Positions 1-64,000 of a DNA stretch of 64,000 nucleotides are shown here, in pieces. The DNA is taken from assembly GCF_016861605.1 (NCBI RefSeq), contig NZ_BOLM01000002.1:124001-188000 (forward strand). Reading direction: 5' to 3'. Every line of letters begins with the position of its first letter. Position 1 is the stretch's first letter. This DNA is from Levilactobacillus wangkuiensis (GTDB taxonomy: Bacteria > Bacillota > Bacilli > Lactobacillales > Lactobacillaceae). Made by a program: the position numbers and the translations under genes. Under the pieces are notes generated by a model. That model was not told where the DNA came from. It searched no databases and saw only the letters and a list, made by a program, of their open reading frames with translations.

Positions 1-338
1 CCAGTGACATCAACGATGTCTCCTGCTTGGAAGGTATCAACTTTAACTTCGTCTGCTACCTTGTAATCTCCCAGCTCAACATCTCTGAATTCACGAATGA
101 AGCGCTTAGGAGTCGTGTTTGCTTTTGCTACATGACCTTGTTCGGGCTTGTTGCTGAGTACTTCACGCTTGTCTTGGTAACCAAGTTGAATGGCTTCGTA
201 ACCGTCGTTTTCCATCGTCTTAACTTGTAACACAACGTTTGGCGTTGCTTCGACAACAGTAACGGGGATTAATTCGCCAGCATCAGTGAAGACTTGCGTC
301 ATCCCGACCTTTTTCCCTAAGATTCCTTTAGTGGTCAT
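1..338 (-). CDS. rplC: 50S ribosomal protein L3, 3' part outside window
   Basis: The minus strand from 338 opens [17 protein letters not shown], the invariant N-terminus of ribosomal protein L3, an early-assembling large-subunit protein near the peptidyl transferase centre. About 112 codons are present and the frame runs off the left window edge, so the gene is partial only because of the cut. A GGAGG ribosome-binding site lies a few bases upstream of the ATG. It follows rpsJ by 45 bp in the usual S10-operon order (rpsJ, rplC). The identification rests on the N-terminal motif and the operon context. Confidence 0.93.
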
Positions 339-383
339 GAGTACACCTCCGATTATATTGTATTAATTTACTTGCTTTGGAAA

Positions 384-692
384 TTATAACTTGATTTCGA
401 TATCAACACCGCTAGGCAGGTCAAGCTTCATTAATGAGTCGACCGTCTTTGGCGTTGGGTTAACGATATCAATCAGACGCTTGTGCGTCCGCATTTCGAA
501 TTGTTCACGTGAGTCCTTAAACTTATGTGGTGAACGTAATACGGTGTAGATCGTCCGTTCAGTTGGTAAAGGAATTGGACCTGAGATGCCGGCACCAGTT
601 CTCTTTGCTGTTTCAACAATCTTGTCCGCTGATTGGTCAAGGATGCGATGTTCGTATGCCTTCAACCGAATCCGAATTTTTTGTTTTGCCAT
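384..692 (-). CDS. rpsJ: 30S ribosomal protein S10 / NusE
   Basis: This is a 102-residue S10, a protein of the 30S head that also acts as NusE in antitermination. It starts [19 protein letters not shown] and contains the conserved [13 protein letters not shown] and [19 protein letters not shown] segments; the length is standard. An AAGGAGG site precedes the ATG. It is the first gene of the S10 operon, transcribed from the promoter at 862-890 and followed by rplC. Confidence 0.98.
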
Positions 693-861
693 TGTGTTCC
701 CTCCTTCGTCTATTTTAAAAATAAGACTAACTCCGTGGAAATTCCCGCCACGCCCTCATGGCAAAGCGGCCGGGCGTGTCGCAATCTCCCACATCATCGC
801 TTAAGCTTTTGAACCGAACCCCCAGGCCATAAAAATGCTCGGGGAAATACAGCACTTGACT

Positions 862-890
862 ATCATACTAAATAAAACGCCGACTGACAA
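862..890 (-). promoter_or_regulatory. S10 operon promoter and leader
   Basis: On the minus strand TTGTCA (885-890) and TATGAT (862-867) are separated by exactly 17 bp. The transcript would carry a leader of about 160 nt before rpsJ. Around 757-785 the leader can form a stem from CACGCCC with GGGCGTG, which could serve autogenous control as in other S10 leaders; that role is inference. Confidence 0.75.
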
Positions 891-987
891 GGGTTTTAAC
901 AGAATTTCTCAAATCTTTTTGTAAAAAACATTGACAGCTTGATCCAAATCAATTTCAAAGTTAGGGGTCAGTTCGGTTGATTTGGAG

Positions 988-2316
988 TCAAACACGGTTT
1001 CTTCTATTAAATAGGTGTCTTGCTAGTCCCCACCCGATTGCGCAGGTAAGAACGTCAGCAATTGGCTGTGCCCAGATGACGCCATGGTACCCAGCGATGT
1101 GCGCGCCAATGACAATGGCCAGGTAGAACACGACTCCCTGCCGTGCAATCGACATGATAAAGGCCCCACTCGCCTTTCCCGTGCTTTGGAACACTGTCGT
1201 ATATACCAAGATTGCCCCAACAAACGGCGTCGTGAGCAAGAACGCACGTAACATATACGTCCCCGCAGTAATCACCGCAGTATTATGAAGGAACAGACCA
1301 ATAATTTGTGGCGCGAAGACCATTAAGATGATGGCCAGTACTAGGGCATAGACAACCTCGACCATGAGATCAAAGTGTAAGATTTTTTTGAACCGTTCCA
1401 TGTTCTTAGCACCGAACGTATAACCAATCAATGGTTGCGCCCCAAAGGCAAAACCGACCATCACCAACATCACGATCATATACACCTTAAGTACAATCCC
1501 CATCGCGGCCACGCGTGTTGGTCCGTAGTCCACCAGGTACCGATTTAAAACGGTCGTCCCAAATGCCTGCATGAGGTTCGTGATTGATCCTGGGATGCCG
1601 ATAAACAAGACTTGACGAATCAGCGCCGCGTTAATCCGACTCTGCTTCACATCAATTGAGATGACCTGACAATAGTGTTTTGTCAGACCAACCAGGACGA
1701 CGGCGGATATCGTGTAGCCGATAACTGTCGCCAGTGCTGCCCCCGCTGCGCCCATTCCCAGCGGAAAAATCAGAATTGGATCCAATATAATTGTAATAAC
1801 TGTGCCGACCATCGTTCCAATCATGGACTGTGTCGCGAAGCCTTCCGTTCGAATCAGATTACCTGGGACGATGGAAACAATGATGGGCATCGCACCAATC
1901 GCCATGATGCGATAAAATTGTTTGGCGTACGCGTACGTTGCCGGAGTCGCCCCCAGCAATCGTAAAATGGGTCGCATAAAAATCAACAAGAGCACTGTCG
2001 TCACCAAACCAATGACCACCGCACCATAGAGGCAAAAACTGCTAACCCAACTGCTCGTTGCATAAGCTTTCTCACCCAGCAGTCGTGAAATTAATGAACT
2101 CCCACCTAGGCCAAAGATGTCACCCAAGGCGATTAACAAGGAAAATAATGGCGTACACAGCGCGACACCTGCCACTAAGTTGGTGTTCTGGGTTTGTGAA
2201 ACGAAGAACGTGTCGGCTAAATTGTAAATCATGCTGGCAACCATCGCAAGAACGACCGGTAACGCCAGCTTAAAGTACGCCCGGGGAATCGGAGCGCGTT
2301 CGAACAACTCTTCCAT
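988..2316 (-). CDS. MATE family multidrug/Na+ antiporter
   Basis: This 442-residue protein is almost wholly hydrophobic with about 12 predicted membrane segments. It matches the MATE (MepA/DinF-like) exporter family in its N-terminus APIPRAYFKLALPVVLAM and NLADTFFVSQ motif and in the repeated second half (IPGSITNLMQAFG). Such proteins expel cationic drugs in exchange for Na+ or H+. The ATG is preceded by GGAGAG. It sits between the fusA terminator and the S10 promoter on the same strand, an unusual guest at the junction of two ribosomal operons. The substrate cannot be inferred. Confidence 0.88.
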   Translation of the reverse strand: MEELFERAPIPRAYFKLALPVVLAMVASMIYNLADTFFVSQTQNTNLVAGVALCTPLFSLLIALGDIFGLGGSSLISRLLGEKAYATSSWVSSFCLYGAVVIGLVTTVLLLIFMRPILRLLGATPATYAYAKQFYRIMAIGAMPIIVSIVPGNLIRTEGFATQSMIGTMVGTVITIILDPILIFPLGMGAAGAALATVIGYTISAVVLVGLTKHYCQVISIDVKQSRINAALIRQVLFIGIPGSITNLMQAFGTTVLNRYLVDYGPTRVAAMGIVLKVYMIVMLVMVGFAFGAQPLIGYTFGAKNMERFKKILHFDLMVEVVYALVLAIILMVFAPQIIGLFLHNTAVITAGTYMLRAFLLTTPFVGAILVYTTVFQSTGKASGAFIMSIARQGVVFYLAIVIGAHIAGYHGVIWAQPIADVLTCAIGWGLARHLFNRRNRV

Positions 2317-2426
2317 AACTCACTCTCCAATACTTGAGGCCCGCGTGACGCTTACACGCACGGATTATTATAACGCAAGACACCACACTATGTGACGACG
2401 AGTTCCCATGAGCTTTCCTTTTTTCT

Positions 2427-2460
2427 ATAAAAAAAACGCCCAACCCGGAGGTCAGACGTT
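2427..2460 (-). terminator. Rho-independent terminator after fusA
   Basis: An 11-bp stem with several G-T pairs (AACGTCTGACC with GGTTGGGCGTT) is followed by eight T residues on the minus strand. It closes the str operon before the MATE gene. Confidence 0.85.
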
Positions 2461-2483
2461 TCTTGATAAAGAGTGAGGACAGA

Positions 2484-4583
2484 CTAGTCTTCGACTGGAG
2501 TGCCGCCGTTCTTCTTGATAATATCAGCTTGAACACTCTTAGGCGTTGGTTCGTAGTGATCAAACGTCATGGTAAAGGTACCACGACCTTGAGATGCAGA
2601 ACGTAACGTCGTAGCGTAACCAAACATTTCAGATAACGGAACGAATGAATGAATCATTTGTGCGTTACCACGTGCTTCCATACCATCAACCTTACCACGA
2701 CGAGCGGTAACTTGGCCCATGATATCACCCATGTATTCTTCAGGAACCAAGATATCAACCTTCATGATTGGTTCAAGAATAACAGGGCCGGCAGTTTGGA
2801 CAGCCTTCCGTAAAGCCAATGATGCGGCAACCTTGAAGGCTGCTTCACTAGAATCGACTTCATGGTAACTACCATCGTATAACTTGGCCTTAACGTCAAC
2901 CAATGGGTAACCGGCTAAGACACCGTTTGCCATGGCTTCCTTCAAACCTTGGTCAACTGAAGGGATAAATTCACGAGGAACAACCCCACCAACGATAGCG
3001 TCTTCGAATTCGTAACCCTTACCACGTTCGTTAGGGGTGAATTCGATCCAAACGTCACCATATTGACCTTTACCACCAGATTGGCGAACAAACTTACCTT
3101 GGACCTTAGTTGACTTCGTGAAAGCTTCACGGTAGGCAACCTGTGGGGCACCAATGTTAGCTTCAACCTTGAATTCACGCTTCATCCGATCGATGATGAT
3201 ATCCAAAGCAAGTTCACCCATCCCAGCAAGTAAAGTTTCACCAGTTTCAGGGTTCGTTTCAGCCTTTAAAGTTGGGTCTTCTTCAGAAAGCTTTTGAAGA
3301 GCAACGTTCATTTTGGCTTGGTCAGCCTTCGTCTTTGGTTCAATGGCAACCTGAATAACTGGTTCTGGGAAGTCCATTGATTCCAAATGAAGTGGGTGAT
3401 CTGGGTCAGTCAAAGAGTCACCAGTAGTGGTGTTCTTCAAACCAATGGCCCCAGCGATATCACCGGAGAAGACTTCTGGAATTTCTTGACGGTGATTTGA
3501 ATGCATTTGCAGCAAACGACCAACACGTTCACGCTTGTCCTTCGTCGCGTTTAAGACGTAAGAACCAGCTTCCAGAGTACCGGAGTAAACCCGGATGTAA
3601 GTCAAACGACCAACGAATGGGTCAGTGGCAACCTTAAATGCTAAGGCAGCGAATGGCGCATCATCATCGGCACGTAATTCAACGGCTTCTTCAGTATCAG
3701 GAACAGTGGCGTTGTAAGGCTTAACATCCAATGGGGATGGTAAGTAGTCCACAACGGCATCCATCAACATCTGAACACCTTTATCCTTGAAGGCAGAACC
3801 GGCGAAGACTGGGAATAATTCCAGCTTCAACGTTGCCCGACGGATAGCGGCCTTCAGTTCAGCCTTGGTGATTTCTTCACCTTCAAGGTACTTTTCCATG
3901 ATTTCATCGTCAACATCAGCGACGCTTTCGATCATAGCTTCATGACGCTTTTGGGCTTCTTCCTTCATGTCGTCTGGAATATCAACGGTATCCCAGTCGG
4001 CACCTAAGGTATCCTTGTCGTAAACGTAGGCTTTCATTTCAATCAAGTCTACGACACCGGCAAAGTCATCTTCAGCACCAATAGCCATTTGTAAGGCTAA
4101 GGCGTTCGCTTGTAAGCGTTCGTGGATAGAGTTAACTGAGAAGTCGAAGTCGGCACCCAGCTTATCCATCTTGTTAACGAACACGATACGAGGAACATCG
4201 AAGTCTGAGGCTTGACGCCAAACAGTTTCGGTTTGAGGTTCAACACCGGCTTGACCGTCTAAGACGGCTACGGCACCATCAAGCACACGCAGGGAACGTT
4301 CAACTTCAACAGTGAAGTCAACGTGTCCTGGGGTGTCAATGATGTTAATCCGGTGACCCTTCCATTCCGCAGTAGTAGCGGCAGAAGTGATCGTAATACC
4401 CCGTTCTTGTTCTTGTTCCATCCAGTCCATTTGTGAAGCCCCATCATGGGTTTCACCAATCTTATGGATTTTACCAGTATAATACAGGATACGCTCAGTA
4501 GTCGTCGTCTTCCCGGCATCAATATGAGCCATGATACCGATGTTACGAGTCTTCTCAAGCGGAAATTCACGAGTATTAGCCAT
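2484..4583 (-). CDS. fusA: Elongation factor G
   Basis: EF-G is the GTPase that drives translocation of tRNA and mRNA on the ribosome. The product starts [20 protein letters not shown] and has the P-loop [23 protein letters not shown] (G3) and NKMDKLGAD (G4), followed by domains II-V. It has 699 residues, the usual length. An in-frame ATG 84 bp upstream adds 28 residues unlike any EF-G and lacks a good ribosome-binding site, so I use the ATG at 4583, which has GAGAGGAG upstream. It is the last gene of the rpsL-rpsG-fusA operon. Confidence 0.97.
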
Positions 4584-4773
4584 GATTAATGTGTAACTCC
4601 TCTCAAAATTGATCGTAGATTGTGCCAAAAAGTGACTACTAACATCGCAATTGATTTTAGTAGCCACCTCTGGATTAAAGGATTACTCCCTTAAGTTAGC
4701 AGCAAGTAGTCCTCAGGACACATTGCTTTTAACATTTTATCACACTACAAGCAAAGCAGTGCGATAGCTGCTC

Positions 4774-5244
4774 TTACCAGCGGTAGTGAGCGAAGGCACG
4801 GTTGGCATCAGCCATCCGGTGGGTGTCTTCACGCTTCTTAACGGCAGCACCGGTGTTGTTAGCAGCGTCCATGATTTCACGAGCAAGTCGTTCAACCATC
4901 GTGTGTTCGCCACGTAAACGAGAGTACTGAACCATCCAACGAAGACCTAACGTCGTCCGACGGTCTGGCCGAACTTCGATAGGAACTTGGTAGTTTGACC
5001 CACCAACACGCCGAGCCTTAACTTCCAAGACTGGCATAACGTTCTTCATTGCTTCTTCGAAGACTTCCACTGGATCGTTACCAGTTTCGTTCTTAATGAT
5101 GTCGAAGGCACCATAAATGATTTTAGTTGAAGTTCCACGTTTCCCATCCATCATCGTATGGTTGATCAGACGAGTGACCAACTTTGAATTGTAAATTGGA
5201 TCAGGAAGGACTTCACGCTTTTGTACGTTTCCTTTTCTAGGCAT
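4774..5244 (-). CDS. rpsG: 30S ribosomal protein S7
   Basis: This is S7, which nucleates assembly of the 30S head and contacts the E-site tRNA. The 156 residues begin [23 protein letters not shown] and include [14 protein letters not shown] and [21 protein letters not shown], typical of bacterial S7. It lies between rpsL (84 bp upstream) and fusA (190 bp downstream). AGGAGG precedes the start. Confidence 0.98.
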
Positions 5245-5328
5245 TGATAATATCCTCCTTGAAATGCTGTTACAGGTTAGTCGACGGCAACCGTGCGCCT
5301 AACCCTTCTTATATCTAGTAGTCTCGGT

Positions 5329-5742
5329 CTAGTCCTTAGGCTTCTTGGTACCGTACTTAGAACGACCTTGACGACGGTCAGTAACACCGGCAGTATCGAG
5401 GGCACCACGGATAATGTGGTAACGAACCCCAGGTAAATCCTTAACCCGGCCGCCCCGGATAAGCACAACACTATGTTCTTGAAGGTTGTGACCAATACCA
5501 GGAATGTAAGCAGTCACTTCAATTAAGTTTGACAACCGCACACGTGCATATTTACGTAAAGCAGAGTTAGGCTTCTTTGGTGTCATGGTACCGACACGAG
5601 TAGCAACCCCACGCTTTTGTGGAGCTGGATTCTTAACTTGAGCTTTTTTGAAACTGTTATACCCGTAGTTTAAAGCTGGGGCATCTGATTTAGAACTTTT
5701 AGATTTACGACCTTTACGCACCAATTGGTTGATAGTAGGCAT
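5329..5742 (-). CDS. rpsL: 30S ribosomal protein S12
   Basis: S12 controls decoding fidelity at the A site. The product has 137 residues, starts [12 protein letters not shown], and carries [15 protein letters not shown] and [13 protein letters not shown]. The two lysines where streptomycin-resistance substitutions usually arise are wild type. AGGAGG precedes the ATG. It is the first gene of the str operon, driven by the promoter at 5924-5952. Confidence 0.98.
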
Positions 5743-5923
5743 CTAAATAGTCCTCCTTTCCGTATTCTTTCTAGAGTTTTAAGTCCACACATCCAGGTGG
5801 TTCATTTTCCTGCAAAGAAAAAAGACGACCCATGTGGAGATTTAATTGAAGTGTCCTCCCCGCCGTCAGTCAGCATGTCCGGTAATGAATACCCGAGACC
5901 TGTCTGCGAAAAGCACCTTGAAT

Positions 5924-5952
5924 AGAATACCATGCCAGAAAACGCCTGTCAA
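5924..5952 (-). promoter_or_regulatory. str operon promoter (rpsL-rpsG-fusA)
   Basis: On the minus strand TTGACA (5947-5952) and TATTCT (5924-5929) are 17 bp apart. The leader is about 180 nt. The divergent comC-like gene starts 73 bp beyond the -35 box. Confidence 0.8.
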
Positions 5953-6024
5953 CCAACCATGGCCGAATTTTGCAGAAACATTTCGGCATTTTTTACGGAG
6001 TTAACCTATAGAGGTGAAACTTTC

Positions 6025-6675
6025 ATGACAATTATTCTATTCATTTACGGTACTTGTATTGGCTCCTGGCTAACGGCCATGGCAGACCGGTACGCCACAA
6101 ACACGTCCCCTTTCTATCCAGCTTCGCACTGTGATACCTGTCAAACGCCCCTAGCTCACTGGCAACTGGTTCCCGTGTGCAGTTACCTGCTACTTCGTGG
6201 GCGGTGTCATTACTGTCACGCGTCAATCCCCGCAACGACGTTCATCATGGAAGTCACCGTCGGCCTCCTGTTAACGACGTTGCACCCAACGACAAGCACT
6301 CGGCTAATCTGGTTAGGACTATGGGGCTTCGCTGCACTCTGTGACGCGCGCACTCAAACTTTTCCCGGATGGATCAGTTACGCAACCCTCCCCCTCGTTC
6401 TCTGGGGCCATACCCCACTCGTCGTGCTGCTGACCTTAACCGTTGCACTGAGCATCCGTGTCCTGTGGCCACACTGGCGCCACCCTTTGCTTGGCGACGG
6501 CGATCTCGAAATGATGCTCAGCTACCTCCTGCTCTGGGGAATGACCGCAACTGCCCGCTGGGTCTTATTAGCCAGCACGTTGGCCCTTCTGCAACGAAGC
6601 GCGCCACGGCGCATCGCTTTTCTTCCCTATTTAGTCATCAGTGCGGTTTGCTGGTGGCTGTTGCCAGAAGTCTGA
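6025..6675 (+). CDS. Type IV prepilin-like leader peptidase (ComC/PilD family)
   Basis: This membrane aspartyl protease (216 residues) would cleave and N-methylate prepilin-like proteins such as ComGC of the DNA-uptake machine. The N-terminal zinc-like cytoplasmic domain has two Cys pairs, CDTC and CHYC. The two catalytic aspartates of the family are seen in the segment FAALCDARTQ and in the GxGD-type motif LLGDGDLEM, within a multi-pass membrane protein. I chose the ATG at 6025 (AGAGGTG upstream) because the longer in-frame start at 5932 overlaps the rpsL promoter and adds a non-hydrophobic tail. It stands alone, without pilin genes nearby. Confidence 0.88.
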   Translation: MTIILFIYGTCIGSWLTAMADRYATNTSPFYPASHCDTCQTPLAHWQLVPVCSYLLLRGRCHYCHASIPATTFIMEVTVGLLLTTLHPTTSTRLIWLGLWGFAALCDARTQTFPGWISYATLPLVLWGHTPLVVLLTLTVALSIRVLWPHWRHPLLGDGDLEMMLSYLLLWGMTATARWVLLASTLALLQRSAPRRIAFLPYLVISAVCWWLLPEV

Positions 6676-6705
6676 TGATTCGAATACAACACAAACATCA
6701 GACCA

Positions 6706-6737
6706 ACAAAAAAGGACCCGCCATCACTGACGAGCCC
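6706..6737 (-). terminator. Rho-independent terminator after rpoC
   Basis: A 10-bp stem (GGGCTCGTCA with TGGCGGGTCC, GTGA loop) is followed by six T residues on the minus strand, 24 bp beyond the rpoC stop codon. Confidence 0.85.
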
Positions 6738-6760
6738 CCGACCACGTTGCCTAGTTGTCA

Positions 6761-9700
6761 CTAAGCCTGTGAGTCTTCTTGCATTTGTTTTTCTAAGTCG
6801 CTGATAGAGTAAACGCCTTCGGTTGACGTACCGCCAACTTCTTTGGGTTTGATCTGACGGTAATCTGGCATCCCAGTCCCGGCAGGAATAATCTTCCCAA
6901 TAATAACGTTTTCCTTCAAACCAACCAGTGGATCGTTCTTGCCCCGAATAGCTGCATCGGTCAAGACACGCGTCGTTTCCTGGAAGGATGCGGCTGACAA
7001 GAAACTGTTCGTTTCCAAGGCAGCCTTGGTGATCCCTAGGATAACTGGACGTGCGGTAGCGGCAATGCCACCATCGATCAACGTCTGGTAGTTAGCGCGA
7101 CGGAAGTCTTGAATATCCATCAAAGTACCAGGTAAGACATCAGTGTCACCTGGGTCCATGATGCGGACCTTCCGTAACATCTGACGAACCATGATTTCCA
7201 CATGCTTATCACTGATCGCAACACCTTGCATCCGGTAAACACGTTGAACTTCACCTAAGATGTAAGTTTCAGTTGATAAGACATCGCGAACCCGCAGCAT
7301 TTCCTTAGGATCAACAGACCCATAGTTCAATGCAGAACCACGGTGGATAAAGTCGCCTTCAGTAACCCGCATGCGGGCAGTGATCGGTAACGTGTAACTC
7401 CGCGTATCGGCTTCACCCTTAATGGTGATTTCCTTGGTCCGTTCAGCTGGGTTTTCTTCGATTGATTCAACCGTCCCAGTAACTTCGGTAATCTCAGCTT
7501 TACCTTTAGGGTTCCGAGATTCAAATAATTCTTGAACACGAGGAAGCCCTTGGGTAATATCTTCGTTCCCGGCAACACCACCGGTATGGAAGTTACGCAT
7601 GGTCAGCTGGGTACCAGGTTCACCGATAGATTGTGCGGCAACAGTCCCGACAGCTTCACCAACTTCAACTTCGTCACCAGTAGCCATGTTCCGGCCGTAA
7701 CAATGTTCGCAGACACCATGTTCAGTGTTGCAAGTAAAGGCGGAACGAATGGTAACTTCTTCGACACCAGCATCAACGATCTTTTGTGCCGTGTCTTCGA
7801 CGATCATTTGGTTTCTAGGAACGATAACGTCCCCAGTCTTGGGATCGTAGACGGTCTTTTGGGTGTAACGCCCTAAGATCCGGTCGTACAATGGTTCGAT
7901 CATTTCGTTTCCATCAGTGATGGCACGAATCTTCAAACCACGGTCAGTCCCACAATCCTTTTCCCGAATGATAACATCTTGGGCAACATCGACCAACCGC
8001 CGAGTCAGGTAACCTGAGTTGGCAGTCTTAAGGGCCGTATCGGTCATCCCTTTACGGGCCCCATGGGTCGAGATAAACATTTCCATCACAGACAGGCCTT
8101 CACGGAAGTTAGACGTGATAGGCAACTCCATGATGTCACCACTAGGTGCGGCCATCAGGCCACGCATACCGGCAAGCTGCGTAAAGTTAGAAATGTTCCC
8201 CCGGGCACCAGAATCACTCATCATAAAGATAGGGTTCTGTTGGTCGAAACTGTGAATCAAGGCGTTTTGAATGTCATCCTTGGCATCGTTCCAGATACCA
8301 ATAACGCGTTCGTAACGTTCGTGATCCGTAATCAACCCACGACGGAATTGCTTCGTCACCGTGGCAACCTGCTTGTGAGCAGCATCGATGATTTCCGGCT
8401 TTTCTTTCAAGTCGGTGACATCGACCATCCCAACCGTCAAACCAGACTTAGTTGATTCGTCGTAACCTAAGTCCTTAATCCGGTCAAGCAGTTCTGAAGT
8501 AGCCGTAACCTTGTATTGTTGGTAAACGGCAGCAATGATATCGGACAAGAAGCCCTTCTTGAATGGTCCAATGATTTCTGCATTTTGCAGGTAATCATGA
8601 ATGTCTTCACCAGGTTCCAAGAAGTACTTATCTGGAACGGCACCATTCAAGTTGGTGCTAGTTGGTTCGTTCAAGTATGGGAATGACTTAGGCAGGATGT
8701 TGTTGAAAATCAACTTTCCAACGGTCGTCACCATAATCTTGCTACGTTGTTCGTCAGTAAATGGCTTGTCTGGCATGGAAGAAACCTGAACACCCACACG
8801 ACTGTGCCAGTGAACCAGACCGTTCCGGTAAGCCAGAACAGCTTCGTTGAGGTCGGTAAAGATCATACCTTCCCCTTCACGGTTATCTTCTTCCATGGTC
8901 AGGTAGTAGTTCCCGATAACCATATCTTGAGAAGGCGCAACAACTGGCTTACCACTGGCAGGAGCCAGGATATGGTGAGCAGCTAACATCAGCAAACGTG
9001 CTTCAGCTTGTGCTTCGTCAGATAAAGGCACGTGAATGGCCATTTGGTCCCCATCGAAATCGGCATTGTAAGCTTCACAAGCCAATGGGTGAAGACGCAT
9101 AGCTTTACCACTAACCAAGACTGGTTCGAACGCTTGAATCCCCAAACGGTGAAGCGTAGGGGCCCGGTTCAACAGAACAGGGTGTTCCTTGATGACGTCT
9201 TCCAAAACGTTAAAGACATCGTCATCTTCACGGTCGATTTGGCGCTTAGCGTTCTTAATGTTTGAAGCCAACCCACGGGCAACCAGTTCCTTCATGATAA
9301 ATGGCCGGAATAATTCCAAAGCCATTGGCACTGGGAGACCCATTTGGTTGAACTTGAGGGAAGGACCTACGTCAATAACGGAACGACCAGAGTAGTCAAC
9401 CCGCTTCCCTAACAAGTTTTGACGGAAACGTCCTTGCTTCCCTTTCAACATGTGTGAAAGAGACTTCAATGGACGGTTACCAGGACCAGCCACTGGACGG
9501 CCACGACGACCGTTATCGATCAAGGCGTCAACGGCTTCTTGGAGCATCCGCTTTTCGTTTTGAACGATGATTCCAGGAGCATTTAAGTCCAGCAAACGCT
9601 TCAACCGGCTGTTCCGGTTGATAACCCGCCGGTACAAGTCATTCAGGTCAGACGTCGCGAAACGGCCACCTTCGAGTTGTACCATTGGACGAAGATCAGG

Positions 9701-10408
9701 TGGGATTACCGGAATAGCATCCATTACCATCCACTCCGGACGGTTACCTGAAGTAACGAAGGCTTCCAGAATGTCCAGACGACGAACGGCACGCGTCCGC
9801 TTCTGACCAGTAGCTTCCTTCAATTCTTCTTTTAATTCAGTGACTTCTTTATCAAGATCTACGGCCATCAATAACTTCTTGATAGCTTCGGCACCCATTT
9901 CGGCCTTGAAAGCGTCACGCCCGTATTCAACGAGCTTGTCGCGGTAATCACGTTCGGAAAGCAATTGCTTCTTTTCGAGTGGCGTGTTACCTGGATCCAA
10001 GACAACGTATGAGGCAAAGTAGATGATTTCTTCAAGCGCACGAGGACTCATGTCCAGGACCAAGCCCATCCGACTTGGAATCCCCTTGAAGTACCAGATG
10101 TGGGTTACAGGAGCAGCCAATTCGATATGGCCCATCCGTTCACGACGAACCTTAGAACGGGTAACTTCAACCCCACAACGGTCACAAACGACACCCTTGT
10201 AACGGATCCGCTTGTATTTCCCACAGGCACATTCCCAGTCCTTGGTAGGACCGAAAATCCGCTCGTCGAACAGCCCATCTTTTTCAGGCTTTAATGTCCG
10301 GTAGTTGATGGTTTCAGGCTTCTTGACTTCCCCGTAAGACCAGCTACGGATCTTATCAGGTGAAGCCAGCCCGATCTGCATGCTTTCGAACTTATTGACA
10401 TCGACCAA
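6761..10408 (-). CDS. rpoC: RNA polymerase subunit beta'
   Basis: This is the beta' subunit (1215 residues), which carries the catalytic magnesium in NADFDGDQM. The N-terminal zinc ribbon is [20 protein letters not shown], and the second zinc site includes [15 protein letters not shown]. The start is TTG at 10408 with GGGAGG eight bases upstream; the protein begins [20 protein letters not shown], typical of lactobacilli, and no ATG fits. It is separated from rpoB by only 21 bp, so the two genes are cotranscribed. Confidence 0.98.
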
Positions 10409-10429
10409 AGAAGCGACCTCCCTTATTAA

Positions 10430-13400
10430 TTAGTCTTGCGTGTTCGGTTGACTTTCATTTTTTGTTGATGTTGATGCAGCCTTGCTATCACCGGTCTGAG
10501 CAGCGGCTTTCCGCTGTTCTTCTTGCTGTTGCGCATACTTGCTCAAAGCATCAACGTTCACAACATCATCGTCATCGTCATCCATATCACGGAGTTCAAT
10601 TTCTTCGTTGTTCCCGTTTAAGACCTTCATGTCCAGACCCAAGGATTGTAATTCCTTGACCAGAACACGGAATGATTCAGGGACACCAGGCTTAGGAATT
10701 GGATCGCCCTTAACAATGGCTTCGTAGGTCTTAACCCGTCCAACCACGTCATCAGACTTGTACGTTAAGATTTCTTGTAACGTATAAGCGGCACCATAAG
10801 CTTCCAAAGCCCAAACTTCCATTTCACCAAACCGTTGGCCACCAAATTGCGCTTTACCACCAAGTGGTTGTTGCGTAACCAGTGAGTAAGGTCCGATGGA
10901 ACGGGCGTGCATCTTGTCGTCGACCATGTGGGCCAACTTCAGGTAGTTCATGACACCAACGGCAACCCGCTTATCAAACGGTTCACCAGTCCGGCCATCG
11001 TATAAGACAGTCTTGGCGTCAGAAGCCATCCCAGCTTCCTTGATAGCGTCAGCGATATCAGTATCACGCGCACCATCAAAGACAGGGGTTGCGACGTGAA
11101 TCCCTAACTTACGAGCGGCCATCCCCAAATGCAATTCGAGCACTTGCCCGATGTTCATCCGGGAAGGCACACCCATGGGACTCAGCATGATGTCGATTGG
11201 CGTACCATCTGGCATGTATGGCATATCTTCTTCAGGGATAACGACTGAAACAGTCCCCTTGTTACCATGACGACCAGACATCTTGTCACCAACTTGGATC
11301 TTCCGCTTTTGCGCGATGTAGACCCGAACCATCATGTTGACACCAGGAGAAAGTTCATCACCGTTTTCACGCGTGAAGATCTTAACATCCTGGATAATCC
11401 CGCCACCACCATGCGGCACCTTAAGAGAAGTATCCCGTACTTCACGGGCCTTTTCACCAAAGATGGCATGGAGCAAACGTTCTTCAGCAGATAATTCAGT
11501 GACACCCTTAGGCGTTACTTTACCCACTAAGATGTCGCCGTCTTGAACTTCAGCACCAATCCGGATAATTCCGTCTTCGTCCAAGTTCTTCAAGGCGTCT
11601 TCACCAACGTTAGGAATTTCGCGAGTCATTTCTTCAGGTCCAAGCTTCGTGTCACGTGCTTCTGATTCGTATTCTTCAATATGAATCGACGTGTAAACAT
11701 CATCGCGAACCAACCGTTCGTTGATCCCGATGGCATCTTCGAAGTTGTACCCTTGCCAAGTCATGAAGGCAACTAATGGGTTTTGGCCTAAGGCTAATTC
11801 CCCATTTTCCATTGAAGGACCATCAGCCAAGATTTCGTCGTTGTCGACGTGATCGCCAACCTTAACGATTGGGCGTTGGTTGTAGTTCTTCCCACCGTTT
11901 GACCGGCGGAACTTCATCAGCTTGTAGGTGTCCAAAGCACCGTCTTCACGCCGAACCCGGATTTCACGAGCATCAACGTATTCAACAGTTCCTTCGTGTT
12001 GACTAATTAAAGCAACACCGGAGTCATGGGCAGCCTTGTATTCGATACCAGTCCCAACTAATGGTGCATGTGGGTCCAGCAATGGCACAGCTTGCCGTTG
12101 CATGTTGGCACCCATCAAAGCACGGTTGGAGTCATCGTTTTCCAAGAAAGGAATACATGCAGTGGCCACGGCAACAACTTGCTTAGGCGAAACATCCATG
12201 TAGTCAATCCGGTCAGCAGAAGTTTCGATGTTATTATCTTCGTCACGGGCCATGATTGTGTCCGTGTCAAATGAACCATCATCTTTTAACGGCGTGTTGG
12301 CTTGTGCCACAACGTAGTTATCTTCTTCATCAGCAGTCAGGTAATCGATCTTATCGGTAACCTTGTGCGTATCCCATGAAACCCGACGGTATGGTGTTTC
12401 GATGAACCCATACTTGTTAACCCGGGCATAACTGGAAAGACTGTTGATCAAACCAATGTTAGGACCTTCAGGCGTTTCAATTGGGCACATCCGACCGTAG
12501 TGGGTGTAGTGCACGTCCCGGACTTCATAACCGGCACGGTCACGCGTCAAACCACCAGGCCCAAGGGCGGACAGACGCCGCTTATGGGTTAATTCACCCA
12601 GTGGGTTGGTCTGATCCATGAATTGAGACAGTTGTGAGGAACCAAAGAATTCCTTGATAGAAGCCACGACTGGGCGAATGTTGATCAATTGTTGTGGCGT
12701 TACCGTCGCAGCATCTTGAATAGACATCCGTTCACGCACAACCCGTTCCATCCGGGATAAACCGATCCGGAATTGGTTTTGCAGGAGTTCACCCACGGAA
12801 CGAATCCGCCGGTTACCCAAGTGGTCAATATCATCGGTGTTCCCAATCCCAATTTGCAGGTCGAAGAAGTAGTTCATGGAAGCAATGATGTCGGCTGGGC
12901 GAATATGCTTCAGCTTAATATCAATGTTGCCATTCCCAATAACAGGGACTTCTTGTTCAGGGTCATCAGGTGATTGCACCTTAATGATTTGTAATTTAAG
13001 CGGTTCAGTGACAACGGCTTCGTCTGAAGGTTGGAAAGTAACCATCTTGAAATCGTCTTGATCCAAGAATGGTGCCAAGGTCTTCATAACGTCCTTGTCA
13101 ACGACCGTTCCCTTTTGCGCGATGATTTCACCGGTATCAGGGTCGGCCAACGTTTCGGCTAAAGTCAGGCCCAGTAAACGGGTCTTCAGGCTCAGCTTCT
13201 TGTTCGTCTTGTAACGACCAACGGGAGCCATGTCGTAACGCTTAGGATCAAAGAACCGTGCAGTCAGCAAGCTCCGTGAAGAGTCAGCCGTCTTAGGTTC
13301 ACCTGGGCGTAGGCGTTCGTAGATGTCCTTTAAGGACTCTTCGACACGGGAATCGTCGGTGTTCTTGTGGATATCCTTTTCCAAGGTTTGGGAAAGACTT

Positions 13401-14044
13401 TCGTTATCCCCTAAAATATCCAAGATTTCATCATCGGAACCGAATCCTAAGGCCCGAACTAATTCGGTCATTGGAATCTTCCGCGTCCGGTCGATCCGGA
13501 CGTAAGAAACGTTCTTCGCGTCGGTTTCGAATTCTAACCAGGCACCCCGGTTAGGAATGACCGTGGCACCGAAGACGGTCCGACCGTTCTTGTCAGTATC
13601 TTCATTGAAGTAAACCCCTGGTGAGCGGACTAATTGAGAAACAATAACCCGTTCTGCCCCGTTAATAATGAAAGTCCCTTGGGCTGTCATTAATGGGAAG
13701 TCACCAAAGAAGACGTCTTGTGATTTGATTTCGCCCGTTTCGTGGTTGGTTAAACGTAAAGTCACGTGCAGTGGTGCTGAATAGTTGGCATCGTGCTCCC
13801 GTGCTTCATCCACAGTATATTTGGGTTCAAGTAATTGATAATCAACAAACTCTAACGAAAGGTTTCCTTGAAAATCTTCGATTGGCATGATGTCGTCGAA
13901 CATATCGCGCAAACCTTCGTCGAGGAACCAGTTGTAGGAATTGGTTTGAATTTCAATCAAGTTAGGTAAATCAAGGACTTCCTTGATTCGCGAATAGCTA
14001 CGGCGCGTACGGTGTTTCCCGTATTTCACTAAGTGTCCTGCCAA
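10430..14044 (-). CDS. rpoB: RNA polymerase subunit beta
   Basis: This is the beta subunit (1204 residues from this start). The rifampicin pocket [20 protein letters not shown] followed by [10 protein letters not shown] is wild type in sequence. The C-terminus has an acidic stretch (DMDDDDDDV) and a low-complexity tail. Two starts are possible: GTG at 14053 touches the Shine-Dalgarno sequence AGGAGAGG, while TTG at 14044 ([15 protein letters not shown]) lies eight bases after it. I prefer the TTG. Expression probably depends on the leader attenuator at 14132-14169. Confidence 0.97.
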
Positions 14045-14131
14045 GTTGTTCACCTCTCCTATTTATTCTGTGACCGGCCAAACCAAATGTTACATTTTAA
14101 TTACAAATGCATTCACACCCGGTTTTTTGGC

Positions 14132-14169
14132 AAAAAAAATCCAAAAACAAACAAGTTGCTTGCTTTTGG
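14132..14169 (-). ncRNA. rpoB leader attenuator (Lacto-rpoB-like)
   Basis: Between the promoter and rpoB the minus strand has a near-perfect hairpin (CCAAAAGCAAGC pairing with GTTTGTTTTTGG, 14141-14169), followed by eight T residues. This is a complete intrinsic terminator about 80 nt ahead of the start codon. Structured rpoB leaders are known in Lactobacillales as the Lacto-rpoB motif. Membership is my inference from position and structure; a covariance-model search with that motif would confirm it. Confidence 0.75.
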
Positions 14170-14241
14170 CTTCTTATAATGGACGCTACCGGACAATATA
14201 TCGGTGCGTTCAATTTCAGTTCACAGTTGCATACAAATGAT

Positions 14242-14270
14242 ATAGTACTAAATCTATCGCCAAATGTCAA
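14242..14270 (-). promoter_or_regulatory. rpoBC promoter
   Basis: On the minus strand TTGACA (14265-14270) and TACTAT (14242-14247) are 17 bp apart, giving a leader of about 190 nt. The -35 box lies only 14 bp past the stop codon of the upstream TetR gene. Confidence 0.85.
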
Positions 14271-14283
14271 TAAGGAACACTTA

Positions 14284-14886
14284 TTATTTAACCGCGACAC
14301 CAAATAAAATCAAACGGACCAGTGCCAACGTCTGCTCATGCTGTGAGGCATCGGCTGGACCAACGTGGTGGAACGTGTTAAACAGCGGACTCAGACTGGT
14401 CAAATAGAAGGAAGCAGCATCCTGTGGCTTCACGTCCGGTTGCAGCGTGACCACACCAAGTTCAAAGAACTGTTGCAAGGGCGTCAGGTAGTCTTGCATG
14501 AAGACCATCCCCAGTTGGCACTTATTCTCCGGTTTCAAGAAACGGAAGCTACTGTGGATCACCGTGAAGACATCGCGGGGATGGACCCCCGTCAGAACCT
14601 CTGTCACTTCCGTTAAGGCGGCGACTGGATCAGGTTGGTCAACGTTGGCTAGTTCGTCGTTAACCGCAAGGATGCCCTGCTGGACCTCCTCACCGACCGT
14701 CTTGATCACTTCTAAGAAGATAACCTCCTTATCACTGAAATGATGATAAAGGGCTGGCTGGGTAATGCCGACCTCCTTAGCAATGTCTCTGGTCGATGTG
14801 GCTTGGTATCCTTGGGACAAGAACTGTTCCCGGGCTGCCTTCAAGATGGCCGCATGCGTGTGGCTTAACTGCTCTTCTCTCTTCAT
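14284..14886 (-). CDS. TetR/AcrR family transcriptional regulator
   Basis: This one-component regulator has 200 residues. The N-terminal helix-turn-helix (about residues 9-55) contains AAREQFLSQGYQATSTRDIAKE and GITQPALYHHFSDKEVIFLEV, textbook TetR features. The C-terminal ligand domain is divergent. It lies upstream of rpoB on the same strand with its own region of inverted repeats (14912-14988), so autoregulation is likely. No efflux gene is adjacent, and the target is unknown. Confidence 0.9.
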   Translation of the reverse strand: MKREEQLSHTHAAILKAAREQFLSQGYQATSTRDIAKEVGITQPALYHHFSDKEVIFLEVIKTVGEEVQQGILAVNDELANVDQPDPVAALTEVTEVLTGVHPRDVFTVIHSSFRFLKPENKCQLGMVFMQDYLTPLQQFFELGVVTLQPDVKPQDAASFYLTSLSPLFNTFHHVGPADASQHEQTLALVRLILFGVAVK

Positions 14887-14910
14887 GGCTTCCGTCCTCT
14901 CATTTACTAC

Positions 14911-14988
14911 CCGGTGTCAGTTTCCCGTTAACTGTGTCTGCAGCTAACTTTCCGGCCCGCGCAAACTACGGGCGCCGTGTCTGACACC
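14911..14988. promoter_or_regulatory. Inverted repeats upstream of the TetR gene, candidate operator
   Basis: The block has CGGTGTCAG (14912-14920) mirrored by CTGACACC (14981-14988), and the right arm itself contains the palindrome GTGTC-T-GACAC (14977-14987). They flank the region 25-100 bp before the TetR start codon, where an autoregulatory operator would be expected. Binding is inferred. Confidence 0.4.
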
Positions 14989-15111
14989 AGGTATTTTCTA
15001 GTTAAGTTCAGTTTACCACATCTCACTTATCGCTTGTTAGACCAAGTTGTTTCCTAGTCAAATCGTAACAATTCAACCAACAGTTAACTTCTGGGACCAC
15101 GCAACCCATGC

Positions 15112-15178
15112 AAAAAGTACGCGACGGCCAGGACCACACCCCGTGGTAGCGGGGAGCACTGACAATCGCGTACTTTTT
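15112..15178. terminator. Bidirectional terminator after clpC
   Basis: AAAAAGTACGCGA (15112-15124) pairs exactly with TCGCGTACTTTTT (15166-15178), giving a stem with A and T tracts on both sides. It lies 35 bp past the clpC stop codon on the minus strand. Confidence 0.85.
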
Positions 15179-15212
15179 AAATTAGCCTGTTTCTTCTATA
15201 CGTTTAGTATTA

Positions 15213-17705
15213 TTAGTGACTGGCAACTGTCTTCTTGACTTCTGGTGACTTCACGTTGACCGTTACTTCACCCTTGGTTGCGCCAATGGTGACCTGATCA
15301 CCGGTCTTGACCTCACCGTTCAGCAGAGATTCACTCAGCTTGTCTTCGATCTGCGTCTGCAGAGCCCGCCGGATTGGCCGAGCCCCGTACTCAGGATCAA
15401 AGCCCGCCTTAGCCACGGCATCAATCGCCGCTGGCGTAATCTTCAACTTGATATCTTGTTCAGCCACGCGATCCACGATGTGCTTAGCCATCAGCTTCAC
15501 AATTTCGTGGAGTTCTGGCTTCCGCAGTGAGTGGAAGATGACCGTTTCATCGATTCGGTTCAAGAATTCTGGACGGAACGACTGTTTCAGGGTTGCCCGG
15601 ATGGTATCGGACATCGCCTTGTAGCTGTTGGCCATGTCTTCGGCACCGAACCCAACGGTCTTTTCATCCCGCAGCTTCGTGGCCCCCAGGTTAGACGTCA
15701 TGATCAAAATCGTGTTTCGGAAATCAACCTTGCGTCCCTTAGAGTCGGTCAGGTACCCATCGTCTAAGACTTGGAGCAAAATGTTGAAGACATCAGGGTG
15801 GGCTTTTTCAACTTCATCGAAGAGGACGACTGAGTAAGGCTTTTGCCGAACTTTTTCAGTCAGCTGGCCCCCTTCGTCGTAACCCACGTAACCGGGTGCC
15901 GACCCAATCAAACGACTGGTTGAGTATTTTTCCATGTACTCACTCATGTCGACCCGAATCATGTTGTCTTCGGAACCGAACATGGCTTCAGCCAAGGCCT
16001 TCGCCAATTCAGTCTTCCCGACCCCGGTTGGGCCAAGGAACATGAAGGACCCGATTGGGCGGTTAGGATCTTTCAATCCAGAACGGGCCCGCCGAATCGC
16101 CCGAGACACAGCAGAAACGGCTTCCTCTTGACCAATAACCCGGTTATGCAAAATCTTTTCCAGGTTAACCAGTCGATCAGCGTCCGTTTGCTTCAGCTGG
16201 GTGACCGGGACACCGGTCCATTCAGCCACAACGTCCGCCACGTCCTCACCAGTCACATCTAGTGCGTACTGGTGGGTGTCATCGTCGGTCGCCGCGTTGG
16301 CCTTCGCCTGACGTGCCTCAACCTTTGCGCGGAGGGCCTTTTCTTCAGTCCGCAGCTTAGCAGCACGCTCGAAGTCTTGTTGTTCAATGGCCTTTTCCTT
16401 CTCGTCAGCCAAGTCCTTTAAGGCCTGAGCCTGTTTGGTTGCCGCCGTTGGCTTGTCCATTTGGTCGATGCGGACCTTCGCAGCCGCTTCATCCATTAAA
16501 TCAATCGCCTTATCAGGTAAGAAGCGGTCACTGATGTAACGCGTCGACAGCTTAACGGCTTGGTCGATGGCCTCATCCGTGATGTTCACGTGATGGTGAT
16601 CTTCGTACCGTGGCCGCAAGCCCTGCAGAATCTCCGTGGCTTCAGCTGGCGTTGGTTCGTTGACCTGAACTGTGGCAAACCGCCGTTCGAGAGCAGCGTC
16701 GGATTCAATGTACTTTTGGTATTCGTCCAACGTGGTAGCCCCAATGGTTTGGAGCTCGCCCCGGGCCAGCGCTGGCTTCAGAATGTTCGAGGCATCAATC
16801 GCCCCTTCCGCGCCACCAGCACCAATCAGCGTGTGTAATTCATCAATAAAGAGAATGACTTGCCCATCGTTGTAAATTTCTTCGATGACCTTTTTCAGTC
16901 GATCTTCAAATTCACCACGGTACTTGGTCCCAGCAACCAGCGAGCCCATGTCGAGCATCATCAGGCGCTTGTTTTGCATGTCTTCGGGAACGTTTCCGGC
17001 AACGATGCGTTGGGCCAGGCCTTCAGCAATCGCCGTCTTCCCAACCCCAGGTTCGCCAATCAAAACGGGGTTGTTCTTGGTCCGCCGACTCAAGATTTGG
17101 ATAACGCGCTTAACTTCCTTGTTCCGGCCAACAGTTGGGTCCATCCGGCCTTCCTTAGCCGCATCCGTTAAGTTACGGGCTAAAGAGTCCAGCGTTGGCG
17201 TGCCGCCTTGAGGAGCCGCCCCACGACGTGAACGGGCATCGCCACGACGCTTAGGCGTGTCAGAGATTCCCAGCTTACGCAAGACAACCTTGCGGGCATC
17301 GTTCAATTCGACGTTTAAATTCATCAAGATCCGGGATGACAAAATGGTGTCGTCACTGAGTAGGGCTAACAACAAGTGTTCCGTCCCAATCTTCGTGGCG
17401 CCCAAGCGCTTCGCTTCGTCACCGGCCAAGGCTAACATGGCCTTGGCCTTGGGTGAGTATGGCAGGTAGCTGTCTTTATCCATGTCAGCTAGCGTACCGT
17501 AACCCGTAAAGCGTTCAATCTCTTCGCGGACATCATCATCGCCAACGGAAAATTGTTGTAAGACTTTGTTGGCGATCCCGTTTTTTTCAATGGTGAGGGC
17601 TAACAGCAAGTGTTCCGTACCGACTGCCTGGTGCTTGAAATATTTTGCTTGTTCCTGTGCCAATACAAGGACGCTCTTAGCACTCGGTGTAAATAGGTTA
17701 TCCAT
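15213..17705 (-). CDS. clpC: ATP-dependent Clp protease ATPase subunit ClpC
   Basis: This 830-residue HSP100 unfoldase works with the ClpP peptidase and adaptors in protein quality control. It has an N-terminal repeat domain ([19 protein letters not shown]), Walker A motifs GEPGVGKTA and [10 protein letters not shown] in the two AAA+ modules, and a UVR-like coiled middle region ([18 protein letters not shown]). It forms an operon with ctsR, 17 bp upstream, under CtsR heat-shock control. Confidence 0.97.
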
Positions 17706-17722
17706 TGCAACTCCTCACTTTC

Positions 17723-18190
17723 TTAACTCTCGTAACGCAGGTGGTTTAAAATCGAAATCAGAATCTGGGCGCGGACGCGTTCATTCAGTGCCCGATCACC
17801 CGTGTTGACGGCATCCTTATTGATTGCCGCCAGGATGATATTGGCCTCTTGCCGATTAATCGACCCAGCCTCAAATAGGCTCCGGACCACCGATAGGCCA
17901 TCGTGGCGGGTGATATGGTCCCCCACCGCACTCACTAACGAATCGATGAAATCTAGGTTGTCGAGCAACTTGACCTTTTCAATGCGAATATAGCCACCGC
18001 CACCGCGTTTACTCTGAACGACGTAACCGTCCTGAATCGTAAAGCGGGTCTTGATCACATAGTTGATCTGCGATGGCACGACATTAAACTGGTCGGCAAT
18101 TTCCGCACGCCGGATTTCCACCTGCTGAGACTCAGCCAAAATCTGCTTCAGGTAAGACTCAATAATATCTGAAATATTTTGATTCTCCAT
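17723..18190 (-). CDS. ctsR: Class III heat-shock repressor CtsR
   Basis: CtsR represses clp genes at normal temperature and is released by heat. The product (155 residues) begins MENQNISDIIESYLKQIL. It has the winged helix with RRAEIADQFNVVPSQINYVI and the conserved glycine-rich wing tip RGGGGYIRI that contacts DNA and senses heat. It is the first gene of ctsR-clpC, and its own binding site is at 18217-18233. Confidence 0.97.
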   Translation of the reverse strand: MENQNISDIIESYLKQILAESQQVEIRRAEIADQFNVVPSQINYVIKTRFTIQDGYVVQSKRGGGGYIRIEKVKLLDNLDFIDSLVSAVGDHITRHDGLSVVRSLFEAGSINRQEANIILAAINKDAVNTGDRALNERVRAQILISILNHLRYES

Positions 18191-18216
18191 TATCGTCCCC
18201 CCTTCGGTGCAGTTCT

Positions 18217-18264
18217 TCTGACTAATGTTGACTAATATTATACGAACTTTCCATGAAAATGCAA
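18217..18264 (-). promoter_or_regulatory. ctsR-clpC promoter with CtsR operator
   Basis: On the minus strand TTGCAT (18259-18264), a 16-bp spacer and TATAAT (18237-18242) are followed by the tandem heptads AGTCAAC and AGTCAGA with a 3-bp gap (18217-18233). This matches the CtsR box (direct heptad repeats) placed just after the -10, so CtsR would block transcription start. Confidence 0.9.
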
Positions 18265-18311
18265 AGGATTAGACCGCATTTCACCGAGAAGTTCTGGAAG
18301 ATAAGCATAAC

Positions 18312-18356
18312 AAAAAAACGGCCGACTTCCAAACAATTAGTAAGGAAGTGACCGTT
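18312..18356 (-). terminator. Terminator of the tRNA cluster
   Basis: A long stem (AACGGTCACTTCC with GGAAGTCGGCCGTT) is followed by seven T residues on the minus strand, downstream of tRNA-Pro(CGG). Confidence 0.85.
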
Positions 18357-18388
18357 TCATTTTTCGTATGTAATTCGGGATAAAAAAA

Positions 18389-18462
18389 TCGGGAAGACAA
18401 GATTTGAACTTGCGACCCCCACGTCCCGAACGTGGTGCTCTACCAAGCTGAGCTACTTCCCG
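18389..18462 (-). tRNA. tRNA-Pro (anticodon CGG)
   Basis: The cloverleaf has acceptor arm CGGGAAG/CTTCCCG, a D-arm GCTCAGCTTGGTAGAGC and anticodon loop TTCGGGA. It is the last gene of the cluster. CCA is not encoded. Confidence 0.95.
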
Positions 18463-18491
18463 AAATAGCCCGCTGACCTTGCGTCAGTTTA

Positions 18492-18565
18492 TCGGGAAGA
18501 CAGGATTCGAACCTGCGACCCCCTGGTCCCAAACCAGGTGCTCTACCAAGCTGAGCTACTTCCCG
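18492..18565 (-). tRNA. tRNA-Pro (anticodon TGG)
   Basis: The cloverleaf shares its acceptor with the neighbouring proline tRNA and has anticodon loop TTTGGGA. The two proline isoacceptors look like a tandem duplication with diverged anticodon arms. Confidence 0.95.
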
Positions 18566-18602
18566 AAAAATTGCTTATGCGGTTATTCATAAGCAACAAA
18601 AA

Positions 18603-18676
18603 TGCACCCAGTAGGAGTCGAACCTACAACCTTCTGATTCGTAGTCAGACACTCTATCCAGTTGCGCTATGGGTGC
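18603..18676 (-). tRNA. tRNA-Arg (anticodon ACG)
   Basis: Acceptor GCACCCA/TGGGTGC and anticodon loop CTACGAA. The anticodon is ACG, normally modified to ICG. Confidence 0.95.
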
Positions 18677-18698
18677 ATAATGATATTAAGTTGTTGAA

Positions 18699-18784
18699 TG
18701 CCGAGGACCGGGATCGAACCGGTACGGTCATCACTGACCGCAGGATTTTAAGTCCTGTGCGTCTGCCAATTCCGCCACCCCGGC
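18699..18784 (-). tRNA. tRNA-Leu (anticodon TAA)
   Basis: A class II tRNA of 86 nt with a long variable arm, acceptor GCCGGGG/CCTCGGC and anticodon loop CTTAAAA. Confidence 0.95.
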
Positions 18785-18795
18785 AAAAGGGCAAA

Positions 18796-18867
18796 AGCGG
18801 AAGACGGGATTCGAACCCGCGACCCCCACCATGGCAAGGTGATGTTCTACCACTGAACTACTTCCGC
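18796..18867 (-). tRNA. tRNA-Gly (anticodon GCC)
   Basis: Acceptor GCGGAAG/CTTCCGC and anticodon loop TTGCCAT. Confidence 0.95.
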
Positions 18868-18894
18868 AAATTGGCTATTTTATTAATGGTGCCA

Positions 18895-18967
18895 TGCCGA
18901 CTAGAGGATTCGAACCTCCGACCTCCTCATTACTAGTGAGATGCTCTGCCAACTGAGCTAAGTCGGC
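18895..18967 (-). tRNA. tRNA-Thr (anticodon AGT)
   Basis: Acceptor GCCGACT/AGTCGGC and anticodon loop CTAGTAA. The anticodon AGT would need A-to-I editing to read other codons in the box. Confidence 0.93.
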
Positions 18968-19003
18968 AAAATATTTTTAAAATATTTTGCAATATTTAGT
19001 TAA

Positions 19004-19085
19004 TGCAGGTGAAGGGACTCGAACCCCCACGTCATAAGACACTAGAACCTAAATCTAGCGCGTCTGCCAGTTCCGCCACACCTGC
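19004..19085 (-). tRNA. tRNA-Leu (anticodon TAG)
   Basis: A class II tRNA of 82 nt with acceptor GCAGGTG/CACCTGC and anticodon loop TTTAGGT. Confidence 0.94.
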
Positions 19086-19123
19086 AACGTTGGCGAACTA
19101 ACCGCCAGGGACCGGGGTCCCAA

Positions 19124-19196
19124 TGGAGGATACAGGGCTCGAACCTGTGACCCTCTGCTTGTAAGGCAGACGCTCTCCCAACTGAGCTAATCCTCC
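19124..19196 (-). tRNA. tRNA-Val (anticodon TAC)
   Basis: Acceptor GGAGGAT/ATCCTCC and anticodon loop CTTACAA. It is the first gene of the cluster, about 50 bp after the promoter at 19245-19273. Confidence 0.95.
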
Positions 19197-19244
19197 ATAT
19201 TTTCCGAAGTGAGAACTGATGTCCTCGTCCGAAACAACTATTAC

Positions 19245-19273
19245 AATTTACCATGTCTAGCAGATGATGTCAA
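19245..19273 (-). promoter_or_regulatory. tRNA cluster promoter
   Basis: On the minus strand TTGACA (19268-19273), a 17-bp spacer and TAAATT (19245-19250). The preceding stretch 19274-19572 is AT-rich with repeated AAATATTC runs; I see no gene, and no rRNA, in it. Confidence 0.8.
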
Positions 19274-19572
19274 CAACTTTTTTGAAATATTTTGAATAAA
19301 TATTCGTTGGCTGAATAACTAATCGCTTGACGACAAGTAACATTGTAGCTCATTCAGAATGAAAAAGCTAGGTTTTTTTCGAAAAACTTTGAGAAGTTTA
19401 TTTCTCGCAATTCCCGGTTGGCTAGCTCATCAGCGTTCCGCGCGATGGACTAATTAACCAACAAAAACTATTTTATACGAAACCCCATAACTCGTCAACT
19501 AGAAATTACAAAAAATATTCAAAAATATTCAAAAAATTGTTTTTTCACTCACTCCCCACCGCTTCATTTCCG

Positions 19573-19624
19573 CAAAAAAAAAACAGGCGGGCCCCCTATC
19601 CATCACGGATAAGGAACCCACCTG
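19573..19624 (-). terminator. Terminator after serS
   Basis: A long stem (CAGGTGGGTTCCTTATCC with GGATAGGGGGCCCGCCTG) is followed by a run of nine or more T residues on the minus strand. Confidence 0.9.
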
Positions 19625-19656
19625 CTAGTGATTTAGGCTTATTTGATTTTTAAGTT

Positions 19657-20928
19657 CTACTTGGTGATCTTGGTAACGCCACCCATGTAAGGAACCAGGA
19701 CATCAGGAATCGTTACGGAACCGTCGGCATTTTGGTAGTTTTCCAAAATAGCGGCCACGGCCCGACCCACGGCCAAACCAGACCCGTTCAACGCGTGAAC
19801 GTATTGCAGCTTGCCATTGTCATCTCGGTATTGGATGTGCGCCCGGCGTGCTTGGAAGTCCGTCGTGTTCGAGCAGCTGGAAATTTCCCGGTACGTGTTT
19901 TGTTCTGGGAACCAAACTTCCAAATCATGCGTCATAGCGGCCGTAAAGCTCATGTCGCTGGTCGTCAGCGTAATGACATGGTAAGCCAAGCCTAACTTCT
20001 GTAAGAGGCTCTCAGCGTGTTTCGTCAAAGCTTCCAGTTCATCCCATGAGTTTTCTGGCTTACAGAACTTCACCATTTCAACCTTATTAAATTGGTGCAA
20101 GCGAATCAGTCCCCGGGTATCGCGCCCAGCACTCCCGGCTTCGGACCGGAATGCTGGCGTCAAGGCCGTGAACCAAACTGGCAGGTCCTCTTCAGGGATC
20201 ACTTCGTCACGGTAGTAGTTGACCAATGGCACTTCGGCGGTTGGAATCAACGTCATGTCTTCATTGCGTAACTGGTAAACGTCTTCCTTAAACTTAGGGA
20301 ATTGGCCAGTCCCGTACATCGAGTCATCGTTGACGATGTATGGTGGCAATACTTCTTTGAACCCTGCCTTGGTGTTTTCATCCAGGAAGAAGTTGTAAAC
20401 GGCCCGTTCCAGACGTGCACCTAAGCCGAGGTAGTAGAGGTAACGGCTACCGGAAACCTTGGCACCGGCTTCAAAGTCCAGGATGCCCAAGTCTTCACCC
20501 AACTCGTAGTGGGCCTTAGGCGTGAAGTCCAGGTTAGGCTTCTCGCCCCATTGACGGATCTCGACACTGCCGTCTTCCGTTAAGCCAACTGGCACGTTGT
20601 CGTTAGGAATGTTTGGCAAATGGGCAGCGGCATCGTGAACCTGGGCCTTCAAGTCATCGAGGTCGGCATCAATCTTCTTGATATCGGCGCTGACCTGACG
20701 CATCTCGGTAATCTTATCGTTGGCGTCTTCCTTGTTGCGCTTCAATTGCGAAATTTCATCGGAGACCGTGTTGCGTTGGGCCTTCATGGTTTCACTCTTA
20801 ACGATCAGTTCCCGGCGTTGCGCATCCAAAGCCAGTAAGCTATCGATATCGGCGGGATCAACACCCCGCGTGGCTAATTTTTCTTTAATAAAGTCTGGTT
20901 CTTGGCGAATCAATTTCAAATCTAACAT
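19657..20928 (-). CDS. serS: Seryl-tRNA synthetase
   Basis: This class II synthetase (423 residues) charges tRNA-Ser. The N-terminal antiparallel coiled coil that grips the long variable arm is visible (residues about 30-100, rich in K, E and D). The catalytic core carries [13 protein letters not shown] (motif 1 region), [21 protein letters not shown] (motif 2) and a C-terminal [18 protein letters not shown] (motif 3). Expression is controlled by the T-box leader upstream. Confidence 0.98.
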
Positions 20929-20942
20929 ACAGTTGTGCTCCT

Positions 20943-21187
20943 CTCTTTTTCACGGATGATACAAAAAAGGCCTCCGTCACATGGGACGAAGACCTTCGCG
21001 GTACCACCCAAGTTCGCAGCTGGTTCACCCAGTTACACCCTTGAACATGATAACGGTCTGCACCGTGCGGCATTACCCGCCCACTTTAGTTAGCGCTGGA
21101 ATGTTCGACGTCGCGGTTTGCAGCTTGCCCCGCTTCTCTGGCCGTCTACTGGATAGGCACCTCGTGTTTTTGAATACACTCATCATA
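20943..21187 (-). ncRNA. T-box leader of serS
   Basis: The minus strand has the canonical T-box TGGGTGGTACCGCG (20997-21010), followed by a terminator helix (AAGGTCTTCGTC with GACGGAGGCCTT) ending in six T residues. Upstream lies a long structured stem I region. Uncharged tRNA-Ser would stabilise the antiterminator. I could not fix the specifier codon with confidence; TCC near 21090 is a candidate. Confidence 0.93.
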
Positions 21188-21210
21188 CCGCATTTCTTTT
21201 CCAATGACAA
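21182..21210 (-). promoter_or_regulatory. serS promoter
   Basis: On the minus strand TTGTCA (21205-21210), a 17-bp spacer and TATGAT (21182-21187). The outer arm of repeat A1 begins at 21212, only one base beyond the -35 box. Confidence 0.8.
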
Positions 21211-21211
21211 T

Positions 21212-21462
21212 TGCCAATTGAAAATGGGGATTGGCTCAGTGTTCGTTCCCGGCGGCGGATTCAAGACGGTCTGCTGTGGGGAACGCCTGCGGCCTGAGAA
21301 GCGGTCCTCCGGCTCGCCTTGAAACCTCGCAAAAACCCGCGAGTTTCCAAGGTCGTCCCGTGCTCTAAACTGAGAAACCCCCTCAGTTAAGACCACCGAC
21401 ACAGCTGCCCGTCTTGATCCGCCTCTGGTCACTTAGACTGGCCACCCCATTTTCAATTGGCA
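21212..21462 (+). repeat. Structured intergenic repeat A1
   Basis: The core is 21245-21433 and runs from GTTCCCGGCGG to CTCTGGTCACT. Outer arms TGCCAATTGAAAATGGGG (21212-21229) and its exact complement (21445-21462) enclose it. Inside, TCAAGACGG pairs with CCGTCTTGA. It is one of about 18 copies in the window, and contains the kernel GGCCTGAGAAGCGGTCCTC. Confidence 0.85.
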
Positions 21463-21655
21463 TAGTCCTGGCCGCCCTGTCCCACTCCACCTGTAATGAC
21501 CACCATCCCCTGTATGCGTTTTAGACACGTGTCCTGCTCTTCCCCCTCAAACATACTAGCTGGTCGTTAAAGTAACTGATACAGCCTCAGATCCGGCCAG
21601 AAACCTACTGCACAGTTACCACTACTTAGTGAGCGGCAAAGTCATCCCCCACCAT

Positions 21656-21880
21656 ACAATCAGAAAGCCGGCCACTTTTGCTTAGCCTACTGGAACCGGA
21701 AGTCACCAAATGAGCTGCCCTGTGTCGGTGTTCTTAGACCGAGCGGGCTCCTCGGCCTTGGAACACGGGGCTGCGCTCATTTCCACACAGCAGAGCATAC
21801 AAGCGACTTCTATAATTCAGCCTGCCAGATAGCCAAGTCACCTCCACTTTACAATCAGAAAGCCGGCCACTTTTGCTTAG
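21656..21880. repeat. 30-bp direct repeats flanking a degenerate hairpin
   Basis: An identical 30-bp segment occurs at 21656-21685 and 21851-21880. Between them is a hairpin-rich stretch (AAATGAGC at about 21708 paired with GCTCATTT at about 21775) that vaguely resembles an eroded family A copy. The right 30-mer supplies the outer arm of repeat A2. No coding sequence is seen between 21463 and 21889. Confidence 0.6.
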
Positions 21881-22100
21881 GCGGCTGACGTGACCAGAGA
21901 CAGCTCAAGGTGCTCAGCTGTGTCGATGGCATTGGTCGGGGTTCTTTCCCGGCCTAGGGCATGGGACGACCTTGGAGACTGGTGCCTCTCCAGGCTTCAA
22001 GGCGAGCCGGAGGACCGCTTCTCAGGCCGCAGGCGTTCCCCACAGCAGAGCACCTTGAAGCTGGCGGCGGGAACAAAAGCCCGACTAAGCGAAAGTGGCT
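21851..22100 (-). repeat. Structured intergenic repeat A2
   Basis: The core is 21890-22074 on the minus strand, facing A1. The stem AAGGTGCTC/GAGCACCTT is perfect. The outer helix is GCCACTTTCGCTTAG (minus strand, 22086-22100) with its complement at about 21865-21880. The first of these arms is the 3' half and tail of the hairpin after the deoxynucleoside kinase gene. Confidence 0.85.
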
Positions 22101-22127
22101 CCGTGCCCGAGGGCGCGGAACCACTTT
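22092..22127. terminator. Terminator-like hairpin after the deoxynucleoside kinase
   Basis: AAAGTGGCTCCGTGCCC pairs with GGGCGCGGAACCACTTT. The plus-strand side ends ATTTTTAG and the minus-strand side is only weakly T-rich, so termination of the minus-strand gene is plausible but not ideal. Confidence 0.6.
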
Positions 22128-22147
22128 ATTTTTAGTGTAGAGCTGTT

Positions 22148-22780
22148 TTACAGTGAAGCAATTTTTTCGTCGATCAAGTGTAAGACTTGGTCCCGCGCTG
22201 CTGGGTCTTCCACGAAGTCCAGCTTGTCGCCGTCGATTTGCATCTTAGGTGACTTGTCGTAGGCATTGTACCAGTCGACGTAACGTTGATCGAGTTCTTG
22301 GTAGTATTTGTAGAGGCTAGGGTCATGGTCGATTTGTTCGTATGACCGGCCGCGCTTCTTGATCCGTTCCAGCATCGTTTCAAAGGAGATGTTGATGTGA
22401 ATCAGTAAGTCTGGGTTCTTCTTGTGCGTCGCGTCAGGTAATTCCTGCATCATGTTGGCCAACAGGGAATCGTAGATGTCGACTTCCGTGCTGGTGGCCC
22501 GGCCTAAGTCGGCGTTCAAATGGAAGAGTAAGGAATCCTCAAAGATTGAGCGATCCAAGACACTTTCATCATCGGCGTTGGCGGCCTTGATGTTGTCCAA
22601 ACGCTTGTTTAAGAAGTAAATTTGAAGCAAGAAAGCATACTTCTGGGGGTTCTGGTAGAACAGTGGCAAGATCTTGTTGTCATCCACTGATTCGTAAAAT
22701 GCTGGTTTGTTTAAGTGTTCGGCTAACAAAGTGGTTAAACTCGTTTTGCCGGCTCCGATAGTTCCCGATAATACAAGCAT
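22148..22780 (-). CDS. Deoxynucleoside kinase (dGK/dAK type)
   Basis: This 210-residue kinase phosphorylates deoxypurine nucleosides for salvage. The P-loop GTIGAGKTS lies at the extreme N-terminus. The ERS-type motif appears as DRSIFEDSLLF, and the lid is KKRGRSYEQ. Lactobacilli depend on such kinases for DNA precursors. Size and motifs fit the Lactobacillus dAK/dGK group; which base it prefers cannot be read. A promoter (TTGTCT-17-TACAAT) lies at 22846-22874. Confidence 0.92.
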   Translation of the reverse strand: MLVLSGTIGAGKTSLTTLLAEHLNKPAFYESVDDNKILPLFYQNPQKYAFLLQIYFLNKRLDNIKAANADDESVLDRSIFEDSLLFHLNADLGRATSTEVDIYDSLLANMMQELPDATHKKNPDLLIHINISFETMLERIKKRGRSYEQIDHDPSLYKYYQELDQRYVDWYNAYDKSPKMQIDGDKLDFVEDPAARDQVLHLIDEKIASL

Positions 22781-22845
22781 GCAATCTCTCCTTTAAATAA
22801 CGACGCGCCGGTTTTTTTCGTCCGGCCAAAATTTCAACACCACAT

Positions 22846-22874
22846 ATTGTACCAACCTCATGGGTAAAAGACAA
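22846..22874 (-). promoter_or_regulatory. Deoxynucleoside kinase promoter
   Basis: On the minus strand TTGTCT (22869-22874), a 17-bp spacer and TACAAT (22846-22851), about 65 bp before the start codon. Confidence 0.7.
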
Positions 22875-22908
22875 TATGTCGTGGCCATTTTCTCTCTAAC
22901 CAATCCGT

Positions 22909-22952
22909 TAAAAACGGCGCCTAGTCCGACTATTCGCCGACTAGACGCCGTT
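22909..22952 (-). terminator. Terminator after lysP
   Basis: The stem AACGGCGTCTAGTC with GACTAGGCGCCGTT is followed by a T run on the minus strand. Confidence 0.88.
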
Positions 22953-22995
22953 CAGATTTATTTAAAAATTTCGTGTGCCCACACTAATTTCTAGT

Positions 22996-24507
22996 TTAAT
23001 CGTTTGAAGTAGCATCCGCCTTAACTTCTTTTAACGTGCCTTCCTTATGAACAGGGGCAACGTCAACTTCGCTCAGCGGAATCAACTTAGTGTGCTTCTT
23101 GATCTTGTAGCCGATGTAAAGGACTAAGACCAATGGCACACTGATGTAAGTGACTAAGACTTGTTCCCAGTTCCCTGAGAAGAAGGATTGTGGGTCTTGC
23201 CCAACAATCACAGCCACACAGAGGATCAACGCCAGGATTGGTCCGATTGGGAACCACTTTGCGTGATAGCTCAGTTCGGACAGCTTGTGTCCTTGCTTGA
23301 TGAATGCCCGACGGAACCGGTAATGTGACAACGCAATCCCGAACCAAGCGATGAACCCGGTCAACCCACTAGCGGCAACCAGCCACATGTAGATTTGCGG
23401 ACCCGCAATACTACTGATAAAGGTCAAGGCAGCAACAATGGTCGTGGCAAACAGGGCAGGATAAGGAATCCCGTTCTTCCCAGTCTTTTCGAACAATTGT
23501 GGTGCGTAGCCTTCCTTAGACAGAGAGTACAGCATCCGCGTGGAAGCGTACATCCCAGAGTTTGCAGCGGAAATCACGGACGTTAAGATTACGGCATTCA
23601 TGACACTAGCGGCAGCGGCCAAGCCGGCACGCTGGAAGACCAACGTGAAGGGACTGATGGCGATGTCGGTTGCGGAAGAACCCAACAGATCCTTACTGGT
23701 GTAAGGCAAAACGGCGGCAATGACAAAAATAGCTAAAATGTAGAATAAGATAATCCGCCAGAATACGGAATTGATGGCCTTGGGAACACTGTGCGCTGGA
23801 TCTTCAGATTCACCAGCGGTAATCCCAACCAATTCAGTTCCTTGGAACGAGAACCCAGCAACCACGAAGACACTCAGGATTGCGGGGAAGCCACCAACGA
23901 ATGGGGCCTTCTTGTACGTGAAGTTTTCCAAGCCAGTGGCGTGACCACCCATGATACCCACGATGGTCATTAACCCAACGGCTAAGAAGACGAAGATGGT
24001 AACCACCTTGATCAAGGACATCCAGAATTCCGTTTCACCAAAGGCTTGGACGGCCAAGGCGTTGATCAGGAAGACGATGCCTAACGCAATGGCACTCCAG
24101 ATCCAGCTTGGGACCCCGGGTAACCAAAACTTCATAACCAGTGCGGCGGTTGAAATATCAACGGCAACCGTAATGGCCCAGTTGAACCAGTAGTTCCAGC
24201 CCATGGCAAACCCTAAGGCTGGATCAACGTACTTGGCTGAGTAAGCAGCGAACGAGCCAGAGATTGGCATGTTCGTGGCCATTTCACCCAAGCTGGTCAT
24301 CAGGAAGTACACCATCAGACCCATGGCAACGTAAGCAGCCAGCGCACCACCAGGCCCGGCTGTTGAAATAGCCGACCCACTGGCGACGAATAACCCGGTC
24401 CCGATACAGCCACCTAACGCGATCATTGAGACGTGACGTGTCTTGAGGCCCCGCTTGACCTGATCTGAGGCCCCGCTGGTTGTTGCGTTTGTCATACTTT
24501 GTTCCAT
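22996..24507 (-). CDS. lysP: Lysine-specific APC permease
   Basis: This amino-acid permease (503 residues) has 12 predicted membrane helices. It belongs to the APC/AAT family, with the helix 1 motif SMIALGGCIGTGLFVASG and the conserved FSFQGTELVGITAGESEDP. The substrate assignment to lysine comes from the lysine riboswitch directly upstream (24563-24803) rather than from the protein. It is monocistronic between its L-box and its terminator. Confidence 0.93.
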   Translation of the reverse strand: MEQSMTNATTSGASDQVKRGLKTRHVSMIALGGCIGTGLFVASGSAISTAGPGGALAAYVAMGLMVYFLMTSLGEMATNMPISGSFAAYSAKYVDPALGFAMGWNYWFNWAITVAVDISTAALVMKFWLPGVPSWIWSAIALGIVFLINALAVQAFGETEFWMSLIKVVTIFVFLAVGLMTIVGIMGGHATGLENFTYKKAPFVGGFPAILSVFVVAGFSFQGTELVGITAGESEDPAHSVPKAINSVFWRIILFYILAIFVIAAVLPYTSKDLLGSSATDIAISPFTLVFQRAGLAAAASVMNAVILTSVISAANSGMYASTRMLYSLSKEGYAPQLFEKTGKNGIPYPALFATTIVAALTFISSIAGPQIYMWLVAASGLTGFIAWFGIALSHYRFRRAFIKQGHKLSELSYHAKWFPIGPILALILCVAVIVGQDPQSFFSGNWEQVLVTYISVPLVLVLYIGYKIKKHTKLIPLSEVDVAPVHKEGTLKEVKADATSND

Positions 24508-24562
24508 AAATGTTTCCTCCTTCTTATTTTAGAAGGACTTCCTCGAAACGACCCAGTGAACT

Positions 24563-24823
24563 AAAAAATCTCCTTCGCAATAAAAGCCCGCGAAAGAGAT
24601 TGGAAAATTCATTATTCCAAGTCAATATCGTTGAAAGCGCCCCGCAACCCCTATTCGGCTGCGACAGTCCCTGATTTATTCAACCAGGACCCAACCTACA
24701 CGCTATGTCCTCACGCGCAGGTTTCGGCGACCGCCCCTTTTGCTTTCCGTCTGCGATGTTGACCCATCTCAGGAAAGCGACTCTTGTTGGTCGCACCTCT
24801 TCTATTCGATACTCTGTAGTATA
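24563..24823 (-). ncRNA. Lysine riboswitch (L-box) with terminator and promoter
   Basis: The minus-strand leader has the L-box core elements in order: AGAGGTGCG (about 24792-24800), GGGGCGGTCGCCGAA, GGTTGGGTCC and ACTGTCGC (about 24661). A terminator follows, AATCTCTTTCGC with GCGAAGGAGATT and six T residues (24563-24601). The promoter TTGCAA-17-TATACT ends at 24818-24823. High lysine would favour termination and switch off the permease. Confidence 0.93.
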
Positions 24824-24869
24824 CGCATCCCTACCAAATATTGCAACATGAAAATTCAATTAGAATGAA

Positions 24870-25418
24870 TTATTTTTCTGCCGGTTGCAGATTCAACCGA
24901 TACAAAGCCTGTGGTGACACGGGTTCACCCGTGATGCTGGGACCCACAAAATGGTCCAAAACAATCTGAAAGCCTAGCTTTTCTAAGACCCGGGCCGACC
25001 GGTGATTGCTGAGATAGCAGGTTGCCCAAACGATTTGCGGCCGCTGACTCGCCTGCCGGACCAGTTGTAGACTGCCGACCAAGGCCTCGGGCATGATGCC
25101 CTGTCCCCAGTCAATGGGGTCCAGGAAATACCCCAGGTCATACTCAGCCGGACTGGGTTCACCCGCGTCGCCGGTGTGCTGATAAAATAAAATCGTCCCC
25201 ATGAAGCGGCGGGTCGCCTTGTCTTCTATTGCAAACGCAAACGGACTTTGGCGGTCAGCCGCCAGCCACCGTTTGACCTGTGCCGGGTCCGCATCGGTGG
25301 GTGACCCGTTAGCCGCGGCCACAGCCGGTAACGTCAACAGGCGTTGATACCCGGGAAAATCACTCTCGGTCAGCGGTCGTAATCGCACCCGCGCCGTCTC
25401 ACTCATTTTTTCCATCAT
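24870..25418 (-). CDS. GNAT acetyltransferase, RimJ/RimL type
   Basis: This 182-residue protein has the GNAT fold: an RLRPLTESDFPGYQRLL start, a central strand DLGYFLDPIDWGQGIMPEAL (acetyl-CoA loop of the RimJ/RimL branch) and a C-terminal NHRSARVLEKLGFQ. These enzymes acetylate N-termini or small amines; the substrate is not predictable. GAGGGG precedes the tandem ATG start. It stands alone and upstream of the lysP leader. Confidence 0.85.
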   Translation of the reverse strand: MMEKMSETARVRLRPLTESDFPGYQRLLTLPAVAAANGSPTDADPAQVKRWLAADRQSPFAFAIEDKATRRFMGTILFYQHTGDAGEPSPAEYDLGYFLDPIDWGQGIMPEALVGSLQLVRQASQRPQIVWATCYLSNHRSARVLEKLGFQIVLDHFVGPSITGEPVSPQALYRLNLQPAEK

Positions 25419-25633
25419 CTGATCCCCTCATTTCTCATCACCCCAGCACCAGCCAACTTGTCAGGTCACTACCTAACCCGTTGGCGAATGCGGTATACTT
25501 TAAGGTAACCGGGTTCAGCCAGTCCATCGGCGACCGAACCCCGTTTCGTTGACAGGCGCGCGCACAAGTTTGCGATTGGCCATGCCCACGAAACGTTTAA
25601 TCTTATCATGACTTATTTTGGGAGGTTTCGCAA

Positions 25634-26428
25634 TTGAAAACAATCACTTTGCCACTCGCACCCACGTCCAAGGCTTACTTACAGGGGTATTTGCGCGAGC
25701 CAGCCGAAGACATGGGCACCTATCCCGCCATCATCATCGTTCCCGGCGGCAACTACACCCACATCCCCGAACAACAGGCCGAGGACTTGGCATTAGCCTG
25801 GTCAGCGCGTGGCTACCAGGCCTTCTTCCTGCGCTACACGTTCGTCGGTGAAAAGACACCACTGCTGCCCACGCCTGTCGTGGAGCTGGCCAAGGGAATG
25901 GCCCTGCTGCGGCGGAACGCCAACAACTGGCAAATCGACACGGATCACATCTTCGTGGCCGGCTTCTCCGTCGGCGGTCACATCACCGCGCTGTTCAATG
26001 ACCTGTGGCACGATGAGGACTTTAACAAATTAGCCGGCACCACGCCCTATGAAATTAAACCGCGGGCCGTCATTCTCGGCTACCCGGTCATCACCCCGGC
26101 AGCGGGCTACCCCACGGACGCAGCCATGCTGGCGAAGTGGACGGATGATCCGGCCAGCATCGCAGCGGACAAGCTCGTCAACAGTCGTAACGTCGCGACC
26201 TTCATCTGGGTCACCGCGGAAGATCCCCTGGTACCCGTCCAAAACGCCTTCGCCTACGCCCAAGCTTCAATCGCGGCCAACGTGGACACGGAGCTCCACG
26301 TCTTCCATCAGGGCCCGCACGGCTTAGCATTAGCCAACCGTGTCACGGCCTGGAAGCCGGGGACGGCGTTGCCACACGTGGCACACTGGGTCGATCTAGC
26401 CGAAGAATGGCTCCACGAACTGGACTAG
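25634..26428 (+). CDS. Alpha/beta hydrolase, acetylesterase-like
   Basis: This 264-residue cytoplasmic esterase of the BD-FAE/Aes group has oxyanion region IIIVPGGNYTHIPEQQAE, nucleophile elbow GFSVGG (Ser about 116), acid in AEDPLVP and His in GPHGLALA. All three catalytic residues are in order. The start is TTG at 25634 with GGGAGG eight bases upstream. GC is locally high. It could deacetylate sugars or esters; the substrate is unknown. Repeat A3 follows its 3' end. Confidence 0.88.
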   Translation: MKTITLPLAPTSKAYLQGYLREPAEDMGTYPAIIIVPGGNYTHIPEQQAEDLALAWSARGYQAFFLRYTFVGEKTPLLPTPVVELAKGMALLRRNANNWQIDTDHIFVAGFSVGGHITALFNDLWHDEDFNKLAGTTPYEIKPRAVILGYPVITPAAGYPTDAAMLAKWTDDPASIAADKLVNSRNVATFIWVTAEDPLVPVQNAFAYAQASIAANVDTELHVFHQGPHGLALANRVTAWKPGTALPHVAHWVDLAEEWLHELD

Positions 26429-26450
26429 CACTTCCGCGTCTTGACTCGCC

Positions 26451-26690
26451 TTGCCGGGCGGTGAAAATGGTTTCGTGTCATCCGTTCCCGGCGGCGGATT
26501 CAAGGCGGTCTGCTGTGGGGCCGGTTCCAGCCAAAGAACGGGCTTCCACCTCAACTTTGAGCCTGGGGAGCGGTCTCAAAGGTTGTCCCGTGGGCTAAAC
26601 TGAGAAAATCGCTCAGTTAAGACCACCGACACAGCTGCCCGTCTTGATCCGCCTCTGGTCACTCACGTGGTGCGGAACTTTTCACCGTAC
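26451..26690 (+). repeat. Structured intergenic repeat A3
   Basis: Core 26484-26663. Internal helices include CAACTTTGAG with CTCAAAGGTTG and CTAAACTGAG with CTCAGTTAAG. The outer arms contain GGTGAAAA (left, about 26461) and TTTTCACC (right, about 26679). It lies between the hydrolase stop and the terminator at 26778, so it would be transcribed in that mRNA's 3' UTR. Confidence 0.85.
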
Positions 26691-26777
26691 GGATGGCGGC
26701 TGACACGGTGTTAGGCCAATTCGGTTTATTTAGCGTTTTATTGTGGGTACATTACTTTAACAGATTGACTTTTTCAG

Positions 26778-26808
26778 ACGCCTTCACGTATTTTTTTCGT
26801 GGAGGCGT
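26778..26808 (+). terminator. Terminator beyond repeat A3
   Basis: The stem ACGCCTTCACG with CGTGGAGGCGT is followed by TTTTCTTTT on the plus strand, 350 bp after the hydrolase stop. Between 26809 and 26935 I see no other feature. Confidence 0.75.
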
Positions 26809-26949
26809 TTTTCTTTTGCTCTTCTCCCTCGTCAACGACGGTCACCAACGATATTAGCAGGCCCACACTACTCATCACATAATGCAGCGCTAATTTAGTA
26901 ACAGTGAAAATTAATCTCAAGAGTATACCCTAACCACACCACCGTTTCT

Positions 26950-27225
26950 ATGGGCTAAACCAGTGTCAGCCGCAGGGATAGTGAAAATATCTTCGTTGCA
27001 GGAGTGACCAGAGGCGAGCCAAGGTGACCAGCTGTGTCGATGGACTTGGCTGGGGTTCTTTCCCAGCCTAGTTCCATGGGACAATCTTTGAGACCGCCTT
27101 TTGGCTCAAAGTTGAGGTGAAAGCCCGCTTCTCAGGCTGGAACCGGCCCCACAGCAGGGCACCTTGAGCTCGCCGCCGGGAACGGATACAACACGGTATA
27201 TTTTCACCATCCCAGAGGCGCAGTC
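26950..27225 (-). repeat. Structured intergenic repeat A4
   Basis: Core 27003-27183 on the minus strand, facing A3. GCTCGCC pairs with GGCGAGC and CACCTTG with CAAGGTG. The outer arms are GATAGTGAAAATAT (left) and ATATTTTCACCATC (right). It lies downstream of the PAP2 gene. Confidence 0.85.
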
Positions 27226-27247
27226 TAACAACTAATTTAGCCCATAG

Positions 27248-27287
27248 AAAAAACGTGTCAGCCACTGGAAAGAGTGGTTGGCACGTT
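27248..27287 (-). terminator. Terminator after the PAP2 gene
   Basis: AACGTGCCAACCACT pairs with AGTGGCTGACACGTT, followed by six T residues on the minus strand. Confidence 0.88.
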
Positions 27288-27291
27288 CTCG

Positions 27292-27960
27292 TTAAATTTC
27301 AGATTTTTTCAACAAAGGCCAGTGTTGCATCATCGGCGCTAAGCGAATGTACAGCCCCTCAGCCACCTGTAACCACAGGTAAGCCAACAGGACTGCCCCA
27401 ATCGTATCCGTTGGGAAGTGGGCGTTTAAGTACACCCGGGAGATCATGACCAATGCCATCCACACGATGAGGACGATTCGGAGCAGCCAGGCTTTCCAGG
27501 CCGCCATGATCATCGGCATCAGGATAACCCAGATCATCGCAATCAGCAGGAAGGTGCCGAACACGTGACCGCTAGGGAAACTGTAGCCATCATCGATAGC
27601 CAGATGGGCCGATGGGCGGGCGCGTTTGACCAGACTCTTGACCAAGCTGGCGATGACGTCACCCCCGGCTAGCGTCGCCAGACACCACAGTGCGGGAATT
27701 TTAAACTTGAAGCCCCACAGCAGGAAGGCCAGGATCAGCACCCAAATAATATCCAACTTAGGCTCCGCTAGGCTCGTGACTCCCCGATACAGCAACGTTT
27801 TCCACCCCGGTTGATTCTTCTGAATCACATCGACGATCGATGAATCCAGGAAATCCACGTAGGCGTTTTGCGCCTTTATGTAAACGGCCACGACCAAGAA
27901 CAGTATGGTGGCAAGCGTAAACTTCCACGGCCGATCGCGGTCCTTATTAAATAGCATCAT
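27292..27960 (-). CDS. PAP2 family membrane phosphatase
   Basis: This 222-residue membrane protein has about six membrane spans and the full acid phosphatase signature: KSLVKRARPS (C1), FPSGHVFG (C2, catalytic His) and SRVYLNAHFPTD (C3). Relatives dephosphorylate undecaprenyl pyrophosphate or phosphatidylglycerol phosphate at the outer membrane face. Which lipid it uses is not visible. It is a single gene with its own terminator. Confidence 0.9.
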   Translation of the reverse strand: MMLFNKDRDRPWKFTLATILFLVVAVYIKAQNAYVDFLDSSIVDVIQKNQPGWKTLLYRGVTSLAEPKLDIIWVLILAFLLWGFKFKIPALWCLATLAGGDVIASLVKSLVKRARPSAHLAIDDGYSFPSGHVFGTFLLIAMIWVILMPMIMAAWKAWLLRIVLIVWMALVMISRVYLNAHFPTDTIGAVLLAYLWLQVAEGLYIRLAPMMQHWPLLKKSEI

Positions 27961-28064
27961 GATTATTTATTCCTTTCGTCATACCCGATTCTGGGAAAAA
28001 CCCCTAGCAATGAGTATACCACCCCACACCTAAATTTCTAGACTTCTCCCCAGTATTAACACTT

Positions 28065-28520
28065 TCATAAACGCTTGCGGTGCCGCCAGAAACGGCGTTG
28101 AATCCGGTTGACCAGTTCCGAAAGGAGAAAGCCAAAGGCAATTGCCCCGGAAATCATGACCACCTGGAGCAAAAAGACCAGCGCCGTGGAATTATTGCCC
28201 AGTGCAAAGTTTTTGATCATTTGGTACGCCTGCCCCCCCGGCACTAGCGGCACAATGGCCGGGATGTTAAAGAGAATCATCGGCATCTTTTTTAATTTAG
28301 CCGCCTGCAGTGAGGCCACCCCAATCGCCACGGCGCCCAGCAGGTTGCCAATCACGTAACCGCCACCCCACAACACAGTGAAGCGGTACAGCACATAGCC
28401 CAGCACGCCAATCCAGCCGCCCACGTTGAGCGCGCGCCGGGGGATGTTGATGAGGATACCAAAGGCAATCGTGGCCACGTAGGTTCCCGCCACTTCGATG
28501 ATAAATTCTAAGACCGACAT
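28065..28520 (-). CDS. Threonine/serine exporter, C-terminal subunit (ThrE_2)
   Basis: A 151-residue hydrophobic protein with about four or five membrane spans and the motifs NIPAIVPLVPGGQAYQMI and GAVAIGVASL, seen in the small ThrE-like (DUF3815) half. It is encoded 16 bp after the larger half, and the two together equal one full-length ThrE exporter. Export of threonine or serine is a family inference. Confidence 0.85.
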   Translation of the reverse strand: MSVLEFIIEVAGTYVATIAFGILINIPRRALNVGGWIGVLGYVLYRFTVLWGGGYVIGNLLGAVAIGVASLQAAKLKKMPMILFNIPAIVPLVPGGQAYQMIKNFALGNNSTALVFLLQVVMISGAIAFGFLLSELVNRIQRRFWRHRKRL

Positions 28521-28536
28521 GCCGCTTCCTCCTCAC

Positions 28537-29292
28537 TCATAGAAATTGTAAGACCATGGCGATACCAAACCCTATCGCGGCCGCACTCACCAGCGCCTCG
28601 ACGCCACGGGCGGGCCCGCTGACCAGATTGCCGGCGAGAATATCACGCACCGAGTTGGTGATGGGCACCCCGGGCACCAGGGGCATGACGCTCCCAATGA
28701 TAATATCATCGACGCTATTGCCTAGGCCCATATGCACGAACACCACGGCCATCACGCCAATCGCGGCCGCCGCAGTAAATTCGGACAAGAACCGAATCTG
28801 AATGTATTTATTCAGCACGTAGTAGACCCACCAGCCCAGCATCCCCACCAAACAGGTGATCCAGAAGTCTGGCAAATTGTGCCGAAAGACCACTTCCAAT
28901 GGCCCACTGACCATGGCCGCGGCCACCAGCTGAAGCCAAAAGGGAAAGTAGCGGCTGACGCTGTCCAGGTGGTCTAACCGGTCGGCAAACTGGCGCAGGT
29001 CAATCTTGTGATCGGCGTACTGCCGCGACAGGTCGTTGACCACGGCAATTTTTTCCAAATCAAAGGTCCGGCGCTTCACGGGTTCAATCTGCGCCCCCAC
29101 CTCGCCGTTGATGGCCATGAGAATCCCAGTGATCATCACAAATAGCTGACTGGTCTGAGCCCCAGCATTGTGGGCGATGCGGGTCATCGTATCCTCGACC
29201 CGCTCAATTTCCGAGCCATTTTCAATCATGATTCTGCCGGCGGTAAGCGCGGTGTGCAAGATTAATTGGTCCCGCTTTTTTTGACTACTCAT
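28537..29292 (-). CDS. Threonine/serine exporter, N-terminal subunit (ThrE_1)
   Basis: This 251-residue protein has a soluble N-terminal part with ENGSEIERVEDTMTRIAHNAGA, the signature of the ThrE/DUF1212 family. Five membrane spans follow, including GSVMPLVPGVPITNSVRDI. It pairs with the downstream small subunit as a split exporter. The gene precedes it in the operon, and GC is high. Confidence 0.87.
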   Translation of the reverse strand: MSSQKKRDQLILHTALTAGRIMIENGSEIERVEDTMTRIAHNAGAQTSQLFVMITGILMAINGEVGAQIEPVKRRTFDLEKIAVVNDLSRQYADHKIDLRQFADRLDHLDSVSRYFPFWLQLVAAAMVSGPLEVVFRHNLPDFWITCLVGMLGWWVYYVLNKYIQIRFLSEFTAAAAIGVMAVVFVHMGLGNSVDDIIIGSVMPLVPGVPITNSVRDILAGNLVSGPARGVEALVSAAAIGFGIAMVLQFL

Positions 29293-29400
29293 CCCGGTCC
29301 CCTTCTCTTTTTAGACGTTTTGACTATTATACGGCATGGCGCCCAGCTGGGGAAATACACAATCTAACATTTATCAAAAATTTCTAAAAATGACCAAATA

Positions 29401-29427
29401 AAAAGGTCCGCAACCGAGGTCGCAGAC
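29401..29427 (-). terminator. Terminator after mntR
   Basis: GTCTGCGACC pairs with GGTTGCGGAC, followed by five T residues on the minus strand, 12 bp beyond the stop codon. Confidence 0.88.
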
Positions 29428-29439
29428 TAACCAAAATTT

Positions 29440-30090
29440 CTATTTGACGAAAATATAGTGGGCCGCCTTGTAACTCACGATGAGTTTGGCGTCGTCCGTC
29501 AGGTTTTGCACCGTCACGGGGCCCTCAAACGGATCGTGCTTCAAGACCTTCAGCTGATCCCCGATATCCAATTTCAAATCACCCAGATAGGTTAACAGAT
29601 CATGGTTATCAATGAATCGGTCGACCGACACAATTTCTCCATCGGCGGCATCGTTCAACACGGTATGGCTGTCTTCGTGGTAGTGACCGTAACGGTCGGG
29701 AATCACGCCACCATGCGGACAGTGTGTGGGGTTCCCCAACATGTCGTCCAGGGCGTTGACCATTTTGGCACTCGTCACATGTTCCAAAACCTCAGCCTCA
29801 TCATGCACGTCGGGCAAGTCATAGTTCAGCTTCTCAACTAAGAAATCTTCCCAGATTCGATGCTTACGGACCAAATCTTCCGCCAGTCGAATCCCTTTGT
29901 TGGTCAACGAAATGCCGGCATAGGGCGTATGCTCAGCCAGGCCTTCCGCGGCCATCTTGTTGACCATTTCCGTTACGGAACCGGCCGCAATATTCAAGCT
30001 AATGGCAATTTGTTTGTTGGAAACCTTTTTCTGTTTGCCACCCAACTCGAAAATAATTTTTAAATAATCCTCCTTCATCGGAGTCATCAC
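29440..30090 (-). CDS. DtxR/MntR family metal-dependent repressor
   Basis: A 216-residue regulator. The N-terminal winged helix contains KVSNKQIAISLNIAAGSVTEMVNKM. The dimerisation domain has metal-ligand residues in HDEAEVLEHVTSAKMVNALDD, and a C-terminal FeoA/SH3-like domain is present. DtxR proteins bind Mn2+ or Fe2+ and repress uptake genes. A CDF metal exporter lies directly upstream on the same strand, suggesting joint metal homeostasis, probably of manganese, which lactobacilli accumulate. Confidence 0.9.
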   Translation of the reverse strand: MMTPMKEDYLKIIFELGGKQKKVSNKQIAISLNIAAGSVTEMVNKMAAEGLAEHTPYAGISLTNKGIRLAEDLVRKHRIWEDFLVEKLNYDLPDVHDEAEVLEHVTSAKMVNALDDMLGNPTHCPHGGVIPDRYGHYHEDSHTVLNDAADGEIVSVDRFIDNHDLLTYLGDLKLDIGDQLKVLKHDPFEGPVTVQNLTDDAKLIVSYKAAHYIFVK

Positions 30091-30148
30091 AGTTCACCTC
30101 ATCTAGATTGTGTCTCATTTATACCGCGAATTTCCCCGAAGTGCAAGG

Positions 30149-31060
30149 CTAATCGTGCCGCCAGTCGTTCTGATCATAGAAGAGATCTTCGTCCTGGCCC
30201 CGTCGGCACTCGGCCTGAATCGTCACGTGGTTCACCCCATACTTGTGACAAAGTAGTGCTTCGATCTGCCGGTAAATTGGCTCAATCTTACTCAAGGGTA
30301 GGTCGTCCATGTTCACGTGGACTGAGAAAACAATATTATTTTCATCAATCAGCCAGGCGTGAATGTGATGGACCCCTTCGACCTCGGGCAGTTGGCAAAG
30401 GTCGTGGGCAATCGCATCGTAGTCCAGCTTCGGTGAGGCCTCCATCAGAATGCCAAACGTCTGCTTGATGATGGGCCACGACTCGTACACGATATATCCC
30501 GCCACCAAAATCGTGATCAACGGGTCGACCCAGCTGATCTGCCAAACGGTGATCAGCACGGCCCCCACGATGACCCCCACGGACGCCAGGGCATCGCTCA
30601 ACAGGTGCAGGTACGTGGCCCGAATGTTCAGGTTATGCTTGGCTCCGTGGTTGAGTAACACCGTGGAAAACAGGTTGGCCAGAAAACTGACAACGGCCAC
30701 CAGCAACATGATGTCACCCTTGACCGGTTCCGGATGCAACAAACGCCGCACGGCTTCGCCCGCCAATACCAAGGAAATAATCACCAACACGCCAGCATTT
30801 AACAGGGCCGTTAAAATCTCAACTCGCCGGTAACCGTACGTGTTGTTCCGGGTCTGACGACGACCGCCAATACGGTGTGCCGCGTAACTCAGCACCACCG
30901 AAAACGCATCCCCTAAATTATGAAACGCATCGGACAGCAGTGACAGGCTCCCAGAAAACAGGCCCCCCACCAATTCAAAAATCGTAATGACCACATTTAA
31001 CACGGTGACCAGTAGGAACCGACCGCCCGACAGACTCTTCTCCAATTGCTCCGCCCCCAT
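30149..31060 (-). CDS. Cation diffusion facilitator (CzcD-like) exporter
   Basis: A 303-residue antiporter with six membrane spans. The metal-site pairs are in LLSDAFHNLGDAFSVVLSY (helix 2) and HLLSDALASVGV (helix 5), and a His-rich cytoplasmic C-terminal domain follows (VEGVHHIHAWLIDENN). The HxxxD/DxxxD arrangement fits zinc- or cadmium-type CDF exporters. It precedes the DtxR-type regulator by 58 bp. Confidence 0.92.
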   Translation of the reverse strand: MGAEQLEKSLSGGRFLLVTVLNVVITIFELVGGLFSGSLSLLSDAFHNLGDAFSVVLSYAAHRIGGRRQTRNNTYGYRRVEILTALLNAGVLVIISLVLAGEAVRRLLHPEPVKGDIMLLVAVVSFLANLFSTVLLNHGAKHNLNIRATYLHLLSDALASVGVIVGAVLITVWQISWVDPLITILVAGYIVYESWPIIKQTFGILMEASPKLDYDAIAHDLCQLPEVEGVHHIHAWLIDENNIVFSVHVNMDDLPLSKIEPIYRQIEALLCHKYGVNHVTIQAECRRGQDEDLFYDQNDWRHD

Positions 31061-31162
31061 TACCTTGCTACTCTCTATTATCGCAGAGTTTAGGGTAATT
31101 GAAAAGCCGGTTTTCGGCGAACCTCACGTTTTTGTTGGCGCTTGGGTTGTGCGTCTCGAATT

Positions 31163-31345
31163 CGCCTCCGGGGTCCGGAAAAATGGGCCGTGACGCTGTG
31201 GGCGGACGGTTGAAGCCTAAGGGGCGGTCTTCAGCCTTACTTTGAGCCGCCTGAAACGCGTCTCAAAGATACCAGTTGTCTAACCGGCCTAGCCGGTAAG
31301 ACAACTCCCACGGCTTAACCCATTTTTCCGGATCCCTGCGGCTGA
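31163..31345 (+). repeat. Structured intergenic repeat B1
   Basis: A variant of the same element. It has the A-type kernel (GAAGCCTAAGGGGCGGTCTTC) and the helix ACTTTGAG/CTCAAAG, but different ends. The outer arms TCCGGAAAAATGGG and CCCATTTTTCCGGA enclose it. It pairs with inverted copy B2, which lies on the far side of the GNAT gene. Confidence 0.8.
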
Positions 31346-31426
31346 GACTGGTTTAACCCGGTCGCTAACCTGCTCTTTCCTATCCTCATCTCAGAACAAT
31401 CACTTTGTGGTGGACTAGCCCCTACG

Positions 31427-31462
31427 AAAAAAAAGCCGATTCCGCTGAAAGCGAAACCAACC
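31427..31462 (-). terminator. Terminator after the GNAT gene
   Basis: A 12-bp stem with G-T pairs (GGTTGGTTTCGC with GCGGAATCGGCT) is followed by eight T residues on the minus strand. Confidence 0.85.
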
Positions 31463-31535
31463 CTTTATTATAGTAGATTTAAGTTTATTTTGGCGTCAGT
31501 CAGCGGCAGCCAAGTCCATCAGGTCAGTCCTTGGA

Positions 31536-32099
31536 CTACTTAACCGTTTGGGCCGTTGCCAGATGCGCTGGCTTAGCGTTGACCGTTAACCGTTCGTAGG
31601 CAAAATCGGTCGTGCCGGGCATCCCCGCTGCGGCTAAATCAATCGTCCCGGTTTCACTGAAACCGCTCTTCTTGATGATGTGTTGCATCGCCATGTTTTG
31701 CGGATGCGTGTCGATTCGGATGCTTTCGATAGAAGCAGCGTGGTCGATTTGGTCAAATAACCGTTGGAATAATTGGCCGGCCAGGCCGCGACCATGATGG
31801 TGGCTAGATACTGCTACGCGGTGAATAGCCAAGTATGGGGCTTGCTTGGTCAGCCACTGACCATCGATCTGTTTATAGGTCGGATCCTCCCCAGGAATCA
31901 ATGCAGCGGTCCCTAAAATTTCGTTGTTTTCTTCCAAAACAACGGTCCAGCCCTGGTGAATGTCATCAACTAAGATTGACGTGGTTGGGTAAGCCCCCTG
32001 CCATTGGTCAATTGCTTGGGCAGCGAGTAATTCTCGTCCGTCCCGGATAATCGATTCAATTTGTGGTAAGTCAGCCATAGTAGCTTGTCGTAACAGCAT
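31536..32099 (-). CDS. GNAT acetyltransferase
   Basis: This 187-residue protein has a typical GNAT start (MLLRQATMADLPQIESIIRDGRE), the acetyl-CoA loop SSHHHGRGLAGQLFQRLF (the R/Q-x-x-G-x-G/A type) and AMQHIIKKSGFSETG. The substrate is unknown. It is a single gene with its own terminator, enclosed between inverted repeats B1 and B2, which makes the gene look like cargo of a repeat pair. Confidence 0.85.
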   Translation of the reverse strand: MLLRQATMADLPQIESIIRDGRELLAAQAIDQWQGAYPTTSILVDDIHQGWTVVLEENNEILGTAALIPGEDPTYKQIDGQWLTKQAPYLAIHRVAVSSHHHGRGLAGQLFQRLFDQIDHAASIESIRIDTHPQNMAMQHIIKKSGFSETGTIDLAAAGMPGTTDFAYERLTVNAKPAHLATAQTVK

Positions 32100-32401
32100 A
32101 TGTTAACACCATCCTTCTAGTTTTGTTTTAAAGCGATTTTGTAATCTTAACACGTTCGCCAAAGAATACAACAAAATAAATTCGCTTTTTCTAAACATTT
32201 TCACTAGAAATCAATGAAAGCTGACAACCACGCGATTTGTGACCGGTTTGGTTTCTCATTTTCCGTTCATTTTCTTAAGGATTTTTCATGTTTTCATAAC
32301 CGTTTAGGCCTATTAACACTTGTGCCAGCTCAGTAATTTTGACGCTTATCTAATCTCGCCTAGGCATCCACACCATAGGACCGGTGAGCTTATTTCGGTC
32401 T

Positions 32402-32497
32402 AAATCCATGTCAGCCGCGAGGGCAGCGTAATACCAACAACACACAGCAGGAACGGTAGGCTTATTTTCGCCCTAAATCCGTGTCAGCCGTGAGGGC
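32402..32497. repeat. Duplicated outer arm of a B-type repeat
   Basis: A 23-bp segment at 32402-32424 recurs at 32475-32497 with two differences; it is the left outer arm of B2 (TCAGCCGTGAGGGC). The first is a solitary arm, as if an element had been lost or truncated there. The rest of 32100-32401 is AT-rich with nothing recognisable. Confidence 0.55.
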
Positions 32498-32664
32498 GGG
32501 GAAAAAGGTCTCAGCCGTGGGAGTTGTCTTACCGGCTCTGCCGGTTAGACAACTGGTATCTTTGAGACGCGCACCTGGCGGCTCAAAGTAAGGCTGGAGA
32601 CCGCCCCTCAGGCTTCAGCCGTCCGCCCACAGCGTCCCGGACCTTTTTCCCCGCCCGGTAAGGC
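32481..32664 (-). repeat. Structured intergenic repeat B2
   Basis: An inverted copy facing B1. The outer arms are GGGCGGGGAAAAAGGT and ACCTTTTTCCCCGCCC. Internally there is a hairpin with GTTGTCTTACCGG and CCGGTTAGACAAC, and the conserved kernel. It follows the MerR gene's terminator. Confidence 0.8.
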
Positions 32665-32690
32665 GAACCCAGAAACCAAATTTAGGCCGA

Positions 32691-32732
32691 AAAAAAAAGC
32701 CCATCCGAGAACTTTCTAAACTCGGATGAACC
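32691..32732 (-). terminator. Terminator downstream of the MerR-family gene
   Basis: GGTTCATCCGAG pairs with CTCGGATGGGCT, followed by nine T residues on the minus strand. It lies 290 bp past the MerR stop; I see no gene in 32733-33024. Confidence 0.8.
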
Positions 32733-33024
32733 CAGCGGGAGCAACGGTAGGCGAGTGAAAAATAAAAAGTGTTATTTTTCATAAAACACGTCGTTTTAGT
32801 TTCACGATTGCTTACGCTGACATAGTGCCAACGTAGTCCATGCGCAAGATAAACGCGCTATTACTAATGGTTATTCGCCTGGTTTCACAACACGTCAACA
32901 ACATGATTGACCACCAATCCAGCCAGAAGATCGATTGGTATCGAAAGTTTTTTCTGCCAACCACCAAATGCTCTCCCGTGTCTTCAGATTACCATTCTTA
33001 CCGGCGATAAACAATGAAATCGCC

Positions 33025-33465
33025 CTATTTCGTGCTAGCAATCAGCTTAAATTGCCATTTATCGTCAATTCGTTCAGCAACTAGGTCTTTGCCGGGCTCT
33101 GGATCGAAGTTGCCCAAATTAATTTCGGTGTGTTCCGGGTCGACGGCCATTGAGACGAAACGTCCCTCGAAGAAGGACCGTAGCGTTTCAAAGTAGGCCC
33201 CCCGCCGTTGGGCTTGCTTAACGGCCCCCGCTAACGTATAACCGTCGTCCAAGAACGTTTTAATCTGTTGGACCTTCAACACCGTCTTATAGGAAAACTT
33301 ACGATTCTTCCCATCGCTGGAACTCTCGCTGTGAATGTAGCCCTTGCTTTCCCAGTAGCGCACCTGACTCTGCGACACCCCGGTTGCCGCGGCCACGTCG
33401 CCAATTCCTAAAATTAATGTTTCAATTGGCATTTTTTTTAATAAATTTGAGACATCTTCGTTCAT
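33025..33465 (-). CDS. MerR family transcriptional regulator
   Basis: This regulator (146 residues from the ATG at 33465; a GTG five codons upstream is possible) has the MerR winged helix IGDVAAATGVSQSQVRYWESKGYI, a linking helix and a short effector domain without the Cys pattern of metal sensors. It diverges from the DHA2 exporter with face-to-face promoters, so it probably controls that exporter and itself in response to a drug-like ligand. Confidence 0.88.
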   Translation of the reverse strand: MNEDVSNLLKKMPIETLILGIGDVAAATGVSQSQVRYWESKGYIHSESSSDGKNRKFSYKTVLKVQQIKTFLDDGYTLAGAVKQAQRRGAYFETLRSFFEGRFVSMAVDPEHTEINLGNFDPEPGKDLVAERIDDKWQFKLIASTK

Positions 33466-33580
33466 GTACGTAACGTCCACCCTTCGTCATGGATTTAAGA
33501 GAAATTCAATTATAGGTTAAATGAAAACGGTTGTAAAATTTAAGAGTTCTTCTCAGACTCGTGTGTCCTTTTCTCTAATC

Positions 33581-33642
33581 AGTATAGATATTTTAAAAAG
33601 GATGTCAAGTTAGTTGACAAAGATAGCAAATCTGCGTATAGT
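33581..33642. promoter_or_regulatory. Divergent promoters of the MerR gene and DHA2 exporter
   Basis: Plus strand: TTGACA (33614-33619), 17 bp, TATAGT (33637-33642). Minus strand: TTGACA (33603-33608), 16 bp, TATACT (33581-33586). The two -35 boxes face each other across 5 bp and make the palindrome TGTCAAGTTAGTTGACA, so one bound regulator would affect both genes. Confidence 0.85.
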
Positions 33643-33681
33643 TATTGCAGAATTAATTTTAGGAAAAAGAGGGAATTATAA

Positions 33682-35187
33682 TTGGGAAATGCAATTGATA
33701 CCAACGGAAAGTCCTACAACCGGACGCTCTTAGTCGTCCTGCTGCTGATTGGAACTTTCTGTACGGTACTGAATCAAACTATTTTAAGTACCGCCTACCC
33801 AACTCTGATGAAGGCCTTTGATGTTTCGACCTCCACCGTACAATGGTTAACGACCGGTTTCTTGCTGGTTAACGGGATCATGATCCCAATTAGTGCGTGG
33901 TTACTCACGACCATCAGTTCAAAATGGCTTTACATTGGGGCCATGTCGACCTTCTTAGTCGGCACCATTCTCTGCTGGTCCGCCGTCAGCTTCCCCATGT
34001 TGCTGATTGGCCGGCTCATCCAAGCCGTTGGGGTCGGGGTTTCCATGCCATTACTGCAAACCTTGATGCTGACCATCTTCCCCGCTAACAAACGGGGGAC
34101 GGCCATGGGGCTTGCCGGGATCGTTATCGGTCTAGCACCAGCCATTGGGCCGACCTTATCCGGGTGGGTCATTGACAACTGGACTTGGCGGGATCTCTTT
34201 GGCATGATTATTCCAATCGTTGCCATCGTTGTTATCGCTAGTTTCTGGATCATGCGCAGCGTTCTGGAAACGCACAAGGAACCGTTGGATATCCTATCCG
34301 TTATCCTATCCACGATTGGTTTCGGGAGTATGCTGTACGGGTTCTCCTCCGTTGGTGACGACGGTTGGGGCAGTGCCATTGTCCTCTCCACGTTAGCCAT
34401 CGGGTTCATCTTCGTGGGTCTCTTCATCTGGCGTCAATTGACCATGAAGGATCCATTCTTGAACTTCCGGGTTTACAAATCAAAAGAATTCACCATCTCT
34501 GCGATTCTGAGTTCCGTGGTCAACATGGCCATGGTCGGAGTCGAAATGGTCATTCCCCTTTACCTTCAAATGGTTAAAGGGATGTCGGCCTTCCATTCTG
34601 GGTTGACCCTGTTAGCTGGGGCCCTCATGATGGGAATTATGAGTCCCATCACCGGCCGGGCATTTGACCGCTTCGGTGCCAAGCGCTTAGCCACGATGGG
34701 GATGTTCCTCTTAACGATTGGGACCTTGCCATTCGTCTGGATCACCAAGAACACGTCGACCCTCTACATCGTCTTGCTGTACGCCGTGCGGATGTTTGGG
34801 ATTGCCATGGTCATGATGCCAACGACGACTGCCGGGATGAACGCCTTACCACTGAACATGATTTCTCATGGGACCGCCGTCAACAACACGCAACGGCAGG
34901 TCGCTAGTTCCGTTGGGACCGCCATCCTGATCAGTGTCTTGACCAACGTCACCAAGGGGCAAATGCCAGCCAAGCACGTCTTGACGACCAACCCGTTGAG
35001 CTACGCCAATGGCGCCATCAACGCCACCCTGTCCGGTTACCACGCCGCCTTCTGGATTGCCGTTGGCTTCTGTGTGGTCGCCTTAGTCGTTGCCTTCTTC
35101 ATGAAGGGCAGCAACCACTCCGTCCATTTAGCCGATAAGAACGCGCAACAAGAAAATGCGGAAGCTACCGAAGGAGGTGCCGCCTAA
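33682..35187 (+). CDS. MFS multidrug exporter, DHA2 (14-TMS, EmrB/QacA type)
   Basis: This 501-residue exporter has 14 predicted membrane helices. It carries the DHA2 motifs NQTILSTAYPTLMKAF (helix 1, motif D1), RLIQAVGVGVSMPL and GLAPAIGPTLSGWVIDNWTWRD (motif C, antiporter). The start is TTG at 33682 with AGAGGG upstream. Its stop codon overlaps the next start (TAATG), so the two genes are translationally coupled. It is likely induced through the divergent MerR regulator. Confidence 0.92.
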   Translation: MGNAIDTNGKSYNRTLLVVLLLIGTFCTVLNQTILSTAYPTLMKAFDVSTSTVQWLTTGFLLVNGIMIPISAWLLTTISSKWLYIGAMSTFLVGTILCWSAVSFPMLLIGRLIQAVGVGVSMPLLQTLMLTIFPANKRGTAMGLAGIVIGLAPAIGPTLSGWVIDNWTWRDLFGMIIPIVAIVVIASFWIMRSVLETHKEPLDILSVILSTIGFGSMLYGFSSVGDDGWGSAIVLSTLAIGFIFVGLFIWRQLTMKDPFLNFRVYKSKEFTISAILSSVVNMAMVGVEMVIPLYLQMVKGMSAFHSGLTLLAGALMMGIMSPITGRAFDRFGAKRLATMGMFLLTIGTLPFVWITKNTSTLYIVLLYAVRMFGIAMVMMPTTTAGMNALPLNMISHGTAVNNTQRQVASSVGTAILISVLTNVTKGQMPAKHVLTTNPLSYANGAINATLSGYHAAFWIAVGFCVVALVVAFFMKGSNHSVHLADKNAQQENAEATEGGAA

Positions 35188-35909
35188 TGATTATCTTTTC
35201 ACTGATTATTTGCGCCGTCCTGTCCTTTGTCTTCTACGTTTACGTGCAGAATCGCTCACTCAGCAATGTCCTGACCGCCGTGGCCGTCATCGGCCTGCTG
35301 GCTAGCATCTTCTTCATGGTGAAAAATGACCATGACCACTACGGGATGCACCAGGTCACTAAGACCTCGACGCAAAAGATCTACACCGCTTCCCCATCGA
35401 AGCAACTGCCAATGATGCTGTACCAACCTATTGGCTCGGCCAACCAGCACCAGGTCTACGTTTACAAGACCAGTGCCAACGCCAAGAAGACCAGTCACAC
35501 GGCTGCTAAGGTCACGACTAAAAACGTGGTCAAGCGCACGACCGGCACGAACCGCATCGTCACCAAGAAGACCTACTGGGAATTCAAGAGTGGCGCCGCT
35601 AGCTTCTGGTTTGGCCTGTCCGGTAACGGGCACACCTACGTGAAGGAAACCAACACGATTTACATCAACAAGAACTGGACCGTGTTGAGCGCCACCCAGG
35701 CTAAGCAATTGCAAAAGATGGCGAAGTCCAAGAGCTTCCAAGCTAAGCAAAAGGCCGCTGCCACGGTTTACGTCAAGAAGGCTGTGATGGCCGCCATGAC
35801 CAAGAACCCAACCATGTCCGCTGCGCAACAAAAGAAGGTTACGCAACAGGCTGCCGCTGCTTTCCAAGCTCAGGCGATGAAGCAGTTGATTGCTCAGATC
35901 AAGAAATAA
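35187..35909 (+). CDS. DUF4811-type membrane-anchored protein
   Basis: A 240-residue protein with two N-terminal membrane helices (about residues 2-20 and 28-44). A basic, Thr/Lys/Ala/Gln-rich outer part follows, containing a small folded segment (KKTYWEFKSGAASFWFGLSG). It resembles the DUF4811 proteins often encoded after DHA2 exporters in lactobacilli. That recognition is from memory, and the function is unknown. The start overlaps the exporter's stop codon, pointing to an accessory role in the same transport process. Confidence 0.75.
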   Translation: MIIFSLIICAVLSFVFYVYVQNRSLSNVLTAVAVIGLLASIFFMVKNDHDHYGMHQVTKTSTQKIYTASPSKQLPMMLYQPIGSANQHQVYVYKTSANAKKTSHTAAKVTTKNVVKRTTGTNRIVTKKTYWEFKSGAASFWFGLSGNGHTYVKETNTIYINKNWTVLSATQAKQLQKMAKSKSFQAKQKAAATVYVKKAVMAAMTKNPTMSAAQQKKVTQQAAAAFQAQAMKQLIAQIKK

Positions 35910-35917
35910 GCATGCTT

Positions 35918-35957
35918 AAAAGCACGTACCAATCCTGTGAGGTTGGCACGTGCTTTT
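35918..35957 (+). terminator. Terminator after the DUF4811 gene
   Basis: AAAAGCACGTACCAA pairs with TTGGCACGTGCTTTTT on the plus strand, nine bases past the stop codon. Confidence 0.9.
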
Positions 35958-36002
35958 TGCATCCGCTAATTGATGATAATTGGCAGCATAGTATCTCGCC
36001 AG

Positions 36003-36187
36003 CGCCTTACCGGGCGGGCAAAATAAACCGTGACGCTGTGGGCGGACGCCTGAAGCCAAAGGTCAGTCTTCAGACTTGCTTTGAACCTCTGCGAACCGAG
36101 TTTCAAAGACACCAATTATCTAAGTGGCAAGGCCCACCACTAAGATAATTCCCACGGCTGAGTTTATTTTGCCCGCCCTCACGGCTC
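36003..36187 (+). repeat. Structured intergenic repeat B3
   Basis: A third B copy. The outer arms are GGGCGGGCAAAATAAAC and GTTTATTTTGCCCGCCC, with GTGACGCTGTGGGCGG at the core start and an inner hairpin (AATTATCTAAGTGG with CCACTAAGATAATT). It lies 46 bp beyond the terminator of the DUF4811 gene. The stretch 36188-36400 shows no gene. Confidence 0.8.
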
Positions 36188-36432
36188 CTATGGTGTGGAT
36201 TGGCAACGTTAGGCGGTGGATTGGCTGCAGAACGCTGTCATCCTCAGGTAGGTTGTGGCAATTGATGCTGTAATCATCCTTAACTAGAAGTGACAACAGG
36301 AACACCTCAAGACACTCTAGCCCATGAGACACTCGCGGGATACAGAGGGGCTTCAGGAAGTCGCCCCGCACAGTCTGAATTCCAGTACACTAGTGGAAGA
36401 TGAACAAGAATGAGCTGCTTTTACTCGCCAGT

Positions 36433-36624
36433 GTGAGCGACCAGAGGTGGTTTTGCGGACTACGCTGTGTCGATGGCCTTATCCGGGGTTTCTCACCCGG
36501 GTTAGGCCATGGGGCGACCTGGGAGACTCGTGCTTTTCGAGGCTTCCAGGCGAGACGGAGGACCGCTTCTCAGGCCGCAGTCGTCCCCCACAGCGTGGGG
36601 AGCAAAGAACCACCGCCGGGAGCG
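36433..36624 (-). repeat. Structured intergenic repeat A5a (tandem copy)
   Basis: A family A copy, nearly identical to A5b and offset by 240 bp. GGTGGTT pairs with AACCACC at the base. Together with A5b it forms the only tandem array of the family in the window. Confidence 0.85.
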
Positions 36625-36651
36625 CAGTCAAACACTAAGACAGAAAAGAAC

Positions 36652-36901
36652 GAGCTGCTTTCCTTTGCCAGTGTGAGCGACCAGAGGTGGTTTTGCGGAC
36701 TACGCTGTGTCGATGGCCTTATCCGGGGTTTCTCACCCGGGTTAGGCCATGGGGCGACCTGGGAGACTCGCGGGTTATAGCGAGGTTTCCAGGCGAGACG
36801 GAGGACCGCTTCTCAGGCCGCAGTCGTCCCCCACAGCGTGGGGAGCAAAGGACCACCGCCGGGAGCGCAGTTCAAACACAAGGCAAAAAGAAAAGCAGCT
36901 C
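36652..36901 (-). repeat. Structured intergenic repeat A5b with terminator-derived outer arm
   Basis: Core 36673-36867. The outer helix joins 36882-36901 (the 3' arm and T tract of the MerR-like gene's terminator) to 36652-36669, an 18-nt near-complement. It is nearly identical to A5a, differing mainly by a 3-nt insertion in one loop. Confidence 0.85.
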
Positions 36902-36925
36902 ACGGGCTGGACCCGCGGAGCTGCT
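36886..36925 (-). terminator. Terminator after the small MerR-like gene
   Basis: AGCAGCTC pairs with GAGCTGCT across a GC-rich loop, followed by TTTCTTTTT on the minus strand. Confidence 0.8.
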
Positions 36926-36964
36926 TAGTGGTGCATTTTACCGATTCATTACCTTAATTACTTG

Positions 36965-37204
36965 CTAGTTCACCTGAGTTAACTGCGTTTGGCCCTTACG
37001 GCAACGTGGTAATAACCCGGATAAGTCGTCTAAAGACGTCCCGTTATCCTGAAAACATTGAATCATGTCGATCCAGTACAAATCTGAATCATCGAATTCC
37101 GTGACGGAATGTTCCTTCCCTAAAAGTCCATTCTTCACGTAATCCTCAATGCGGCTTGCGTCAACGTGCGCTGATGCTGCCAATTCAGTTAAGTTCATCT
37201 TCAT
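36965..37204 (-). CDS. Small MerR-like helix-turn-helix protein
   Basis: This 79-residue protein (ATG at 37204, with GAGGG upstream; a longer start at 37225 lacks a ribosome-binding site) contains MNLTELAASAHVDASRIEDYVKNGLL, a MerR-type DNA-binding helix pair. A short helix follows, without an effector domain. It diverges from azlCD, so it may be the local regulator of that exporter. Promoter TTGCAT-17-TATGAT at 37243-37271. Confidence 0.75.
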   Translation of the reverse strand: MKMNLTELAASAHVDASRIEDYVKNGLLGKEHSVTEFDDSDLYWIDMIQCFQDNGTSLDDLSGLLPRCRKGQTQLTQVN

Positions 37205-37242
37205 CGCCCATACCCTCACTTTCATTCATTATCAATGAGAGT

Positions 37243-37347
37243 ATCATACAACCACCTTTACCGAAATGCAACCTTTTCAGTTCAAAAAATTTACATGACA
37301 ATCTTACGGATAAATTACGGGTTTACGTAGCCATAAGTTAGCGCTAA
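37243..37347. promoter_or_regulatory. azlC / MerR-like divergent control region
   Basis: Minus-strand promoter TTGCAT (37266-37271), 17 bp, TATGAT (37243-37248). Near the azlC side lies the perfect palindrome TTAGCGCTAA (37338-37347), 45 bp before the azlC start, a candidate operator. I do not see a clear azlC promoter. Confidence 0.5.
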
Positions 37348-37391
37348 ACTTGAAATTAAAAACTAATTAGAGAACAGAAAGGAAGTCTCTT

Positions 37392-38096
37392 ATGAGTCCT
37401 TCACTCACCTTTCGGACAGGGGTTCGTGACGTCCTCCCCACCGTCTTTGGTTACATCGGGGTGGGCCTAGCTTTTGGCATTGTCGCCCACACCAGTCACC
37501 TGAGTTTGCTAGTGGTCGCCGGGCTCTCATTTGTCGTCTACGCCGGCTCCGCGCAATTCATTATCACCAGCATGCTCCTGCTACATGATCCGCTATCTGC
37601 TATTTTTATTTCGACCTTCCTGGTGAACTCGCGGATGATTCTGATGAGCACCAGTTTGGCCCAGTATTTCAAACATGAGTCCCTCACGCGCAACCTTTTG
37701 ATTGGGACGCTGGTGACCGACGAAACCTTTGCCCTGGCCATGAACAAGCAAAACAAGACCAACGGCAAACTCAGCTTTGCCTGGCAGTCCGCGGCTAATG
37801 TGGTCGCCTACTTGGTCTGGGGCATATCAACCGTCGTCGGGGCCATCCTCGGTGGTCTGATTGCGGACCCCACCCGCTTTGGCTTTGATTTCGCCCTGAC
37901 AGCGATGTTCATCGGCCTGGTCTACTTACAACTGATCAGTGACAAACACCTGGGAATGACCCTGCAATTGAGCGTCATGGCCTTCGTTGCACTGGCCTAT
38001 TACTTCCTAATTGGTGTAATGAGTCAAAATTTTGCCCTGCTAGTGGCGACCGTCGCCGGCTGTCTATTTGGAATGGAGTTGAAAAAATGTCGATAA
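37392..38096 (+). CDS. azlC: Branched-chain amino acid exporter large subunit AzlC
   Basis: This 234-residue membrane protein has about seven hydrophobic segments. The AzlC motifs RDVLPTVFGYIGVGLAFGIVA and SFVVYAGSAQFI are present. With AzlD it forms a two-part (LIV-E type) exporter of branched-chain amino acids. AAAGGAAG precedes the ATG. The stop overlaps the azlD start by 10 bp. Confidence 0.92.
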   Translation: MSPSLTFRTGVRDVLPTVFGYIGVGLAFGIVAHTSHLSLLVVAGLSFVVYAGSAQFIITSMLLLHDPLSAIFISTFLVNSRMILMSTSLAQYFKHESLTRNLLIGTLVTDETFALAMNKQNKTNGKLSFAWQSAANVVAYLVWGISTVVGAILGGLIADPTRFGFDFALTAMFIGLVYLQLISDKHLGMTLQLSVMAFVALAYYFLIGVMSQNFALLVATVAGCLFGMELKKCR

Positions 38097-38419
38097 GTCT
38101 AACTGAGCTCTGGGTCATCCTGGGTTGCGGGGCCATCACCGTCCTCTCACGGGTGCTCCCCTTTGCCTTTGTCAAATCACTGAACATGCCAGCGTGGCTG
38201 ATCAGCTTTCTTTCCTTCGTGCCCATCACCATCATGACGGCGCTGTGCTGCGAGAGCCTGTTCGTCGCCCATGCCGGCCATCTGGCCACGCTCAACGTCG
38301 CCAACTGTTTGGCAGCCATCCCCGCTACACTAGCCGGTGTGCTGACCAAGAGCCTCCTGATGGTGGTGGTCGTGGGCATCATGGCCATGGCCGTTCTCCG
38401 CTACTTCTCTATCGGGTAA
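38087..38419 (+). CDS. azlD: Branched-chain amino acid exporter small subunit AzlD
   Basis: A 110-residue protein with four hydrophobic helices and the AzlD pattern: GCGAITVLSRVLPF at the start and FVPITIMTALCCESLF in the middle. It is translationally coupled to azlC by overlapping codons. Repeat A6 begins 18 bp after its stop, before the terminator. Confidence 0.9.
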   Translation: MSISLTELWVILGCGAITVLSRVLPFAFVKSLNMPAWLISFLSFVPITIMTALCCESLFVAHAGHLATLNVANCLAAIPATLAGVLTKSLLMVVVVGIMAMAVLRYFSIG

Positions 38420-38436
38420 AATGATTGTAACCAGCC

Positions 38437-38612
38437 GTTCCCGGCGGTGGGTTCAAGGTTGCCTGCTGTAGGGAACGGCTCCAGCCTAAGAAGCGGTCTT
38501 CCGCCTCGCCTTGAAGCCTGAAACCCACAGTCTTCAAGGTCGTCCCATGGTCTAACCTGAGAGAACCACTCAGGTAAGACCATGGGACGACCTTGACCCA
38601 CCTCTGGTCACT
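38437..38612 (+). repeat. Structured intergenic repeat A6
   Basis: The internal helices CGCCTTGAAG/CTTCAAGGTCG and GGTCTAACCTGAG/CTCAGGTAAGACC are strong, and the base pairs GGTGGGT with ACCCACC. It sits between the azlD stop and the terminator at 38667, inside the expected 3' UTR. Confidence 0.85.
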
Positions 38613-38666
38613 GACAATTTGTTACACCATTTCAACTGAACGTAATCTGCATCTAACAACTAAACA

Positions 38667-38710
38667 AGAACGACCACAGTCCTCTGTATATAGAGAATTG
38701 TGGTCGTTCT
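38667..38710. terminator. Terminator beyond repeat A6
   Basis: AGAACGACCACA pairs with TGTGGTCGTTCT, with TTTTGT on the plus strand and TTGTTTAG on the minus strand. It ends the azlCD transcript and may also stop transcripts from the right. Confidence 0.8.
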
Positions 38711-38847
38711 TTTGTATACAATTTATCATCATTGACCGAAAGTCTGAAGCATAAGCCACCCCGTACCTATTGTTTCCATGAATTGTTAGAGAAAATGCCG
38801 AATAACCACGAATAATCCCCCACGATCAGTGACTCAGGCATGATGTC

Positions 38848-39038
38848 TGAGCGACCAGAGGCGGGTCAAGGTGACCAGCTGTGTCGATGGCATTGGCTAG
38901 GGTCCTTTCCTAGCCTAGGGCATGGGCCGCCCTTGGAAACTCGTGATTCTCAACGAGGTTTCAAGGCGAACCGGAAGACCGCCCTTTGGCTGGAGGTGGG
39001 CCCCACAGCAGGGCACCTTGAACCCGCCGTCGGGAGCG
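38848..39038 (-). repeat. Structured intergenic repeat A7
   Basis: A copy facing A6, placed directly after uraA. GGCGGGT pairs with ACCCGCC and CAAGGTG with CACCTTG. Confidence 0.85.
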
Positions 39039-39061
39039 GAAATGTCATGACTGTCTAGTTA

Positions 39062-40333
39062 CTAATCGTTGTCTGGGAGGACCAGGTTTAAGACGATACC
39101 CAGCACCGCCGCCACTGCCAGCCCCGAAAACTCGTACTGGCCAATCTTCAGGTAGGCGTTACCGATGCCAATGACCAGAATGGCCGAGGCAATCATCAGG
39201 TTGCGTTTGCGATTGAAATCGACGTGCTTCTCAATCAGAATACGCATCCCGCTGGAGGCAATCACCCCAAATAACAGGAAGCTGATTCCACCAATCACGG
39301 GGTTGGGGATACTTTCAATCAGCGCGCTCAGCTTGCCGACAAAGCTAAAGATGACGGCAAACACCGCGGCCCCAATCAGGACGTAGACACTGTGGACCCT
39401 CGTGATGGCCAGGACGCCCACATTTTCCCCGTAAGAGGTCACGGGTGGGCCCCCAACAAAGCTGGCAATAATCGAGGCGAGGCCATCCCCCGCTAACGTG
39501 TGTTGCAGGCCGGGGTCTTCGAAGAAGTTGCGATGCGTCAGCTCATTTAGCACGGTAATGTGGCCGATGTGCTCGGTCATGGTCACAAAGGCAATCGGTG
39601 CCAGACTGATGACGGCCCCCCAGTAGAAGTGCAGCGGATAGCTCAGCAGCGGCACTTCAAAGCTAGGTAGCTGGAACCAGGCCGCCTGCATGACCGGTTT
39701 AAAATTGACCAGGCCGACCGCCGTGGCAATCAGGTAGCCCGCGATGATGCCCAGCAGAATCGGCACCAGTGACAGGAAGCCGCGTAAGTAGAGGTTGAAG
39801 GCAATCGTCAACAGCAGCGTGGCCATCGCCACCGCAAAGTACTGCCAGTGATAGACGCCGGCGCTGTCGACCGTGGCCTTCTGGGCGGCACTGCTAGCTA
39901 GCGACAGTCCAATCACCATGACCATCGGCCCAACCACGATTGGCGGCAGGGCCTTGTTGATCCAGTCCGCCCCGATCATCGCGACCACCAGGGCCACAAT
40001 CAGGTAGACGGCCCCGACCGCCAGGGTCCCCTGGGCAATCCCGGGATACCCGGTCGTCTTCATCAAGGCCACCATGGGCACGATGAAGGAAAAACTGGAC
40101 CCCATGTACGCGGGAATCTTGCCCCGGGTAATCAAGATGTACATCAGGGTGCCGACACCAGAACTAAACAGCGCAATGCCGGGATTTAATCCGACGAGAA
40201 TCGGGACCAGCACCGTAGACCCGAACATGGAAAATAAATGCTGAAGCGAGAGACCAAACCACTGACCCCAACTGGGCCGTTCCCAAATATCAATCAAGGC
40301 ATCCGGGTTGCGGTAACGCGTTGGTTCTTTCAT
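39062..40333 (-). CDS. uraA: Uracil permease
   Basis: This NCS2 uracil:H+ symporter has 423 residues and about 14 spans. It starts MKEPTRYRNPDALIDIWERP, and FGSTVLVPILVGLNPGIALF and YGENVGVLAITRVHSVYV are typical UraA/PyrP signatures. I use the ATG at 40333 (GGAGG nine bases upstream) since the longer frame reads into the leader terminator. Substrate assignment is supported by the PyrR attenuator upstream. Confidence 0.94.
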   Translation of the reverse strand: MKEPTRYRNPDALIDIWERPSWGQWFGLSLQHLFSMFGSTVLVPILVGLNPGIALFSSGVGTLMYILITRGKIPAYMGSSFSFIVPMVALMKTTGYPGIAQGTLAVGAVYLIVALVVAMIGADWINKALPPIVVGPMVMVIGLSLASSAAQKATVDSAGVYHWQYFAVAMATLLLTIAFNLYLRGFLSLVPILLGIIAGYLIATAVGLVNFKPVMQAAWFQLPSFEVPLLSYPLHFYWGAVISLAPIAFVTMTEHIGHITVLNELTHRNFFEDPGLQHTLAGDGLASIIASFVGGPPVTSYGENVGVLAITRVHSVYVLIGAAVFAVIFSFVGKLSALIESIPNPVIGGISFLLFGVIASSGMRILIEKHVDFNRKRNLMIASAILVIGIGNAYLKIGQYEFSGLAVAAVLGIVLNLVLPDND

Positions 40334-40361
40334 GCACAAAGACCTCCAGGTTATGAGATAG

Positions 40362-40522
40362 AAAAAAGGCACATCGCCCCCGTAAGGAAACGATGTGCCC
40401 ACACTTTTAGCCTAGACTTAGCCCAGCGTCTGCCGGAGCGCGTGCACCCTTCATTGCCTCACGGGACAATGTTAAAGGAATAGATTAGTACCTAGTATAG
40501 AGAGTCCGTCAAGCCAGGTCAA
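40362..40522 (-). ncRNA. PyrR attenuator leader and promoter of uraA
   Basis: Promoter TTGACC (40517-40522), 17 bp, TATACT (40494-40499) on the minus strand. The leader carries a PyrR-binding loop (GTCCCGTGAGGCAATGAAGG, about 40449-40468). A terminator follows, GGCACATCG with CGATGTGCC and six T residues (40362-40399). PyrR with UMP would expose the terminator and reduce uptake. Confidence 0.9.
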
Positions 40523-40544
40523 CGCATTGTCTTAACTATCGTTT

Positions 40545-41735
40545 TTAGCCAATTAAGCGTTGATACCACCGATTGATAAGTCCCAAACCCATTAAGAGCA
40601 AAATGCCAATAACAATCAGCGTGCCGTTTGCCAACCAATCCGTGACGAAACCGAAGACAAAGCTCCCCACCGGCTGAAAGGCATCAATGGCCAGGAAGAG
40701 AATGCCAAACATCCGGCCCAAGAACTCCGGTGCCGTTAAATCTTGAGTGATGGTGATGGCCCGAATTTCAAAGCACGAATAGCAAAAACCGAAGACGCCG
40801 CTGACCGCCAGCAGGACCCAGTAATTGGCCCATACCCCAGCAACCAGCAGCGCCACAGCGGCCAACATCAGGTCAAGATAGTTCTGTTGCCGCTTGGGTG
40901 GCCGATGGTCCAGAGTCAACCGGAGTCCCCCCAGGATGCCGCCAACTGCCAAAATCATCAACAGGTAGCTGTACCGGGACGAATCGCCCCCGTACAAGTG
41001 ATTGACGTTGTATGGCAAGACAAGCCGCACCGCCGCATAGAGCACGTTGATCAGTCCGCCTAACACGATGGTTTCCACCAAGCCGGGCCGTTGCCACACG
41101 TAGCGCCAGCCCGTCAACAGGCTTTCTTTTACCCCCAGCCGGGAATCATCCTTGATTGGCTGGCGGTAACGAATACTGAGGTAAAAGAGAAACGACAGCA
41201 GAAATGATGAGCCGTTGAGCACCAAGAATCCCCGCAGGTCGAGCCAGTGCATGGCCAGCAGCGCCCCACCGATCAGTGGCGCACAGATGTCGGCCAGATC
41301 AATCAGGGTATTGCTGACGGCGTTGAACCGTTGCCGCCCCGCTAAGGTAATCAGTTCGGGAATCATGGCCTTGGCCGCTGGCAGACTAAACGCCAGCCCC
41401 ACGTCCAAGATCACGGTCAAGGTAATCAACGGTCCGGCCGTGATGTGCTGGGGATCCAGCCACCAGGCACAGACCAAACAGCCAATTACGCTGAGTAATT
41501 CCGCGCTGACCACGATGCGTTTACGATTAAAGTTATCAACGACCACCCCGCAGAGTAAATCGCCGAAAAATAAAACGACCCCACCGATGGCTTGAATAAT
41601 CCCCAGTAGTGCCGCGTTGCCCGTGGCCTGCACCACGAACCAATTTAAGCCGAATAAGTACAGCGTGCTACCTAGTCGCGAGACAAAGGGTGCGAGGAGG
41701 AGGGGCAGGTTAAACGCCTTGGTCGTCTGTTCCAT
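40545..41735 (-). CDS. MFS transporter, DHA3 type
   Basis: This 396-residue transporter has 12 helices. It is similar in layout to EntS/MefA-like DHA3 exporters (SRLGSTLYLFGLNWFVVQATGNA at helix 1, DNFNRKRIVVSAELL as loop 2-3). These often export macrolides or siderophore-like molecules; the substrate is not determined. It is preceded on the same strand by an unrelated small gene, 29 bp away. GC is high. Confidence 0.85.
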   Translation of the reverse strand: MEQTTKAFNLPLLLAPFVSRLGSTLYLFGLNWFVVQATGNAALLGIIQAIGGVVLFFGDLLCGVVVDNFNRKRIVVSAELLSVIGCLVCAWWLDPQHITAGPLITLTVILDVGLAFSLPAAKAMIPELITLAGRQRFNAVSNTLIDLADICAPLIGGALLAMHWLDLRGFLVLNGSSFLLSFLFYLSIRYRQPIKDDSRLGVKESLLTGWRYVWQRPGLVETIVLGGLINVLYAAVRLVLPYNVNHLYGGDSSRYSYLLMILAVGGILGGLRLTLDHRPPKRQQNYLDLMLAAVALLVAGVWANYWVLLAVSGVFGFCYSCFEIRAITITQDLTAPEFLGRMFGILFLAIDAFQPVGSFVFGFVTDWLANGTLIVIGILLLMGLGLINRWYQRLIG

Positions 41736-41764
41736 GCGACCACCTCCAACTTGTCACGCCAAGA

Positions 41765-42172
41765 CTAATCGACCATCCGCCAGTTACCCTCATCCGCTTT
41801 AGAAATGTCATTTAAAAATTTTAAGACGCATTTTGCCCGGTTGGGTTGCTGTTCGTTCAAGACGTTCAGCCCGGCCCCCGTCACCAGGGGTTGGCTCAGC
41901 CGGAAATCACCATCGGCCGTTTCACCGGTCGCAAAGGCCATGACGGTTTCGCCAGATTCAATCTGCGTCGTCAGGAAGAACATGGTAAAATCATCATCTT
42001 CCTGCATGTAGGCGGGCATCGCCCAGATACCGGGGGCAATCTCTTGCATCTCACCGGTCTCGGTGCCATCGAGGAACTTGAATTCCTTGTGGTTGGCTTG
42101 CGTCACGGGCTCCTTCAGAACCAGCATCATCTTGGCGAAATCAGCGTCGCCCATTTGAATATTATCTTTCAT
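41765..42172 (-). CDS. Conserved hypothetical protein
   Basis: An acidic 135-residue soluble protein (MKDNIQMGDADFAKMMLVLKE; MYMQEDDDFTMFF-like middle; C-terminal RAKCVLKFLNDISKADEGNW). It has no signal peptide or membrane segment. I do not recognise the family; a weak resemblance to SseB-like domains is not reliable. It sits in a same-strand row with MarR and GNAT genes. Confidence 0.65.
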   Translation of the reverse strand: MKDNIQMGDADFAKMMLVLKEPVTQANHKEFKFLDGTETGEMQEIAPGIWAMPAYMQEDDDFTMFFLTTQIESGETVMAFATGETADGDFRLSQPLVTGAGLNVLNEQQPNRAKCVLKFLNDISKADEGNWRMVD

Positions 42173-42216
42173 GTCAATCTCCTCAATGCGTCATTTTTTT
42201 ATTTACATAAGCCCAA

Positions 42217-42735
42217 TTATACCAGCGTCTTTTGTAAAATTAAATCACGTTGTCTTGAGGTCCCCAGCTGGAAGACATGGTCGCCAATTTCCTTGAAGCC
42301 CATCGCCTCGTAAAACTTTTGGGCCGACGTATTATTTTCCCAAACGCCCAACCAAATGGCGGCTAACTTCAGTGATTGTGCTTTTGCCACGGCATATTGG
42401 TAAAGCTGCTTGCCCAGACCCTGACGTTTGAAGGCTGGCAGAATGTAGATCCGTTCAATTTCCAGGTTGCCATCGCCCTGTTCTTCGGACTGCGTGGGAC
42501 CCCAGTTTAATTTCACGTACCCAGCCACCTGGTCGTCAACCAGGATGAAGGAAAATTGGCTCGTGGGTTGTTGCATTTCCTGTAAGAGTTGGGCTTCGTT
42601 GTAGCTGTCATCCAAATACTTGGCCAAGTCTGCCGGCGTGTTCACCGCGCCAAATGTGTCGGCAAACGTTGCCCGACTAACCGCCTGTAAAGCCTTTACG
42701 TCATCTGGGGTGCATAATTTAATTTTTTCTGTCAT
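42217..42735 (-). CDS. GNAT acetyltransferase
   Basis: This 172-residue protein has MTEKIKLCTPDDVKALQAVSR, the strand IERIYILPAFKRQGLGKQLYQYA (acetyl-CoA loop RQGLGK) and NTSAQKFYEAMGFKEIG. It resembles the spermidine/PaiA-like branch of GNATs. It lies 14 bp after the MarR gene, so the two are probably cotranscribed and MarR may regulate it. Confidence 0.87.
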   Translation of the reverse strand: MTEKIKLCTPDDVKALQAVSRATFADTFGAVNTPADLAKYLDDSYNEAQLLQEMQQPTSQFSFILVDDQVAGYVKLNWGPTQSEEQGDGNLEIERIYILPAFKRQGLGKQLYQYAVAKAQSLKLAAIWLGVWENNTSAQKFYEAMGFKEIGDHVFQLGTSRQRDLILQKTLV

Positions 42736-42749
42736 TGTTTTTGCTCCTT

Positions 42750-43202
42750 TTAATAAGTTCTGGTTTGTCCTTGTTTAACGGCGACCCAATCCTGCGCGAC
42801 GTTCTCGTCCACGCGTTCCAGATAGCTCGCTAGCTGTGCCGCCTCGGCCGGAGTGAATCCCTGGAGGGCGCGGCCGTTCGAGTAGTCATTTTCGCGTTTG
42901 ACCAACGGATAGACCTGCTCCCCCTGCGCCGTGACGAACAGTCGCTTGATCTTGCGATTCGTGTCATCCGGTCGCTTTTCCAAGACACCTGCGGCCGTCA
43001 GCTTCTGCACGGCCCTAGCCGCCGTCGTGCGATCGACGCGCAATAGCTCGGCCAGTCGCTCTAAAATGATGCCGGGATGCTCAGCCACCCGGGCCAGGTA
43101 AAGATACTGGCCCTTGGTGAGCTGCACCCGTTGAAATTCATGATTCGCAATGGAATCCAGGGCCCGCGAAATGTTGCCCAGCGGTCGTAAAATTTCAGTC
43201 AA
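42750..43202 (-). CDS. MarR family transcriptional regulator
   Basis: A 150-residue winged-helix regulator: GQYLYLARVAEHPGIILERLAELLRVDRTTAARAVQKL is the DNA-binding domain, and KRPDDTNRKIKRLFVTAQGEQVYPLV is the wing. N- and C-terminal helices form the dimer interface. It leads a short operon with a GNAT gene. Repeat A8 begins 41 bp upstream of the start. Confidence 0.9.
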   Translation of the reverse strand: MTEILRPLGNISRALDSIANHEFQRVQLTKGQYLYLARVAEHPGIILERLAELLRVDRTTAARAVQKLTAAGVLEKRPDDTNRKIKRLFVTAQGEQVYPLVKRENDYSNGRALQGFTPAEAAQLASYLERVDENVAQDWVAVKQGQTRTY

Positions 43203-43242
43203 TACTTTCCCTCCTTAGCACATCAATTGCCGCAATCTATTC

Positions 43243-43428
43243 GTTCCCGGCGGCGGATTCAAGGTTCCCTGCTGTGGGGAACGGTGCCAGCCTGAGGAAC
43301 GGTCTGCCACCTCGCCTGGAAGCCTAGAAAATCACTAGTCTCCCAGGTCGTCCCGTGCTCTAGACTGAGAAAATCACTCAGTCAAGACCACCGACACAGC
43401 TGGTCAGTTTGGCCCACCTCTGGTCACT
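43243..43428 (+). repeat. Structured intergenic repeat A8
   Basis: A family A copy upstream of the MarR gene. GCCTGGAAG pairs with CTCCCAGGTC, and the inner hairpin is CTGAGAAAATCACTCAG. It faces A10. Confidence 0.85.
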
Positions 43429-43650
43429 GACATTGATTACCTAGTCCCAATCTCACTCATGGCAACCTGCCTGAGTGAACTAACAACTATCGATGCAATG
43501 AAAATAGTTTAAATCAATTATGCTGTATTTGCAACAAAAAGTTTTGAATAATTTTCTGATAAACTAAGTACGCTAGTCAAACATTCATCCAGGAATACCT
43601 GTGACAGCCTTCTGTCAGCTACCGGTCTAGGAAAATGCGGCCATTGCAGG

Positions 43651-43695
43651 AGTGACCAGAGGTGAGCCAAGGCGCCCAGCTGTGTCGGCGGGAAC
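43651..43695 (-). repeat. Truncated family A copy (A9), ends only
   Basis: Only the two termini remain: AGTGACCAGAGGTG...CAGCTGTGTCGG joined directly to CGGGAAC. About 140 bp of the interior is missing. The stretch 43429-43650 has nothing else I recognise. Confidence 0.75.
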
Positions 43696-43796
43696 GGATA
43701 TGACCAGCCTCATTTCTGATGGCAGCAATATCGACTAAAGTATGACCAACCTTCATTCCGCGGGTTCAGAAAGATGAGACAATGCGGCGTAATGTC

Positions 43797-43976
43797 AGTG
43801 ACCAGAGGTGGCTCAAAATGCCCGGCTGTGTCGGTGGCCTTGGCTGAGGTCCTTTCTCAGCCTAGCCCACGGGACAACCTTTGAGACCGCCCTTTGGCTC
43901 AAAGTTGAGGTGGAAGCCCGCCCCTCAGGCTGGAACCGGCCCCACAGCAGGGCGTTTTGAAGCCACCGTCGGGAAC
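43797..43976 (-). repeat. Structured intergenic repeat A10
   Basis: The base helix is CAAAATGCCC with GGGCGTTTTG, while other copies carry CAAGGTG/CACCTTG or CAAAGTG/CACTTTG here, a clear compensatory change. It follows the terminator of the GNAT gene to its right. Confidence 0.85.
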
Positions 43977-44000
43977 GAAATACCCCATTGTATTTCACGA

Positions 44001-44035
44001 CTAAAAAGGCCACCCAACTAGTGCCGGGTGGCCTT
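44001..44035 (-). terminator. Terminator after the GNAT gene
   Basis: AAGGCCACCC pairs with GGGTGGCCTT, followed by TTTAG on the minus strand. Confidence 0.85.
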
Positions 44036-44047
44036 ACTAAAAATCAC

Positions 44048-44635
44048 TTAGTTTGCGAGACGGACGCGTTCGCCAATCTCTAGTTGCATGTGGTAATACT
44101 CATGGTCCCCAATCATCTGCGTCCCGGTCACCTCGTAGCCCATGCGTTCATACAACCGCATCGCGCCAGGGTTTTCGAAATCGACGTTTAAGCCGATCAC
44201 CGATTGCCGGTCTCGTTGGGCGTAAACGGGTAAGGCCCGCAACAACTGGCGGCCAATCCCCTTGCCCTGATGGTCCGGTGAGACGGCGAGTGAATCCAAG
44301 TACCATTCACCCGCTTCGGTCTCTGAGTCTAAATCAAATGGTTCGTCGAAAGCGGCACTGTTAGCTGCCAGGCGAGTCATCACGTTATCTACAACGTCTT
44401 CTTTTTCGCCCGGATAGCCAAATGCTACCCCAACTACTTGGCCATTGGCCTCGGCCACCACCGTGGTTGCCGCACCGGACAAGTAAGTCCGCGTACGGTA
44501 CGCCGCCGTGATGACCTTCAGTAAATCGGGGCCTGGAACGTCTTCCAGGTCGGTCAAAGCCATTTCGTCGTAGATCAAGTTCATCAGCGGTGCTATTTGA
44601 GGCGCATCCACTGGTCGAGCTTCACGAATTATCAC
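44048..44635 (-). CDS. GNAT acetyltransferase
   Basis: This 195-residue protein has MIIREARPVDAPQIAPLMNL, the acetyl-CoA loop SPDHQGKGIGRQLLRALP and ENPGAMRLYERMGYEVTG. It is a standard GNAT; the substrate is unknown. It is a single gene, GC-rich, with a terminator and repeat A10 downstream. Confidence 0.88.
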   Translation of the reverse strand: MIIREARPVDAPQIAPLMNLIYDEMALTDLEDVPGPDLLKVITAAYRTRTYLSGAATTVVAEANGQVVGVAFGYPGEKEDVVDNVMTRLAANSAAFDEPFDLDSETEAGEWYLDSLAVSPDHQGKGIGRQLLRALPVYAQRDRQSVIGLNVDFENPGAMRLYERMGYEVTGTQMIGDHEYYHMQLEIGERVRLAN

Positions 44636-44740
44636 AAAAAATCCTCCATTTCTAGTTCTCTCACTAGCCTACCGGAGCCCCGCGCCTTTGTCAACGAATT
44701 TGCCATGGGGTTAAATGGCTGACTGGGTTTGCTGTGAATT

Positions 44741-44822
44741 CCCGCCTGCGGCTTCCAGGAGGACGCCTGCTGTGTTGAGGTGATTCGAAATAGCATAATT
44801 TCATCCCATGCTGGTCACGATT
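44741..44822 (+). repeat. Probable degenerate family A remnant beside the tnpB element
   Basis: GAATTCCCGCCTGCGGC, CGCCTGCTGTG and a final CTGGTCAC are in the order of family A ends, but the interior is short and unrelated. It lies immediately outside the tnpB element's right end. The rest of 44636-44740 is unremarkable. Confidence 0.4.
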
Positions 44823-44829
44823 GAATGAA

Positions 44830-44986
44830 CATAATCCCAGCTCTAGTCAATTGCCCCTGAATGAATTCAGAGGCTTGTCGCTCACGTGTCTGGCGACACA
44901 GTAGTCCAACATGTCCGTTAAGACACTCCTACTCGTAGTGGCAACATCATCGGGTAATTGACGGCTACCCGTTTAACTATCAGGAT
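44830..44986 (-). ncRNA. Candidate omega-RNA at the 3' end of tnpB
   Basis: Downstream of the tnpB stop the minus strand folds into several hairpins (GGGTA/TACCC, TGTCGC/GCGACA, GTGTC/GACAC, then the right-end hairpin). In TnpB systems this region is the guide-RNA scaffold, and the guide is the sequence just outside the right end. This is inferred from family knowledge. Confidence 0.45.
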
Positions 44987-46207
44987 CTACCCAACAGTCG
45001 TTAGTTTCTTAATCTTGGGATGCTTGACACCGTTCAACCAATCTTGGCCGAGCATCTCAATATTCATGGCTCCTAATCGGTCATCATTACAACGATACTG
45101 ACATTGAGAGCACCAATACTCATGAGTTTCGTGATGACGATTAGTCTTCTCAACTAGGCCACACTTGTGACATCTCTGCGAAGTGAATGCTGGATTCACC
45201 TTCACAACGGTGCTTTGAATAGCCTGAGCCTTGTACGTCAAGAACGATTCTAGCTGGAAGAAAGACCAGGAACGGTGACTATTACGCAGTGACTTAGGTA
45301 AGTCATCGGTGTTGAATGTTACGTTGGTTAAGTCTTCCAGGACAAAAAGTGTATGCGAGCCATATCGTGCAACGAGTGTCTTAGCTAGCCGATGATTCAC
45401 ATCGGTCATCCAGCGGTTCTCTCGTTGCGCTAGCCGTTTCAACTTTTTCTTGGCAGATTTAGTCCCTTTACTTTGTAGTTGCCGACGAATCTCCAGGAAC
45501 TTCTTTCGCTTAAGTAAGATTTTTTGACCATCAAAGAATAGTGCCTTGCCTTCACTATCAAAGGTAGTCGCTAAAAAGCGTAAACCACGATCAATTCCCA
45601 CAACTTTAGGATTATCTTTGGCATCGAAATCGTTGACTTCCTTTGTGATGCCGATGTGCAAAAACCACTTGCCCCGGGAGTGGACTAGCTTAGCGGTACC
45701 CAGTTTCCAGTCGTCGGTGAAGTACTTCTCGAATCCTTTATCAGTGAACCCCAACTTAGTTCGTTTGCCTAGAGTGGTTATCGAGATTTCCCGCATGCTA
45801 TCTACGAAAGAATAGTTACTCTGACGTACCAAGTCTGCTTGTGGCCGACGAAACTGGATGGGGGTCACCAACCAGTTCAGGTCTCTAGGGACTTGAACCC
45901 ACTTCTTTTCCTCGTTCTGGTAACGGTAAGGATGTTGCTTCATTTGTTCCTGAACAGTTTTGTAGCGAGCTACTACTGTCCGAAAAACCGATTGGACCAT
46001 CTGACTATTGAGCGATGATTCTTGTCTGAATATTTTGTACAGATAGTGATTGATTTTTAACCAACTTAACTGAAACTCGTGGTCAAAAATCCATTGACTA
46101 ACAATATTAGCTACACGTTGATATTCCTGGCTCATTGCCAAAAATTGTTCTGCTTGATTCGTGTCTGGATAGAGTCTCAGCTTGATTGTTCGTCCTAGTT
46201 TAACCAA
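44987..46207 (-). CDS. tnpB: TnpB, RNA-guided nuclease of IS605 family
   Basis: This 406-residue TnpB has the RuvC-like catalytic set apparently intact: Asp206 in VVGIDRGLRF, Glu291 in LFVLEDLTNV and Asp376 in NDDRLGAMNI. The zinc finger is formed by Cys346/349 and Cys366/369. TnpB cuts DNA guided by an omega-RNA and aids retention of the element. The start is TTG at 46207 with GGGGAGG upstream. No tnpA transposase is present within the window, so movement would need one in trans. Confidence 0.93.
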   Translation of the reverse strand: MVKLGRTIKLRLYPDTNQAEQFLAMSQEYQRVANIVSQWIFDHEFQLSWLKINHYLYKIFRQESSLNSQMVQSVFRTVVARYKTVQEQMKQHPYRYQNEEKKWVQVPRDLNWLVTPIQFRRPQADLVRQSNYSFVDSMREISITTLGKRTKLGFTDKGFEKYFTDDWKLGTAKLVHSRGKWFLHIGITKEVNDFDAKDNPKVVGIDRGLRFLATTFDSEGKALFFDGQKILLKRKKFLEIRRQLQSKGTKSAKKKLKRLAQRENRWMTDVNHRLAKTLVARYGSHTLFVLEDLTNVTFNTDDLPKSLRNSHRSWSFFQLESFLTYKAQAIQSTVVKVNPAFTSQRCHKCGLVEKTNRHHETHEYWCSQCQYRCNDDRLGAMNIEMLGQDWLNGVKHPKIKKLTTVG

Positions 46208-46414
46208 TGGATACCTCCCCTGTAGATTGGATTTAGTATACCATATTTAGCTTTCTAGGGGAACGTATGTTTCAAAAATCATTAAGTTATGGCATTCATC
46301 CCGCGATTAAAATCGCAGGTTTTCTGCTTAGTCTTTAATAAAAACATTGTGATACCTCTTTCAGAGAAAGCTCTTCGCAAGTCGGACTGAATCCCTGTGA
46401 GTGTCTCTCTGGCT

Positions 46415-47611
46415 TCAAACACGTAGTTTATCTCGTTCAAATACTTTAGAAAGCTCCATATACGAAAAGCCACAAATCATCGCCATTACTCCATACAATA
46501 TAAGCAAAATTCGTCCACTTACAAACTGGAAAAGAAATGTCCCTACTGGCGCACCGATTGCATCCCCAATCAAAAATCCTGATTGCGCTAATCCTAAATA
46601 AACGACGGTTTCTTCCTTGGGAAACATATCATACTCCACTAGTTCTTTCAGTATAAAAAATCCTGTACCTTCGACAGACATTACGATAAAAGCAATCATA
46701 ATCCAAATGTATTGATTTCGGGTCATTAACCCACAGAAGATAATGATACTCCCTGAAAACAGCTCAACAAGCCAAAAATAACGTGCTGGCTGCTTGTTAA
46801 AAATCGGTAGCTGAAACAGGAACGCGGACAGCATGGTCACCACCCCCAAGGAGGTAATGATGACACTTACTGCACCAACGTTATACCCAGTGGCTCGCAG
46901 TAGTGCAGGAGCAATCGGATCAACGATAGAAGTTGTTATTCCCATAAAGATGACAGCAACCAAATACGACAGACCCCGAACACGATTTACTGGCAATGCA
47001 AAGACCTTTGATTTCTTTTCAATTTTGATTTCACCATCTGCAGGAACGGAATTAGCCGGCAACAAAATTATTGCCATAGCTGTTGCCGATAAGATTACAA
47101 TGTACACGACGTTACTTGATGAAAAAATGAATAGGATCAGCCCCGTGACTAGCGTTGCTAGTAATGACGTAATCTGCATTATTGTGTATCGAGAAGAAAT
47201 TAGGATCTGCTTGTCCTCCGGATTTTTATCCGACTCCGCATAAATCCACTTTCTCACCACTAAGATTAGAATAGCCGCTCCAAAACCCGAGATGCTGCCC
47301 GAGATAATAGCTATCCAGCTACTTTGAAAGAAGACTCTCAGAATCATACCTGTTGCGTAAATTAATCCAAGAATTTTCGCGACCTTTCTCAAACTCATTC
47401 CTTCTAATCTATTGGTTATCAAGAAAGAAAATGAGCCAGCAATGGCCATCGCCGAATATGCTAGCGAAAAGTTTATTAACTTGCCATTTTGTTGAAAGTA
47501 TAGAATTTGCGTATACTTTGAAATTCCCATAGAGAGATAAAACATTGTTATATAGATAAACAAGCTCTTATACTTTCTCAGTACGCCTACATAAAGTCTT
47601 ACATTTTTCAT
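46415..47611 (-). CDS. MFS transporter in an AT-rich island
   Basis: This 398-residue protein has about 12 hydrophobic helices (MKNVRLYVGVLRKYKSLFIYITMFYLSMGI). It has only weak MFS motifs (NRLEGMSLRKVAKILGLIY as loop 2-3), so the substrate is unknown. Base composition is clearly more AT-rich than the neighbours and TnpB lies just downstream, suggesting horizontal gain. A 49-residue peptide gene precedes it by 19 bp, making a two-gene unit. Confidence 0.8.
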   Translation of the reverse strand: MKNVRLYVGVLRKYKSLFIYITMFYLSMGISKYTQILYFQQNGKLINFSLAYSAMAIAGSFSFLITNRLEGMSLRKVAKILGLIYATGMILRVFFQSSWIAIISGSISGFGAAILILVVRKWIYAESDKNPEDKQILISSRYTIMQITSLLATLVTGLILFIFSSSNVVYIVILSATAMAIILLPANSVPADGEIKIEKKSKVFALPVNRVRGLSYLVAVIFMGITTSIVDPIAPALLRATGYNVGAVSVIITSLGVVTMLSAFLFQLPIFNKQPARYFWLVELFSGSIIIFCGLMTRNQYIWIMIAFIVMSVEGTGFFILKELVEYDMFPKEETVVYLGLAQSGFLIGDAIGAPVGTFLFQFVSGRILLILYGVMAMICGFSYMELSKVFERDKLRV

Positions 47612-47630
47612 CTCTTCACTTTCTTCTCAA

Positions 47631-47780
47631 TTATTGACACAGCGCTCGGACCTGATCCGCGTAAATTTCATTCTGTTCAGTGAATCTATTTACAAAATCC
47701 TTATCAACCGGCATATTCAAATTAATCACACAGACGAGATAGTTATAAGGATGCGCAGATATTATTAACGTATTTACCAT
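47631..47780 (-). CDS. Small peptide gene (49 residues) upstream of the MFS gene
   Basis: The reading frame ATG 47780 to TAA 47631 encodes MVNTLIISAHPYNYLVCVIN then a charged second half ending DQVRALCQ. A strong ribosome-binding site (GAGGTG, seven bases before the ATG) supports translation. It lies 19 bp upstream of the MFS start. The first residues resemble the N-terminus of flavodoxin-like quinone reductases, so it might be a remnant, but the full frame has no defect. I do not recognise the function. Confidence 0.6.
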   Translation of the reverse strand: MVNTLIISAHPYNYLVCVINLNMPVDKDFVNRFTEQNEIYADQVRALCQ

Positions 47781-47883
47781 AACCTCTCACCTCACTATTC
47801 AATAATTTTCGGCGATAACTGTAACACCTTTCCTGATTGAAAACTATTTTCCTGAATGGCTTAGGGATGGTAATGAACAAATA

Positions 47884-47919
47884 ATCGCTAATCATTTACC
47901 ATGATTTATCGCCAATCAT
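47884..47919 (-). promoter_or_regulatory. Pair of 12-bp direct repeats upstream of the peptide gene
   Basis: Minus strand: ATGATTGGCGAT (47908-47919) and ATGATTAGCGAT (47884-47895), one mismatch, exactly 24 bp apart and about 105 bp before the peptide start. Such paired direct repeats are typical of activator binding sites; no regulator gene is adjacent. Confidence 0.5.
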
Positions 47920-47974
47920 AGACGGTCAGTTATTTGGTGCTTACAGCGCAAGCCCAGCGTTCGAACCCACAGAA

Positions 47975-48016
47975 ATAGGCCCGGCGGTTAGCGCGAACGC
48001 CGACCGTCAGGCCTAT
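47975..48016 (-). terminator. Hairpin after the DUF1003 gene
   Basis: ATAGGCCTGACGGT pairs with ACCGCCGGGCCTAT. The minus strand continues TTTCTG and the plus strand CAAAAAAA, so it is a modest terminator for the minus-strand gene. Confidence 0.6.
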
Positions 48017-48090
48017 CAAAAAAATTCACTTAATGGGCAACGCGCCCGGCGACTCGTTGGCCGAAGAATAAGCCAACAATAAATAAGAGA

Positions 48091-48867
48091 CTAGCGGTGA
48101 TCCACTTGCTCATGGTGAGACTCCCTTCGTTCTGCCGCATCAGGGGTGGCCTTGGCCTCCCGCAATTCGGCTAGTTCTTGACGAATTTCACCTAAAATTT
48201 CTAACTGAAACCGTTCGATCTCCATGGTGTGTGGGACCTGGTTCTGCGCCAAGTGATCGACCTTAGCGTGAAGTAACCGCAGTTCGTGCTCGGACTTGAG
48301 GTTCACGTGATAGTCGTTTTCGGCCATCATCCGGTCCCGGTCTGCGGAGCGGTTCTGGCTCATCATGATGATGGGCGCCTGAATCGCTGCGACACAGCTC
48401 AAGACTAAATTTAACAGAATGAAGGGGTAGTTGTCAAAGTTCGCCCCAAAGACGTGCAGGCCATTAACGACCATCCAGCCAATCAGCACGAACATGAAAA
48501 CAAGGATAAAGCCCCATGAGCCCCCGAACCGGGCAACGTCATCGGACACCTTCTGGCCAAATGTGAGACTTTCCTTCAGGCTGTCGTTCACGTCGATGAT
48601 ATCGTAGTCGTCGCTCTGCAGGGCCTTGGTCAGTTTGTGATTAATTTTTTTCGTCTGCTTTAAATCGGCGTTGATCATCGCGTCCACGTGATCCAACCGA
48701 TATTTTAATAAATGATGCCCGCAAATGTAATCGGTCGGCTTGCTTTGGGGATAGTCGCGCTTGATGCGGTTCCGCAGCCCCACGTCCAGTTCCGCCAGCT
48801 GCAGGCTCGTTTCCAGCGAAATGGGTGCCCCATCGACTAAACAGGTTAATTCGTCCGCCTCTGTCAT
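48091..48867 (-). CDS. DUF1003 membrane protein
   Basis: This 258-residue protein has an N-terminal cytoplasmic region with one CxxH-like segment (DYICGHHLLKYRLDHVD). Two membrane helices in the centre (GSWGFILVFMFVLIGWMVVNG, FILLNLVLSCVAAIQAPIIMM) fit the DUF1003 signature, and the NRSADRDRMMAENDYHVNLKSE segment and a coiled tail follow. The function is unknown; metal transport has been suggested for relatives. It lies 7 bp after the pseudouridine synthase gene. Confidence 0.87.
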   Translation of the reverse strand: MTEADELTCLVDGAPISLETSLQLAELDVGLRNRIKRDYPQSKPTDYICGHHLLKYRLDHVDAMINADLKQTKKINHKLTKALQSDDYDIIDVNDSLKESLTFGQKVSDDVARFGGSWGFILVFMFVLIGWMVVNGLHVFGANFDNYPFILLNLVLSCVAAIQAPIIMMSQNRSADRDRMMAENDYHVNLKSEHELRLLHAKVDHLAQNQVPHTMEIERFQLEILGEIRQELAELREAKATPDAAERRESHHEQVDHR

Positions 48868-48874
48868 TGTTTCG

Positions 48875-49762
48875 TCACTCCTCAGATAATTGTTGAATCA
48901 GGGCTTGCCAGTCAGCGGGTGGCGCACTGGTAAAGGCCCGGTCTTCCCCGGTAAAGGGGTCCGTAAATGCTAACGTGTGGGCGTGTAATGCCTGCCGCGT
49001 CATCCCCGCTAATTGCGGACCGCCGTATAGCTCATCCCCGACTAAGGGATGGTCCAACGAGGCAAAATGGGCGCGAATCTGGTGCGTCCGCCCCGTATGT
49101 AATTTCACCCGAACCAACGTGGCGTTTGGAAACCGCTTTTCGACCCAGTACTCCGTCTTCGCGGGCTTGCCGTCCGGGGAGACCATTTGGTTGTAGCCGG
49201 TCGGGTCGCTGGCTAACGGCGCATCAATGACGCCGTGGTCGTCAGGCAATTGACCACTGACCACCGCCAGATAGCGTTTATCCACCTGATGGGCCGCCTG
49301 TAGCTGACTCGCCAGGCTATTGGCCAAGCGGTGCCGGGCAACCCAGACCACCCCACTCGTAAAGCGGTCCAGCCGCGTCAAAATGTGGGGTACCTGGTTC
49401 TCCGCGTCCTCGGCCAGCCAGTAACCCTTGATGCGGTTGACCAGCGTATCTGTGCGGTTAGCGGGTCCCGGTACCACGTTGAGGCCAGCGGGCTTGTCCA
49501 CGACCAACCAGTCACGGTTTTCAAATAGCACCGTGATGGGCGTCTCACTCGTCGCCACGGCATCGTCCGCAGCTTCGGCGGGCAAGCCGACCGTGACGGT
49601 GTCCCCCACGTTTAAATCAACGGCTGGTGTAACCACCTGGCCGTTGACGCGGATGGTTCCCGCCTGCTTCAGGTCGCTAAAGACCCGGTGGCTGACCCCC
49701 TGATTATTTAAAAAACGTTTTAAACTGGTGACGGGCCTCGTCACCTGCCAGCTCAACTCCAT
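48875..49762 (-). CDS. RluD-type 23S rRNA/tRNA pseudouridine synthase
   Basis: This 295-residue enzyme has an N-terminal S4 RNA-binding domain (KRFLNNQGVSHRVFSDLKQAGTIRVNGQ) and a catalytic core with the motif HILTRLDRFTSG, whose Asp is the nucleophile (the family's usual H-R-L-D reads T-R-L-D). LHTGRTHQIRAHF and GDELYGG follow. The uridine it modifies cannot be read from the sequence. It precedes the DUF1003 gene in a short operon. Confidence 0.9.
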   Translation of the reverse strand: MELSWQVTRPVTSLKRFLNNQGVSHRVFSDLKQAGTIRVNGQVVTPAVDLNVGDTVTVGLPAEAADDAVATSETPITVLFENRDWLVVDKPAGLNVVPGPANRTDTLVNRIKGYWLAEDAENQVPHILTRLDRFTSGVVWVARHRLANSLASQLQAAHQVDKRYLAVVSGQLPDDHGVIDAPLASDPTGYNQMVSPDGKPAKTEYWVEKRFPNATLVRVKLHTGRTHQIRAHFASLDHPLVGDELYGGPQLAGMTRQALHAHTLAFTDPFTGEDRAFTSAPPADWQALIQQLSEE

Positions 49763-49777
49763 GTTGGCCCTCCCTTT

Positions 49778-50095
49778 CTACTCATCGACTAGCTCAATCA
49801 TCCAGTCGAGGGCATCGTTGTGTTCATTTAAACGTTCCGGATGTTCTTCAAGTGCCTGGTTAATGGCCTGAATGCGACCAGCAAAGGGCGACCGCAACGT
49901 CAGGTCTTCTCGCTCACCGTGAACCACCATAAATGGCGTCCCCAACTTGATGCGCCCAGCCGTCACCAGCCAGGAAATCTTTGTGACGTCGCCGACCATC
50001 TTGCGACCATCGTCGGCAAACCCCAAGCGAAGGCGTCCCTCTTCATCGGGCGTTAACCACAGGGCATCCGCACTTGCTTCAATTCGATCAATCAT
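49778..50095 (-). CDS. GcvH-like protein lacking the lipoyl lysine
   Basis: This 105-residue protein aligns by eye with glycine-cleavage H protein: LRLGFADDGRKMVGDVTKISW, then HGEREDLTLRSPFAGRIQAIN, then LNEHNDALDWMIELV. The position of the lipoylated lysine (ESxKAxxxxxSPxSG in true GcvH) reads HGEREDLTLRSPFAG, so arginine replaces it. No gcvPT is nearby. I use the ATG at 50095, eight bases after GAGGGG, rather than the upstream GTG. It lies 15 bp before the RluD-type gene. Confidence 0.72.
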   Translation of the reverse strand: MIDRIEASADALWLTPDEEGRLRLGFADDGRKMVGDVTKISWLVTAGRIKLGTPFMVVHGEREDLTLRSPFAGRIQAINQALEEHPERLNEHNDALDWMIELVDE

Positions 50096-50389
50096 TGTTG
50101 TCACCCCTCGCGCTTATTTTTGTCCTGTTCATCGTTTCCAGTGTCCCCACCGACACCGCCAAGTTGGCATGGTCATCGTAGTAAAAACTTAACCAACCAC
50201 TTTCAGCTAACCAACGGTGGTCGTCGTTAGGGGGCGAAACCTTTCAGGTTGGGCTAGTCACCGAATGATCAGGGACTAACGGCCACCTGTAATTACGTCC
50301 CATTTTACCATAGCCCCGGAAATCCCGGGAACCATTTCCCCCTTTCTCCGGAAAACTCTGTATAATGGGGGCATAAAGGGGGAGATATT

Positions 50390-50629
50390 ATGATGACTGC
50401 CAATTTACTAACCGGTGGCTTGATTCTCATTACCGGGATTGCACTCATTATTTTTCTAGTGGCAAAGTTAATTCCACGCACGAACCACGACCACGACACC
50501 GCTGTTTTATTGGGGATATTTTTGGTAATCGGGATCGCACTGGTCGGCATGGGTGGCTTCATCGGTATGGGCGGCTGGAGTAGCGCCATGATGGGTCACT
50601 GGGGTACCGTGATGGGCTGCTGGCGTTAG
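50390..50629 (+). CDS. Small two-helix membrane protein
   Basis: A 79-residue protein with two hydrophobic helices (about residues 5-27 and 38-60) split by a short polar loop RTNHDHD. The C-terminus is rich in Gly, Met and His (GMGGWSSAMMGHWGTVMGC). GGGGGAG precedes the double ATG, and a TATAAT box lies about 35 bp upstream. The family is not recognised. It is convergent with the sugar porter. The stretch 50105-50360 to its left has no gene. Confidence 0.7.
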   Translation: MMTANLLTGGLILITGIALIIFLVAKLIPRTNHDHDTAVLLGIFLVIGIALVGMGGFIGMGGWSSAMMGHWGTVMGCWR

Positions 50630-50652
50630 TTTAATGACTTTACACATACATT

Positions 50653-50688
50653 AAAAGGGTTTGACGGCCGTGGTCGTCAGACCCTTTT
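50653..50688. terminator. Bidirectional terminator
   Basis: AAAAGGGTTTGACG pairs with CGTCAGACCCTTTT between the convergent small membrane gene and the sugar porter gene. Confidence 0.85.
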
Positions 50689-50699
50689 TCAATTTCTCA

Positions 50700-52103
50700 T
50701 TAACGATCCTGTGATTCAGAAACTTCGTAAGCCTTTTTCGCTTGTGTCCCCTGTTGTTCGATCTCTTCCAGCGTCCGGCCCTTGGTTTCTGGCACAAACA
50801 ACCGGATGAAGGCGACCCCTAACAGACAGATAATCCCAAAGATTGCGAATACGGCGTCCTGGGACATCGACTCCGTCATGATTGGGAAGAGTAACCCCAC
50901 GGCGAATGACCCGATCCAGTTAAAGGATGAAGCCAATCCTGAAGCCCGTCCCCGTACAGCCAATGGGAAAACTTCCCCAATCAGCACCCACGTCAACGGT
51001 GCCCACGTGAAGGAGTAAAAGGCAACATAGATCGATAGGAAGAGCACAATCAGCATGGGGTTCTTATTCAGGTTGACCACGTTCAGAAAGGCCGGCAGAA
51101 TGAAGGACAATCCCATGACCACGCCACCTAAAGTTAACAGCGTCCGGCGATTAAATTTGTCGGCAATCACTAAGAATAGTAAGGAACCAATGACTAGGAT
51201 AATCCCTTGAATAATGGGCCACAACAGTGCGGAACTGGCTGCACTCCCCGTGGCTTGTTGCACGATCAACGGAATATAATAGAAGATTGCGTTAGCACCT
51301 TGGAACTGTTGAAAGGCGGCGACCCCCACCCCAGCAATGACCAAGTACCGGTACTTACCTGAGAAAAGCGTTCCCCAGGAGGTGTTTTGCGCAACCGTTG
51401 CTTCATCGGTAGCGGCGTCTTGAATGTCCGCTAACTCACCGGAAATTTCATCGGCCGGCCGGATAAAGCTCAAAACTTGCTTGGCACCCGCCAAGTCGCC
51501 ATTTTTAACCAAGAACCGTGGTGACTCAGGCAACCGTAACACGCCGGCAAATAAGATGATGGCCGGAATGGCTGCGGAACCCAACATCAGCCGCCAGGCA
51601 ATAAGTTCTGGCATCCCCTTCAACAGGTAGTCGACCACGTACGAGATCAGCATTCCGGAAACAATCATGGTCTGGTTGATCCCCGTCAAACGGCCCCGTA
51701 ACCGTGCTGGTGACATTTCTGACATGTAGGCTGGTACGAGCGCAGATGATGCCCCGACGGCCAGGCCCAAGAAGATCCGAACAGCAATCAGATAGGTCGA
51801 CCCTTGATTGGGAGCCAAACCAGATAACAGTGAGCCCACCGCAAAGATTAGTGCCGAAATCAAAATCATCTTGCGGCGGCCAAGTTTATCGGATAGCTGA
51901 CCGGAAATGGCCCCACCAAAGATAGCCCCGAACATCACGGCTGACGTAATCCACCCGATCACGCCAGCATTGGTCAATGCCCAGTCATGCTCCAGAAATG
52001 GCAGCGCCCCTGTCATCACCCCAATGTCATACCCGAACAGAATGCCCCCAAAGGAGCCAAAAAAGTAAATGAAACCGCTTGAAATTTTCTTCGTGCTTGT
52101 CAC
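50700..52103 (-). CDS. Sugar:H+ symporter of the MFS sugar porter family, probable arabinose transporter
   Basis: This 467-residue porter has 12 helices. It has the sugar porter signatures GFGGILFGYDIGVMTG-type start, RLGRRKMI-like loop GQLSDKLGRRKMILISALIF, RIFLGLAVGASSALVPAYMSEMSPARLRG and PESPRFLVKNG. It looks like AraE/XylE types. I use the GTG at 52103, seven bases after GGGAGG; the TTG 15 bp upstream lies in the ribosome-binding site. An AraR-like site upstream (52259-52275) suggests L-arabinose as substrate. Confidence 0.87.
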   Translation of the reverse strand: MTSTKKISSGFIYFFGSFGGILFGYDIGVMTGALPFLEHDWALTNAGVIGWITSAVMFGAIFGGAISGQLSDKLGRRKMILISALIFAVGSLLSGLAPNQGSTYLIAVRIFLGLAVGASSALVPAYMSEMSPARLRGRLTGINQTMIVSGMLISYVVDYLLKGMPELIAWRLMLGSAAIPAIILFAGVLRLPESPRFLVKNGDLAGAKQVLSFIRPADEISGELADIQDAATDEATVAQNTSWGTLFSGKYRYLVIAGVGVAAFQQFQGANAIFYYIPLIVQQATGSAASSALLWPIIQGIILVIGSLLFLVIADKFNRRTLLTLGGVVMGLSFILPAFLNVVNLNKNPMLIVLFLSIYVAFYSFTWAPLTWVLIGEVFPLAVRGRASGLASSFNWIGSFAVGLLFPIMTESMSQDAVFAIFGIICLLGVAFIRLFVPETKGRTLEEIEQQGTQAKKAYEVSESQDR

Positions 52104-52258
52104 AGTGTTCCCTCCCAATGTCTCTTGCTCGCAACCACACCTGCCTTGCCAGACAAATAGGTGCGATAACTAATCGTCTCTCGTGCAATCCTTGTGAATT
52201 CAGTAATTATAGCTTTTATGTAAACCGTTTTCACAAACGCAATAATATTATTTTAGTC

Positions 52259-52354
52259 TACTTATACGGATAAATCAACCGTTTATTATTTCATTCGTAT
52301 TACTTTTCTAAACCGTTTTCTTTTGTTTTGGAATCTACATGTAAGCGTATTTAC
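52259..52354. promoter_or_regulatory. AraR-like operator and cre-like site upstream of the sugar porter
   Basis: TACTTATACGGATAAAT (52259-52275) closely matches the palindrome at 58174-58191 and the araB site at 57997-58013. ATGTAAGCGTATTTAC (52339-52354) resembles a catabolite-responsive element with one core mismatch. Both lie 150-250 bp before the porter start. I see no other gene in 52119-52380. Confidence 0.6.
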
Positions 52355-52380
52355 CCATAAGTACCGATAATGGCCTAAAG

Positions 52381-52423
52381 AAAAGCACAACCTCCGCCTC
52401 TTGCCCTGCGAAGATTGTGCTTT
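52381..52423 (-). terminator. Terminator after the acetyltransferase
   Basis: AAAGCACAATCTTCG pairs with CGGAGGTTGTGCTTT on the minus strand. Confidence 0.8.
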
Positions 52424-52434
52424 GTGACACAATA

Positions 52435-52998
52435 CTAGTTTAATTTTTTAATGATGCGCGCTGGATTGCCCCCCAGAACCACGTTGTCGCCAAATGATTT
52501 AGTCACAACCGCACCGGCCGCAACGATGACGTTGTTGCCGAGCGTCACGCCAGGACAGATGATGGCCCCACCACCGACCCAGACGTCGTCGCCCAACGTG
52601 ACGGGCTTGCCAATGCCCATGGCCCCGTTACGCCGGAGCTTGGGGTCTGCCGGATGATTCACCGAATAAATCTGAACTTTGGGTCCCAGCAGGCAGTGCT
52701 TGCCGATTCGGACCGGCGCCACATCTAAAATCGTGCAGTCGTAGTTGGCAAAGAAATCATCACCCACATAAATGTTGTACCCATAGTCACACCGGAACGT
52801 GGCGTGGACCTCAACGCCTTCGCCCGTCGCCCCAAACAGGGCCTTCACTAGTTGTTCACTGGCAGCCGGGTCCGATTCACCTAAGGCGTTCAAGGCTTCG
52901 ACCTGCTCGCGAGCCTCACCGCGTTCGGCGACTAGCTCTGGGTCATAGACGTTGAAGAGTTCACCGGTGATCATTTTTTGCTTTTCACTTTTAGCCAT
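52435..52998 (-). CDS. Maltose/galactoside O-acetyltransferase (Maa/LacA type)
   Basis: This 187-residue left-handed beta-helix enzyme has hexapeptide repeats. The N-terminal helix region is MAKSEKQKMITGELFNVYDPEL, the catalytic His lies in IYSVNHPADP, and the C-terminal coil is VWVGGGAIICPGVTLGNNVIVAAGAVV. It acetylates sugars from acetyl-CoA, perhaps detoxifying excess sugar. It stands alone between the porter and the ara operon, preceded by repeat A11. Confidence 0.92.
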   Translation of the reverse strand: MAKSEKQKMITGELFNVYDPELVAERGEAREQVEALNALGESDPAASEQLVKALFGATGEGVEVHATFRCDYGYNIYVGDDFFANYDCTILDVAPVRIGKHCLLGPKVQIYSVNHPADPKLRRNGAMGIGKPVTLGDDVWVGGGAIICPGVTLGNNVIVAAGAVVTKSFGDNVVLGGNPARIIKKLN

Positions 52999-53044
52999 AA
53001 TTCCTCCATTTTCCCGGTTCTGGGTTTAAACAGGTTTTATTTCG

Positions 53045-53293
53045 CCTCCGGGCTGGTGAAAACTGGGCCTCGTCGCGTTCGTTCCCGGCGGTGAGCTCAA
53101 GCCGCCCTGCTGTGGGGCCGGTTCCAGCCAAGAAGCGGGCTTCCACCTCAACTTTGAGCCAAGGATCGGTCTCAAAGGTTGTCCCGTGGACTAGGCTGAA
53201 AAAGAACTTCAGCCTAGTCCACCGACACAGCTGGTCGGCTTGGCTCACCTCTGGTCACTACCACAACTGGCCCATTTTCACCAGCCCTGCGGC
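53045..53293 (+). repeat. Structured intergenic repeat A11
   Basis: Core 53081-53259. The base helix is GGTGAGC/GCTCACC and CAAGCCG/CGGCTTG, and the inner hairpin is GGACTAGGCTGAA/TTCAGCCTAGTCC. The outer arms GGGCTGGTGAAAA and TTTTCACCAGCCC are shared with A13. It lies upstream of the acetyltransferase and faces A12. The stretch 53294-53470 is AT-rich with no gene. Confidence 0.88.
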
Positions 53294-53472
53294 CAGCACT
53301 TGTTTAAACCGTTACCGCGTCATTCTTCTTGTTGTTTTGATATAACGTTGTTTGTTCTGACGTAGAAATACATTTTTCTCTGTAGGGCTACAGTATTTGT
53401 ATTTTTCAAGCGCGGGTGTCCCAATTAATCATCCATGTCGCCTGCAACGCACAATCTCCTACACAGCCACCC

Positions 53473-53715
53473 CGGCCACTTCTCTTAACATTTGTGAGCG
53501 ACCAGAGGCAGCCCAAGGTGCTCAGCTGTGTCGATGGCCTTGGTCGGGGTTCTTTCCCGACCTAGGGCATGGGACGACCTTGGAAACTCGCGCTTCTCAG
53601 CGAGGTTTCAAGGCGAGACGGAGGACCGCCTCTCAGGCCGCAGTCGTTCCCCACAGCAGCGGGAGCAAGGATTGCCGCCGGGAGCGCAAGAACAAACCGA
53701 TAAGAAAAGTGGCCG
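53473..53715 (-). repeat. Structured intergenic repeat A12 with terminator-derived outer arm
   Basis: Core 53494-53686. The outer helix joins 53701-53715 (the 3' arm and T tract of the araA terminator) with 53473-53487 (14 of 15 bases complementary). It lies directly after the araA terminator. Confidence 0.85.
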
Positions 53716-53740
53716 TCCGCCTTACCGGCGAGCGGCCACT
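53702..53740 (-). terminator. Terminator of the ara operon after araA
   Basis: AGTGGCCGCTCGCC pairs with GGCGGACGGCCACT, followed by TTTTCTT on the minus strand, 15 bp past the araA stop. Confidence 0.88.
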
Positions 53741-53755
53741 CCATTTCAATCAACT

Positions 53756-55180
53756 TTACTTAATGAAAGCCTTAGTCATACCAACCATGGTAGCGTAGTC
53801 TTCCATTTGTTCTTCAGTCAAGGAGAAGGAAAGCATGGTGTGGTGACCACCACCGGCCTTCATCCATTCCAAAGCACCGGTCTTCAAGCCAACCTTTGGC
53901 GTCCAGAGTTGCTTAGCAACTGGCAACTTAGGCGTTTCAGCTTCTGGCTTGTTCGCGTCAACGGCGTAGCTGATCATCTTGAAGCCGTCACGGAAGTCCG
54001 CAACAGTCACGTCAATGGCGTCACCTTCGGAACCAGTGAAGACCAAACGAGCAGGGTCAGCCTTACCACCGATGTCCAATGGGTGAACTTCAACACGTGG
54101 CTTGTCGGAAGCGATTGAAGGGTCAACTTCCAGCATGTGAGAACCGAGGATGGCTTCGTGGCCCTTCCGCAGATCCAACGTGTAGTCTTCCATGAAGGCC
54201 GTCCGGTCGTTGTGGGACATGATCTTCATAACCCGGCCCAAGGCAGCGGTCTTCCAGTCACCTTCGGCACCGAAACCATAACCGTCACGAATCAACAATT
54301 GTGCGGCTAAACCAGGAAGTTGTTCCATCCCCCAGAGGTCTTCGAAGTTCGTGGTGAAGGCCGTGTAACCGCCCTTTTCCAAGAAACTCTTGATCCCCAG
54401 GTATTGCTTCAATTGAACGCGAACAGAGTGCTTGTACTTGTCAGCATCGTTATCGCCTTGAACCATTTCGTAACGAGATTCGAGGTCGGCGTATTCCTTG
54501 TCGATGTCAGCGTCAGCAACCTTGCTGATCTCTTCAACTAAATCACCGATACCGTAGTAGTCGACAGTCCAGCCCATCTTGATTTGTGCTTCAACCTTGT
54601 CGCCTTCAGTAACGGCAACGTTCCGCATGGTATCGCCAAAGCGGGCAACCTTAACCTTGAAGCTTTCGTTGTAAGCAACGGCAACGTCTTCCCAACGCGC
54701 AATTTGTTCTTGCACATCGTCGTCACCCCAGTAGCCGTAAACGATCTTGTTGTTCTTTTGTAAACGGGCGTTGATGTAGGCGTATTCGCGGTCACCATGA
54801 GCACTTTGGTTCAAGTTCATGTAATCAAAGTCGATGTCGGCGTAAGGAATGTTATTCAGGTATTGGGTCGCCAAGTGAAGTAATGGCTTTTGTAATAATT
54901 CCGTCCCACGGATCCAGTTCTTGGCTGGGGAGAACGTGTGCATCCAAGTAATCACACCGGCAACCTTGTCGTTGTAGTTAACTTCCTTCATGAAGTTGGT
55001 GATACTTTCAGCGGTCGTCATGACATCCTTGAAGACCACCTTGTAAGGCAATTTGCCGCTAGCGTTCAGCTTGTCGGCGATGTCTTGGGCATCCTTCGCA
55101 ACGGACTTCAATTGTTCTTCACCATACAGGTGTTGGGAACCGGTAACAAACCAAAATTCATAATCTGGAACTGATAACAT
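53756..55180 (-). CDS. araA: L-arabinose isomerase
   Basis: This enzyme (474 residues) converts L-arabinose to L-ribulose, the first catabolic step. It starts [22 protein letters not shown] and has [14 protein letters not shown]. The active-site and metal-ligand segments ([21 protein letters not shown]-like, ML...[20 protein letters not shown]) are intact. It is the last gene of araB-araD-araA, separated from araD by a 355-bp gap that holds repeat C, which may change its relative expression. Confidence 0.98.
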
Positions 55181-55228
55181 AATAATGACACTCCTTTTAA
55201 TTTTAAGTTTCGTTTAATAGGTTAAGCT

Positions 55229-55522
55229 GGCCGCCTCCGGGACGGTGAAAACTCACGATACCCCAGAAAAAGCTGAGCATGCGACCGACTATGACAATGC
55301 CTGTTCAAGGAACGACAGTCGCTCAGCGTAGTCATATCGTTGCCGCCGAAGCCAAGTAGGTACAGAATCCCGTGGTAGTGATGTTAGGCCGGCGTTTTCC
55401 CGGGCTTACATCACTGGATGGGGTCAAGACTCACGCCTTTGTGAGGCTTGGACCCAAGGCCGAAGACCGCTCTTTGGCTTCGGCCGTGCCTCATGGGATG
55501 GCGTACCTACTTGGCGAGGCAT
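55229..55522 (-). repeat. Structured intergenic repeat C, inside the ara operon
   Basis: The base helix GCCAAGTAGGTAC (55351-55363) matches GTACCTACTTGGC (55503-55515) exactly. An inner hairpin contains GTGATGTAAGCCCGGG / CCGGCCTAACATCAC, and the kernel GAAGCCAAAGAGCGGTCTTC is shared with A and B. A family-like outer arm (GCCTCCGGGACGGTGAAAA, 55233-55251) lies on one side only. It fills the gap between araD and araA. Confidence 0.75.
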
Positions 55523-55535
55523 TCGGGCAAGAATC

Positions 55536-56267
55536 TTACTCGCGAGCAGCGTGTTCCTTGGACTTGGCGTTGTTTTGGCCGTAGTAGGCGTTGGCGCCGT
55601 GCTTGCGGAGGTAGTGCTTATCCAACAAGTACTGTGGCAACTCCCGGTTAGCCCGCGTCAACTGGGCCGTGTGGTAGTCTTCTTCGGCAACCACTTCGAG
55701 CACCTTGGCATTGTAAACGGCCTTGTCCGGAGTTGGGCCCCAAGCAAAGGGACCGTGCTGGCTAACTAACGCAGCGGGAACGGCTTCGTAGTCGATGCCC
55801 CGTTCGTTAAAGGTCTTCACGATGGTCTTCCCCGTGTTGCCTTCGTAGTCTTCTTCGATTTCTTCCTGCGTCAAGGCATCGGCGGCAGGTACATCACCGT
55901 AGAAGGTGTCGGCGTGCGTCGTGTTCATGGCTGGAATATCCATCTTAGCGGCGGCAAAGGAAACGGCCCAAGGTGAATGGGTGTGCACGATCCCACCAAT
56001 ATTTGGAAAATGGTTGTACAGGTACGTGTGGGTCGGCGTGTCACTGGAAGGGTTCATGTCCCCTTCAACGACTTTGCCATCGGCGACACTGACGACCACC
56101 ATGTCTTCTGGCTTCAAGTCGTTGTAGTCGACACCAGAAGGCTTGATGACATACAAGCCCTTTTCACGGTCGATTCCGGAGACGTTACCCCAGGTGAATG
56201 AGACCAGGCCCAGTTTTGGCAAACGCATGTTGGCTTCGTAAACTTCTTGTTTTAAATCTTCAAGCAT
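55536..56267 (-). CDS. araD: L-ribulose-5-phosphate 4-epimerase
   Basis: This class II aldolase-like zinc enzyme (243 residues) makes D-xylulose 5-phosphate. GNVSGIDREKGLYVIKPSGVDY, VEGDMNPSSDTPTHTYLY and the zinc histidines in GGIVHTHSPWA are visible. The C-terminus HKYLRKHG-like segment is normal and complete; the stop falls 14 bp before repeat C. It follows araB by 25 bp. Confidence 0.97.
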   Translation of the reverse strand: MLEDLKQEVYEANMRLPKLGLVSFTWGNVSGIDREKGLYVIKPSGVDYNDLKPEDMVVVSVADGKVVEGDMNPSSDTPTHTYLYNHFPNIGGIVHTHSPWAVSFAAAKMDIPAMNTTHADTFYGDVPAADALTQEEIEEDYEGNTGKTIVKTFNERGIDYEAVPAALVSQHGPFAWGPTPDKAVYNAKVLEVVAEEDYHTAQLTRANRELPQYLLDKHYLRKHGANAYYGQNNAKSKEHAARE

Positions 56268-56292
56268 ATTCTTTCTCCTTAACTATCAGTGA

Positions 56293-57897
56293 TTAATCAT
56301 CCAGTAAGTCGACGGCCTTGCCTTCAACGGGTAAAGCGGCCTTGTAACCGGCGATAAATTCATTCGAACCCTGCACACCAGCTGGGTCAGGATCGACCGT
56401 GGTGCTGTCAGGATCGGCAAAGACCTTGTTGTCCAGGAAGTCTTCCAACGTTTCGTTGGTATCCTTGTCCGTGACGTAGAAGCCAAGGACTGCCATCCCC
56501 CAAGGACCACCCTCGCCGGCATTGCTGGTGACGGTGATTGGCGTGTTCAACGAGTCGGCTAAGACCTGTTGACCTACCTTAGGCGTCCGGAACAGCCCAC
56601 CCTGAGCAATCAAGGAATCCAAATGAATGTGTTCCTCGTTAGCCAGGATGTCCATACCAATCTTCAATGGGGCAAACGCGGCGTATAACTGTGTCTTCAC
56701 GAAGTTGGCCAAGGTGAAGTTGCTGTTCGGTGTCCGGACAAACAGTGGCCGACCAGCCGTCATCTTGGTGATGTTTTCACCAGAGAGGTAACTGTAGTTC
56801 AACAGGCCCCCGGCGTTGGCATCACCCTCCGTTGACTTGTTAAATAACGCGCCGTACAATTCGTCGGGCTTCAAGTCAACACCGATTGTTTGGGCAAATT
56901 CCTTAAACAGGTTGACCCAAGCGTTGATATCGGAAGAACAGTTGTTGGTGTGGACCATGGCAACTGGCAAACCAGTTGGAGTCGTGACCAAGTCGATGTC
57001 GCGGTGAACGGCCTTCATGGGTTGGTCCAAGACCACCATGGAGAAGGCTGACGTCCCGGCGGAAATATTCCCGGTCCGTTCGCGGACGGCGTTGGTGCCG
57101 ACCATCCCGGTCCCAGCATCCCCTTCAGGCGGTGCCATCACGCTACCGGCGGTCAGGTTGCCATTTGGATCCAATAATTTGGCGCCATCAGTCGTTAAGT
57201 TACCGGCTGGTTGCCCCGCTAAGAGTACCTTGGGCAAGATTTCCTTGATATCCCAGTGGTACTGCCGCACGGACTTGACGTCTCTGAACTTTTCTAATAA
57301 TTTTTCATCATAATCTTTGGTGTAACTGTCGATTGGGAACATCCCGGAGGCATCCCCGATCCCAATGACCCGTTCACCGGAGAGTTGCCAGTGCACGTAG
57401 CCGGCCAACGTCGTGAAGAACGTCACGTCCTTGACGTGGTCCTCTTGGTTGAGGATGGCTTGGTACAAATGAGCGATGCTCCAACGCTGTGGCACGTTAA
57501 AGTCGAATAAATCCGTCAGCTCATCGGCAGCCTGCTCTGTGATGTTGTTCCGCCAAGTGCGGAATGGCACCAGCAGCTCATCGTCTTCATTAAAGGCCAT
57601 GTACCCGTGCATCATGGCACTGACCCCGATTGACCCGATTTTGGTCAACGGAACGTGATACTTCGTTTGTACTTCCGCAGCCATTTCTTGGTAACTGGCT
57701 TGAATCCCGGCCCAAACGTTTTCCAAGGAATACGTCCAAACGCCCTTCTTCAACTCGTTTTCCCAAACGTAACTGCCCGAAGCAATCGTTTTAAAGTCGG
57801 GAGTGACTAAGACGGCCTTGATCCGCGTGGAACCCAGTTCGATTCCCAGCGAGATGTTACCGCTTTCAACATCCTGAATAATATTCTCCGCACTCAT
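56293..57897 (-). CDS. araB: L-ribulokinase
   Basis: This FGGY-family kinase (534 residues) phosphorylates L-ribulose with ATP. The N-terminal phosphate loop is ISLGIELGSTRIKAVLV, and the ATP-binding C-domain has GDAGTGMVGTNAVRERTGNISAGTSAFSM and SNAGEGGPWGMAVLG. It is the first gene of araBDA, with GGGAGG before the ATG and the promoter at 57959-57987 under AraR. Confidence 0.97.
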   Translation of the reverse strand: MSAENIIQDVESGNISLGIELGSTRIKAVLVTPDFKTIASGSYVWENELKKGVWTYSLENVWAGIQASYQEMAAEVQTKYHVPLTKIGSIGVSAMMHGYMAFNEDDELLVPFRTWRNNITEQAADELTDLFDFNVPQRWSIAHLYQAILNQEDHVKDVTFFTTLAGYVHWQLSGERVIGIGDASGMFPIDSYTKDYDEKLLEKFRDVKSVRQYHWDIKEILPKVLLAGQPAGNLTTDGAKLLDPNGNLTAGSVMAPPEGDAGTGMVGTNAVRERTGNISAGTSAFSMVVLDQPMKAVHRDIDLVTTPTGLPVAMVHTNNCSSDINAWVNLFKEFAQTIGVDLKPDELYGALFNKSTEGDANAGGLLNYSYLSGENITKMTAGRPLFVRTPNSNFTLANFVKTQLYAAFAPLKIGMDILANEEHIHLDSLIAQGGLFRTPKVGQQVLADSLNTPITVTSNAGEGGPWGMAVLGFYVTDKDTNETLEDFLDNKVFADPDSTTVDPDPAGVQGSNEFIAGYKAALPVEGKAVDLLDD

Positions 57898-57958
57898 GCG
57901 ATTAACCTCCCTAGCGCTGTTGGCTAGTTAATTCTGTAACTTATGACTCAACACAAGA

Positions 57959-58013
57959 ATTGTACAATTTTTATTCGCATAAATCAAGAGCAAATTATAT
58001 TTGTACGGATTAT
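57959..58013 (-). promoter_or_regulatory. araBDA promoter with AraR-like operator
   Basis: Minus strand: TTGATT (57982-57987), 17 bp, TACAAT (57959-57964). Just upstream lies AATAATCCGTACAAATAT (57997-58013), whose complement TTGTACGGATTAT shares TACGGAT with the sites at 52259 and 58174. Confidence 0.75.
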
Positions 58014-58173
58014 TCGTTAAATCCTGTCATACCAAGGGGTTATGTGGCCAACAATTCTGATTGTTTTCAAAATCTAACAAAATTATCGTCCATAAAGTGG
58101 AAGATAACCGGGTGAAACTGACCTATTTCTACAAAAAATCAGCCCCAAAAGATTGGTTGTTACTTGAATGATG

Positions 58174-58191
58174 TACTTATCCGGATAAGTA
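58174..58191. promoter_or_regulatory. 18-bp perfect palindrome, candidate distal AraR operator
   Basis: TACTTATCCGGATAAGTA is perfectly symmetrical. It lies between the araR terminator and the araB promoter, centred about 177 bp from the proximal site. A pair of operators at such a distance fits repression by looping, known for Bacillus AraR. Binding is inferred. Confidence 0.65.
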
Positions 58192-58262
58192 ACTGACCTG
58201 ATTCACGTGAATCTTTAACAACTCACGTCACCCCTGCTGGATTTACCGAACCATTTTGGCCA

Positions 58263-58300
58263 CAAAAAAAAGCGAACCCGGCAGTTTCACCAAGTTCGCT
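58263..58300 (-). terminator. Terminator after araR
   Basis: AGCGAACTTGG pairs with CCGGGTTCGCT, followed by eight T residues on the minus strand. Confidence 0.9.
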
Positions 58301-58332
58301 CGCTCATACTCATTATTGATTAAACCAGCCGG

Positions 58333-59418
58333 CTATTCTCCGTCTGGCAGCTTAATCGCTGAATGACGCTTCACAATTTCTGGTTGGTACGTGATGTTCT
58401 CCACCTGATCATGGTTCAACAGTTTGATCATGGCATTGGCCGCGTCGGCTCCCATGCGTTCCTTCTCGTGATTCATGGTCGTCAACGATGGTGTGAAGTA
58501 TTCCCCAATCTGATAGTTATCAAAGCCCGTGACCGAAATATCCTCCGGGACCCGGACACCATTGGATTTCAGGTAATCAATCACATGAATCGCCAGCTGG
58601 TCATTGTAACAGACGATGGCGGTTGGCGCCTCCGTTTGCTGCAGGTAGCCGTTGATACGCTCGTAGATCTTCTCGGATGATTCCCCCGATTGGTACATGA
58701 TGATGTTACTCATATAGGAATACTCGGGATGCTCCTGGTAGGCCCGGACAAATCCGTTCATCCGATAGACCCCTTGGATATCGTCCACCTGGAAGATTCC
58801 CAGGATGCTCTTGTGGCCCAGCTCAAACAGGTAGCGCATCATGTTCTGCTCGGCGGTCAGGTCATCGGTATCCACGTAGGGAAAGTCCAGCTTGGGATAA
58901 TGCGCGTTAATGAACAACGTCGGCAGCTCATCATCCTTGATTTCCTGGTAAAGGTCCTCGTTGGGATTGGGCAAGGCGCTCTGGGTGGGTTCGATAATCA
59001 GTCCGGCCACCTTGCTATCCAGCATGTTGATGAGACTCTTGCGTTCCTTATCGTGCATGTTATGCGTGTTACTGATCAAGATTGAGTAACCGGCCTTGGA
59101 CAACACCTGGTCGATTCCAGAAATGATATTCGGGAATATGTAGTCCGCGATGTGGGTGGTAATGACCCCAATCAGCTTGGTATCGGTTGGCGTTGACCAG
59201 TCCTTATGCCAGTCCTGGACGAACATGCCGCCCCCTTGAATCCGGTAAATGAAGTGATCACTTTCCAGATCCCCCACTGCCCGGCGCACCGTGTAGCGGC
59301 TCACCGCGTATTGTTTCATGAGCTCGGACTCCGTCGGTAGCTTTTCATCCACCTGATATTTGCCCGAGATGATATCTTCTTTTAAGCCATCTTTGACTTT
59401 TTGATATTTATTTTCCAT
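58333..59418 (-). CDS. araR: Arabinose-responsive repressor AraR (GntR-LacI chimera)
   Basis: This 361-residue repressor has an N-terminal GntR winged helix (EKLPTESELMKQYAVSRYTVRRAVGDLE). It is fused to a LacI/GalR-type sugar-binding domain (KLIGVITTHIADYIFPNIISGID through GFDNYQIGEYFTPSLTTM). This domain order is the hallmark of AraR, which releases DNA on binding L-arabinose. Promoter TTGAAA-17-TAGAAT at 59442-59470. Confidence 0.95.
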   Translation of the reverse strand: MENKYQKVKDGLKEDIISGKYQVDEKLPTESELMKQYAVSRYTVRRAVGDLESDHFIYRIQGGGMFVQDWHKDWSTPTDTKLIGVITTHIADYIFPNIISGIDQVLSKAGYSILISNTHNMHDKERKSLINMLDSKVAGLIIEPTQSALPNPNEDLYQEIKDDELPTLFINAHYPKLDFPYVDTDDLTAEQNMMRYLFELGHKSILGIFQVDDIQGVYRMNGFVRAYQEHPEYSYMSNIIMYQSGESSEKIYERINGYLQQTEAPTAIVCYNDQLAIHVIDYLKSNGVRVPEDISVTGFDNYQIGEYFTPSLTTMNHEKERMGADAANAMIKLLNHDQVENITYQPEIVKRHSAIKLPDGE

Positions 59419-59441
59419 GTTAGCACCTCATCAATGCACTT

Positions 59442-59470
59442 ATTCTACCGGTTTTCGGCGGCCGTTTCAA
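59442..59470 (-). promoter_or_regulatory. araR promoter
   Basis: Minus strand: TTGAAA (59465-59470), 17 bp, TAGAAT (59442-59447), just after the stop of the ArsR-type regulator gene. Confidence 0.75.
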
Positions 59471-59504
59471 ATAAATATCATAATAATCGGAATTCATTAG
59501 ACAA

Positions 59505-60395
59505 TTAACTATAGAAGGCAGACAACGCAATATTCTGATCATGGTTACCAAATCCTTGGCCAAAAATAGTACAGCCACCGGACTTTTTAGCATCTTTTTT
59601 AACCTCGAAACGAATGGTCCAGGTCTCCTGATCCGTTGGTAAATCATCCAAACAAACATCGGTGAAGGGTTGCCCATCCAGATAGGTCCCGTGGTCCGTG
59701 ACCCGCAAGATTTTGAGAATCCCATACTGGTTGACATTGTCCGGCACCCAGTCGGGCGTATACTTCCCCCGGATGTCGGAAAAGTCGCCGGGACTCCGCC
59801 ACGTGCCAATTTCCTTACCATTAATGGAAAACGTAATGTCGGACGGCCAGGTATTGTTGGAAAACGGAAATTCCGAGCCCAACTCGACAGACAGGTCGAG
59901 CATTTCCAGGTGCTCCCCGCGCTGTAAGAAGTTAGGCGTGCGGTACTCCACGTAACCATCGTTGAACCAGATCATGCCAGCATTCATGCGCTCGGGAAAC
60001 ATGAAGAACTTGGGATTGTCCACTTTGCCAATGTACCCATCGGGACCGGCCAGCCCACACGACGGCTGCACAGAGTACTCCGTGTAGTGGCCAACCGGGA
60101 TGGTTGTTTGATGAACCTTGAAGTCCGGATAAATGGCCTGAGGGAACTTGACCTCAATCGTGTCGACATGTAAGGAAGAAATCTTCTGGTGACCGACCCG
60201 CTTGCTGGTAATCAGCCCGGCCGTCTCCAGCTTGCGCAGGTGTTTGGTGACGATGGCACTGCTTAAATCCAAATGACCAGCTAAATCCTGCACACTCATC
60301 GGTTGACCGGACAACAATTGAATGATTTTCAATCGGACGGGGCTTGCCAAGGCCTCGTAGACCGGTAAAGATGTTTCCGTTAAGTCTAATTGCAT
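59505..60395 (-). CDS. ArsR-type helix-turn-helix regulator with a large C-terminal domain
   Basis: This 296-residue protein joins an ArsR-like DNA-binding domain (residues about 10-75: LASPVRLKIIQLLSGQPMSVQDLAGHLDLSSAIVTKHL) to a beta-rich domain of about 200 residues. The second domain has aromatic-rich strands such as GMIWFNDGYVEYRTP and KILRVTDHGTYLDGQPF. Classic ArsR metal sensors lack such a domain. It diverges from the GH43 gene and lies beside araR, so it probably senses an arabino-oligosaccharide. The function is inferred. Confidence 0.8.
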   Translation of the reverse strand: MQLDLTETSLPVYEALASPVRLKIIQLLSGQPMSVQDLAGHLDLSSAIVTKHLRKLETAGLITSKRVGHQKISSLHVDTIEVKFPQAIYPDFKVHQTTIPVGHYTEYSVQPSCGLAGPDGYIGKVDNPKFFMFPERMNAGMIWFNDGYVEYRTPNFLQRGEHLEMLDLSVELGSEFPFSNNTWPSDITFSINGKEIGTWRSPGDFSDIRGKYTPDWVPDNVNQYGILKILRVTDHGTYLDGQPFTDVCLDDLPTDQETWTIRFEVKKDAKKSGGCTIFGQGFGNHDQNIALSAFYS

Positions 60396-60553
60396 CGTAA
60401 TGCGCTCCTCTTCACAAAGTTTTTTACTCTTTAATATTTACCATTAGGTTAAGTAAATCAAAACTAATCGGCAATGTATCCGCTAACATTTAACATTATA
60501 GTTAACCCAGCCGCGAAAAACAAACTTTTTTGTAGAAAGATTAACAAAAGTGG

Positions 60554-60607
60554 TTGACAGCGTTTTCATCCGGTTGTATATTTCATATGTACTTATTTAT
60601 TAGGATT
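60554..60607 (+). promoter_or_regulatory. GH43 promoter with overlapping cre and weak AraR-like site
   Basis: TTGACA (60554-60559), 17 bp, TATATT (60577-60582). A CcpA-type site TTGACAGCGTTTTCA (60554-60568) overlaps the -35, so glucose repression is expected. TGTACTTATTTATTAG just after the -10 shares TACTTAT with the ara palindrome. The divergent region to the left (60396-60550) has the inverted repeat ATTTAC/GTAAAT near 60437-60459. Confidence 0.75.
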
Positions 60608-60670
60608 TATTTGGAAATAGCAATTTTAAGTCCTTACAAATTATTCAGCCAAAGGAGAGATTGATTTAAT

Positions 60671-61651
60671 ATGGTACAAGCACAGGATTACATCAACCCA
60701 CTCATTGTTCAACGGGCAGATCCTTACATCTACAAGCACACTGATGGTTACTACTACTTCACTGCTTCCGTTCCTGCCTACAACTTAATTGAAATTCGCC
60801 GGGCAAAAACCTTAAACGGGTTGGCCAACGCTGCACCCCGGACTATCTGGCGTAAACACCCAGATGGTAGCGGTGCCATGAGCCAATTGATTTGGGCACC
60901 CGAATTACACTACATTAATGGTAAATGGTTCATCTACTTCGCCGCTTCCCACACCAAGGAATTCGACCACAACGGGATGTTCCAACACCGGATGTACTGT
61001 ATTGAATGTGACAATCCAGATCCCATGCGTGACGAATCCGACTGGATCGAACATGGCCGGGTCGAAACGCCAATGGACACCTTCGCTTTGGATGCCACGG
61101 TCTTTGAAGCCCAAGACAAGCTATACTACGTTTGGGCGCAAAAGGATCCCGCAATCAAAGGGAACTCCAACATCTACATCGCTGAGATGGAAAATCCTTG
61201 GACGTTGAAGAGCAAGCCAGTTATGCTGACGAAGCCTGAATACGACTGGGAAACGAAGATTTTCTGGGTCAACGAAGGTCCTGCCGTGTTACACCGGAAC
61301 GGTCGGTTCTTCCTCACCTACTCCGCCAGCGCAACCGACGAAAACTATGCCATGGGCATGCTGAGTGTTCCTGAAGATGCTGATTTGCTGGACGCCGCCA
61401 ACTGGACCAAGTCCAAGACGCCCGTTTTCCAAAGCAACATGCCAATTCACCAATTTGGCCCAGGTCACAACTCCTTCACGGTTGCCGAAGATGATAAAAC
61501 CGATATCTTGGTTTACCACTGCCGGAATTACACCGACATCAAGGGCGACCCACTGTACGATCCAAACCGTCACACGATGGTTCAGCCGTTCACTTGGAAT
61601 GATGATGGCACACCAAACTTTGGCAAGCCAGTTCCATACAATTACAAATAG
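60671..61651 (+). CDS. GH43 alpha-L-arabinofuranosidase
   Basis: This intracellular five-bladed propeller enzyme (326 residues, no signal peptide) has catalytic residues in order: Asp17 (RADPYIYK, base), Asp141 (FALDATVFE, pKa modulator) and Glu202 (WVNEGPAV, acid). It would release L-arabinose from imported short arabino-oligosaccharides. It resembles the L. brevis GH43 arabinofuranosidase. AGGAGAG precedes the ATG. It is cotranscribed with the symporter gene that begins 14 bp downstream. Confidence 0.93.
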   Translation: MVQAQDYINPLIVQRADPYIYKHTDGYYYFTASVPAYNLIEIRRAKTLNGLANAAPRTIWRKHPDGSGAMSQLIWAPELHYINGKWFIYFAASHTKEFDHNGMFQHRMYCIECDNPDPMRDESDWIEHGRVETPMDTFALDATVFEAQDKLYYVWAQKDPAIKGNSNIYIAEMENPWTLKSKPVMLTKPEYDWETKIFWVNEGPAVLHRNGRFFLTYSASATDENYAMGMLSVPEDADLLDAANWTKSKTPVFQSNMPIHQFGPGHNSFTVAEDDKTDILVYHCRNYTDIKGDPLYDPNRHTMVQPFTWNDDGTPNFGKPVPYNYK

Positions 61652-61665
61652 GGGCGAAATAAAAA

Positions 61666-62943
61666 ATGGATAATGCAAAAACTGAATCAAAACATTTCTG
61701 GGGGTTCCCATTCTCTCACTTTAGTTACTTCTTTATCTGGGCTGTCGTCAACGGGTATTTAACCCTTTGGTTGGAACAAGTTGCCCATTTAAACGGGACT
61801 GAATCCGGGATGATCTTCTCCATGATGGCCGGGATTTCTTTAATCTTCCAACCAGTCTTCGGGGTTGTTTCCGATAAGTTACTCTTCAAGAAGACCTTGA
61901 TCTTAACGATTTCTATCGTCGGGATCTTCATCGGGCCTTACTTCCAATGGGCCTTCATGCCATTGCTGCACATTAACACGGTATTAGTTGCCATTGTGAC
62001 TGGGACTTTCCTCAGTTTCATCTTAAACGGTGGTGTCTCCGTTATTGAACAATACGTTCAACGTGCTAGTTTAGCCAACGGTTTCGAATACGCCCACTCT
62101 CGGGTTGGGGGTTCCGTTGCCGGGGTTGTTGCTTCATTAGTTGCCGGCCGGGTATTCCTCTGGAAGCCAAACTCAATCTTCTGGGCATGTACCATTGCTG
62201 CTATTATTTTAACTGGTTTACTGATTTTCTCTGACAAAGTTGATATGGACAATGCCTCCGCTGCCGGTGATACTTCCGACTCCCTGGACATGAAGACGGT
62301 TCTTTCCGTGTTCAAGATCAAGAACCTTTGGGTTTTGGCGATCTTCTACATGGGTGCCTCTGCCCTGTTCGATGTCTTTGACCAACAATTTATCATCTTC
62401 TTCAAGACTTTCTTTGACACGGCTGCTCAAGGGACCTTGGTTTACTCTTACATGAGTTCCGCCCAAACGGCCATTGAATTCTGCTTAATGTTCCCAATGC
62501 CTTGGATCATCAACAAGATTGGTTCTCGGAACGGGTTGATCATCTACGGGTTCCTGACTTGTATCCGGATCTTAGGGTCTGCTTTATCCCCTAACTGGAT
62601 TTGGATCGTCGGCTTCCGTCTGTTGGCTGGTCTGGAAATGCCACTGCTGTTAACTTCTATTATGAAGTACATCGCTGGTGCCTTCGATATTCGTTTGTAC
62701 GCCACGGTTTACGCCCTCGCGTCGAACTTCGCTAAACAAATTTCCGTCTTCATCTTCTCAACGGTTGCTGGGAGCATGTACGACAAGATTGGTTACCAAC
62801 ACACTTACGTTATCATGGGTGTCGTTGTCTTCTTCATTACCTTGTTCGCTGCCTTCATGTTAAAGAAGGAAGACCCTGTCCAAGCTGGTGAAGTTGAAGC
62901 ACCTGACGACGCTAAAACTGAAACGGCGACTAGTCAGGAATGA
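61666..62943 (+). CDS. Oligosaccharide:H+ symporter (LacY-like MFS)
   Basis: This 425-residue transporter has 12 helices and starts with FPFSHFSYFFIWAVVNGYLTLWLEQ, and has SRVGGSVAGVVASLVAGRVF, features of the OHS/LacY subfamily. Paired with intracellular GH43 and GH51 enzymes it probably imports arabino-oligosaccharides. The acidic tail (GEVEAPDDAKTETATSQE) is cytoplasmic. Codon use is like that of highly expressed genes. Confidence 0.88.
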   Translation: MDNAKTESKHFWGFPFSHFSYFFIWAVVNGYLTLWLEQVAHLNGTESGMIFSMMAGISLIFQPVFGVVSDKLLFKKTLILTISIVGIFIGPYFQWAFMPLLHINTVLVAIVTGTFLSFILNGGVSVIEQYVQRASLANGFEYAHSRVGGSVAGVVASLVAGRVFLWKPNSIFWACTIAAIILTGLLIFSDKVDMDNASAAGDTSDSLDMKTVLSVFKIKNLWVLAIFYMGASALFDVFDQQFIIFFKTFFDTAAQGTLVYSYMSSAQTAIEFCLMFPMPWIINKIGSRNGLIIYGFLTCIRILGSALSPNWIWIVGFRLLAGLEMPLLLTSIMKYIAGAFDIRLYATVYALASNFAKQISVFIFSTVAGSMYDKIGYQHTYVIMGVVVFFITLFAAFMLKKEDPVQAGEVEAPDDAKTETATSQE

Positions 62944-62975
62944 CCGTCAACGCTTAAATAATTAGATTTGAAATG

Positions 62976-63006
62976 GAGGGGAGGCCAATCGCGGCCACCC
63001 CTCTTT
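62976..63006 (+). terminator. Terminator after the symporter gene
   Basis: GAGGGGAGGCC pairs with GGCCACCCCTC, followed by TTTTCTTT on the plus strand. Confidence 0.82.
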
Positions 63007-63042
63007 TCTTTGGGGTTACGGGTTACGCGGATGTTATTGTCG

Positions 63043-63308
63043 CCTCCGGGCTGGTGAAACTGAGCCTCGTCGCGGTGTCCGTCCGTTCCCGGCGGCGAGC
63101 TCAAAGTGCCCTGCTGTGGGGCCGGTTTCCGCCTGAGGACCGGGCTCCCACCTCAACTTTGCGCCTGAGAACCGGTCGCAAAGTTTGTCACGTGGACTAG
63201 GCTGGATAAGAACTCCAGCCAAGGCCACCGACACAGCTGGTCACTTTGGCCCGCCTCTGGTCACTAACATCCACCGACGTGGCCCATTTTCACCAGCCCT
63301 GCGGCTGA
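63043..63308 (+). repeat. Structured intergenic repeat A13
   Basis: Core 63085-63265. CAAAGTG pairs with CACTTTG and the outer arms are GGGCTGGTGAAA and TTTTCACCAGCCC, nearly identical to A11's. It follows the symporter terminator. In 63309-63470 I see an imperfect hairpin (CTACAGG/CCTGTAG) but no clear promoter for the GH51 gene. Confidence 0.87.
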
Positions 63309-63401
63309 CATCCGCTTAGCCCCCATTCACTCAGCTTTATTCTCACCAGACTTTCTACAGGTGTCCTCATTATTTCTTCACGCATCTATCCACTCCTGTA
63401 G

Positions 63402-64000
<599 letters not shown>

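What the first reader, a model, noticed from the sequence alone, without database searches (positions are those of the whole stretch)
21212..63308. A family of about 18 highly structured intergenic repeats with compensatory base changes
Fourteen A copies (one truncated), three B copies and one C copy, about 180-190 bp each, occur only in 21-63.3 kb. The same helices are kept with different sequence. Base helix: CAAGCCG/CGGCTTG (A11), CAAAGTG/CACTTTG (A13), CAAAATG/CGTTTTG (A10), CAAGGTG/CACCTTG (A4, A7), CAAGACGG/CCGTCTTG (A1). Second helix: CAACTTTGAG/CTCAAAGGTTG (A3) versus CGCCTTGAAG/CTTCAAGGTCG (A6). Such covariation suggests selection on a folded RNA or on hairpin DNA. I do not recognise the family. 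It may be a structured RNA class or a non-autonomous hairpin transposon.
Basis: partly seen in the sequence, partly recalled or inferred. Interest (0 to 1): 0.87.

Follow-up and report, generated by a model that had tools for sequence, protein, structure and literature searches.

The report
Gene-facing mobile DNA hairpins in Levilactobacillus
A lactic acid bacterium carries hundreds of copies of a large folded DNA repeat that sits beside genes almost always facing the same way and seems to rebuild one half of itself by copying the other, which can look like evidence for a folded RNA although the pattern fits DNA better.

Summary
In detail: 18 copies at the stated places, with helices kept through two-sided changes far beyond shuffled and slid controls. 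They are not confined to this region: 196 lie in 835,545 fetched bases of the genome (about 735 by extrapolation), and 17 of 101 sampled Lactobacillaceae genomes match. Rfam has no match at gathering score.

An RNA reading fits poorly. G·U is no commoner than A·C between copies (31:49 and 24:48), also when split by transcribed strand. Sites are polymorphic between species, and whole hairpins are replaced at orthologous places.

Two further findings. Copies within 100 nt of a gene end turn their 5' side to the gene 91:1, at gene starts and gene ends alike, and neighbours are never divergent. In 6 of 73 loci (mismatched loci 0.17%; at most 2 of 523 control ends) the 3' flank holds an inverted copy of the neighbouring ORF's end; four of those six ORFs have Pfam domains.

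Best reading: non-autonomous mobile DNA hairpins whose 3' side is laid down by snap-back copying of the 5' side. The enzyme is unknown; RAYT and reverse transcriptase do not track the elements.

The parts
21245..21433 (+). A element, 188-nt conserved unit; locus-specific outer stem CAATTGAAAATGGGG / CCCCATTTTCAATTG lies outside it
21717..21792 (-). weak small remnant of the family
   Evidence: E 0.0014
21889..22074 (-). A element; outer stem pairs GCCACTTTCGCTTAG with CTAAGCAAAAGTGGC
26484..26663 (+). A element (CAACTTTGAG subtype)
27003..27183 (-). A element (CAACTTTGAG subtype); convergent partner of 26484
   Evidence: no R1 match at the orthologous site in 7 of 11 relatives
31179..31330 (+). 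B element
   Evidence: no R1 match in the orthologous 214-bp gap of G101
32499..32658 (-). B element
36010..36173 (+). B element
36436..36623 (-). A element, tandem duplicate of the next (period 240)
36676..36866 (-). A element, tandem duplicate
38437..38612 (+). A element whose 3' part (normally ..CGACACAGC..) is replaced: an exact 19-nt inverted copy of its own inner sequence TCAAGGTCGTCCCATGGTC lengthens the third hairpin well beyond its usual stem
38850..39037 (-). A element, convergent partner of 38437
43243..43428 (+). A element
43651..43687 (-). truncated A element (3' part only)
43797..43976 (-). A element
53081..53259 (+). A element; outer stem GGTTTAAAC / GTTTAAACC
53497..53685 (-). 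A element
55365..55505 (-). C-type element
63085..63265 (+). A element

Best explanation
A large family of non-autonomous mobile DNA hairpins. Each copy has a conserved tip: a short stem closed by GCTGTG/CACAGC around three hairpins. The tip sits on a stem whose outer part differs from locus to locus. SHOWN: high copy number, insertion polymorphism, replacement of whole hairpins at orthologous loci, fixed polarity with the 5' side toward the nearest gene, and, at some loci, inverted copies of the gene-side sequence (in a few cases the end of the ORF) on the far, 3' side. INFERRED: when an element is born or renewed, a strand reaching from the gene side through the tip folds back and is extended by copying its own 5' arm and 5' flank, and then rejoins downstream. 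The 3' arm is thereby overwritten with the complement of the 5' arm. This would give paired changes without G·U steps, locus-specific stems and the polarity, because only non-coding DNA can be overwritten on the 3' side. How tips reach new loci and which enzyme acts are unknown.
For: Copy number: 196 in 835,545 bases. Between-species polymorphism of the gap 26429-27291: 863 (here), 777, 666, 611 and 407 bp with elements; 316, 125, 125, 125, 87, 78 and 76 bp without an R1 match. G·U not above A·C between copies: 31 vs 49, 24 vs 48, and 31/28 (sense) against 28/37 (antisense) by context. Copy-specific outer stems: matched flank score 10.6 vs 6.6 for mismatched loci (A copies). Polarity within 100 nt of genes 57:1 and 34:0; neighbours <700 bp +- 43, -- 13, ++ 9, -+ 0. 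Same in L. mulengensis + L. lanxiensis (77:1; -+ 0 of 64) and G015 (22:0; -+ 0 of 9). Inverted copies of the last 70 nt of the ORF beyond the element: 6 of 73 vs 0.17% mismatched, 1 of 73 direct, 1-2 of 522-523 gene ends without element per window tested; four of the six ORFs have Pfam domains. Five of the six lie at mirrored distance. Fossil in copy 38437. Hairpin replacement with orthologous flanks kept.
Against: No enzyme found. Polarity could instead come from target choice. Most loci (67 of 73) show no ORF-end copy at this threshold, one of the six is not at the mirrored distance (offset -131), and the ORF with the longest copy (C2:208763) has no Pfam match. The 0 of 33 for genes ahead is a weak control. 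A motif scan for overwritten halves inside elements gave one case I trust, and one match in the opposite direction that I did not examine (L201:1195). In two G015/G107 orthologues one-sided changes (30) far outnumber two-sided ones (2), so pairing is not kept up in place there. The three inner hairpins also covary, and a single fold-back does not explain that. In place, one-sided mismatches are G·U 95, A·C 78, other 67, a slight lean to G·U on RNA-energy folds. Levilactobacillus sets share ancestry (92-93% identity), so they are not independent.
Confidence: 0.5

Rival explanations
1. Ordinary MITE-type elements: terminal inverted repeats (GGGTTAAACCAGTG..) moved in trans by a conventional transposase, with stems kept by selection on transposition and polarity set by target choice.
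For: B copies often have outer ends GGGTTAAAC/GTTTAACCC by eye; a B copy in L. lanxiensis L113, inside a longer stretch missing from L. mulengensis L155, has such ends. Copy number and intergenic placement are typical of MITEs.
Against: A elements share only about 188 nt; outer sequence is near random between most copies even where cores are 93% or more identical (means 0.51 and 0.55). No target duplication was evident at the four polymorphic sites, whose flanks are rearranged. Inverted copies of ORF ends are not expected from cut-and-paste.
Confidence: 0.25
2. A structured RNA class working in untranslated regions, with covariation from selection on the RNA fold.
For: Strong covariation; a branched conserved fold; of 92 copies behind a gene 3' end 26 have the terminator beyond them, so some are transcribed.
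Against: G·U not favoured in either transcriptional context; copies lie sense at 3' ends and antisense at 5' ends; 21 of the same 92 lie beyond the terminator; presence varies between species; long copy-specific outer stems.
Confidence: 0.12
3. In-place DNA function (insulator, nucleoid or replication site) at gene borders, kept by selection on each copy.
For: Strict gene-facing layout. Orthologues in own/mul/lan: paired sites diverge 0.069 against 0.129 unpaired, two-sided changes 93 against 15.4 expected.
Against: Two-sided changes are clustered: 29 of 53 orthologous pairs have none and 8 pairs hold 65 of 93, some by hairpin replacement. Copies are absent at the same place in relatives; two G015/G107 copies decay.
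Confidence: 0.1
4. REPIN-like elements moved by a RAYT/IS200-type Y1 transposase.
For: Hairpin DNA, high copy, intergenic, inverted pairs, compensatory changes, as described for REPINs (PMC3116915, passages).
Against: No Y1_Tnp (PF01797) match in this genome although 28 of 101 family genomes have one; members of a convergent pair are no more alike than random copies.
Confidence: 0.05

Closest known systems
REPINs / BIMEs with RAYT transposases
   Same: Intergenic hairpin DNA in hundreds of copies, inverted pairs, compensatory changes (PMC3116915, passages read)
   Different: About 190-310 nt instead of roughly 100 (recalled); branched three-hairpin tip; no Y1 transposase match in this genome; gene-facing polarity; inverted copies of host ORF ends
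MITEs
   Same: Short, non-autonomous, intergenic, recurrent inverted outer ends in the B type
   Different: Stem sequence differs per locus but stays complementary; no target duplication seen; no partner transposase identified
ERIC and other large palindromic repeats (recalled, not tested)
   Same: Long imperfect palindrome in intergenic DNA
   Different: No sequence link tested; polarity rule and flank copying not known to me for these
Quasipalindrome template switching (recalled); yeast hairpin-capped inverted amplification (PMC10766183, title and start of abstract seen in the listing)
   Same: A strand folds back and copies itself, giving inverted copies of flanking DNA
   Different: Here tied to a conserved mobile tip and, as far as seen, to one direction
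msDNA-like repeats of Nannocystis (recalled)
   Same: Dispersed hairpin DNA repeats in a bacterium
   Different: No reverse transcriptase match in G015 or G053, which are rich in elements

Membership tests
Any Rfam 15 family | covariance-model score at or above the gathering cut-off | tested here: not met
   no gathering match over a copy in the window or in 15 relative loci (120,597 bases); at E<=10 on 911 bases: three matches far below gathering, one of them (SorX, 19.3 of 46.6 bits) over a copy
REPIN/RAYT | Y1 transposase (PF01797) in the genome | tested here: not met
   0 matches in G000
REPIN/RAYT | two inverted repeats forming one DNA hairpin with compensatory changes | tested here: met
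   (ssDNA fold of two A copies, z -6.8 and -4.1)
MITE | terminal inverted repeats shared between copies | tested here: inconclusive
   seen by eye in B copies; outer 40 nt of A copies on average 0.51-0.55 identical even in close pairs
MITE | target site duplication | tested here: inconclusive
   none evident at 4 polymorphic sites, but flanks there are rearranged
MITE | related autonomous transposon in the genome | not tested
   no partner known to search for
Structured RNA class | G·U pairs clearly commoner than A·C mismatches in helices | tested here: not met
   between copies; in place (95 G·U, 78 A·C); tRNA comparison
Structured RNA class | transcription of the folded strand | not testable with these tools
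   no RNA-seq
Retron/RT-derived repeats | reverse transcriptase present where elements are rich | tested here: not met
   G000 has 2, G015 and G053 have none

The most novel reading that the evidence does not exclude
A self-spreading DNA hairpin that uses no dedicated enzyme of its own: its folded tip makes the replication machinery turn back in one fixed direction, copying the gene-side flank (even coding sequence) onto the other side. Each copy thus builds its own stem at birth and heritably places inverted copies of host sequence next to genes.
Probability: 0.2. Interest if true: 0.92.

Novelty: new variant of a known kind. Interest (0 to 1): 0.74.

Why it matters
It is a clear case where textbook covariation may not mean RNA, with a simple test (G·U against A·C) that helps to tell the two apart. 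If the snap-back reading is right, it is a one-way, structure-driven way to spread DNA and rewrite gene borders, and it may make up several percent of this genome (rough estimate: about 735 copies of 190-310 bp, extrapolated). The orientation rule that ignores gene strand has no ready explanation in known repeat families that I could name.

Tried and rejected
Rejected: gene-cassette model (elements bracketing gene blocks): transitions across blocks are as expected by chance, -+ 56 against 53.8. Convergent pair as one transposing unit: members no more alike than random copies (56.5 vs 59.8), tandem ones are local duplications (84.9). RAYT and reverse transcriptase as required partners. Elements always inside transcription units: not so, of 92 copies behind gene 3' ends the terminator lies beyond 26 and before 21, none found for 45 (home-made terminator finder). 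Plasmid, phage or viral home: no match for one A query in plasmids or phages, one B query in plasmids, one exact pattern in viral contigs. Distribution beyond the family: 3 of 198 genomes of the order sample, all three Lactobacillaceae, and 1 of 249 of the phylum sample, the own genome; these searches scored only 17 and 13 candidates per genome, so weak presence elsewhere is not excluded. Motif scan for overwritten halves inside elements: 7 matches for 3' overwritten by 5' and 1 for the reverse among 407 nhmmer hits; the four CCGCCGGGAAC matches are probably chance (seen to be so for C1:226475 from the sequence), L140 showed nothing when printed, L222 and L201 were not examined, only copy 38437 is kept. 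Literature: six searches listed no paper that I recognised as describing this family; PMC2267715 and PMC12306157 were looked at by passages only.
Full report
OBSERVATION. An alignment of 38 cores (35 A and 3 of a related type) with a hand-written structure of 42 pairs gave 26 pairs with changes on both sides and 178 doubly changed cells, against 48.2 in shuffles and 2-21 with slid partners.

ANATOMY. The tip is closed by GCTGTG/CACAGC. In A copies GGG/CCC encloses two hairpins (one with the loop core GCC-UGAGAAGC-GG, one with CTTTGAGCC or CTTGAAACC), and a third hairpin follows. Around this lies a stem of about 27 nt per side with the conserved asymmetric edges GTTCCCGG and CTCTGGTCAC. Together these make the 188-nt unit shared by A copies. 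Outside it, the sequence is near random between most copies even where cores are 93% or more identical (left and right means 0.51 and 0.55 over 23 pairs; single pairs reach 0.90). Within a copy the two sides are still complementary: mean flank score 10.6 for matched loci against 6.6 for mismatched ones, 22 of 128 A copies above the 99th percentile of mismatched loci; B copies 9.7 against 6.2, 17 of 65. B copies have a shorter tip and, by eye, recurrent outer ends GGGTTAAACCAGTG. Single-strand DNA folding of two A copies gave z-scores of -6.8 and -4.1.

EXTENT. Model R1 matched all 150 candidates that were scored in the own genome, of 1576 first-look candidates (cap), and gave 196 matches at E<=0.01 in 835,545 bases, so about 735 per 3.14 Mb by simple extrapolation from the largest contigs. 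Both are 92-93% identical to the own genome in fetched stretches. In the family sample 17 of 101 genomes and 8 of 40 genera matched. In the order sample 3 of 198 and in the phylum sample 1 of 249 matched at E<=1e-5, all Lactobacillaceae; 17 and 13 candidates per genome were scored there. Rfam gathering searches gave no match to the elements.

NOT LIKE RNA. In pairs that are at least 85% Watson-Crick, 128 A copies show 4454 Watson-Crick, 31 G·U, 49 A·C and 33 other cells; over all pairs 4747, 69, 85 and 142. 150 copies from the two named species show 5226, 24, 48 and 40. Split by the gene behind the copy, G·U/A·C is 31/28 where RNA would be sense and 28/37 where it would be antisense, with two systematic pairs left out; with them 48/40 and 46/58. 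23 distinct tRNAs gave 474, 30 and 0; ARAGORN prefers paired stems, so this only illustrates. In place, between orthologous copies, one-sided changes left G·U 95, A·C 78 and other 67 on RNA-energy folds. The pooled A·C excess between copies (97:55, p 0.0008) treats cells as independent, which they are not; it may hint that the other strand folds.

MOBILITY. In 11 same-genus genomes the gene order around 25.6-44.7 kb is largely kept. The gap between the orthologues of 25634-26428 and 27292-27960 is 863 bp here, and 777, 666, 611 and 407 bp with elements, by eye of other types, in four relatives. It is 316 bp in G108 (by eye with a remnant) and 76-125 bp in six others, with no R1 match. Nearest-neighbour core identity in the sampled quarter of the genome has median 0.913, and 25 of 130 are at least 0.95. 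Close pairs can share the tip while having different but self-complementary stems (one clear case). Among 53 orthologous element pairs between own, mul and lan, paired sites differ at 0.069, unpaired at 0.129 and flanks at 0.110; 240 pairs changed on one side; two-sided Watson-Crick changes number 93 against 15.4 expected. They are clustered: 29 pairs have none and 8 pairs hold 65. The alignments of the top three pairs (two of them the same locus) show the flanks kept and the hairpin replaced by another family member. Some loci enter more than once through three-way comparisons. Against steady upkeep: two G015/G107 orthologues have 30 one-sided and 2 two-sided Watson-Crick changes (a third row there was not orthologous and is left out).

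LAYOUT RULE. Neighbouring copies within 700 bp are +- 43, -- 13, ++ 9, -+ 0. Of 129 intergenic regions holding copies, 49 hold more than one and none of these has a - copy to the left of a + copy. Using crude ORF calls of at least 100 aa, copies within 100 nt of the nearer gene end turn their 5' side to it 57:1 at gene 3' ends and 34:0 at gene 5' ends; at 100-200 nt 16:4 and 37:1; beyond 200 nt 10:6 and 19:9. Named species: 77:1, 42:5 and 27:16 in the three distance bands, neighbours -+ 0 of 64. G015: 22:0, 5:1 and 3:1, -+ 0 of 9. Other members: 8:1, 8:0 and 5:2, -+ 0 of 6. The sets share ancestry in part.

INVERTED COPIES OF ORF ENDS. For 73 copies behind a gene 3' end the last 70 nt of the ORF were compared with the reverse complement of the far flank. 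Score 12 or more: 6 of 73, against 0.17% of mismatched locus pairs and 1 of 73 in direct orientation. Gene ends without elements: 1-2 of 522-523 depending on the window. Others: 4 of 62 in the named species (mismatched 0.19%), 2 of 17 in G015, 0 of 17 in the rest. With both gene ends, 9 of 147 (mismatched 0.35%); 8 of the 9 lie at mirrored distances (offset 3-14), one does not. Three of the nine are gene starts, where my ORF call is uncertain; in two (C1:99133, C3:137656) it runs into the element and they should be discounted. Of the six at gene 3' ends five are mirrored. The mirror test on the gene ahead gave 0 of 33, a weak control. Pfam: of the six ORFs four have domains (BPD_transp_1, ABM, Glucosaminidase, E1-E2 ATPase) and two none, among these the one with the longest copy (C2:208763, 192 aa); a seventh scanned gene, with a lower score, has Amidohydro_2. 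Copy 38437 in the window shows the same thing on a small scale: its 3' part is replaced so that an exact 19-nt inverted repeat lengthens the third hairpin beyond its usual stem.

MECHANISM. The simplest account of these facts is one-way fold-back copying from the 5' (gene) side to the 3' side, at the birth or renewal of a copy, followed by decay. It makes stems complementary without G·U steps, makes them locus-specific, and explains the polarity because the 3' side must be dispensable. It does not by itself explain covariation of the three inner hairpins (selection on folding during movement, or exchange of tips, is needed) nor how tips reach new loci. No partner enzyme was found: PF01797 is not matched in this genome and PF00078 not in element-rich G015 and G053.

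NOVELTY. The kind, non-autonomous hairpin DNA, is known (REPIN paper PMC3116915 read by passages). The family, its size, polarity and flank copying were in no paper that I recognised in six literature searches.

CHECK. On rereading the calls I mended the Pfam count for the six ORFs, added the in-place G·U/A·C numbers and the all-pairs counts, and spelled out what the motif scan did not examine.

Noticed in passing
window 44846-45600: A ~755-bp stretch in many copies (76-92% identical among those listed) in this and other genomes of the genus, overlapping a 406-aa ORF (44987-46207, -): probably an insertion sequence
   Followed up: no
window 24627-24809 (-): Lysine riboswitch (RF00168, 115 bits) upstream of a 503-aa ORF
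   Followed up: no
window 18389-19196 (-): Cluster of eight tRNA genes; no element was found in the first 21 kb
   Followed up: no
window 20959-21150: By eye, a T-box-like leader on the minus strand upstream of the 423-aa ORF; not reported by Rfam at gathering score
   Followed up: no
window 21646-21692 and 21841-21887: A 47-nt direct repeat (87%) next to the element at 21889, including part of its outer stem
   Followed up: partly
   Followed up: partly
G000:C22:3911-4459 and C11:69116-69691: Two reverse-transcriptase-like ORFs (349 and 343 aa) in this genome
   Followed up: no
alignments A4 and A5: A·C mismatches exceed G·U between copies (97:55), hinting that the complementary strand is the one that folds
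   Followed up: partly
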